In this document: in pieces, positions 1 through 64,000 of the stretch | Layout of the letters: each line of letters begins with the position of its first letter | How positions within the stretch are numbered: position 1 is the first letter of the stretch | Made by a program: the position numbers and the translations under genes | NCBI GenBank assembly: GCA_012295275.1 | Contig: CM022679.1 | Coordinates: 19,654,342 to 19,718,341, forward strand | Direction: 5' to 3' | Length of the DNA: 64,000 nt | From: Chrysomallon squamiferum | Lineage: Eukaryota > Mollusca > Gastropoda > Neomphalida > Peltospiridae | The notes under the pieces: generated by a model | What the model saw: the letters and a program-made list of their open reading frames with translations, nothing else | What the model was told of the DNA's origin: nothing | Databases searched by the model: none

Positions 1-472
1 TTTATCCATAAATGCAGTTAAAAAAAAGGTTTTTACTTATGCCATGAAAGTGAATGAAATGTAAAATATTCCTATTTCTGTGAATTTGCAAGAGATAAAC
101 TTAGAAGTTCTAGTAATCATTGTACCATGTTTCATAAGCCTAAATTCTACATTTATCAGTGTAGAGGAAAAGAAGTGTGGCTGGAATAGGATAGTTGAAG
201 AAGCTATAACCAGAACAGGAATTTTGTATTTTGATCTCTCCCACTGTTAATTATGATGTAAAATCCATTTACACAAGATATATTGCATACTGCAAAACAT
301 AGCAAGTAAGGAAATAATTACAAAATGATGCTGCTGTAAAAATTAAATGGCACGTTAACTGACCAAACATGATGGAAGAAAAATAAGTGATTGACTGTTT
401 ATACAGTAGGAGCTCAGAGTTGTAATTTGACCCACACAATGTTCAGGTTGTATTTTCTGTCACCTGTTACAG
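1..472 (+). other. Intron 3' part (upstream exon outside window)
   Basis: No repeat-like coding segment is visible on either strand. The stretch ends in a normal acceptor (gttacag) for exon 1. By the alternation rule, the preceding core exon must lie left of the window. Confidence 0.7.
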
Positions 473-658
473 GTGCGAGTGGTGGCAGCAGATGGAGGTG
501 AGCCAGCGAGATCTGCCACAGCTCTTGTGTTTGTCACAGTCCTGAGAAACTTTGAGGCTCCTGTCTGGTCCCAGCAGACCTACACATCCAGAATACCAGA
601 AACAACATCTGTACTGGACAAAGTGCTAACTGTCAAAGCTGTTGATGGAGATCCCAGG
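473..658 (+). CDS. Exon 1, linker exon (type 1a)
   Basis: 62 codons, phase 0/0. Begins [11 protein letters not shown] (end of a repeat whose start lies outside the window), linker L-R-N-F-E-A-P-V-W, x-E-x site I-P-E-T, and A-V-D-G-D. The P-V-W-S-Q...I-P-E-T stretch recurs in exon 56. Donor AGG|gtatat. Next intron 301 bp, T-rich with poly-T runs near 747-763 and 810-822. Confidence 0.9.
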
Positions 659-3600
659 GTATATGTTGTATAAATAATAAATTAATTTTATAAATATTTC
701 ATCTGTATATGAGATATATATTATTTGTTGTTATTATTATTATTATTTTTTTTTTTTTTTTTTGAAGATTTTAGATTAAATTCTAAATTACTAAAATATT
801 CTTTTTAATTTTTTTTTTTTTTAATAATTTGTATTTCAAATTATATTCAAAATTTGTTGTTTTCACTGTCTTTTTTCAAACTATTATCAGACTTACAAAG
901 AAGAAATCATGAATCATCATTGCTTTCACAATATCAGTGTTTTCTCTGTTTATTTCTAGCCTCCAAACAATGATGTATATTATCATTTAAATGGAAGTGA
1001 TGTGTCTCTTTTCTTCTTTGAAATTGACAAAATAAAAGGTGCAATTAAAATCAGACGATCTCTGACCCTAGATAAATCAAGACCAAACCAGTATGAAGTG
1101 AGTATTTTTAATCATTTTTTAATCCAATCTAGTCTAACTAAATTTGAAAGTCTTGGAGTTAGAAATAATGAGAAATTATAGATAAAGTAAATTTTGTTTT
1201 TGTCTTGTTTATGTTTTATTGTAGTTATCTCTTTTAGCAACAAATAAAGAAACCAGTTAATTCAATCTCACCTGATTGCAATTTGTTTTCATGTTTATGC
1301 TATAGATTTGAAATCATAAGTAAATAGAGTTTAATATTTTATGTCATTTTATTCTGTTTTATTGATTAAACATGAAGTTGTAACTAATTTCTGTCCAGTC
1401 TAACTGAGTTTTGACTGTTTCTCCAGTTCACTGTTAGAGCTACAGACGGTGGGACTCCCTCACTGACCTCATCAATCAACATCCCTGTGAGGATCCAGGT
1501 GTACAGAAACAACCAGGCACCCAAGTTCACCAGAGAACACTATCAGCAAATCATCCAGGAAGGAATAAAGTCAACAGATAGCTTGGTTACACTAAAGGCT
1601 GAGGATAATGACCCTGATGTTAGATTATTAATAATAAAGTGTTATTAATATTTGTCATGTAATAAAAAATCAAGCTTACAATTAAAAAAAAAAAGCACTT
1701 CTTTATAATGGTTTCAGATTTGGAAATGTAAAGTAATTTTTGCATGAAATGATATCAGTTGTTTGAGATATGTAGTCTCAGTGCAGGCATTTTTCAGACT
1801 TACGTAAGCATTGATTTAAATAGTGTGGCTTTATCTGTCAACAAAGTTTTTGAATTAGTTAAATTGTACCAATATTTTTATTTTTATTTTTTATCATTAA
1901 GAAGATGGATATTTGCTTATAGTGTCTGTTTAATTCAGCTTGACTTCAGTCAGATAACATATTCTATTGACGGCCCAGACACTGTTCTCAACTTGTTTTC
2001 CATCAACAATAAAGGCATCATCCATGCATTGGATGCAGCAGCAGCAGAAACCATTAATATGGGATCAGAGACAAAATATAATGTAAAGCTTCTTTTCATA
2101 CTAGATTTTATTTCTTTTTATAAGAAAATTCATATATTAACCACACATCACTACAAATGACAGATTGTAGACCTTAGAATAACAAAATGCAGCATATAAC
2201 AAGTATACATTTTACATTATATTTGCCAATGATATTTAATTTGTTACCTTTGACAGTCACAAATATATACATATTACTTTATTTTTGCCAGTTGGAATAT
2301 ATTTATTTCATTTTCTGTGTCAGTCACAGATTTATATGTTTTATTCTATCTTTGCTAATACATATTTTTCAAAATGTCTGTGATTTCAGATTTATGCCCG
2401 AGCTGCTGACAAGGGTGATCCTCCTCTCTATGATGTGTGTCTTGTTGAGCTGAGTGTCAATCACAATCTCAACTCTCCAGTAATAGACCCACTGACATAC
2501 AATCAAACAGTATTTGAAACTATGCAGATTGGAAAGCCTATAACAACAATTAGAGCATCTGACAGTGACAGACTGGCAAGTATTTTTCAACTATTAAATG
2601 TTTAGAATTAGTTTCTCAGATACAGTATGTTTAAAATTGACCAGTGATATCTCAAATGTTTGTTTAAAATTAACACTTCAGCTGACATTTTGTTTGGTTT
2701 TATTTACCATTGAAATTTGTGGCATTATTTCTGCAAGTTCAGAATTTAATTTTTTTTTGTTGTAATTTTAAATAATTCTGCTCATATTATGATGATGACA
2801 AATGTAATGATGAAAAAAAAAATGTTACTGTGCACTGGTGTCTTCAGTAATACTATTTTAAAAACTAAAATCATTTGTTAGATAAATTTTATTAAATGAT
2901 TTCTGTTTCTGGTGTATTAAATGTTAAAGATTAATAATTTGTTTTAGAGTCCTGATAACAATATTTTCTACACTCTGACTGGTTCTGCCAAAGTCAAAGA
3001 CTTTTTTCAAATAAATGAAAAATCTGGCAAAATTTCCATTAGGAAAAGTTTGCTTGAAGACCAGTCTCCAGATAATTCTAAATATTTTGTAAGTTTTTAA
3101 ATATTAATTCCTAAATAAATAAAACTAGTCATTTAATTATTGCTTTGTTTCAGTTCAAACATTTTTTATTATTCTAGTTTGATTACATATTGCGTTTTTC
3201 TAACATAAGAATATTTATTTTAATTTTATGAAGAAAGGTATTTATTTCTTCTTAAAATATTTCTAGCTTTTATTTTACAAATATATAATTATTATAATGA
3301 AGAACATTTGAATTATTTCTGAAAACATTAAGGTTGTGATTAGATGTACAGATTTTCAGTAATATTTATTTTAGACAATAATTAATTTAAAGGTAACCTG
3401 ATTAAAAAATCTATCTGAAGATTTGGTGCCAGAAAATGAATTTTATTTTCTTTGAGTTACAACTATAATCATCCATCCATTACGGTTAATAATCTATTAT
3501 CATTAATTTGTTTTTTTAAACTTACAGATGCAAGTAATTGCCACTGATAAAGGTTTGATTCAGATGACATCAGACCAAATGGCTTCAGTGACAATTAATG

Positions 3601-6600
3601 TTATTCGTAACAAGTATTCACCTCATTTCATAAACCTTCCTTATGACAAACACATTCCGCGTACTGCTGGAAAAGGTGCTGCTGTTGTGAAGGTTACTGC
3701 TGTAGATGATGATATAGAGGTATATATTGCAACAAATGTTATTGCAAATATTTAAAAATGTAAAATTAACATGACTTAAAAGTATTTTATATAATATATT
3801 TATTGTAAGGTAAATTTTAATTATTTCTGTCAAATTCATAAAGGTTACAATTTGTTAGCTAGTTATTGTTTCATCTGACTGTTAACTGGTGTTTTTATTT
3901 CTATATTTTAGGTTCCATTCAACAACATTACATACAGCATAGCTGGTCAGACCTCTGAAAGATTTGAAATTGATTCCATTTCAGGAGATATTACATTAAC
4001 TCAAGGCATACAGGCAGATTCTGAATCAGCTTATGTGGTAGGTTCATTGATTCTATTGCATCCTTTATTTGTTTATGTGTTTCATCAGTTTTTCATCTTA
4101 TATACAACATACAACATCATCTTAGATGACAGTCTTCATATCTGCATTTGTATAATATTTGCTAATTCAGTGCATATTAATGAAATTCTTATGGATTCAA
4201 TTCCCAAATTTAGAGTCTTTGAATATTTTAAATGTCAGATAACTTTTTTCCATCAGAAAAAGTTTCAGCAAATGTCAGTATAGGAAAGACAACACTTGGT
4301 TATGAAACTTAATATAATATTTATTTGTTTCGATTGTACTAGTAAAAAAGGCTTAATATTCATAATATAATTGCTTACAAACTGATGCTTAAACTGCCTT
4401 AAAAATTATAAAGATTTTCATTTCTTAATTAAGATTTAGAAATTTTATTTATACATTTATTATGTTTATTTTACTTTATTTCATTATTTCCTTACAGCTG
4501 ACTGTAATTGCTACTGATGGTGGAAAGCCTTCAAAGTCAGACTACAACATGTTCACTATCTCTGTGGATCACAACTTGTTTGATCCTGTTCTGACACTGC
4601 CATATGGACCTACATACGAAAATGAAACCACAATACTGGAGACCACTGGTTTTAATGATGTCATTTTTGATGTGGACGCAACTGATAGAGATGTCTCAGT
4701 AAGACTTTTCCAAAATAAAGTTTATTTTTTCTACTAAATATTTGTAATAATTCATTCTAGAAAAAGTAACTTTTAAATAACACACTGGAAACAATGCTGA
4801 TCTCTTTATTTTATTTTTTATACAGAGTCCTTACAACAGACTTAGATTCAGTATAACAGGGAATGGCACAGCTCCAAACTGTTTCCTGATCAAGTCTGAA
4901 ACTGGTGAAATCAGACTTAAATCATCACTACTGCAAGACACTGAAACCAGATACACAGTAAGTTCTTTTGCTTTGTGGCTTCCACTAACTTAAATTACAG
5001 TTGCTCCAAAACATAACAGTTGATACAGTTCTTGAACATTGTTTGTAAGATAAAATTTAATATTAATACAATTTATGCTATGAAAATAATAGAAAATTAA
5101 TTTGTTGTCTGTAATGATTACACATTTAATTATAAACACAAAGGCATTGTTTCCATTCAAACAAACAACCTGTCACTATGTCCTATTATCAACCAGAGAC
5201 TCAACTAATTGCTAGTTCATTGTATACATTATCAATTAGAGAAAAGTGATACTTTAATAGAATCAGTCTTAAAGCTAATACCTTGTAACAAAGAATTATG
5301 TATATTTACAGATCATTGTGAAAGTGGCAGATGAAGGCAAACCTGCTCGTTCTGCATCTGCTACAGCCACCATCCACATCAACGTCATTCGCAACAATTT
5401 TGGACCTCAGTGGATTGGTCTGCCATATTCAAAAACTGTCAATGAAGATGTTGCTAATGGAACATCTGTGTTTGTGGTAGAAGCACAAGATAAAGATATC
5501 AGTGTAATTTAATTTATTTATTGAATCCAAGCTTTATAACCTTTTATTTTTCATTCTTAAGAAGTATAAAATTGCTTTTAATTACGATTCATTTTAAAGT
5601 TTCCTTGTAATTATTATTTTCTATTATTATTTATTTTTTATTTTACATTTGTTTGTTACTATTATTTATTAACTTATTTATTTTATTGCCTTATTTTTAT
5701 TTAATTCTTTTTATTAATTTAAAAAAAAATGTATTTACTATTATAATATTTGAAGTTTTTAAACTATTTCATAATTATTTTTACTTTGATAATTACTGCC
5801 ATAATTAGATTTTAATTAATTAATGATTAATGTAAAAGGTTTGTTTAATGATATTCTTTTCAGGACACATTTGATCAAGTTATCTACTCCCTGATTGGAG
5901 ATGGAAATGCACCTGACTACTTTTCTATCAACAGCAAAACTGGTGTAATAGTTAATAAGAAATCTCTCTCTGAAGTGTCAGATTCCATATTTTTTGTAAG
6001 TAGTTTATCTGTATATACCAAGCTAATCTATCAAAAGAACCTATATTTACTAGCATGTGCACATGGACACACACACTCACACACAAAAGACACATACATA
6101 CATATACACATACAAGTTTTATTTAAATCTTCAGAGATTATTAAATATATAAAAATATTTCATATTATTTTATAAAACATGTCAATGTTACAGTTAAGAG
6201 TACTGGCTGTGGACAATGGTATCCCTCCAAGAACAAACTCAACTGTGGTTGCTCTGACAGTGAATCGAAATCTCAATCCTCCAGAATTTAAACAGTTTCT
6301 CTATGAAAAAACCATTGATGAAAATCAGCCCATCGGGGTTCCATTTTTAACTCTTAATGGAAGTGATGCTGACAAAACAGTAAGATATTGAGGTGAAATC
6401 TTAAAGGTTTAATTAAAAGTGTCACTGGCAACATGACTGATCGTGTTGTTGTTAACAGTTTTTGATTTGTTTTTTGTTTTTAAATATGTGAAAGTTGTTA
6501 GTGTCAGTGATAGAGTTGATAATTGATAAACATAAATAAAAAATTATATCTGTTCCTTGAAATTGTTTCTTAAATATAGATTGGATCCTATGTAAAGCAC

Positions 6601-8027
6601 AGATAAAAGGTATTTGAGAGAATTTTGTAACTAATGTGTTTCTTCTTTTTTCAAAATATTCAGCCACCTCATAACATATTTGAATTTCTCATGGTTGATG
6701 ATGGCAGTAAAGCTTTCCACTGGTTTTTCTTGGAACCATCCACAGGAGATGTTGTTGTGACCCAGTCTTTAACTGATGACACAGATTCTAATAATACTTT
6801 ATACCAGGTAAATTCTGACTTATAATGTACAAACAGTCCTTGATAAGTTAAATTAACATATTAATATAAATAAAATAAATAATATTTTTGTTAACCATAA
6901 TAATTAATTATAAAAATGTTTGGTCTGATGTTATATCTGTGTCTTTTACATGTAATGATGAGTTTGTGCCCATATATTTATATATTAGGAAATGTAACAT
7001 GTATACCAAGACACTTTTGTGATTTTGCTTATGACTGAGTACATATGCATATCTGATGTGAGATACCAGGATAAACCTTTTCATTCAGGAATGATACTTT
7101 TAATATCAATATTTATATAAATGCTTAGTACTAAATGAAGTAAACAAATGTTTTATTATTTTTAGTTTGAGGCAATGATTCAAGATCAAGGTAATCCCTC
7201 TAAAAGAGGTAAAAATACAGCCACTGTTCAGATCAGAGTGACTCGTAACAAACATGAACCAGAATTCAGTAAGAATCCAGTTTTTATTTCCATTGATGAA
7301 ACGAAAGCAGTCATGTCCAGTGTGGGTCAAATTGAAGTTAAGGATATGGATTTGAATGTGAGTGTCACTGTAATTATTTTTTTAGGGTGGGTAGTATTAG
7401 TTCATATTCATATTATTTTCATTGGCTTTTCTTTTTAAATATTTTTTTATTATAATTCATTTTATTTTTGGTGGTGTTTCATTTTTATTTATTTATTTAT
7501 TTACTTTATTATTTTTATTTTTGGTGTCATTTGTTTTTGTTTTTTCACATATTTATCTGTTATTTTATTTTTCTATATTATTTCATATTAATTTATGGTT
7601 TCATTTTCACTTAGGATAGTTACAAATAATTATTTTATTTATTGCTGAATAAAGATATTAATTTAATTAACTTTTTCATGCATTATATATTATAGGCTTC
7701 TCTATCCAGTGAATATTAATTTTATTTTATTTCACTGTAGGCTCCTTTTAATACAATTCTGTTGCGAGTTATTGGAGATGAAAAAGGGCCTGAGTTTTTC
7801 CGTCTGAACACCAATGGAGACATTACTGTACAGCAAGATCTGACCAGAGATACAGAAATAAGATATACAGTAATAGAAACTGTCATCAGATACATATTTT
7901 ACTGAAACCAGCTAATAATACTGAATTAATATTTTTAACAACCAAATCTGTTGCCTTTCACTGCTTATGCTAAATGGGCTTAGAAACATTTGATGTATGT
8001 ATGTATGTGTGTATTTATGTATATATG

Positions 8028-8101
<74 letters not shown>

Positions 8102-10132
8102 GAGCATATCAATAAAAATGTTACAAAACAGTTTATAATACAGAATATTAGTTGCAATTAAATATATATCATATCAGTCTCTGATTAAATAATGTAATTT
8201 TCTCAGCCTAAACTTCCTATACATTTTTATTTCTAATATAACTGATATTAAGTTATTTTGTTTTAGCTGCGTATTGAAGCTCATGATGGAGGCATACCAC
8301 CAAAGTCAGCCACAGCTCTAGTTATTATCAATGTTAATAGAAATCTCCATGTTCCTGAGTTTGTGCTCGATGTTTACCAGAGCAGAATCCCCGAAACCAT
8401 TGGTCTTGGAGTCAGTGTCTTACAAGTTAAAGCCAGTGATAAAGATAAATTGGTAAGTCATAGGTTTGTCAAGCAAATAATATATTCCATAACACAAAAA
8501 ATTCCATTTGTAAAATAATAAATATATATTTGGATTAAAAAGAAACTTAAATTTGGGAACAAAAAAATCAAAAGAAACAGGAGGTGATAGACATATTTTA
8601 AATACAAAATATTAAATCCAGTACTTCTAAAATAATAACTATATATTAAATAAAAAAACAAGAAGTCTAGTGAACATTAGAAAACAAAAACTAAAATAAA
8701 TAGATGTTAAATATTAGTAATATTTAATCAGATTATACATTTTTGGGGGAGCAGTCTTAACAAGAATATCTGTAATGTGTTTATTGATAACATTTTTGTT
8801 ACATATTTATTCAGTATAAGTTTGTTTTCAGACAATCTACAACACAGTGACATACAGGATAGTAGTTAATCCAAAGAATGAAGCTGGTGTGAAGTATTTC
8901 ATGGTGGATGAAACTAGTGGAATCATCACAGTACGCAAGTCTCTCTACAGCGACACAACAAAACGGCTCAAGTATACTGTTAGTAAATTTTAGATGAATT
9001 TTTTACACATTACTTAAATTTGAACATTTATTTAAATTTCATTATTCTTTGTTATTTCAATGATTATTTATTCTCTGCATTTGTGTATGTTTTTGATTAA
9101 TCTACACTGTTAAAACCGAATTATATTCAGGTTTTATACTAAGATATAATAACAGCAGGAAAAACTGACTGATTACTAAATAATAGGAAGAAAATGTAGG
9201 TTTTAATGGAATTACAAAATTAAACACATTCTTTAATTATTACTAAAAATCATGTTTATATTTTCTTTTAATATTTTAACCTTTTTAATTTTCCTCACTG
9301 TTTTTCAGTTCTTTGTACAAGCTGTTGATGGGGATGGCCAAACCTCGGTGAAGAATGCCTTTGTAGCTGTTGATGTTTTCAGAAATCTACACGCCCCAGT
9401 GTTTGCCGATGTAGGTTATACAGTGGAGATCAATAACACACATCCTGTCACCTCTCTGGTGTTTGACTCTCTGGCTACAGATAAAGATGATCATGTAGGT
9501 TTTAAATACTGTTAACATCCACACCTCAATCTGCATTCAGATTATTATGATAGTATAAAACTGACCATATGTTAAACATTGTTAAATGTGTTTAATAATT
9601 TTCAAAAATATTTTGTATTGAAACAAATTTTTAATAAAAATATTGAAAAAGGATTAGTTTTGCTTTCTTCTTGATAACAGATACAAAAAAAAGTGTTTAA
9701 AAATTTAAAAAAAAACACATTAAAAAACTATTTAAAAGGATCTGTTTTGTGGACTTTCATGATATTTTTCCAGCCATTGTTCAACACTGTGACATATCGC
9801 ATTATTGGAGATGATGATGGCCAAGTGTATTTTAGTGTTAACAATGTTAATGGCAGAGTTTTCCTGGCTAGAAGTGTCAAAAGTATAATACCATCCAAGT
9901 TCAAGGTAAGATTAACTTATTTACTATTAGAGGACAATAATATACCTAAAATTAAAAGTATGGTTTATGAGGAATGTTGAAAAGAGAAAATGATGGTATA
10001 GCTTGAACAAATCTAATACCAAACTTAAAGTTTACATGTGCAATGGACTACCTGGGTATTGTTTCCAAGATCCCAAATGTGGCATACAAATGGCTGATTT
10101 CAATGCTAAAGCTCATATTTTTATTTCTTTTC

Positions 10133-10167
<35 letters not shown>

Positions 10168-13100
10168 TTAATTTATCTCATACCTCTTATATGAAGCTTA
10201 TTTCTGAATTTATCTATTTGTTGTAGGTCCGACTGGAGGCCAGGGATGAAGGCATACCTAATAAAGTTGCCATCAAAGTTCTCACAATTATCGTGAAAGA
10301 AATTTTCTAGCTCCTGAATTTTCAAGTTCTTCTTATGAAAAAACAATACTTGAAAGCCATCCAGTGGCATCAAAGGTACTCACAGTGTTTGCAGAGGATG
10401 GGGATCTTACTGTGAGTTTTATCTGCCTTTTATTGTCATTACTAAGTAAACATCTGTAGCAAATTAACAGAAAGAAAAAGGTGTTCTTACTTAACAGTAA
10501 AAACATTATTACAAAAATTTATTATTATTACATTTAACCTATTTTATTTAAAATATTTAACAAATACTTACTTTTATTTACTGTATAAATATTTAATAAA
10601 AATGTATTTACCTTTATTAAAATCATTTTACTAATAATTATTTTTATTATATTTAAAGTATTTTGCAAATACATAATTTATTTACTGTATTATATTTAAT
10701 AAAAATTTATTTTGTATTATATTTAACACATTTAACAAATATTTATTACTGTTATGTCTCTCAGTCTCCAAACAGAGATTTGCAGTACTATGTAGATGGA
10801 AGCAATGACAGGTTCATGATTGTGGCTCACACTGGCGTAATCAAATTGAGACGATCTCTTGTAGGAGAATCAGAAGCATTTTATTCTGTGAGTTTTAAAT
10901 GCACATAATTTTAATATATTATATTATACAGCAGTAATAGACTTCCCATATTGTAACCACTAAACCCACTCAGAAACAAACTGTCTGTACTTAGAAGAAA
11001 TAACATTGTAACAACATCTTTTCATCATGATAACATTGTGATACAAAGTATTAAAGTAAATGTTAATAATCTTTTACAATAATAACTTGTTATACAGTTA
11101 ATACCTTTTAACAACTTAGTAACATTTTCTTGCAAATACAATAAAATGTTAAAAAGCTGAGACAAATGTTTTTTTTTTTTTTTTCAGCTCACTGTTTATG
11201 CAGAATATAATATTTTACTGAATTTTTCGATTCATTGTTTATGCAAAACATAATATTTTAATGATTTTGTTCAGTTCATTGTTTATACTGAAGATAATAT
11301 TTTATTGATTTGTTTTTGTTTTGTTTTTTCAGTTCACTATTTATGCAGAAGATAATATTTTATTGATTTTTTTTCAGTTCAATGTTTATGCAGAAGATAA
11401 TATTTTATTGTTTTTTTCAGTTCTATGTTTATGCAGAAGATAATATTTTATTGGTTTTTTAGTTCAATGTTTATGCAGAAGATAATATTTTACTGATTTT
11501 TTTCAGTCCACTGTTTATGCAGAAGATATAGTTTATTTTTTTTTCAGTCCACTGTTTATGCAGAAGATATAGTTTATTTATTTTTCAGTTCAGTGTTTAT
11601 GCAGAAGATAATATTCTATTAATTTTTTCAGTTCGGTGTTTATGCAGAAAATAATATTCTATTGGCTTTTTCAGTTCAGTATTTATGCAGAAGATAATAT
11701 TCTATTGACTTTTCAGTTCAGTGATTATGCAGAAGATAATATTCTATTGACTTTTCAGTTCAGTGATTATGCAGAAGATAATATTCTATTGACTTTTCAG
11801 TTCAGTGTTTATGCAGAAGATAATATTCTATTGACTTTTCAGTTCAGTGTTTATGCAGAAGATCTTGGTGAGCCTCCACTGAGGAGTGAACTCGTACCTG
11901 TAACCATTAACGTTACTCGCAATCTGAATGCTCCACATTTCCAGAATGAGCCGTACACAACTTCTGTGAAAGCTGATGTAGCTCCTGGCTTTGATATTTT
12001 CAAAGTGGAAGCTACAGATAAGGACCTACAGGTACATTTAACATTTGATAATTGAAATATAAAATAATATATTTGAATAATTAAAGATATAAAGTGTTCA
12101 TCTGAATAGTAAAAATTACTGTTTATAAATAATAATAATTACTTCTGAAAATTATGTCTTCCATGAAACAACACAGGAAACAATTTGAGAATAATAGTTT
12201 TTTGTTTATTTTGTACTTAACAAGTTTGTCCTGTGTCTTTACTCCGAAACAGTATTATAAACAAAATGTTTTTATAATTATTGTTGTTGATTTTTCTGAA
12301 GAGAAAACTCTAACTTGTCCAGTTAGACCATCTATAATTATCAGATGTATAATTATCAAACTTGTAATAAGATATTAGTGAATAATCAATGAAAATGTTA
12401 TGTATTTACATTTTCCAGGTCCCTTTCAATAAAATGACTTATGATATCATAGGAGATGATAGTGCTGTTGATTTTTTCCACATTGACAGTGATTTGGGAC
12501 TCATAACATTGAAACAGTCCATGCAATCACATCCAGCAGAGTATTACCAAGTATGTATATTATAACAGACAGTTTGTAATGTATTTAAATTACATTTTTC
12601 AGTCTCAGGCACACATACACACACTCTATCAGTGTATCTCAGAAATCTATTGAAATCATTAGAACTTTAAAAACTTGTCCCACTAAACTTATTTTATTTT
12701 TTTTTTTTTTTTTAAAGATTCGAGTGAGAGTAAGAGATGGAGGAAGACCCAGTTTGTTTGCTGTGACACTTGTCACAGTCAATGTCACACGCAACTTAAT
12801 GAGACCACGTTTTGACAAAATAATTTACAGTCCAAGAATACTGGAGATTCACAAGTTAGGAGTTGTCTTTCAGTCCATGGTGGCTCATGACTTTGACACT
12901 TTTGTAAGTATCACCAACTGCTACTTTCTTTTACTTAATCTTAGTTTTGCTATTTTCAACTTGAATATTTGTGATTATAACTCACTGTTATGTATCACAT
13001 TCGTTTTCTTAATTTACTCATGATTGTTGTTTAAGCCAGTATAGAGAAATGTAATATTTGTTTCAGCCTCCTAACAACAAAATAGAGTTTAACCTAACTG

Positions 13101-13593
13101 GAGATGCAGAGTGTCTGAAATTCTTCAAGATTGGTCCATCTGGGGGTCTTTATGTGGCCAGTGACCTAACAGCTGACCAGGCTAAATCCACACTTTATTC
13201 TGTATGTATCTGATACTTCTCATTTATTTATTATTCATAGTAGTTGAATTAAACCCTTCTTTCTCATTTGTTATCTTACAATTTACATTTTCTTTGTAAG
13301 TTCATGTAATCAGGAAAATAAGTTTTACTACCCTTCCTTTTACAGAAAGTGTTTGATTTACAGATGTTTTAATTGTTAATGTTTTACGTAAATTCTAACT
13401 GACTACAAACCCACTGTTTTCAGCCTAGCTAGGGTTGGATATATTCATAGGAAGGTGGTTATAGGAATTAAAACAACAGGAAAACATGTCAACATATACT
13501 GAAATAGATGTTGTAGTTATAGTATTACTGTTATGAATTCAGATACATTAACAACAAAAATGTGATGAAGTTCATTTTACACATATACAAATA

Positions 13594-13632
<39 letters not shown>

Positions 13633-16600
13633 AATATTCGTGTACCAGTTTATATATAATAGATGACTTTACTGAAACAATGCAGTTTCTTTCAACTTTT
13701 TTTAAGTGTTCATGTCCTGTTTGTTTTAGTTTTGAAAAAGTACTGGCAGTTTTTGACATGTTTGTGTTGAATTTCGAACCTAATTCTTCCAGATCAAAAT
13801 AAACTGTCCATTTTTCAGTTATTTATGTTTTATGTTACTGTCACTGATTTTTTTCTTTTCTCCTTTTAAGGAAGTTACCATTGACATAAAGAAATTCTAT
13901 TGGCTTCATGTCATTGTAAATCATACCTAGGTCCCTGACTGTGATAAAATACAATTTAAGTTTGTGGCTTTTTTTTCTAGTGTATTGTTTCTGCTCAAGA
14001 CATGGGAAATCCCAAACTGACTGCTAAAAACTCAGCTGCTGTGTCAATCAAAGTTGTGCGTAACACTGCCCCAAATTTCATCAGTGACCCATACCATGTG
14101 GTCATACAGAGAGACATAAAGAACAGTGAAATTGTTGGTGTTTTCACAGTTCGAGACCATGACAGAGATGTAAGATGAGATTTCAGTTATTTTGAAATTC
14201 AGTAAACAAATTAATGAAGAGAAAGTAAAGTATATTGGTGAGGTCTCTTTATTTCACCCATACAGAATAATAATTAACAATACTAATAATTTAAATATAA
14301 ACAAATAAATAAAATGAAAGCAAGATATAACCCCAAAAAGGCTTTCTAATGAAGTTCTTGTGTCTAGATTTAAAAATCAGTATGTAAATTACTTTATTTT
14401 TAACTATAGCAGTCTTTCAGTTTAACTATACAATATAAACTGTCTGAACATAAGAACATTCAATTTTTAAATAGTATCCTTCACATTATAATTTTCAACC
14501 AGAAGTGATATTTAAAAAACTGAAAGTAATTTAGAACTTCTTGTTTTGCAGTATCCATTTAACAATTTAACATACAGCATGATTGGAGATGGAAAAGCTC
14601 CAGCCTTGTTTGAAATCCAAGGCAACAATGAAGTGATTGTCAAAAATGCAAATTCCCTGGCTCAAGACACTGAAATGAATTACACTGTAAGTTTCTGTTA
14701 CTAGACTTAAGAATTGAATATAATGTGTAATAATAAGTTTTAACTTTATTGTTATGTTTTGTATTTTCAGGAAAATTATTATTTTTATACATAAAAAAAC
14801 AACATATTGTATAAGATTTTATTTAAATTATATTAAATTTTTTAGATTGCCTTACACAACTGTTTATTGCCTATACTGAGAGGCATGGCACATATTGTTA
14901 TTTTGTTTTTAACTCAGTTAATCATTTAAAAAACAAAAACTATTTTGGCCATTTATAAATAGGAATTGTAAATAACGCAATTTTTATTAAAAATTCACAA
15001 TTCATAAAGTTATTTCAAGTCAACATTAACTATCTATGTAATGTCAGTTATAGAAATCACCTGAAGTATCTAATAATCTGTGGCTGTAAGATTTTTCTTG
15101 TTTTCTCAGGTAAGACTGCATGTTAAAGATGGTGGAAGGACATCACTGTATGACACAGCAGTGATGAAGATCACTGTACAAAGGAACCTACAAGATCCAG
15201 TGTTTGAAAACAGCTTTACTGAGTTAAACATAACAGAAGACTTTGTCATCAATGGAATAATCACAACAGTCACAGCAAGAGACTCTGACCCAATGGTGTG
15301 TTTAATTTATTTCATTTGTTAAATATCTGAATATATTTTCCATACTTCTTTATGATTTCTAAAAAATTGTTTATATTCAATAATCTTTGTTGATGCTACC
15401 TTATCTAACTGTATTGAATTTTTAATAAGAATATGAAATTGGGGAGGAAAATAATATATATATTTGTGTGAAATAAAATATTTAAAAAACTATAATCTAT
15501 AAAATAACTGTTGCTTTTTTGGCATGGATAGTAAAATATATAGATGGGTATTTAGATAGGAAATAATTTATAAAATTACTATTAATAAACATAAATTGTT
15601 TATTAACATTGTACAAAATGGTTATTTGCAAGAATATAAAATAAAATAAAAATTTATTTTTAATGTAAGAATTATTTAATTTAGCCTCCAGCCAATGAGA
15701 TCTTGTATTTACCTGAAGATCCAACAAGCCAGGCTGCTCAGTATTTCTACATCAGTCCAAACACAGGGGAAATTCGACTTCAGAAATCATTGCAGGGAGA
15801 AACCATGAGACACCTAGATGTATGTATGATTGTTTCACATTTCCAAAGTAAAAGTCAAATGAAGTTGTTAATATGAAAAGTGCAGTTTACACCTACTGTG
15901 GTCCAGGAACAATTTCACTGGCTGCAGCTCTGTATCTCAATTCACTAAATATAAGAATGATGTCTCAAAGCTAAATTTTTTTAAATACACCACAGTAAAG
16001 TTTCATAAATACTATGTATTTTATGTTTGATGCTGAATGTAAGAGACATTTTACTGAGTTGTAAATGTGTTTGTAGCTGCTGGTTGTAGCAACAGACAGG
16101 GGTGTTCCAGCACGCAGCACTCAGGCCACTGTCAGAGTGAAAGTTATACGTGACACCGAGACACTCAGCTTTAATCTACCTCGCTATGACATCACCATAT
16201 CGGAAAACAAACCAGTTGGAGAAAATGTCATTCTGGTCGCTGCGTCACCAGGGGTATGTTTGAAATGTTTTTATCTCAACTTTACATATCCTCTTTGTAC
16301 TGATTGTCTGTTGTAGTTCAAATATATAAATAACAGCTTTAGGATGTACTTAGATTCTGTTTTCAATTACTTGCTTTATATTTTCAAAGTCAAAGTTGGA
16401 AGATCAACTACTGAGCATTTATTGATGAAGAAAAATGCATCATATTGGAATTTACTTTTCTTTTGAGCATATATAAGTCAAATGATACAAAGCTGAGGAA
16501 TTCTGATGACAGGTTGAATAATAGATTTTCCTTACAAAAAGCTTTTTCCAAAATATTAAATTAATTTTAAAAGTACATTTGATGTATTATTTTGGGAGTT

Positions 16601-19600
16601 ACTTTGTTTTATTGCTTTTATTAAAGCCTGGAATATCTTATCACATTGGTGGCTACAGTGACAGTGCAGACTGGTTTAGTTTAGACAGCAGTCTGGGCTG
16701 GGTAGCAGTGAAAAAAGACCTTCGTGCTGACATTGCCAAACGAAAGATTTACAAGGTGAGACTTATTTATCTTTGTTTCATTCCTGCTCTATATATTTAA
16801 CCAGATTTCAGATTTTTGAACAATTTACATTTTCAAAATTCTTTTTAAACCTGTAATTCATTAATTTGTGAGCCTCGTGTTTACCGTGAAACTATTATAT
16901 TATCTTTTGTGTGTATGTGTGTGTGTCATATGTAACAGCAACTGAATCTGTAGTAACTAAATTATGAACCAGGTATAAAAAGGTATAAAACCAATAATTA
17001 GTGAAAACAATAAATAGATTTTATTTTATTTTATTTAAGTTATTTGTTTGTTTTCAGCTCAAGATTTATGCAGAGAAGAAGTTTACAGTTAATGCACAGA
17101 AAATATTTACTAATGTGACTATCCATGTGAGAAGGAATGAAAATGCTCCTAGATTCACATCTGCAGGAAATATTTACAAAGTAACAGTGGATGAAAATAC
17201 AGCCATTGGATCAAGTATTGTACAAGCTAATGCCACTGATGATGATGGTGTAAGTTTATTTAGTAAATAATCATTATTTTTATTATTTATTTGTTATATA
17301 ATGGAAATGTTCTTCTGTAGATGAAATTATAATTCATGTTAAAATATTTTTGATGAACATTTTTTTAACCCTCATTTATATCCATATATAATTGAATACA
17401 TAGTACAATTCAGTTTACATGCTATTATAAATTAAACAAACCTTTGGTTTAACTGAGATTGGTAACTTAAGGAGAACTGAACTACTTTTTTCTTGTTCAC
17501 ATTGATTATTGTGAATCCTTTCAAGTCATAATATTTCACTAGGCTACAGAAATAACTTTCTGATCTGTATAAAAGTTGCTTAAAAGTATTTATTTATGAA
17601 CTGTATAAAAATTAATTTGCATGCAGGATCTTCTGAGATATGAGTTTATGAAAGAGATCCCAGGTGTCACTGACTTGTTTTATCTGAATCCTCCCACCGG
17701 ACTTCTTCAACTCACCAAGCCTCTTCTAGACATCAAACAAAACATTCTCAAAGTGAGTACTTACTTCAACAAAAATATTCTAATATGTATATATATATAT
17801 TATGATTATTTAAACTTTCAAAATTGATAGTAAATTCCTTTTGTAACATTCATTTCAATTCCTGGAATTTTGACATAACAAAAACAATTATAATAATAAT
17901 ATAAATACACACAATTGATTGTTATTTCAGTTCAGTGTGGTAGCGCGTGACCAGGCAGTGGATGAGAAGATGGCCACAGCGTCTGTTGTCATACATGTTA
18001 AAGGTGACGACTTCGATCCATACTTCATTGGTACTCCATATTCCTCTTCCATTCATTTCAACGATCCTGTGGGAACAACCGTTGTCAAAGTTGTGGCTGA
18101 TGACAATGACAAAATTGTGAGTTCTGTCTGACAACACTCTAAATTCTTACTGATTTTTAACAATAAACTGTACATTTAGGTAAACACTGATTTATTGATA
18201 AAATTGTTTTTACCGGTCTACTTTTTTATATTTATACCAGTTTATATATCATTAAATTTTTAAATATGACTTAAAATAAAAATTCTAAAATCTTTTTTCA
18301 TTTATTAATACATTAAGTTTTGTTCAGTTGAGTCCATATTTTCATATTTTCATTCAGTGCAGATGTTTATTTATTTATTGATCTAATATTTACTTTATAA
18401 TCAATATAAATATTTTAATTAAGAATTCTTGCTTACTAATATTATTCATAAATGGTATTGGTATGCTAAATATTGATTAAAAAATTTTGAAAATGAGAAC
18501 ATCCAAAGAAATCTTTCTTACTAGCAGATTACTGAATTCACTGTAACTTTCCATAAATGAATTCTTGTATTTACACCAGGGTAAAATGTTGTTTGAAACT
18601 AGTGGTGAATATCTGGCAGCACCAGGATACTTCACTGTGGACAAAGAGACAGGAGAAATAATTCTACTTGCTTCAGTGGCTTCTGATCCTACAATGAGTT
18701 TCACTGTAAGCAAAGAGAGACATTCAACAAAATGAAATAAATAAGTAAAAATACTAGTTCCACTTTTACCCAGATAAAACAATTGTAAATGTATTGTTTT
18801 GCTTTATGAACAATATCTTAATCAGCTATAATTTAAGTCATTTCAGAGCTTTCTTGAATGAAGAAATAAAACTGCATAACTAATACATGAAATTATCATA
18901 TTTTAAAGTGTTTTTTTTTCACAATTTTTGTTTTTATTTAAATTAGCTTGGGTTAATCACATATGATTCAGCACGACCAAGACGGACCACATCAACCAAT
19001 GTGACTATCAGTGTAAACCGAAACCCAAACCCTCCTCAGTTTGTCCACATTAACTACAAACAGACAATACTGGAAACCTTTGATCTTGGAGTCAGCATTG
19101 TGACACTGAAAGCAACAGATGCTGATCAGGTTTGCAGATTTTTGTCTTTAAAATGGTATTGATATGGAACAAAAGTTCATGTTTTTATATAAGTGGCTTT
19201 TGAGCACATGATTTTATTTCTCATCTGAAATTTATGAGAATGTAAATATTCTGAAAGATGGAAAAAATGATACATATGTGGTTGACTAAATCTAGATATC
19301 TAAATATTGTCTTTGAATTTTACTTAAGAAATGATGAACTTTATAATAACCTTATCACCATTTTATATATTTCCAGATGTTAACATTATTCATTTTGAAA
19401 CCTTTGATAATACTAAAGTGTAATAAATTATAAAAAGGATAAATGAAAGCTGGCATTTTACTAAAATGTAAGTATCTGTAGTAGACTAAGAATGTGACAG
19501 CTCTACACTGATTTCAGGTGTATTTTAACCGACATACTTGTCCTGCCTATTCAGTAATGTTTCATATGTATTAATTTTAAATTTTAAATAAACATTAATG

Positions 19601-20676
19601 ATTTAGTGGCATTGTTGTGGTTTTTATCACTGCAATGAATTTTTTTAATATTGTTTCAAATGTCTTATTCTTTCAGCATAAAATAGAATTTACACTGGAG
19701 AGTGCTGATCCACTAAGCTGCAAGGAATTTTTTATGATATATTCCACAACTGGCCAGATTGTGTTGATTCACCCACTCACCCAGTCTGTCTTCACGGGCT
19801 GCAGGGTAATACTAACATTTCACAGTGTTCTTTAGTTTATAAAATTATGGTTAATTTATATATATATTTTTAAGTTAATAGTATTTTTATATATCAAATT
19901 TCAAACAGACACTTTAGATAAAATCAGATGCAAATGCTTAAAAAAAAATTATATATATGTGTATATAGCTTTATTTTTTTAATTTTTTTTAAATTAAAAT
20001 ATTTTCATCTCTTACAAGAAGATAAAATACACAGTTATGTTTAAAAGAAATCATTTTATAAAAAAAAATCATAAGTAATTACCTTGCCAAAATTCATTAT
20101 TTTTTGTCTATAGCATGTTTAGAGGCACAGTATAGTTCATGCTACCTTAGGTAACAAACAACCCATTGAAATGTATGTTTAATCTGATTCAGGAACTTTT
20201 AATGTATGTTTGTCCTTCTTTCTATGAAAATATTTGAAAACTCACTTATTTTTTACTGTGTCAATTAATATAACAAATTGTTATGGTTGGTTTTACCCTT
20301 AGATGAACCATATTGCAACATTATAAGTAAACTATTATTTTATAGCATATTTCTTATTCCATGAAAATAATGTTCATTCTTATGTAAAGTAGATAAAATA
20401 TTTCAATTTTATATGATATTTCAAACATAGATAACTAAATGTCAGTACATACTGGTTATTTTTCAGTTCACTGCTGCTGCCACTGATGTTGCTAATCCTC
20501 CCAGAAAGAGTGCAGAGCAAGCCACAGTTTTGATTTCTGTTGTGAGAAATAACTACACTCCAGTCTTTAAAGGACCGTATTCCAGTGACATTCCAGAAAA
20601 CACAACACTCGGAACCTCAGTTCTCACAGTGCTGGCAGTTGATGATGATCTTGTAAGTCTGACTGAATCAGTTATG

Positions 20677-20721
<45 letters not shown>

Positions 20722-23700
20722 AGCTATGCTAAGTGTCCCAAATTTCTAACCTCACAGGACATGTATTTAACCATTTTTATTTAGCAGATCAGTAGCACAG
20801 AACCATACAAGTACAGAATTGGCACCAAATGATAATGTAGCAAAAGAATTTGAAGCTATAAAAACAAACACTTCCATTCTTAGAAATGTGCAAATGTTTT
20901 GCAGTGAAAGCATTAGAAAATGTACAGAAGTAAATGGAAGTCATTTTGTAACTCAAAAACTAACTGATACTTGATAAATTAAATAAAAACGTCATAGAAG
21001 TTTATACTTTTTCTGTTCTTTTGTGAACACACAGATATAGATGCATATAAAATGAATGTAATAGTGGGCCAATCAATGTGTGTCTTTCAGATAGTTTTCA
21101 CTGCTAATTTCACATTTCAGGAATCTAACTTCTCCACTGTCACATATCAGCTGATTGGAGATGACAGCACACTTGACTTTTTCATCATTGATTCTCAAAA
21201 TGGAAACATCTACGTCAACAACGATCTCACGCAAGAAAATATTAATTCTTATGTGGTAAGTGAACTACTTTTTTAACTGCTCTGAATACAACACAGTAAA
21301 AGTTTTTATGTTAACATTCAAATTAATCTTAGTTTTGTGTTATTATTACATTTTTATTCTGATTCTCAGATGAAATTGGTATTAGTGTTTTATCTCTCGA
21401 TTAAATCCAGGCTAGAATTGTAGCCTATGATGGGGGTTCTCCTGCAAAGAGTGCCACAGTGACTGCTGTGTTAAACATTGTGAGAAACCTCAACAGTCCT
21501 GTCTTCAAGCAGCACTTTTACAACCTGACTGTATTTGAGACTCACCCTCTGAGAAAAGTTGTGACACAAGTTGAAGCTACAGACAGAGACAGACAGGTAA
21601 CACTGAGTGTTCAAACAGTGACTTGTACGCAGTTATACAATATATGCCTGAGAAATTGAATTTTAATTGTTGTTTGATTTATTTATTTATTTATTATTAA
21701 TATTATTTAATTAATTAATCAGTTTATTTATTTATTTAATTAATTTTTTTTGTTGTTGTTGTTGGGTTATTGTTGTTTTTTAATTTATGTTTGATAAAGT
21801 ACATAACTATGTGTATCTGTTAATTTAAATGTACATTTATGTTCTGTATATGTGTTCTCAATTGAACAAAATAATGATTAAATCAAATAAATTGTCTTTA
21901 ATTTAAATCTGTTGTTTTTTCTACTTACTAAATCTATTTAATATATGTATTTTTATATATAATCTTTTGTTAAATAATTTGGCAGTTATAAGAAATATAT
22001 CTGACCAGAAATTCTTATTAATGATAGAAAATAAAAGAAGTGTATTACATAAGCAGTTAATTAATACAGGGTCCATGGAGCAATGTGAAATATCAGATGA
22101 TAGATACATCACTAGGAAGTATAGCTAACACTTACTTCAGAATAGACTCAGCAACAGGAAAAATCTTTGTCCGAATCCCACTCACTGAAGATGGATCTGA
22201 TCAGCAGATATTTGAGGTTTTGTTTTGTAGTCTTTATTATTCTTTGTGTGCGTGTAGGTGTGTTCATGTGTCTTTGTGTGTGTGTGTGTGTGTGTTGTGT
22301 GTGTATGCGTGTCTGAGAAAGACAGAGAGATGTATTTTTTTATGTTTATGTTTGAGTGTGATAAAGAAAGAGATACTGGGAAGAAAAAGTTAAGAAAAAC
22401 TACATATTGAATAATTTGATGTTAAACACCATATATTTTTCATTCATTCACATTGTTACAAATTATTATTTATAAAAAAAATTAAAACAAATCAGCAGTA
22501 ATGTTGTATTTTGTACAATATGTTAACTATAGCTTAAATGTTAAATTGTTCAGTAAAAAAATTACAGTGCTTTTATAATAAATATAACTTTACACGTTAT
22601 TTCTTATTAGGATTCTGTTAAGTACATACAGCTTGAGATGCAAATAATTATATATGTTAGAATCCATATTGACAAACTCAACTTTTTATTTCTGCTTTCA
22701 TACCAGTTTGGTGTTCAAGCCCAGGATGATGTCAGCCCTCCTCAAACATCTGATCCAAATGCTAAAGTGGTCATCACAGTGATCAGAAACTTAAAAGCAC
22801 CTCATTTTGAAGGATTTCCCTACCAGGCCACCATTTCTTTCAAATCCCCAGTCGACTCCTCTGTGTTTACAGTCACAGCTACTGATTTGGACACAGAGGT
22901 AAGCACTCAGAGCTTTATCATATTTAGCATCTGCTTCAGATATTTATTGTTATGTGTTTCTCCAGTTTCTCATTAACCATAAAGCAAAATTATTTCTCGT
23001 ATTTTCCACTAATACTACAGTTGAAACTCACAAAGGTATCACATCATGTACGTAAAACACTTTCTTCTGTCTTATACTAACATTACTGTTGAAGGGTTTT
23101 ACTGAGATTATATTCCATTTTGTATTGAAATTATTTGAGTTTGTAAAGTTTATTTCTAATGCAAAAGTGATAGATAACATATTTTTTATCTTTACAAATA
23201 ATTTTTTCTAACATTTAAAAAACATTCTTTAAATACTTTCTGCTGTGTTGTAATTTCAGGCACCATACAATGTTGTGTCATACATTTTGATTGGAGATGG
23301 GACAGCACCTCAGTTTTTTCAAGTGAACACCAACACCGGACTTATAAAAACAACATCATCTCTTGAAATGGATACAAAGGAACAGTATATTGTAAGAACT
23401 GGGTTCAATAATAAAATGATTTTTTTTTTAAATTAAACAATTAAAATTATTTTAATTCTGTAATGAAATAGTTTGTGTCAATGTTTTGGTAAATAATTAG
23501 ATGACAAAAATTTTCTAAGGAATCTTATTGTTAATGTAAGTTCAAATACATTTTTGAAGAAATATAATGATGTTTTATTTTATATATAATTATATAATAA
23601 ATGTAATTTTATACTTTACCATTAGAAATGTTAACTATAAAGAATATTTTTATTTTAAAAGCTGCGCTTGATAGCAAGGGATGGTGGGTTTCCACATCTG

Positions 23701-25537
23701 GAAGACACTGCCACTGTTGTAGTTGATGTTACAAGGAATTTGTTCAAGCCAGTCATTAGATCTCATGAATACAACATTAATATACTGGAAACACAGCAGT
23801 TTGGTGTGGCTATAGTCACTATTGAAGCCAGTGACAGTGATCAAAACGTAACTGTTTATTATTATCCATTTAAAATATAAAATGTAAAACTTAATAATTA
23901 TTTAAAATAATATAACTTTTTAGACAGATATTTTTTAATATATTGTCAGATAGATATATAATAATATCTATGATGGAAACCGTAAAATAACAAATAGCCA
24001 AATGAAAATATTTATAGAATAAAGATTAAAATAACTTAATAGAACCTGACTGAATATTCTTCATAAATTATAAATATATCAGTCAATTTTTGTTAAATGT
24101 TCCTGATGTACCAATGTCAAGATAAAATTATTAAAATGAATTTATCTTTCTTTATGAAATTTTCAGCCACCATACAACAAACTAGTATACAAACTGTTAG
24201 GAAATAGTTTGTTTAAAGAATATTTCAAAATTGACCCTTACCTTGGAGACCTGTACTTGTGGAAAGATCTTACACTGACCTCTGTGGCTGACCAGTTTGA
24301 AGGTCAGGTTGAAGTGTGTGACGGTGCTGTGTCACCGCTGTGTTCAGATGTAACAGCTAACGTAACTGTAACAGTGATTCGAAATCGCCATGTACCTCAC
24401 TTCGTAAACCTGCCTTACAACCAAGACTTGCAGCAGTCGTTTGGGGTGGGAACCAGCGTACTGACAGCTACTGCCATTGATGAAGATGACCCAGTAAGAT
24501 GGGGTTTTGTACAGAAAATGTTTATTTTAAACTTTCAGATAACAAACTTTGATTTATTTCTACTGGGAAATATGTGATTTAGAAGAATGTTTGTGTCTTT
24601 ACGTGTACTTTATTAAAGGTAACACTACAAAAGACTTTAAGTTAAAAATTATTTCTGAACTTAAAATATAATATCACTGTGTAAAATATCATTATAAAAT
24701 GGAAGGGAAATTCTTCTTTGTTAATTGGCCAAGTAAAACAAATTATAAGTTATTAACCCATCTCAAATCTTTAATATTTTAAAATTAAATTAATATATTG
24801 ATTTAATTTTTAACTATTTCCTTTTCTAGACAACGCCTTTTGGGAAGATCAAATACCGTCTGATTGGAGATGGGTTTTCTCCTCACTTCTTCAATGTCAG
24901 CGAAATGAGTGGATTGGTTGAGATTAGTGAAAACTTGGCACAGACATCCATAAATGAATACCAGGTGTGGTTTTAGCTTAATATTACATCTTACTGGGCT
25001 GTATCTTGCAACTACGTATTACAAGTGAAATGAAAAATGCACCTGATTTAATACACATATTATAATTTAGTGATGTATGATAGTTTGAAACAAAACAAAC
25101 ATTAAATGTTTATGAAAAGATTTTCATGTTTGTTATCATTTTGTCAATTTTAAATTGTTGACATAATTAATAATAATTAGATCAACATTAAAATATGATT
25201 GATGCTTTTCTTTTAATACATTACTCTTCAATTACTTAATCTTATCTGCAGCTTAGAATTGAGGCTTGTGACTTAGGAAATTTGTGTAACACAACTGTAG
25301 CAACTGTTACCATAACAACAAACTTCCAGCCTCCAGTGTTTGTTCCTTCAAGATACATGGCAACTGTCTTGGAAACCATTTCACTTGGTGATGTCGTAGT
25401 TGATGTTAATGCTACTGACAGAGATCTCACTGTAAGATACTCCTGTTTTCATTACAGTTTTAAAACTATATTGAATATGAAAAGTAATATTTATAAATAT
25501 ATATTTTTGTTTATAATAAATTTATGTGTCATTTTAT

Positions 25538-25591
<54 letters not shown>

Positions 25592-27300
25592 GAGAGATAA
25601 TGTTAACTTTTTTCAAATGTTTTAGGAAAATATTTCAGTACTATTGATTACAACAAGATTTTTGTAACCATTGATTTAGTTTATTTTTGTATAAAAGCAT
25701 CCTGCTTCTAAACCTAAAACATTATCTGTATTTCAATTATATTTTAACAGAACATTATAAAGTGCTGATTTATATCTAGTAAGAAAAGAAAATTTGTAAT
25801 ATTCTGTATGTTTTTTCTATTCTAGTTATCTCAGTAGTTACCAATAGCAGTCATTTGATAATGAGTTAATAGTAGTAGTCCTCTGATAACAAATTACTAA
25901 CTGGCTGTAACACTGTGTTGTTTTTCTTGTAGTCTCCAAACAATGAAGTCAGGTATGCTATATCTGAGGGGCCAGAAGATTTAGCTTGCTTCATCATCAA
26001 CCCGGTCAGTGGCAAGATCGCAGTGCGGCAGTCTCTCTTACGTGATCCCTGTCTTGGAAACATGTACAAGGTATGTGTAAACCACATACATCTTTTCAGT
26101 GTTCAGTATTCATAAGAACATTTTATTAATAACTAACACAACTTAATTAGTTGGTTAGCTAATGAATCACTGTAGAATTAATAACTATTTTATTATCTGA
26201 ATTAAGCATTAACATTTTTAATATTTCATTAATTTGGTGTTAAAATAATATTTAATTAAAAAGAAAAAAGAAAAGGACACCTAAGAATAGTTTTTGGTTA
26301 ATTTGATTTTAAAATTAATTTTGATGTTTTTTATATGGGTTTTTGTTATTAAGTTTTATTTATTTATTTATTTGTCAGATGAAGGTTGTGGCGAGTGATC
26401 GTGGTAAATCACCACTTCGCAGTCAGCCCGCTCCAGTTGACATCTACATACAGCGCAACATCCACTCACCTGTTTTTCAAGGCCTTCCATTTGAAGTTTT
26501 AATTCGTGAAGACTTCAACAGCAGCCAAGTTGTCTATACCATTTCCGCAACCGATGCTGACACTGTGGTACAAAGAATAAATATTGCAATAACCTTCATT
26601 ATCATATTATGAAAATATTGTTACCTACATATATGAAAAATTGTAAATCAGTGAGAAAAAGATCAACTTTATAAATGCATATCTAGTAACAAAGATATAT
26701 ATTTCTGGTTGTTATTAATGTATCCAGCAGATGTTTTTATCAAAAATCATACTTCAGGCTAAATTTTAACAATTCACAGTTAACTGAAGTATGTAGTCTT
26801 GTTTCATTTTTTATATGACATATGATGATAACGTGATGAAAGCTTTGGCTTATTATATTAACTATTTTTTCTAATAATTGTTTTAAATATTTTTAACAGA
26901 GATTCTCTGTCATTCATCATAAAATAATGACTGTTTTTATTTTTGTAGGAACCATTTAATACTCTGGAGTTTGAAATGATCGGTGATGATACAGCAACCC
27001 TGTACTTCAAAATAAATCAGCTGAGCAACAACCAGGCACAGATTGTGTTGAAAGAATCAGTCCTGAATGACACAAAGTCTCAATATGTGGTACCACAGAA
27101 ACGCTTTCTTTTGTTGTGATACAACTATGTACTGATACAGCTACTTTTTGAATTTCATTTCTAATTATTTTGTAACACAGAGATTAAGTATGTTTAGAAT
27201 GCAGATTACTAGATGAATAATCTGATATTTACTGCTGTTTTTGATTTCAATGTAATATACTTTTTTAATTATTATTTTTATTTATTTATTTATTTATATT

Positions 27301-27331
<31 letters not shown>

Positions 27332-30300
27332 TATGCAGTACTGTGTTTAATAACATTTCTTAGTCCAGAAAATCAAAAGATCTTTAATAAATGTTTTAAG
27401 TTATAATATCCAGATATTTAAAATGTGTTAATGAATTTCGTTGGCATATTAACAGTAATTAATATTTACAGATATAGCTAACTTAGTTAATATTCATAGT
27501 TATAGTAATTAATATTCACCAGTATAGCTATATTAATTAATATTCATAGATTTAGTTATAGTAATTAATATTCACCAGTGTAGCTATATTAATTAATATT
27601 CATAGATATCGTTATAGTAATTAAAATTCACCAGATTAGCTATTATTAATTAATTTCCATAGATGTAGTTACAGTAATTAATATTCAGTTGTATTAATTA
27701 ACATTATATTTGTAAGTATGATAAAATACTAATATTTTATTATCTAGGTACGCATACAGGTGTTTGATGGTGGCAGTCCCAGACTATGGAAAATGACCAC
27801 TGTTGTTGTTAAAGTAGATCGCAATTTGTTTGCACCTGAATTTAAAATAGCAAGTGATGTTATTACCATCACTGAAACCCAGCCTGTTGGTCTCTCTGTT
27901 TACCAGTTACATGCCTCTGATAATGACACTAAGGTAAAGAATAAGCAGAAATATCTTTGATTCTCAGACTGTTTATTTATCTTACTGATCCACAGTAATA
28001 AAAAAAGCAAAATAACAAATTTTAGGTCAATTTTATTTTTTAACATCTGTCTTATAGTTGATTTTTTATATTAGTTTTAATTTTTCAATTTATTAATAAA
28101 AGTTCATTTTCTTTATTAACATGTGGATGGATTAATAGATGGATGATGGAAAGATGAAGGATAGATTGTTTTACTGATGTGTATTATATATTATATGTTC
28201 AGTGATTTGTGTGTGTGTGCAAGTGTGAGTGTGTGTCTGTGATGGCCACATATGAGTACACAAGGCTACACAAAAAGATGTATTTTTTCAGCCTCCACAC
28301 AATGATATAGAGTACACAATGACAGGAACCACACAGTCCAGTGACTTCTTTGGTTTACATTCAGATTCAGGAATTATTTATGTCAAGAGAAGCCTGAGGA
28401 ATGATCCAATGAAAAACACTCGCTTTACAGTAACCTTTTCATTGTATTCTACTGGTTTTTGCTTTATATCTTACATTAATTCAACAATTACATTATTCAT
28501 GAAATTATTGGTTTTTAAAATTATACCCTTTTAAACAGAATTTTCAGTAATTTTATTCAAAGAAAACCTCAAGATATATAAATATGTACAGTGAACGTAT
28601 AAGGGTAAAATTTATCAGTACTGTTGTTCTAAATTAACATAAATTCAAGTTGAAATACAAAGGTTTTTTCATAAACATTTTGTAATATTGAATTATCTTC
28701 AAATATATAATTGCCTGTTTAGTTTTTAAAATGCTGAATACTTATCTAAATTAATATTTTATTTCAGTTAACACTCAGTGCTAATGATCTTGGAGTTCCA
28801 CCAAAATCCAGTTCCAACCAGTTTAGTCTGTTTGTTGATGTTCTTCATAACAAACATTGTCCTCAGTTTGAAAACTTGCCAGCCACCAGCACCATGAACA
28901 AAACAGCTACGGGTTTTTTATTTGATGTCAGTGCTGTAGATGTGGATGTTTCAGTATGTACACAGTTGATTTACTTGTGAATACTGACATTATTATTAAT
29001 ATTATTATTATTATTGTTATTATCATCATCTTCATCATCATCATAATGTCATTGTCATCATCATCATTAACATTTTTATTATTAACATCATCATTGATTA
29101 TTATCTTAATTATTATTAGTAGTAGTGGAAGTGGAAGTAGTAGTAGTAGTAGTATAATCACTACTAATGTTACTACTGTAACAGCTACTGTTACTATTGT
29201 TGATTCCTTTTTATTATTGTTATTATTGTTATTATTACTTCTACTACCATTACTGTTACTTGTTCTTATTATAACTACTTTTGCTATATTTTTTAATTTT
29301 CACATTTGTGATCATTGTTATTACTACTTTGATTGTTATTATTTTATATTAAAACTAACAGCATCAATAACCAGGTTAATTTATTTACAAATTTCAGCCA
29401 GAATTCAACACAGATTCTCTCAGATATTCTCTGATTGGTGATGATACAGCTACTTCATTTTTCACTATCAACTCTCAGAATGGATCAGTTAATGTACTTC
29501 CAGCAGTTGCTTTAGACAGTCTCACTGTCTACAGAGTGAGTAACTTCATTCATTAATCAATTCATTACCAGTTTCCAATGATATGTTCCCAAAACTGGCA
29601 GTCTCCAGATTAGGTAAGTGGTGAGGTGTTCTAATCCGCTTCCAGAAATGGGAAAACTGGCGTGAGCAATTAAGGCCAATTTAGTCTCATGGGGATTGCA
29701 AGAAAATTAATGTTTGGAGACATGAAATTAATGTTGTATCTCAGTAAAATTTGGAGACAGGAAACACTACCAATTTAGATGTGTGGGGTTAACGAAATCA
29801 ATTAAGAGATGTATGAAGAGGGTCTCTAGAGTAGAGGTTGCAAGGAAATTAATAACATAAAATTTGGAGACAGGAAATACTACCTACATAAATACTGTAC
29901 AGTCATGATGTTTGTTATGTTTGATCATGGCTGCAAAAGGAGAAATTTTGTGTGTAAATTGTGGACAAAATACTGTTTAATAAAAGTACATCAATTAAGG
30001 TGACGGAACACCAATTAGTAAAGGGTGAGCAATAAGAAATGGAACAACTGGCGAGTCCAGTTAAGATGTGTTATAATCTCACTGCCTGATTCAGGAATGC
30101 CAGAATCGGGAATAAAACATTCCAATACAGTTACTTAATCTTACATCACAGTTTTTCAACAACATTTATATATTAACTAATTATATATTATTGTTACAGA
30201 TACAATAGTAATTAAAATTTATAAATTAATTAATGATTTCTTATTAGGTTTTTCAGTTAGATGTATAAATTATTTAATCACTTATTATTATGTTATGAAT

Positions 30301-32387
30301 ACCAGTGCTAAATTACTGAATCAATTATTAAGTTTCTTTTAATGTTTAAATTAATTAACTATAATTAAAAATTTGCAAAAAAATTTAATTTGTGTTTTTT
30401 TTTTTTTTTTTTTTGGAGCACTATTCCAAGTACAGGCATATTAGCAAATGTTATGAGTTGTTAATTCCTTAAATGAATGTAATTAATATTAACAATGATC
30501 TTCATAAATTTTCAAATGTTTGCAAATATGCTGACAAATTTTAATATAACACTGTGAAGCAATCTTAATTGACTTTTATATTTACAAACTAAATAATGAA
30601 AAAAAAAAAAGTTCTGTATTACTGTTTATATCACTTTTTAAAATATTTGTATGGATAAACTTTGTAAAAACAGTAATAAATATAAATATCTCTCTTTAGC
30701 TAAGAGTCGAAGTTGTTGATGGTGGTGGATGCAGTAAGAAAGGTGTGCTGACAGTAAAAGTTATCAGAAATCTTCACAAACCTGTCTGGTCTCAACCTAG
30801 CTACACCCGAACCATTCCTGAAACATTCACAGTCTCCCAGCCAGTTCTCACAGTCTCAGCAACAGACAATGATTCACCTGTAAGTGCCACAAACATACAA
30901 CAAATTAATTATAGCAAATTACTTATAACAAATTACATAAAACAAATTACTTATAACAAATTACATAGAACAAATTACTTAAAACAAATTACTTATAACA
31001 AATTACTTAAAACAAATTACTTATAACAAATTACATAGAACAAATTACTTAAAACAAATTACTTATAACAAATTACTTAAAACAAATTACTTAAAACAAA
31101 TTACATAGAACAAATTACTTATAACAAATTACTTATAACAAATTACATAGAACAAATTACTTATAACAAATTACTTATAACAAATTACTTACAAATTACT
31201 TTTAACAAATTACTTATAACAAATTACTTAAAACAAATTGCTTATAACAAATTACATAGAACAAATTACATATAACAAATTACATATAACAAATTACTTA
31301 TAACAAATTACATATAACAAATTATTTATAATAAATTACATATAACAAATAACATAACAAATTACTTATAGCAAATAACTTACAGCAAATTACTTATAAC
31401 AAATTACATATAACAAATTATTTATAATAAATTACATATAACAAATAACATAACAAATTACTTATAGCAAATTACATATAACAAATTACATATAACAAAT
31501 TACTTATGACAAATTACATATAGCAAATTACATATGACAAATTACTTATGACAAATTACTTATGACGAATTACTTATAACAAATTATAACATATTGCCAT
31601 GTAACAAATTGCATAAAGATTATATTAACAAGTTTGATTGTGATACATAATAAATATGTTTAATCATACGAAGTTTTTAGTTTTCAATATATAAATGTTT
31701 TAAATTATTAACAAAGTCAAAATTAATTTATGCTTTTAAATTAGTATATAATCTCTTTCTGTTTTATGTGATTGCAGCTTACTTTCTCATGCTATCATTA
31801 TAAAATCTCATAAATAACATCAGATGGCTTTTAATACTAAAATATTACATAATTACATCAGAAAGAGCTAGCAAATAAAATGTATAGCAATATATATATA
31901 TTTCATGTTTGACTGTTTTGTACATATTGTTTTATCTACAGACAACTCAAGCTGGACAGGTTATTTACAATCTCCGTGAGTCTTCTCCCCACCAGAATTT
32001 GTTTACAGTGAACCCAAACACTGGAGAGCTCTTCCTCAGACAAAGAATTACGAGTATCCCTGGAAACAGCTTTGAGGTGGGAATATTTAGTGCATAATTC
32101 AAAAAATTTATATTTAAAAAGAAAAATAATAATTAAAAAATCTGTTTATATTATTCAAAACATCCTTAGATTCAAATTTTTTATTCTGATTTTTGTGAAA
32201 TGAGTTTGAAACTTTGTGCAACAGAGAAGTTAAACAGGGAAAAGCTGATTATGAACATAAATAACTGATTTTTAATTTGAATTAAAACAGTATATTTTAT
32301 TTAAAACAAAATATTTATTATAATGTTACTGGTAATTATCAGTTCAGGAAATATGTTCAACTCAGGGATACTCAGATACTCATTTTA

Positions 32388-32449
<62 letters not shown>

Positions 32450-35400
32450 CTATACCTATACAGTTAACAGTTAACTTCATCTTCTATGATTGTTCAGCTA
32501 TGCAATTATAATAAGTGCTTGATTATAAAGCCAAAATTCATTTAATTATCAATATATTAATATAACTTTTTTAGTTTATACTGTATGCTCAGGACAAAGC
32601 AGAACCATATCGTAAGAGTGATGACCTACCTGTGACTGTTAATGTTCAAAGAAATATGTTTTCTCCTGTGTTTGACAATGTGTCATATGCTGTTCATATT
32701 GACAGTACTTTTCAAAGATATGGTTCAGTGATTGTTGTGACAGCCAAAGATAAAGACACAGTGGTAAGAATATAGGTGTATTAAGCATCATGTACATTTT
32801 AATTTCATTCTTGAAGTAAATGAAAAGTTAATGGAACATAAAAGAACATAAATGCAGTTTCTAACTAATTATTTTGTTTTGAAAAATTTATATCTTAGGT
32901 TAATTTATGTATCCAAAATTCATGTAAGAACTGTTTTATTTTTAATTTAATTATTTTATTGTTAATTTTTAACTTTATTTATTTAATTTTTTTAATTTTT
33001 ATTTTTTTAAAATTATTATTATTATTTTTTTTAATTATATTTTTTTTTTTTTTTTATTTTGTAAGATGGGAATGGCGTCAGACAATGAAAACTTCATAAA
33101 TTTTTTCATTTTGGCAATTTTTCATTTTTTTAATTTCATGGAAATCACATGATGGAAAATAATTTTAAATACAATTCAAGTTAAACTTACTTTGTTTATT
33201 TTCACTACAGATTAAAATAATTAATTTCAATATAATTTAACGGATTAATTATAATTTATCAATGCAGGCACCATTCAACACAACAACATTTAAGATTATT
33301 GGTGATGATGATGCTGTGTCGTATTTCTCCATTGATTCAGATTCGGGTCTGATCATAACAAAAAATGACTTGTCACAAACCAACACTGAACACTTCAGAG
33401 TGAGTTTAATTTTTCACTTTATTCCTTTCCCAGTCCTAAACAAAATTCTTTGTTTAAAATTTTATTTTGAAAAAATGCTATAATACTTTTTTTTTAAATT
33501 TTAGGACTTTAATTGGCTGTTATTCTAATACTTAACATTTTTTAAATAAAATTTCTAATTTTTAATTTTAAATAATTCTGTAAAATAGCATTTGATTTAA
33601 TTAATAAATTTGTCTTCTTAATAAGTAACATTTACTAATTTTGTAAATTTATTGTGTTGATCTTACTGTTTTGGATTATTTTCATAACAGTTACATTTAA
33701 TGTATTATCTTCATTTCCAGCCAAACTGTTTAGTTTTACACATAAAAATAAGTGAGACATTTTTAGATACAAAGTACATATTTAAACTTAACATGTATTA
33801 ACATTAGGTTTTTATTTTTCAGGTGCGAGTAATGGTTGAAGATGGGGGTGAACCGCCCAAGCACACAACCACTGTGGTCAGTGTGTTTGTCAACCATAAC
33901 ATGTTTGCTCCAGTCTTCTCACAGACACAGTACAAATTCAAGATTCTGGAAATCCAGCAAATTGCTAAACCATTTGGTTCAGTGTCTGCATCAGATGGTG
34001 ACAAATATGTAAGAGATAAATTAAACCTGATAAGAGATTGAAAATTTAAAAAAAAATTCTAGTTTTAAACAATTTTGTTTATTGTTTTCTCTCTGACAGG
34101 AGTGAGATCACTTTTGAAACAGTTTTGATGTTCTTTTATATGTATTTTCTGTTCTAATTTTTCTGCCTATTCAAACTTAAAACTGAATGTTTATTGCTTA
34201 ATTTATCATAATTACTGAACAATAGCTGATTTAATTAGCGTCAATTTTTAAATGTTAGTAATTAAGTTAGAGTCAAATAAGTCTTGTAAATTTGCATATA
34301 ACTAAATAACTAAATATGTCAAAAGATTCCACTTCTTATTCTGTTTTTTGAAAACTTTTTTATATATATGAACTGTTTTACATATCTGACAGTCTCCGTA
34401 CAATGATGTACAATTTGAAATGCAAGCGGATTCGCTAGTTAAAGATTTCTTTCAAGTTGACGAAAGCCGAGGTGACATTTATCTCAGACAGTCCATGCTT
34501 GACTTTCCTGACAGGAAAAAAATTCATTTTGAGGTGAAGTATACTCCTGTGTTGTGTAAAGACCTGTTTGTATGTAACAGTCTTTTTGTCTGTTTGTGTG
34601 TAAGTCTGTTTGAGTCTTTGTGTTTAAGTCTTTTTGTCTGTTTGTGTGTAAGTCTGTTTGAGTCTTTGTGTTTAAGTCTTTTTGTCTGTTTGTGTGTAAG
34701 TCTGTTTGAGTCTTTGTGTTTAAGTCTTTTTGTCTGTTTGTGTGTAAGTCTGTTTGAGTCTTTGTGTTTAAGTATTTTTGTCTGTTTGTGTGTAAGTCTG
34801 TTTGAGTCTTTGTAATAACAGTCTTTTTGTCTGTTTGTGTGTAAGTCTGTTTGAGTCTTTGTGTGTAACAGTCTTTTTGTCTGTTTGTGTGTTAGAAGGT
34901 AACAAAAATGTATATTATTCAAATAAATTTAATATTTAATGTCTAAAAAGATTATTTTTTCTTATGAAATGAAAAACTATTAAATGTTGATAAATAATGT
35001 TTTCTTTCAGTTTGAAATATCTGCTACAGATAAAGGGAATCCACCAAAGAATGCATCCAGTGTGGCCAGGATTAGTGTTGATGTAATTCGTAATACAGCT
35101 CCGTATTTTCAGTACACTCCTTACTTCACAGAGATATCTTCAGCTGTCCAGCCTGGACACTCTGTCTTCCAGACAACTGCTAGAGATAATGACCAGATGG
35201 TAAATAGTGGGTTTTAATAGTTTTAGGTTGTACTAGATACAGTAAAAACAATTATTTAAAAAAAAAAATTATTTCCTGCCTTTTTTTATATGCTGACTGG
35301 AGAAAACATTATTTAAAATAAAGTGTATGGAGATAATAAATATTATTTAATTATTTTCTCTTTTTTTTTTCTTTCTTTCTTTTTTTTTTTTTTTTTTTGT

Positions 35401-36893
35401 TGTTTTTTGTTGCTATGGTCCAGGAGTTTATTAATGTTTTGATAACAAACCTATCTGAACTTTTATTTCTTTAATCTTGAGACATCCCTCACTATGATTG
35501 GTTGCAGGAACAGATTTACAATTGCAAATATTCTCTATGAAAATATAATCTTTTGTTTTATTACTGTTTCATTTTCCCTTGTGTTTTAGTGCATGATTTG
35601 CTAAAACAAAATTCTTTTCACAATGTGAAAAATTAAGAACAACTTCAGAAAATAAAGTTAATAAGGCTATAAAGATTGAAATAATGTGTGACTGACTAGG
35701 AAGTGTTTTCTGTTACTAATTCTCCTGTTTAAAACAGGCGCCATTTAACAGTTTGGACTACTCACTGATTGGAGATGGAAGGACTGTGTTGTTCTTCACA
35801 GTGGACAAATCAGGAGTAATTAAACTAAAATCTGACTCTGATCTCTCCAGAGATACAGCTGTCACCTATTATGTAAGTTATAGACTTCTTTATTTAATAC
35901 TTCAAATATGTTGTCATAAAATTACTTTATATTTCAAAGCTTTATATACACACTAAGACTGTTTGAACTAGAAAACTGAAGTAAAATATACACTAGGTTA
36001 GTCAGGTAAAATAGAAAATGATATTTCATGAATGAAATATTAATCATAAATACAACAAAAAAGTAATATTGAAAAACAACACTTGATTATTAATAAAGTT
36101 ACTATCACTATATATATGTGTATGTATGTGTGTGTGTGTGTGTGTATATGTTTATATATGTGTGTGTATATATATGTATATGTTTGTGTGTGTGTGTATG
36201 TGTGTGTGTGTATATGTGTATGTATGGGTGTGTGTTTGTGTATATATATGTGTGTGTGTGTGTGTGTATATGTGATTTTGTGTATAGATGTATGTAAACA
36301 TTCATTCATTTTTACATATGTATAAATATGTTTAACTAAAATATGATATATGTTTTTGTGCTGGGGTGTCATTAAACATTCATTAATTTTTTCATTGCAT
36401 GTATATGTGTGTATGTATGTTTGCATATATTTGTATGGATGTATGTGTGTTTGTATATATGTCTGTCTGTCTGTCTGTATGTATGTATGTATATTTGTAT
36501 GTGTGTATGTATGTGTGTATATGTGTATGTGTGTATATGTGTATGTGTGTATATGTGTATGTGTGTACAAATTGTTGACATTGACTAGTAAAACGTGTGT
36601 TTCAGGCACGAGTGAGAGTTCAAGATGGAAGTAATCCACCTAAAAGTGGTGTCACAGTTGTCACTATCAACGTCACCCGCAACTTCCACAGCCCTGTGTT
36701 CAGTCGCAATCTCATTCACAGGAGCATGCAGGAAACTACAGAAACTGGGACAATCATTGCCACAGTGAATGCAACAGATGCTGATAAAGTGGTAGGACAC
36801 GTTTTAAACTGAAAACCTCTGAGTGTTATATTTATCAGAAGTAGCTTGCCAGCAAGAAAGACATTGATTGATATAATGAGTTGACAAATGCAA

Positions 36894-36942
<49 letters not shown>

Positions 36943-37110
36943 GTCATCTGTAGACATGTTTCAAATATTTCAGTATCTCAGAAGTGTTAAAGTTTGTGAT
37001 TTAATATTTGTTATATCTTGGAAAAAAAATTGCATAATTTAAATGTTCTCTTCTTTAGATATTTGCTGAATAATTAAAATACTGGAATATCTTAAAGATA
37101 TTATTATTAC

Positions 37111-37194
<84 letters not shown>

Positions 37195-37495
37195 TATTAC
37201 TATTATTATTATTATTATTATTATTATTAAAAACTATAAGTCTTAGTAATACCAACCTAATCTTGTTATTATTTTTTGACATTTATATATTTTTAATGTT
37301 TTCTAATAAAAAAGTATTTCATTTAAAAAAGATGAACATATTTCTTCTTTACTAATTTGTCAGTGATAATGATCACTTAACATCTCAGTTCATTTGCATT
37401 AACCTGGAATTTTGACTTTGAAAGACAACATCATAAAAATTCACTTGAATAATATTTTGCAATAAAGTATATGTAACGTAAAAGTTAGAAGTATG

Positions 37496-37555
<60 letters not shown>

Positions 37556-40500
37556 AACACATACATGTAATAGAGATTAGTTTCATTACATTAAGAAAAT
37601 GTGCTTATGACCATTGTTTGTTTTATTGGAGTTTTTTTAGTATTTTTGTTATTAAATTGAAATGATATTTTTCAGCCTCCTAACAATATTGTCAAATATA
37701 AGATAGTGGATGGCTCTGGGGCAGCCTTTTTCTTAATCCACCCAGACAAGGGTAACGTCATCCTGATTAAGAGTGTCAAGAACAAACAGAGATTTTTTAC
37801 AGTAAGTTTGCCATACATATTGCACTGTCTCTGTTAATGTATGTCTAATTAAAAATCATTCAGTCTGAAGTGTGTATCATAACTGGTTAGAAATATCCAG
37901 TTAAATGATTAAATCACATACAGATATAGTGAAAATGCAAACACACAATTACATGAATGTTAAAAGCATTGATACTTTCATCAGTTGTAATTATTTTTTT
38001 AAATCAATATGTCATTCTGTTTTTATTTTGGATTAACTATCACCTACCACTATTTCAATTCATGTTTATATATTCATGTCTGTCTCTGCATGTGACTAAA
38101 TATTTATTCTAAAGATAGATATAGAAGCAAAACATCAGGGAATTGTAATTATTACCATATGCTATTTTGCATTTTATAGCATTGATTAATAGAAATCTTT
38201 TCCTCATATTTTTGTTAATTATTAAATAAAAAAAGCAATTAAACATTATAGATACAGATAGAAGCACGAGATCAGGGAATTCCATCACGATTTTCACAAA
38301 TCACCATAGAGGTGACAGTTCTTTTTGACCCTACCAAACTGACATTCACAGCTGCCAACTACAACGTGACAGTCAGTGAAAACACGCCAGTCAACAACGT
38401 AATCACAACAGTGTTGGCTCAGCCTTTGGTAAGTTTTCCACCTTGTATAACCTGATTATTAATAATACTGTCACAATTGTATTTGTTAATTACTCAAAAC
38501 AGAGTTGATAACAGTAAATAAAACCAGTGGTACTTATTAGTAATGCTTTCAAAAACATAAATTTTAATTATAAAATTTTTAATTATATTTTTAATTATAA
38601 AATTTATTTAAAAAATATATAAAACCTTTTTTTACCTCCTGAGAATTCTGTTTCTATATAATTTTAAATGAACAAATCTTCTCTGTATATAGCTAATACA
38701 AAATTTTACAGACTCTGTATTTACTGAAATGAAGTTTGTCTTGTATTCATTTAGCATATGAAATGTGAGTCAAATTATAAGTTTGCCTACTCAAACTGAC
38801 AGCATAATGACTTTTTTGCAAATATATGTCCTGAATATCCCTCCACCCTGCCTAGACCCCTCACCCATCAATGCATATATAATATGGACTTCCTCTTAAC
38901 TGGAGTTAGGAATACTTAAATTGTTTTTTAAATTCTGAAATCATTTTATAATCTGATTGCCATTAATTTTATCAAAGCTTTGTTTCAAAAATATTAATTA
39001 CAGACTGATGTGGAATACAAAGTGACAGGACTGGGTACTGCTCCAGACTACTTCAGTATTGACAAAACTTCAGGTGATATCCGGGTCAAAACTCGCCTAA
39101 TATCTGATCCAGCTCAGGGATCTTTCTACCAGGTAAACCTCCATGTGGCCAAGTGTGTGTGTTCTAACCTAGTTTTCTCCTGGTATAAGGAAGATATTTT
39201 AAATTTGATGTCATCTGAACTGAAGTCTCATACTAATTAATATTAACTGATAACTGATGCATTGATGTTATGACTAATGTTATTGATCATGAATTTCAAA
39301 ATATTGAAATTACCACCATATTTTTGATTTATTAGAAATGTGAACAAAATCAAATTTCAGTAATTATCATTATAATTATGTACAAATATAAGCAATTGAT
39401 ATAGATTTTTTAACATCAGCATGATATACTGTTTTTCATTTAGAATTTATATTACCAAGCCCTTATCTATTAAAAATTTTAAAAAGTAAAAAAGAAAACA
39501 GTTATAAATTAATTTAGAATTTTCATAATTTTCTATCAGTTGTGAAATCTGTAAATACAAACAGTTAAATGAGATAATGTTCATGTGAAAGACAACATGC
39601 TACTCAGACTGTAGAAGACATTTAGCAGCAGAGAATGTGTTGTATGCATTTTACTGTGGATACCAAAGCATGAGTCATTGCCTTTGACATACTGGGTATG
39701 GCTGGAGAAATAAACAGCACAGCATATCAGAGAGGGTTTATCCTTTAACTCATTAAATGAAGAGCTCATGTGCAAAATGACTTAGATACATTTTTGCCAA
39801 AATTGAAGCTGATAGTGATTAACAACTGCTTCATGATGGGAAACCTAATTAGATGTAAAATTACTGATATCAAACAGTAAAGGATCACTGACATATTTTT
39901 GTTGATGGTGCAAAAGGACTTGCATGCTTTTGGTATTTTCTTTAAAAATGATAAATGGTCTTTAGCAAAGAAGCTCTTCAGATTCTTTACCACAAATCTA
40001 CAGCATGTTTCTTGTGTATTGTTACAGGGTGCAGTGATGTAAGGCTCTTTTTTTCCTTCTGTTTTTAGTTTTCTTTATATTTTTAGTTTAATATTATATA
40101 ATTTTGTATATATTTGATAAACAGTACCTTTTCTTACAAACTATGTACAGAGAATTCATTATGTATATATGTAAATATGGAAAAGGGTGTTACTTTCAGC
40201 CTTTGTTTTAATTATCTGTTTCAGTTACTTGTTGTAGCTGAAAGAAAGGGCATCACAATGCAGACAGCCTCCAGTGTCGTCAGTGTATCCGTGGTACGCA
40301 ATGAGTATGGGCCAGTGTTTGATCAGATGTCATACAACCTGACAGTGTCGGACACCACACAAATAGGCAGTCTTCTCCACACTGTTCAGGCCACTGACAA
40401 AGATGGGGTAAGTCAAACAAAAAAGTTTTTTTTTTTTTTTTTTAAATATCTTCAAAAGCTGAAATAAACTTATCCCATTGAAACTTCATGCAGAATGTGG

Positions 40501-43500
40501 AGTACTCAGGATTCCTGCTTATCAACCAATCAAATGAAACTTTCCAACATGTCAGAATAGAGCAGTACATAAAATGATTATGTAATTAGCATAATAACAC
40601 TGTAGAAAATTGTTTTTATCCCAAAAATGTATATCTGAAAGGGTTATAATTGGGAGTTTTGTTTGTAATAAATTTTACAAATATTTTGCTTTATACATAA
40701 TTTTATAGTGAGAATGTAAAATTTTCAGAGAGGTGTAAATACATTTTGGTAGAAATGTTTATTTTTGGCTATCTTTTTATTATTTGTGTTTGATAGAATG
40801 AAAAGAAAACATGAATATGGAATTAGATTTACTTTACTAAACATTTGACTTCCTAGCCTTTTATTTATTTTGAAACACTTAGAAATACTCTTTTTTTAAG
40901 AATACATTTTTATTTGGAGGTATTCAATCTTATATTTTGAGTTCAGCAATGTTCAGTTTTACAACAGTGTTTTAAGTTCCAATTGTTTCATTTTACAACA
41001 GTGTTTTAACTAACAACTGTTTCATTTGAAAACAATGTTTTAAGTATCATTTCATTTTACCACAATGTTTTAAGTAACAATTGTTTCATTTTAAAACAAT
41101 GTTTTAAGTAACATTTCATTTTACTACAATGTTTTAAGTTCCAATAGTTTCATTTTAGAACAGTGTTCTAAATATCTATTGTTTCATTTTAAAATATTAT
41201 AAGTTCTAGTTGTTTCATTTTACAACAATGTTTTATGTATTAGCTGTTTCATTTTAACAAGTAACAACTGTCTGATGATAAAAACCAAACACTGAATGTG
41301 TAAGATGGTTTTCTCTGTTCAGGATCAAGTGGAGTACATGCTGGTAGAAGGCAAACCTCACAGTGATTACTTCTTTATTAGTCCAAGAGATGGTGCTTTG
41401 TCTCTGAAGAAGAGTCTTAGAGATACAACATTTGAAAAATTTGAAGTACGAATTTTGAGTAAATTATAGTCCCAGAATTGAATGGTTTTGAATGGGTTTT
41501 TAATTAAATACTGCTTTATATCTGTTTGAAAATGATTTAGGAAATTTAGCAATAACAAGATTAATATGAGTTGCAGTAGTGAATGTTTTTCAGTGTTTTT
41601 GTTATTGTTGTTGTTGTTGTTGTTTTAATTAAATACTGCTTTATATGACATGTTTAATAAGGACATAAAGAACATTTTTTAAATATAACTTAAAATGTTT
41701 GAGCTGTAAACGTCACTATTGATATATATTTTAAGTTTCAGATTACAATAAATTAGTTCCTGCTGAGAGTGGAAAAAACATGGATGAAAAAAACAGTTTG
41801 AGATTACAAGAAAGACAGAAAAATGTACAGAATGACATAGGGACAGAAGTACTGACAAATAACATTATGAAATCACTGACATTATTAAACCATGCACTAT
41901 TAATAATGGTAGGGGATCTACAACATAAATAATATTAAATAGAAAACTAGTTTCTACTAATATGGTATTGTTGGACTAAAATTTTTATTTCAGTTTAATG
42001 TTGAAGCCAGTGATATGCAGCCTCAAGTAAAAACATCCAGTGCAAACATCATCATCACCGTTGTGAGAGATCTGCACGTTCCAAAGTTCCTGCAGTCGCC
42101 GTTTGTTGTCAGCATTCAGGAAGATGTGGCTGATGGAAGCAGCATTTTTAATGTGGCAGCCACTGATGATGATCTTGTGGTTTGCATTAAAATTCTCTTA
42201 GTTTAACTAGAGAGACGTGATACAATAAACTTAACTGATTTGAAGCTGTGGTTTAACATGTTCACCAGGATTTAATGATTCACAAATAAAATAATTAACT
42301 GAATGTCATTTTATAAATTTACAAACTGAAAAATGAAAATTGTGTAAAATGTTTTTAGGGAGAAATCATCTTTGAAACAGATGGAAGTGGAATGGCTGAA
42401 GCATTTTTTGAACTGGTGCCAGGTCCAGCCATGAATCCACGGGAAGCCGTTGTCGTTGTTGTTGATGCTGACATGTTCTACAGACATTTTGGTCAAAGTT
42501 ACGAGGTACGTGATCAACCTGTTAAAAACTCACTTGTTTTTCATAAACCAGTGTTACATGTGAAGTTAGTTTTGTCACCCAGATATAATGAATAAATAAC
42601 TGTAATGAGTTTATTGAATTCCTATTTAAAAATCAGTTTATTGAATCCCAATTTAAAAATGAGTTTTAGTTGATTCTTAGAAAATAGTTTTATCTGTCAC
42701 CTTTATTTCTATAAAATACACCATTATCACAAATTTCCCTATTATTTCAAAACAAAATGTATTTCTAAGTTTTCTATTTCAGCTGAGGATTGTAGCATTT
42801 GACTCTGCCTACCCAGAGACTCGGGCAACAGCTCAGTTGACAATACAAGTTGAGAGAAATCTGAACTCACCAAAATTTTCACGCTCACGTTTTGAAGTGA
42901 CTGTTGAATCAGACCAGGAGCTGGGTGTGCCTTTCTTTAACATCAGTGCTTCAGACCTGGATGGGGTAAGTTATCTCATGTTTTCTGAAGAAAGAGAAAT
43001 TACGAATTTTAAAAATACTAACACTGATTCATGGATAATATTGAGGATGTGAAGCAGTATCAGTGTCAAAGAGTTATAGAACACTGAGTTAAAAACTAAA
43101 CAGTGCTGTACAAAAACGGTTTTAAATATCTATCTATAACTGAGTCATCACTGACTTGGTTAGTCAGAAGTTCACTTTTTTTTTATCTAAAGATATTCGG
43201 ATTTACTCCAGAATAACTGACAGGTATACAAAATTTAGATATTTAGTTTTCAGAGTTACTCATGTAAAAAAAAAAAAAACCAAAACAATAAAAGCATACA
43301 AAAACCAAACTAATATTTTTGTATGTATATTTTTTATATGTTCCTTTTATATGGATTATGTATGTGTATTAATTTCATTATATTGGCTATATATATATAT
43401 ATATATATTATCTGTGCTCAGCTCCTTTATCTTTCTACATAATATTTCTTGGTCATATTCATTTTCAGGACCCAGTTGTGTACAGTATAGAAGGAGATGA

Positions 43501-46500
43501 TGTAGCAAAGCGGTTCTATGGCATTCATCCCTTTACTGGAAACATTTTTGTCAAACAGTCACTTTTATCTGGAAATCAAGATTCTGATACTGTATGTTAC
43601 TGAGAAAATATTTCTAAAATTTTAATAATGTACCTGTCTGTTAAACAACACATTTGAAAAAAACCACACAAAAACATTTGTTTTTTATGCTGTCATTAGA
43701 TTGTTTAATAAGAGAATTCAAAAGTGTCTGAATTATGGAAGGACATTCCTTTGTGTTTTGTTTTAAAATATTCTTATAAAGAGAGATAAACAGTATTTAG
43801 TATTCAATTTAGTTTCATTTATTCTAGGTTAATGTTCAGTTTTTGTTTATTGTGATAATATCTTTAGATAATATTTTTTCTAGAAGCTATTTTTTTATAT
43901 AATATATGTGGAAACATTTATAATTAACGTTTGCTATATAAAATCTGTGTATAATAACTGAAATTGTAAACCAGGAGCTGAAACTATAATATATTCTTAT
44001 TTTTCAGATTAAATTACAAGCAACTGATGACAGAATCCCTGAAAAAACTGGGATGGCTCTTGTTATGGTATCTATCAAGAGGGACCACTATTCTCCTGAG
44101 TTTTTAAGAGAACCTTACAACAAAACCATCTTTTCTACAGATAAAGTAGGAATGACTGTTATCCAGCTGTCAGCTACCGACAAAGATATAAGAGTTAGTG
44201 AATACAGCTGTTTTATCTTTCATTTCATTTCACTTATCTGTTCTTTTAACCAGTTTCCTCCATTTTACCCTGTTTTCCACTTCACTCTGTCTTTTTGTGA
44301 ACACCAAGCCTGTCCGTTCCTTTCTGTCTGTCTCATCGTTTCACCCCTTTCATGGTGGCTCACAAAATGGTTGTAGCTAAATCTGATGAAAAGTAGACAC
44401 ACCACTATAGTTTACATCGGTTTATGATCTTTCATCATCTCCATATAACTGTTTAACTTGAAACAACAGTTATTATGACATTATTCATAAAATTATTATT
44501 ATTATTATTATTAAAACAAGTGTCTTCAAGAATAGGTTTCTTTATAATAATATGTTGATTATGAAGATTCTATTTTACTTGTTTTTATTTTATATAAAAT
44601 TTAATTTCAGGGCACACTGTTATACAAAGCAGTTGGTAAATATCCTGCTCCAACTTTCTTCTCAGTGCACAATACATCAGGAAAGGTGACAATCACAGAG
44701 AAAGTCACCCAGGATACACTAGAAAGAGATTTGTACGAGGTAACATAATCTATTTTAATTAAAATGTTAACTGATGTTAGTACATGTGCATTAAAATGAA
44801 GTATTGTGTGTAATCATTATCTAATGCACATATAAATAAATTTTTACTTTCAGCTGCATGTTGTAGTCTATGATGATTTCTACCCTACAAATGTAGCAAC
44901 ATCCACTGTTACAGTCCATGTTATCAGAAATCCCTCACAGCCATCTTGTTCTCCTCAAGCCATCTCTGCAGTGATAACCGAAAGCTCTCCAGTTGGTTAT
45001 GTGGTTGGTGATGTCAATGCGACAGATGCTGATGGGGTGAGTTTAATTATTTAGACTTTATCAAGACTATTGCATATTCAAATACTTTAGTCTAGACCTG
45101 AGTGCTACAGCAGTTACTGAGATCCACCACTACTCATTCAATGTTCCTTCAGTAAGTATAAAAAGGAAGTTGACAAGCCTGTGAGTAAGCTTGAATATGT
45201 TACATAAAAATTATGTCCTGTTTAGTTCAAATGTTAAGTGATATGAGTTCTACATTGTACATGTTGTTTGTTTTTTTAATTATTTTTCTTACATTTATAT
45301 TTTCATTTCCATCTTTATATATTTTAATATGAATTTATTTTCTATTCTCTTATAGATTTAAATAATACAAATTTATTGGTACCTTTTGAAAAACTGTATA
45401 ACTGATCTTGAATGTTATTTATATTACATCATAATATGGAATACTTATCTTTAGGAATGATTGACATTAAAACACATTTATGAACAAGATATTCTTTTAT
45501 GTTACTTTAATTTTTCTTAATTTATTTTAATTTTGTCTGTATTATTATTATTAATTTTGTAAATTAATTTCTAAGTTATCTTTTTATGTTACATTTAACT
45601 TTCAGGATATATTAACCTACAGGATTGACTCAAAAGATGAAGACACATTTAAATTTTTCTTTGTTGATTCCTCAAATGGTCAGATTGTGTTAAAACTACC
45701 TTTGTCCAAAGATGTTACTAGAAAATTCTTCTCAGTAAGTATTTTAATGAAGAGTTGATCCTAGAGAACTGCTTGAAAAATCTTTTAAAATAGTTCACAA
45801 AACAGCTATGTAGTAAATATAATAACATATTATTGTTTTTTGTTTTTTTTATTTTATGAAAAACTAAATGTATTTGCAAACAAACATTTCTAAATTAAAA
45901 AAAAAAATAGCATAAAACAGAATTATACAATTTTTTTTACAACATTTTTATCACATGATCAAATTAAATGTTTAGAACAGGTAAAAATAATTGGTTTAAC
46001 CTTAAGTAACCAAATAAATAAAAGTAAAATGATCATTTTTTTAAAAATAAAATGTTTTTTTTCCCAGTTCAGTGTCAAAGCCAGTGATGGTGGTTCTCCA
46101 ATTCCTAAAGTCTGTTCTACGAGTGTGGCTGTTTCAGTGACACAAGATGAACCTCCATTTTTCATGCGTCTTCCCTACAAAAGAGACATCTTTGAAACCA
46201 TTGAACCTGGGTCCACCATATATGTTGTCAGTGCAGCAGATAAAGACCAAAGTGTATGTTTTAATAATTACATTTTTCACTAGTTCTCAATTATTTACAA
46301 ATGTATTCTAATAATGTTCAGGCAGACTCAGATCTCAACAACTGAGGGACATGACTTTGAACATTATTAATATTTTTTTTGGAAACAATTTTTATATTTG
46401 TATGTTTGTTTTGAAACACTGAAATAAAAATATTTTAAATGAAACTTTAAACATCTCAGGAACTTGATAGAAATATAATGTTCATTTCATTAGTTTAATG

Positions 46501-49285
46501 TTTGTTATTCATTTATTTTTGAGTCTAATAAGAATTTTAAAACTAAAATCTATATTTCCTGTTGACAGGGTTCTTTAGTGTATAATTTAATTGGAGATTA
46601 CAGAGCTCCATATTTCTTCAGTATCAACAACAACACTGGGGAGATCTCTGTAGTTCACAGCATCAAGAAGGACTATGTTGACAAATACACAGTTAGTCTC
46701 ACTTCTTTATATATAACATTCAAATATTAACTCAAACAGTCTGTGTTAAATATTGTAGTTCTTCAAATCTTAATAAATACATATTTTCAAATTTTTACAT
46801 AATCTATGATTAATTATTTTTTTTTAAATATATGTATATGTATATTAATTTGCTTGTTTTTTAATGTTTTATATAGATCCATATATACATGCTTTTTAAT
46901 CAGTCGAACCCTTTTGCAAAGCAAATAGATATTTGTTTTTGAATATTTATGATGTTTTATTTTCTATTTAGCTTCGAGTGATTGCTTATGATTCTGGTTT
47001 TCCTGAAAATACGGCAACAGCCTCTGTAGAACTGAATGTCATACGTAACCTGGGTGTTCCAGAGTGGAGCATGCTCAGATGTGAAACTACCATAGAGGAA
47101 CTCACTAAAATAGGAACCATTGTCCTCAATGTCACTGCAGTAGATTCAGACATGGTCAGTACTTGTTTAACTAGCATTCTTTCTTTTTCTCTTAAATAAC
47201 AAACAAAGATGTCATTGGAAGATGTTTAGTAGTTGTATTTAATTTTCACAAGTATATTATTTATATCTACAGCTAATTAAATATAGGATTTTTTATTTTT
47301 TGAATCTCATAAATATATATTTAAAAATATTTAAAAATTATTTAAGGCATGTCTTTCAATATTTTTTATAATAAAAACATATATTCAATGTATTTGAATA
47401 CTTCTAGTCAAAGTTTTACAATATATTTGATTTGACAGGACACAATTATTTACTCGCTTGGTGACACTTTCCAAACAACAAATCTCAGATTCTTTGCAAT
47501 CAACTCCTACACTGGCAGCATCAGTGTAATAAAGGAACTAACACATGACATGCAGTCAAGTGAACAGTATTTGGTTAGTATCACAAAAAGAAACTTTCTT
47601 AATATTGATGCAACTAGACTAAGATTTTACCTTTTAATTTTATACTTAATTTTTTTTTTTTTTAACAATATAACTAAATGATTTTCAGAGGAGATTATAG
47701 CAGAGATATTGACAATAGTTCATCTTCCTGATACAGAACTATGTGAACAGAGCTTTAAAAACGTTTATACAATGTTAGCGATATATTTTCTGTACCATGA
47801 AGTTTTTTTCAAAATTTCAGCTGAAGGTTGAAGCCAGTGATCAAAGAAGAAAGGCTCATACTGCATCAACAACGTGCACCATCAACGTTTTGAGAAACAA
47901 AGACAAACCACAGTTCAGGAATACACCTTATCAGCTGAAAATCTCAGAAAACACAGCAGTCAACACAACAGTGCTTTCTGTTACTGCCAACGATGATGAC
48001 TTGAGAGTAAGTTTTAAACCTCTCTTTCTATCTCTTTCTAGCCCTTCTTCTTATATTTATTTATTTATTTACTTATTTATTTATTTATTTACTTAAATGT
48101 TGAAGGGCATTGTTAAATAAAACATTTCTTCTAGTTATGTTGTATTTTTATTTTTGTTTAACCATGTTTTGTTTACATTTGTTATTGTTCTATTTTTTTT
48201 TTAATAGAAAACATCAGTGTTCAGTCATTTTAAAAAGTCATTCACATGACACTCATTATTTTGTTTCATGATATAAAAATCACATTGACTTGATTTATTT
48301 TGAAGGGTGAAGTCATGTATGAAGTAATAGGTGAAAATCTGGCTCCTTTCTTCTTCCGAGTTGATCCGAATCCTCTGTCAGAGGGTGTGAAGATTGTACT
48401 GCAAACAAGTTTACTCACTGTTAAATCAGCAACACAGCTTACTGTGAGTTCTTTTGTCATTTAATTTATATCACTGTTTCACAAAAAAAACACCCCAAAA
48501 ACAACAAAAAACCCACTTTGATCATTTTTCCTTTAAATACTTTAGTCAAAATGTAAAGCAAAAAAAAAAAAAAAAAGATATTGGATACATTTTTGTCAAA
48601 ATTAGCAAAGATTTATTCCTTATTCTTTATATAACAAAAGATCATGTCTGTTTTATTTCATTTTGCTAGCTTGCATCTTAAAATTACATTATTTTACACA
48701 TAGATATTTTAGTAAATAAATTTGATTAAACACTATGTAATTATCTTCTAATCATTTTTAAAAATTTATTTTAAATAAAGCATTTATTTGACAAATATCA
48801 GATTGATAAAGTAAGGTAATTAATGTATAAATGAAGAAGTACAAAATATTACACTGATTTTGAAGGTGATATTTTTCTTATAATTGTCTTTATCCGTCCT
48901 TGTGATTTTTTTTTAAAAACAAATTTTATCTAAAATATCATAAACCATACATACTTATCTGACTTTACAGTTAGTTCTAAAAGCTTTTGACAGTGTCTAT
49001 CCTGAGGACTATGTGTCAGAAAAGGTTGAGATTGAAATAGCTAGAAATGAATATGGCCCAGTGTTCACTGACACTCCATACCAAACTTCAGTTGAAGAGG
49101 AGGCAGGCATTGGCACATCTGTCATAGTTGTTAATGCCACAGACAAGAATATAAATGTAAGTAGCACAGCATTTCATTACTACAATAATTTGTAAAAGAT
49201 AATTCATAGAACTATAACTTATTCATTGTGTTTCTAAATCTAGAACTGTTCTTATGATAAGGTTCTTTTTATTTTATTATTTTCC

Positions 49286-49319
<34 letters not shown>

Positions 49320-52300
49320 ACCATTATTTTTAATATACTATCAATTTATTTATTATTATTGTTAATACTATTAATATTAGTAGTTGTAGTAGTGGAATAG
49401 TAATAGTAGTAGTTGTTGTGATGTTGTTGTTATTATTATTATATTCCTTTTTAATACATTAATATTTTTATTTAAAATTGTTATTACATTTGTTATTTAT
49501 TTTTTAAGGTTTTATTTTTTTTATTATTAATTAATTTATTTTATTAAAATTATACAGCTTGAAAAAGAAAAAAATTAACATATTTATTTTTTGGTTACAT
49601 ATATCTTTCATACACGTACTTAATATTTTTACACTGTATTCAATAAATTAAAATTTTAATGTATATGCAATGTTTTTAAATATTTGACAGGACCACATTG
49701 AGTTCTTTGCAGAGGGAGAATCAGACACAGCTGACTTGTTCAGACTTGATCCAGACACTGGATTAATCACAGTGGCCAAACCTTTAATAAAGCTGAAAAA
49801 GTCCCTCTATAAAGTAATTTAACATTTTAAAATTACATTATGTCTGTCAGCTTATATTATGTAATATATAAAAATAACATAATTTGTTTAATATTAATTG
49901 CTCACTTTTCAAGAAAATTGTATAAAAATTACTGATTAGCCTAGTGTCATATAAACTATACAGAATTTAAAAAGTGAATACAGATTTTAATAGAGATTAT
50001 TCACATTTAGTAATTTAATTATGTACAATTTCAAAATCAAATCCTATGAGGAAGAATACAGTTTTGTCCTTTTATTAAATTTCAGTAAACTCGTTTTAGT
50101 TTATTTTTTATTGTGGAATTCATACTAGTACTGCATAATCTATTTTATTATTTATAATAAATAAATTACTTTTAAAAATTATTAGAGTAAATTTAACGTA
50201 CAGGAAATACCAATAACTAATACCTGTGAGATGAGTGAATAGTACTGCTTCTTGTTAGTCTTACATGCTGTTTTTACACAGATGATTGTCAATGCTACTG
50301 ACAATGGCAGTCCTAAACGCTGGGCAGCCTCTGAGGTTTCTATAACAGTGATCAGAGATGAGTTTGCTCCAAAATTCACAGAGCTCTATCAGACACAGAT
50401 CAGTGAAAATTCACCTTTGAGAACCAATGTTTTGCAAGTGAGAGCTTATGATGGAGACCTTAAGGTAAATATTGACATGGTTACTAATTTATTTTAATTA
50501 TTTTAAATATTTAATAGTTTGTAATAAAGATTTTAATTTATTGGCAAATTTTCATGGCAGTTTCTACACAGAAATCAATCTAAGAAAACAGGAACATAAA
50601 ATTTAAAAAGTGAGGCAAAAAAAACAACAACTAAAATGTTGTGTTCAGTGTTCTTTATAGTTTGATATGATGTCTAGTTTATAACTTAGTATTTCCTTTC
50701 TGTGAAAAGAATCATTTAAAGTATCTCTTCTCAGAAAAATATAAAATATCAGCAGTGACGATTCTAAGAAAGACACAGCATCACTGAGTTTATTCTCTCT
50801 GGTAAATAAATTTAACAAATGTATTGAGTATATTACTGTAATAAATGCTAACATAAAAAATGTATATATTCTATCAAAAGGTGTGTATCTGTTGAGGTAC
50901 TATTTTCAGGGAAAGATGCAGTACATAAATACTGGAGAATACCCTGCTGACAGTTTTTTTCAAATAGACCAGTCATCTGGTCAGGTAGTTCTTCAACGCA
51001 ACCTGAAACAAGACTATGCCAGAAGAAAACAGTATCTGGTACAGCTTGATTATTTTAAAATGCCATAAACTAACAATTTTAGACATTTATTACAAAACAC
51101 TGAATGTAATCTTAAACAGAACTCTTCTAGAAGAAAATATTCTTCAATAAATATAACACCAGCAGATTAAGACAAGAATGAAAAGTTAGATCTGTAGAAA
51201 ACCACGTTTATGTAACACTATACCTGAAAGACGCAATACCAAATTAATTATTTTTAGAAATCTTTGCCAAGATCAAATAACTAACTGTTATTTCAGATAA
51301 ATATAAGAGATAAATAAAAATTTAATTTAATTACAGTTTGTTGTTGAGGCATATGACAGCATGAGGCCCAACAACAGAGGTACAGCAACAGTGGAAATCA
51401 GTGTTATCCGCAACCCAACCCCCCCTCTCTGGATGTCACCGTTTTATGCTATTACAATTGCTGAAGACTATCCCTTGTTTACTCCAGTGATAAATGTCAC
51501 AGCAGAAGATCAGGATCCTGGAGTAAGTAGCCACAAATAATCTAAAGTTAAAAACAGACAATTTGTTTTAATTTTTATTTTGTTTTTTGTTTGATTTCCT
51601 TAAAGACATTTAAGATACTTGAACTTTTTTTAATTTAAAATTTTCTTCATTATCTAACATATGGTTTCTCTATTGTAGTAAAGATCTCTGACTTTTTATT
51701 AGTACTGAAACTGTTTACTTCACATTCAGTAACCTTATAACTTTTATGAAATCAAATAGTTAAAGTACAGAGTGAAGATCAATTTATACAGAACAGTCAT
51801 TAGCATTAATAGTGTAGAGACTGTGTTACTTTTTTATTATTAAACATAATGAGCTGACCATGAGGCTGTGACACAATAAGTACTTTTTAGAGGAAGTAAC
51901 TGCCCTGCAGACTGCAGATATTTTAGTCTCTGATTCTAATTGTTTTCATCTATAAGGCAGCTGATATTACTATGAACCAGTTAGCTGTTTTATTCAGTGG
52001 AAATAATACTTTTCAGGACACTATCAGATACATGATTGATAAAGAATCAGTTGAGAGGGGTACAAGTTCAGGACCTGCCCAGTATTTCTATGTGGACTCA
52101 GATACTGGAATCATTGGTCTCAAAAAAACAGTGCTTGGAACGAACATCAGAGAATTTTTAGTAAGGAATAAAATTATATTTTTAGAAGCTTTTGTTAGTA
52201 TACTTTACATTCTCTAATTTACTTTAAAGACATAAAATCATGTCTTGTTAGTTTCATCTTTTTACCATTCCAGCCAATGCCTCACAGTTCCTTATCAAAG

Positions 52301-55300
52301 ACTGTACTGATGTGAGAATTGCCACTGGATAAATATAATAGTTACTTCTTAAAATGTTTGTTTCCAAAATACCCATACTCTCATGTCTTCTAGACAGTGA
52401 CAAAATATTAATCAGTGTTGTAATAAAATAATGTGTAAACTTGTATCTCTGCAGCTGATAATAAAAGCCTGTGACACTGGTATACCTCAGAAATGTGCTG
52501 ACACGAAGGTGAGAGTTCTGGTCAGTACTGAGGGGTTTGCTCCTGACTGGGTGGACACACCTTACACTGTGACAATCAATGAGACAGCAACAGTAGGAAA
52601 TGTTCTTTTTGTCATCAAGGCCATTGATCGAGATCTAAAGGTAATTATTTTTATTTTTATTTTTATTTTACCTTTAATCTGAAAAATTTCATTCCTTTGA
52701 AAGGTTATTAATTGTTATTTTTTTAAGAATTTGTTTGTGCAATATTAATAAGCATAAAAAACTTTTTTTTTCGAATGTACTATTTAATTTTAATATTGAC
52801 TCAAATTTATTTTTAAAAATACATTTATCTAGCAAGTTTATAAAAGTGAAAAAAACTGCTCACCAGTAATATTTATACAATTTAATGTCAAAACATAATG
52901 CCTAATTTTTAAAATCATCATTTAGTCACATAATAAAAAATTTTTAATTAGATACTTTAAACAGAAATATTAAGAATTTATAAATCTAAATTTATTAAAG
53001 TTTTATAGTTTAAGGAATCAGTTGTGTTAAAAGTAAATTTCTGTGTTATATTTACATAATGCGTTAGGTTGGGAGTTACGTTCAGTATGAATTTGTTGAT
53101 CCAAGACCTGGCTTCTTTGGACTGGATGAACAGAGTGGTGAGATAACTCTGGACAGTAGTCTTTTGAGTGACATCCGCACTCAGTACTCTGTGAGTGCAT
53201 TCTTTACATGAAGTATTTGCCAGTTTTTATTTTTAAAATGTGTTTTAATTTTTGTCTTGCATGCTATTTTGAATGAATACACCAATAAATCTAATTTATT
53301 AATCATAAAAAATTAAAAAATTAAATAAATATTAATAATTTATTATCCAGCTGATTTATTAACTGAAAAGACGGTGTGATCACACTAAAATGGATATGTT
53401 GGTATATATATATTTGTGTGCACATCACAGATTGAACATACTTACTTACAATGACTGTGGGTTTATCTTCTGTTTTAGTTCAAAGTCATGGCTTTTGATC
53501 ACCAGGAACCAAGACGAAAGGTAACGACAGATGTAACAATACATGTGAGACGTAACATCCACTCTCCTGTTTTCCTGCACCGGACATACACACAGACTGT
53601 CTCCGAGTACACACGTCCTGGAAGTCTGCTTGTCAACACAACAGCCACTGATGATGATGGGGTAAAACACAAAGAATTATAGACAATTATGTATATGTCA
53701 TGTTTGTTCATTTATTCACTCTTTATTTAGTTACCTTTGTTCATTCAGTTGTTTTAGTAATTAATTATTTTTATTATTAATTCATTCATTTCTTATTGAT
53801 TGACTTTGGGTCGTTTAAAGTGATTTACATTTTGTTTTTCTTAGGCAAGATTTTTATTTCAATTTTTTTCAATTTTTTTTATTCATTTATATAATAATAA
53901 TAATAATCATATTTATTATTTATTTTTTTATTTTTTTATTTTTTTTGTCTGCAGGATGAAGTCAGATATTCATTTTTGAATCCTTCTGAAAAAGTAAAAG
54001 AAAAGTTTTTCATTGATTCTAGAAGTGGAAATATTTACCTGAAATCATCACTGGAGAAGACACCAACAACACTTTTCAGTGTAAGTTACACACTCAACTT
54101 CTGTTACAGTGGACGGAATATTACAGTATTATCAAAATGTCTTTATCTGAACTTCATCATAAAAATCAGACTAAATTTATTATTATAACTTTACTTTAAT
54201 CCATTGCACATGCAGATAGTACAAACTTAATTCATAGTGATACAGAAAATGTTGTTAACCTAATAATGTAATTTGATAAACACTGCAAAGACACAGAATG
54301 TGTGGATTGAGGAACAATCTATGCCCATCCACTGACTGATGTTTTTGTTTCTTTTTCATTTCCACCAAAATAATTGTAACTTCTTCATCCATCTCCAGGA
54401 TATAATGAATGAAAAATATAAACTTTTACTGTTGATATTCCACAGATTACTGTCAAAGCTGTTGATCAAAAAACTGTCAATGAGAAAACTGCCACAGCTT
54501 CAGTGACTGTCATCGTCAACCTTGATGCCAGCCCAAGCTTCACACTGCCGTCATACAGCAGACAGATAGATGACAAATTTCCTCAGGGTGGCCTTGTAGT
54601 TCAAACCACTGCAGTAGATTCAGATTTAAAGGTAGAATGCAAACTTAATATTTATCACAGTTTACTGAATGTTTTTAAAAACTGACAAGTTATATTGTTT
54701 AGAGATTATAATATGCCAGTTTTATGAGGTAACAAGAAAGTAAAAGAGTCTAATCTATGCAGTGAACTCCTAGTAAAATAGAAACTTATTTTTTAAATAA
54801 TAAATAATACATAAATACTGAAAATATCAAAACATTTCAGAACTTAAGATTCCTTTTTTCTTCTTTTTTTTGTTACTTAAAATGAAAAGAATTATATTAC
54901 ATAAAATATATTTTGACCACTTAAATAGGGTGAAATCCAGTATGAATCTGATGGAGTTTACCCAGCTGAGATGTTTTTTGCTATCAACAGAACTTCAGGT
55001 GGAGTCTATCTTATTCACAGCATTCAGAATGATCCCCTTAGACTACAGACGTACAAGGTAGCCAGCATAATTATAACACTTTATTTATTTATTTCTTTTC
55101 ATATGTCAACAATTTATATCTGCAGTGCTTTTTATTTTTTTATTATTTTTACAAATTTATTTTCTGTTAATTTTCCAGAAAGAGTAGGGGATTTTTTTGT
55201 TTTTTTTATAAAGAATGAAATTCAAATTATTAATATCTGAATTGTTTATTTATTTATTTACTTATTTTTGTTTTCAGCTGAAAATCATTGCTTTTGACAG

Positions 55301-58300
55301 TAAATATCCAAACCGACAGGCTACGTCTGAGGTTATTATTTCAGTTGTGAGAGATTCCAGTATTCCAATGTTTGTTCCAGACTCTAGCTACACTCCACTT
55401 GTTCAGGAATCAAAGCCTCTTGGATTTATAGTTGAAAACATCACAGCAGTACATAATAAAAAGGTTTGTATCCTATGTAGACTATAAACAAATATTTCCA
55501 ATTCCAGCTATATTATATGCATTAAAGAAATATACACACTCACACTTATGATGACAGTTTAAAAAACGTAATAATAATAACAAAAATACTCTTTTATAGT
55601 GACGCAAAATGTATTTACAGTTTCAGCAAATGTCCTACAAAGACTGAGTATTTAAACATTCTCTCCTATCAGGAAGAGTAAAGATTCATTATAAAATTAA
55701 TAATACTCAAATATATAAAAATGTCTGACACATAAAAGGTTTAATACAAAATAGTATTTTTTAATTTTTATTTATTTTTTAAAATTTATTTATTTATTTG
55801 TTTCAGTAGTTAAAACAAATTCATGTTGCTCAGAAATATCTTTACAAAACCTTCCTATCTTTTTTCATCTTCTTTCTTTTTTATCTTCATGATTAGAAAT
55901 AGACAAAGAACTGTAAGTAAGTTTCAGTATGTGTGTCATTTCAGGTGACTTATTCTCTGGTGCAGTCTTCATCTGAAGTGAGGAGATTGTTTTACTTGGA
56001 TCCTGAATCTGGTCTCCTACTCATCAGACAACCACTGACATCAGCAAAATCTGACTTGTACAGTGTGAGTATTTTTAATTATTACCTTAGAGCGTCCTTA
56101 TTAAAAACATTTTGTTCACTTCTGACAAAAATCAACAAAATGTTTTCAGTTTTTTGTTGGTTTTATTATTTTCATTTCTGTTTGTTAGTATTCAACAAAG
56201 TATTTTTGTAAATACACATTATTTGGTGCAGTATTAAAAAGTATTCTGAGATGTATGTTGATTTCACTGTTTTGATTTCAGATGGTGGTCATGGCTAAAG
56301 ACAAATATGAAATCTCTGCCAATGCCACGGTGGCAGTGCGGCTGTCTCGGGAGCCAGGAGACATGACGCCAGTGTTTGACAATAAATCTTATGATGTGAA
56401 TATTGTCGTCACACATGAAGTGAACACTCCATTTATGACAGTCTCTGCTCACGACCCTGATCTGAAGGTTTTTCTTGTAGTTTTCATCAACTGCTTGAAT
56501 ATTATTATATTAATAAAAAAATTAATCTCATATGTATCAGTACATAACAGTGTTGCTGCAGAGAAAAAAGTCTGCTTTATCATTTCTTCTTTTTCATATT
56601 ATCACTGTTATTAATTATTATTATTATTATTATTATTATACAGAAAACATGTCTGTGTTAAATAAAGTATTTATTTTTTTATCACTAATTATTTAAATAT
56701 TTTAATTTAAAATGTTCTAATCTTGTATTGACTTTGTAGCAAAAACTTAAATAAATAATAGTGATAGTGAAGAAACTGACTATAAAACTACTGTTCTTTG
56801 AAAAGGGAAGGATTGAGTACAGGATAGACGGAGTGTACCCAGCCTCAGATTCCTTCAAGGTTGAAAAGACAACTGGAAGTATTATACTGACAAAAAGTCT
56901 GCTTGAAAATGAACCCCAGAGATCTCAGTACACTGTATGTGACTTATTAGTGATTTGCAATTATATTAATTTGCTCTATCTTGAAAAGAACTATTACATG
57001 AATAATTACTGTGATTTCTGTAAAATAAAGCTGCATATATTTTATTGTTTTAATAACACTTTATTCCAAAAGAAAACAAAATATAAAAGTAAAGTCCTAA
57101 CTCTGTTCCTGTAAATTCTGAACAAAATGGCTATTACATCAATTATAAATTTGTTCTTCATTATGTTATTAAAGTATTTTTTTACATAAATAACTAAATA
57201 TTGGTGAAGATATTCTATTAATAAAAATATATTCTTATTCTAAAAAACACATAACTGAGCTTTTATTTAATTTTTTAAAACAGTGTTGTTGTTTTTTTCA
57301 GTTAAATATCTTGGCATATGACACTGCCAGACCAGATGTGGTTGGTCGGACTAATGTTAATGTGCTTGTTAATTTGAATCCTCATGCTCCCGAGTTTGAG
57401 GAAAAAACTACTTACTTTAAAACCATCTTTGAAACCCAGGCAGTTAGCAGTATTGTTCTGCAACTCAATGCTACAGATGCAGATGGGGTAAGTGTTCTTA
57501 CAGACTTTCTGAAGAGATATGAGTTTACTGTATAATTTTTACTACTTCTTTTATTAAATTAAAAAGATAGGTACTTAATAAATAACCTTCAGGGTTTTAT
57601 TGAAACAGTTTTAAATTTCAGTCATTCCTATTTTTCAAAAACTGTAATTCAAATAGTTCCATTTTAGAGGGGTTTTCTTAATTATTAATAAAGCATAGTT
57701 TGTGTGTGTGTGTGTGTGTTAGTAAATTAAAACTGAAAAAATACTCTAATAGTTGTGTTGTTATTTCAGGATGACTTGCAGTTCTATATAAAGAGTGATG
57801 CAGGAGGAAGACAGGCTATGAAGTATTTTTTTCTCAGTGGCGTCACTGGAATCCTGTATGTCCACAACAACCTACAGCAGTCTGCTCCACTCTCAGCATT
57901 CAAGGTTTGTTCCTGCAATTTTTCTAATAAGTATCATTTCATTTTATTTCTAAGGTTATAATCTGTAAGAGATTGTGAAAAGAAGATGGTCTATGAAAAC
58001 TGATGTTACAAGTAATCTGTTAATTATTTTAAACATTAGCACAAACACCATAAATATAATTTTTAAGAACCTTAGGTATATCTTTAAAAATAATATAAGC
58101 TTTCTCTCAGAGAAACCTAATGTTAATATTAATTTCAAATTATAATTACTGTGTATAGTTCACATCTGAAATGAACAAGATTAGCTAATAGTTAGTTGAG
58201 TTATGTCTGGTTAATATCAGATATGATGGGGATCCACTATCAACTATATCAGATTTAAAAAATTACAGTTGAAATGATGAAGATCCACTATAAACTAGTT

Positions 58301-61300
58301 TAGTTGTGTGTAGTTCATAGCTGGGTTGAGTAAGATACACGTAAACTAGTTGGGTTAGGTGTAGTTCACAGCTGAAATGATGAAGATGCACTGGAAACTA
58401 GTTGAGTTAGGTGTAGTTCTCAGGTAAGGTGATAAAGATCCACTGTAAACTAGTTAAGTTAGGTATAGCTTATAGCTGAAATGAGGGAGATTAATTCAGA
58501 ATTAATTAACTTTCTGAACAGTTCACAGTTGAAGTGAAAGATAATGGCACACCTCCACTAAGCAGTGTGACAGAGGTTGTGGTGTCTGTACAGCGAGACC
58601 AAGGCCCTCCCCATTTCCCTCAGCAGCTCTACACAGCAAGCGTCCCAGAAAACACCAGAGTGGACAGCATCACTCCCTTCATTTCTGTCCATGCCATCGA
58701 CGGAGACCTGCAGGTGAGGCCTCTCAGTTAACCACTGTTACTTACTGGGTGCAGATTTAGATGTCAGTATCTGTTTTTAAACTTATATATTTTATCATTA
58801 AACACTGCTTTACACACTGATGGAGATTATGTAAGATTCTGAGAGCCAAGGTTTAAGTCAATTTTAAAAAGTCTGTTTAATAAAACAAACATTTTATTTT
58901 TATTTGCACATCATTAGTGAAAATAAAAAATTAAGAGATGCTTATCAATCACTGCTTTTTTCAGAATAATATAATATTTCCAAAAATAAAATAAAACTTG
59001 TACATATTTTCTTAATGAGATTCTGTGTTGTCTAATTAATTATGATAATAGTAATTTTTCCCAAAATGCTAAATTATCTAAGGGTTCTGGTTATTTCAAT
59101 TTTAGTGAAGCCCACTTTAAGTTTAGTGAAATATAATTAAAATAATATTTTTAAAACTGTTTTACAGGGTAGTCTCAAGTACAAAATAACTGGAGATGGA
59201 AAGGCTCTTGCTTTCTTCAGAATTGATGAGAATACAGGAGACATCTTTGTCAAAAATTCCTTGACACTGACAGCAGATTCAAAGATTGAGGTAAAATATT
59301 GCAGTTTTATTAAATTATTATTATGGTCTCAAAGTAAATATTTTAAGATATCTATTATGCAATTCTTTTCTTAACTTAAAGAGATTATATTTTAAAATTA
59401 TTATCTAATAAAAACACATATAATAAATATTATTTTTATTATTGTCTTTAGACGTTCAGTAAATAAAACTTCATTTTTGATAATATAAAATATTATTATT
59501 CTGTTTTATTTTCAGATTGAAGTGGCAGCCTTTGATGATGTATATCCAGATGTACTTAGTCAAGTATTAGTGCAAGTTAATATAATACACAATCCAAACA
59601 CACCTACATTTGTCAGAGAGTCCTACACAGCCAGTGTCTATGAGTTTGCCTCTCCTGGAACTAAAGTCATCACAGTACGAGCTAAAGATGATGATGGGGT
59701 TAGTGATATTTTCTTTTTCTCTGCAGACAATTTAAAACAAATACACTCTGCTAAATAAAGTATAATTAGAAATTATTTCATATTTATTTTGTGCTTTAAA
59801 TATTTATTTTTTTATTATTTATTTTTGGAATAAATATTAAATAAAAAAATTTAATGGTGCAGAAAATTTAATAAACTTTATGACTTCTTAAGATGAAGTA
59901 GATGGAAAATATGTTATTTTTTTATTTTATGTAAATGTACTTATAATATGAACATATTGGAAAAGAAAATGGGGTACACATGGTAACTTGTTTAGACTCA
60001 TTATATTCTAAACTTATTACAGATTTATATTCCATTAATACTAATAAATGTTTTGTTTGAGCAGGATGAAATGTGGTACAGGATTCTCTCAAGCACAGAA
60101 GTGACAAAGTATTTTTTCATAGATGACACGTCAGGAATAATTTACACTAAGCTGTCACTGCACCACAGCATAGAGGACCACTACACAGTACGATTTCATT
60201 CACCTAACTGATTTCACATCCTTTTATAAAACTGCATTCTTTATATAATTCCAGAATTAAAAAATACTTTTTCTAAGTTTATTACCTTTCCCAGGAAAAT
60301 GTGCTTAAGTATTAAAACAAGAAAAGAAGATTGTTTTCTTAAAAACTGAATTATTGTTTGTTCGTATGCTCTTATTTTTCTTAATATTTATTTTCAATAA
60401 AAAAAATAAAACAAAAATTGCATATTTAATTCCTTAAGTTCAGTGTTGGTTTAGATCACAACTTTTCTGTTTAAATTATGACACAATGGTTATGTTTGTA
60501 AATAATTGCACTTATAACTTGTGAAAATATGATCTGGTTAGTGATTTTGCATTGTTGTAATTATTTACCTTTATAAACATATTAAAGTTATTTTACTTAT
60601 AAGAGCTTTTTAATATGCATCTTTGTTAAAAAACATTAAATGTACTAAGTTTGTTACCAGATTCGGCTTGAAGCTTCTGACAGAAGGAAACCTCCAAAGT
60701 CAGGTTTAGCTGTTCTGCACATCTCAGTGACCAGGGACAAGCCTCCAGTGTTTGTTGCCACACCATACTTAGTTACAGTTCATGAAAAAGATCAGATTCA
60801 CAAGTCAGTTTTCACTGTACAAGCATCCGATGAAGACCTGAAGGTAAGTCATGTCACTGTGAAAAGTCAACAAATGCTGCTACTCTTTGTAAAAGTTAAA
60901 ATTTATACTGTTTAAAAATTAATTTATCAATCACTGATTTTATCAAAAGTAAAGAATAAGAAATCTTCTGTTTTGTGATCAGGGGTCACTACAGTATGAA
61001 GTTGTAGGTGACACTCCAGCTCCAAGTTTCTTCACAGTAAACTCATCATCTGGTGTTGTGTCCGTGAGAGTGGATCTAGTGAACTGCAGGAGTAGGACAT
61101 ACACAGTAAGTAACTTTATGTCTTCAGTACATCAGCTTCTGGCATCAGGTTCAAGACAAATATACTTGAAACATTTAATTTTACATGGTAATAATAGTAA
61201 ATGATTTATATAATCATACACCACCTTTGGTTTAAAGGCAAATCTTTGTTATAATAAAATAGAATGTTATTCTTTGTCATGTCTTCTGCAGTATGTTATT

Positions 61301-63927: not shown

Positions 63928-63936
63928 GTAAGTTTG

Positions 63937-64000
63937 TCATCTCAGTGTTTTCTGTCATCTCAGTGTTGTTTGTCATCTCAGTGTTGTTTGTCATCTCAAT
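63937..64000 (+). repeat. 18-bp tandem repeat (TCATCTCAGTGTTGTTTG)
   Basis: About 3.5 copies at the start of the last intron, cut by the window edge. Confidence 0.9.

Follow-up and report, generated by a model that had tools for sequence, protein, structure and literature searches.

The cadherins that lend themselves to comparison with the locus described here are PCDH15, cadherin-23 (CDH23), the Fat proteins and CELSR1 (flamingo). The fly homologue of PCDH15, Cad99C, is said to regulate microvillus length. Cad99C forms a complex with Sans and Myosin VIIA, according to one study (PMC6031363), and another describes the linker between EC9 and EC10 of PCDH15 as calcium-free and bent and proposes it as a source of elasticity; in the same study, the calcium-free linkers known at the time share no common motif (PMC5120219). 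A survey reports PCDH15 as absent from the oyster Crassostrea gigas, finds CDH23 in deuterostomes only, and describes wrong cadherin gene models as common in echinoderms (PMC10734073). Three further papers give an anemone CDH23 44 repeats (PMC3899209), assign juxtamembrane EGF and LamG domains to Fat proteins (PMC9935876), and propose, as calcium-binding candidates in larval settlement, a trio of oyster proteins under the names protocadherin Fat 4 and Fat 4-like (PMC6337334).

The window, by which we mean the whole 64-kb stretch of the Chrysomallon squamiferum genome that was analysed, had been predicted to encode a possible undescribed giant cadherin-like filament. Our own reading, which we regard as probable though well short of certain, is that it encodes the expanded middle, or spacer, of a single-pass giant link cadherin of the PCDH15 type in a mollusc.

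Our gene model on the forward strand (473-63927) comprises 113 exons in 114 coding pieces, one exon being split by a frameshift, with a coding total of 18,156 bases, or 6052 residues plus one X. It was built by a small dynamic programme that admitted only phase-0 introns with GT/GC-AG ends and was seeded by ten exons read by eye; three exons of fewer than ten codons were dropped and eleven places were corrected by hand. Because phase-0 GT/GC-AG introns were imposed, the splice consistency of the model is not independent evidence. Independent backing comes from the closest relative, an uncharacterized protein of 7290 aa from the vent snail Gigantopelta aegis (LOC121378881 isoform X2, here P0128), with which 54 of 54 EC triples match in order, unbroken and collinear, at 62-79% identity. 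The main features are as follows.

473..63927, forward strand: EC array of 57 linker and 57 core exons, open at both window ends
473..658, forward strand: first linker exon of the window
960..1097, forward strand: first core exon of the window
2390..2575, forward strand: linker exon, followed by the sole GC-AG intron of the model
10227..10411, forward strand: linker exon in two frames (10227-10292 and 10295-10411), with the frameshift just upstream of the linker ERNFLAPEF
11843..12031, forward strand: linker exon whose first codons and acceptor are duplicated in an upstream minisatellite
19677..19805, forward strand: core exon absent from the automatic model and spotted by eye
24167..24493, forward strand: fused core and linker exon of 109 aa, with EC part, linker and start of the next EC
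473..38428, forward strand: array part one, core exons mostly with a P-x-N-type start (exceptions 16627-19805)
39004..63927, forward strand: array part two, core exon starts mostly D-x-x-x-Y or G-x-x-x-Y, alternating
63335..63523, forward strand: last linker exon of the window
63787..63927, forward strand: last core exon of the window

The longest open frame in the window has at most 199 codons, and the many short frames are densely spaced. Two exons, one core and one linker, make up each EC repeat. Core exons have 38-49 codons; linker exons, with 59-67 codons, run from the close of one repeat through the linker into the beginning of the next. The exception is 24167-24493, the sole site in the model without an intron between core and linker. 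With one exon of each kind fused there, the 57 linker and 57 core exons give 57 linkers, 56 complete EC repeats and two half repeats, in agreement with the predicted minimum of 56. The linkers are mainly R-N or H-N in part one, and in part two R-N linkers tend to alternate with R-D or variants. The frameshift near 10292, in one of the 113 exons, is either an assembly error or a real lesion. GC content is 41.7% in exons and 23.9% in the rest of the window, and a strand control found the pattern A.D.[GD] 71 times on the forward strand against 3 on the reverse, and A.D.G.P 18 times against none. The Pfam search suggested for the spliced product bore it out as a cadherin: in the two parts that the scan took in (3832 of 6052 residues), the Cadherin family (PF00028) matched at E 3.2e-116 with 10 stretches in 1110 aa and at E 3.6e-251 with 26 stretches in 2722 aa, and these 36 stretches individually pass E 0.01. 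Two other open reading frames, 36040-36639 on the reverse strand and 28926-29441 on the forward strand, gave no Pfam match at E 0.1.

The window also contains repetitive DNA. A minisatellite at 11179-11863, with a unit of about 42-43 bases, carries the acceptor and first codons of exon 11843 in more than a dozen copies, which produces a row of possible acceptors upstream of that exon. An intronic array at 30899-31586 consists of about 50 copies of a 14-base unit (AACAAATTACTTAT), and further arrays lie at 34564-34892 (24/48 bases) and 40952-41260 (34/64 bases).

Numbered from its proline, the prevailing linker reads V(-7) x R(-5) N/D(-4) x x x P x F, the form V-x-R-N-x-x-x-P-x-F having been recognized in the original prediction. 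Of the 57 linkers, 42 have R at -5, 54 have N (43) or D (11) at -4, 54 have the P at 0, and 53 have F (47) or W (6) at +2. The landmarks of the cadherin fold are in place, as had been claimed: the XEX Glu is present in 41 of 57, the first and second D of DXD in 53 each, and the D of XDX in 55. Also as claimed, the motifs D-x-N-D-N and L-D-R-E are missing; in stop-to-stop pieces of at least 30 residues we found no D-x-N-D-N/H-x-P and no LDRE in the window, and none of the 57 linkers is canonical. At the position of the L-D-R-E Glu, located strictly by its canonical distance to the following aromatic residue, there is Asp in 11 of 57 and Glu in 3 of 57; once loop insertions are removed by a profile, Asp is found in 27 of 55, so that the earlier wording, "D-T or unrelated", was a fair description.

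We scored calcium ligands over the 55 junctions with all parts inside the window, with linker residues assigned to calcium sites 1-3 on the assumption that site 3 consists of N/D at -4, DXD and XDX. XEX Glu is present in 39 junctions, DXD in 50, XDX in 53 and N/D at -4 in 52; a linker Asp is found at -6 in 2 junctions and at -3 also in 2. The site-3 set is complete in 48 of the 55. In other words, the predicted shortage of calcium ligands applies to sites 1 and 2 and does not extend to site 3. Since the site-3 ligands are mostly retained while those of sites 1 and 2 are mostly lost, "calcium-free" is too strong a label, and the residues present suggest that each array junction probably binds one calcium, at site 3, instead of three. 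The alternative for the linker, compatible with a PCDH15-type spacer, is that the junctions are calcium-free and held by Arg-Glu salt bridges and packing. The two linker Asp residues occur together in 0 of 55 junctions, R or K is found at -5 in 40 of 55 (and in 488 of 547 homologue rows), and the XEX Glu is common, all of which would suit such a joint; however, DXD, XDX and N/D at -4 at these frequencies are hard to explain without a site-3 metal, and we consider a calcium-free junction unlikely. Over the 547 homologue rows, which are not independent, E11 is weakly associated with R/K at -5 (odds ratio 2.6, p 0.001); over the 55 window rows, a salt-bridge test of the XEX Glu against Arg at -5 gave no association (p 1.0). 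A structure prediction for three consecutive ECs of P0128 homologous to the window, the model that the original prediction had asked for, matches solved cadherins in fold. Its rmsd is roughly 9-16 A to nearly all listed chains and 25 to one, and with a pTM of 0.59 its inter-domain angle and junction geometry are unreliable. Taken as a reading of the sequence, the proposal of a giant cadherin-like filament poorer in calcium ligands finds support, and the stiffness of such an array may differ.

The array has a period of two repeats. Over all lags from 1 to 12, repeats separated by an odd lag are 25.2-25.8% identical and those separated by an even lag 28.8-30.0%, an alternation without exception. 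The difference between same-parity and different-parity identity is 2.96 points, compared with a standard deviation of 0.19 and a maximum of 1.02 in 2000 shuffles, and for 49 of the 56 repeats the best match shares their parity. The two classes of linker exon also differ in content: in class one, 28 of 29 exons have N at -4 and 26 of 29 are followed by a repeat with the XEX Glu; in class two, N (15) or D (10) stands at -4 among 28, and the XEX Glu follows in 15 of 28. Nine of the ten family members tested show the period, P0142 being the exception, as against none of five Fat proteins and neither does the one cadherin-23-like protein. Two unnamed giants with canonical linkers, P0144 and P0145, also give a parity difference, with no alternation over lags 1-6 in P0144 and weak alternation in P0145. 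Because of these two and of P0142, we rejected the period as a unique mark of the family.

Relatives were drawn from three protein-database searches with mollusc-type queries, length-filtered and restricted to at most the best 120 matches each (in two of them the best 120 of 557 and the best 120 of 690), for a total of 233 listed proteins. Applying one linker pattern to all of them, we found an R-N array in 35, with 14-63 R-N and 0-5 canonical linkers, while the remaining 198 carry 12-38 canonical linkers and no more than 7 of the R-N kind. The best named non-mollusc matches are mostly Fat proteins, 23-27% identical (best 120 of 557 and best 120 of 690), and unnamed giant cadherins rank above the Fat matches (best 120 of 690 listed). 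The counter-case named at the outset, an orthologue of Fat, Dachsous or CDH23 that shares these linkers, was not found among the matches listed, and, given the linker counts of the 198 and the low identity of the Fat matches, the window protein does not look like one as far as its sequence goes. All 33 R-N proteins with an organism name, among the matches listed, come from molluscs (bivalves, gastropods and one octopus), although a mollusc-only distribution is not proven. Their names are "protocadherin Fat 4-like", "FAT4-like" and the like, or hypothetical. We found no published account of the family or its linker among the literature matches listed. The term "undescribed" does not stand for the databases, where relatives have been deposited under these names.

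The oyster models P0121 (Crassostrea) and P0122 (Saccostrea) are family members whose models lack heads. Within Solemya velum (P0001, P0135, P0137, P0141) and within Gigantopelta (P0003, P0128), several R-N proteins are listed on contigs of equal length, so the family may be multi-copy and clustered. Some models appear in consecutive parts: P0135 and P0001 of Solemya have consecutive model numbers on a contig of equal length, and on three of five reference proteins one model ends about where the other begins (for example 2597 and 2617 of P0123); the same holds for P0132 and P0005 of Aplysia (for example 3858 and 3868 of P0130). The summed lengths are about 9400 residues for the Solemya pair and about 9000 for the Aplysia pair. 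EC-like matches number 43 + 39 in the Solemya pair and 25-71 across nine homologues, fragments included. Giant size by itself is not special, because P0144 (7581 aa), P0145 (7180 aa) and similar unnamed "ena" proteins are giant cadherins of similar length with canonical linkers. Another canonical-linker protein, the cadherin-23-like P0154 of Babylonia areolata (5575 aa), has repeats that average 49.3% identity at lag five, whereas the remaining lags up to six give about 28%, the pattern of what its sequence indicates is a recent five-repeat amplification.

The ends of the family lie outside the window. Signal-like starts, judged by eye, occur in 9 of the 35 R-N proteins. Six of these (P0124, P0126, P0131, P0133, P0135 and P0136) continue with a nearby Cys and a PCDH15-like head that has canonical linkers and LDYE-type motifs to about residue 1000. 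The head signature, consisting of cysteines in EC1 and EC3 and the runs ELTPVGxT and DGDDxxP, is present in six R-N homologues, and at least one of the two PCDH15-type head motifs occurs in 6 of 35 R-N proteins against 0 of the 198 others. For example, residues 115-840 of P0124 align with PCDH15 89-789 in one stretch (E 1.9e-49), and P0135 shares the runs VNELTPVGTT and DGDDLGP with PCDH15 residue by residue. PCDH15 EC8-10 aligns to P0135 as far as the first R-N linker (local residue 316 of 740-1160), and in the EC7-9 part other cadherins outscore PCDH15 and likewise end near that linker; from these alignments the array would begin after the repeat aligned to PCDH15 EC9. The head alignment used 5 of 7 N-termini (A4; P0131 and P0142 were left out, head parts being missing), the C-terminal alignment used 14 of 15 sequences (A1; P0127 left out), and a further alignment used 10 of 16 (A2).

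After the array, intact relatives have a canonical linker, a last EC, a membrane-adjacent domain (MAD), one transmembrane helix and a short tail. The predicted fold of this domain in the homologues matches PCDH15 and CDH23 end to end, and the domain follows the last EC as MAD12 does in PCDH15. A sequence profile of the MAD region found no cadherin among PDB sequences at E up to 10, with two chance matches, and the likeness to PCDH15 here therefore rests on predicted fold and place. The membrane motif TKSYxWW is reached by 15 of the 35 models, of which 10 end in TT[MIL]L and 12 contain NPxY/F; the tails of CDH23 and PCDH15 are PDZ-binding. P0128 has the MAD, membrane helix and tail. Its model starts inside an EC, without a signal-like start, and comparison of its residues 13-500 with P0131 737-1219 (40%) places it without about the first 720 residues relative to P0131, which is why we infer the head of the window gene from collinear relatives.

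If the protein were a mollusc Fat4-type planar-polarity cadherin with diverged linkers, the many matches named protocadherin Fat 4-like and the predominance of Fat among the best named non-mollusc matches listed (23-27% identical) would be accounted for. However, none of the precomputed Pfam lists of the 35 R-N proteins, including the 15 that reach TKSYxWW, contains EGF or LamG, and Pfam scans at E up to 1 did not find them in P0001 or P0010; in five Fat controls we counted 17-27 canonical and 1-3 R-N linkers and saw no two-repeat period; and the juxtamembrane domain of the homologues is predicted to fold as a MAD. We judge this origin very unlikely. Only slightly better placed, and still improbable, is a CDH23-type cadherin, the other half of the tip link. 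In its direction points the fish CDH23 EC1-3 chain, which slightly outscores PCDH15 EC1-3 against the head profile (130.8 bits in two stretches, 126.3 in one) and so counts against the PCDH15-type reading. With two-EC constructs, PCDH15 EC1-2 scores 100.1-108.8 bits and CDH23 EC1-2 82.0-90.2; the head aligns with PCDH15 over a single long stretch that includes the Cys and DGDD motifs, and a separate cadherin-23-like protein with canonical linkers exists in the mollusc Babylonia (P0154). Dachsous appears among the PDB matches as Dchs1 EC1-4 chains only, scoring below PCDH15.

Head, array and tail might instead be separate neighbouring genes fused by gene callers. Models are indeed cut or split in Solemya (P0135/P0001) and Aplysia (P0132/P0005), P0006 and P0007 have a signal-like start without the head, and wrong cadherin models are common in echinoderms (PMC10734073). 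Against this, head and array lie in one model in P0124, P0126, P0131, P0133, P0135 and P0136, two of which (P0124 and P0126) run from the signal-like start to the TT[MIL]L tail, and the split models abut in order on three of five reference proteins, so that fusion has little probability in our view. A role elsewhere than in link filaments, such as in shell matrix or as a larval adhesive, is a minor prospect: it would fit the three oyster settlement candidates named Fat 4 or Fat 4-like, whose membership in the family is putative (PMC6337334), but the transmembrane helix and the conserved tail point to a protein anchored to the cell. Also weighing against the PCDH15-type reading are P0006, P0007 and P0142, which have signal-like starts without head motifs; P0142 has some canonical linkers.

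For the PCDH15-type spacer, the mechanism we propose is that the window gene would share the head and tail of its homologues. In the homologues the protein opens with a PCDH15-like head, nine or so ECs with canonical calcium linkers, followed by a run of R-N- or R-D-linked ECs made from a two-repeat unit. The head would bind a partner carried by an adjacent microvillus, cilium or cell, and the tail would be held by a PDZ scaffold. At 4.5 nm per cadherin repeat, the array would be a spacer of about 0.25-0.37 micrometres in which a pliable joint is repeated many times, at the position of the calcium-free EC9-10 joint of vertebrate PCDH15; the arginine at -5 might conceivably make up for charge lost near XEX. 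By analogy with the role of Cad99C in the fly, the PCDH15-type character makes a link between microvilli or cilia the likeliest role. A bolder version, to which we give nearly even weight, is that PCDH15 was not lost in molluscs but made giant, growing to about 25 to 80 repeats by multiplication of a two-repeat unit at the calcium-free EC9-10 joint, with one calcium site and an arginine linker per junction.

If true, this would be a natural elastic filament in which the joint suggested to make the tip link elastic is repeated many times over. With dozens of copies of a single altered joint between canonical flanks, stiffness could be measured directly per junction, with a bearing on how linker calcium and calcium-free joints set tip-link stiffness. 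The R-N proteins, P0121 and P0122 included, could be, under another name, the oyster PCDH15 scored as missing in the published survey, and the Fat4-like label misleads mollusc expression studies.

Set against known systems, the window is nearest to Gigantopelta P0128, which has the same R-N linkers and two-repeat period and is collinear over the whole window. Fat4 and Fat1-3 share the size class, the cadherin repeats and the database name, but differ in linkers (17-27 canonical and 1-3 R-N in the five controls), in having no two-repeat period, and in their EGF and LamG domains. CELSR1 is first in total PDB sequence score because many repeats add up; CELSR proteins are by name seven-pass, whereas the R-N family has one membrane helix in a hydropathy scan and no EGF/LamG. 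The linkers of cadherin-23 are canonical and those of the array are not, and its head is less similar in two-EC comparisons. PCDH15 shares with the homologues the head signature, the last EC with the MAD fold and the single membrane helix. It differs in having 11 repeats, against 56 complete ECs in the window alone, and in that the calcium-free linkers known earlier were said to have no common motif (PMC5120219), whereas the array uses one R-N linker over tens of repeats with the site-3 ligands kept.
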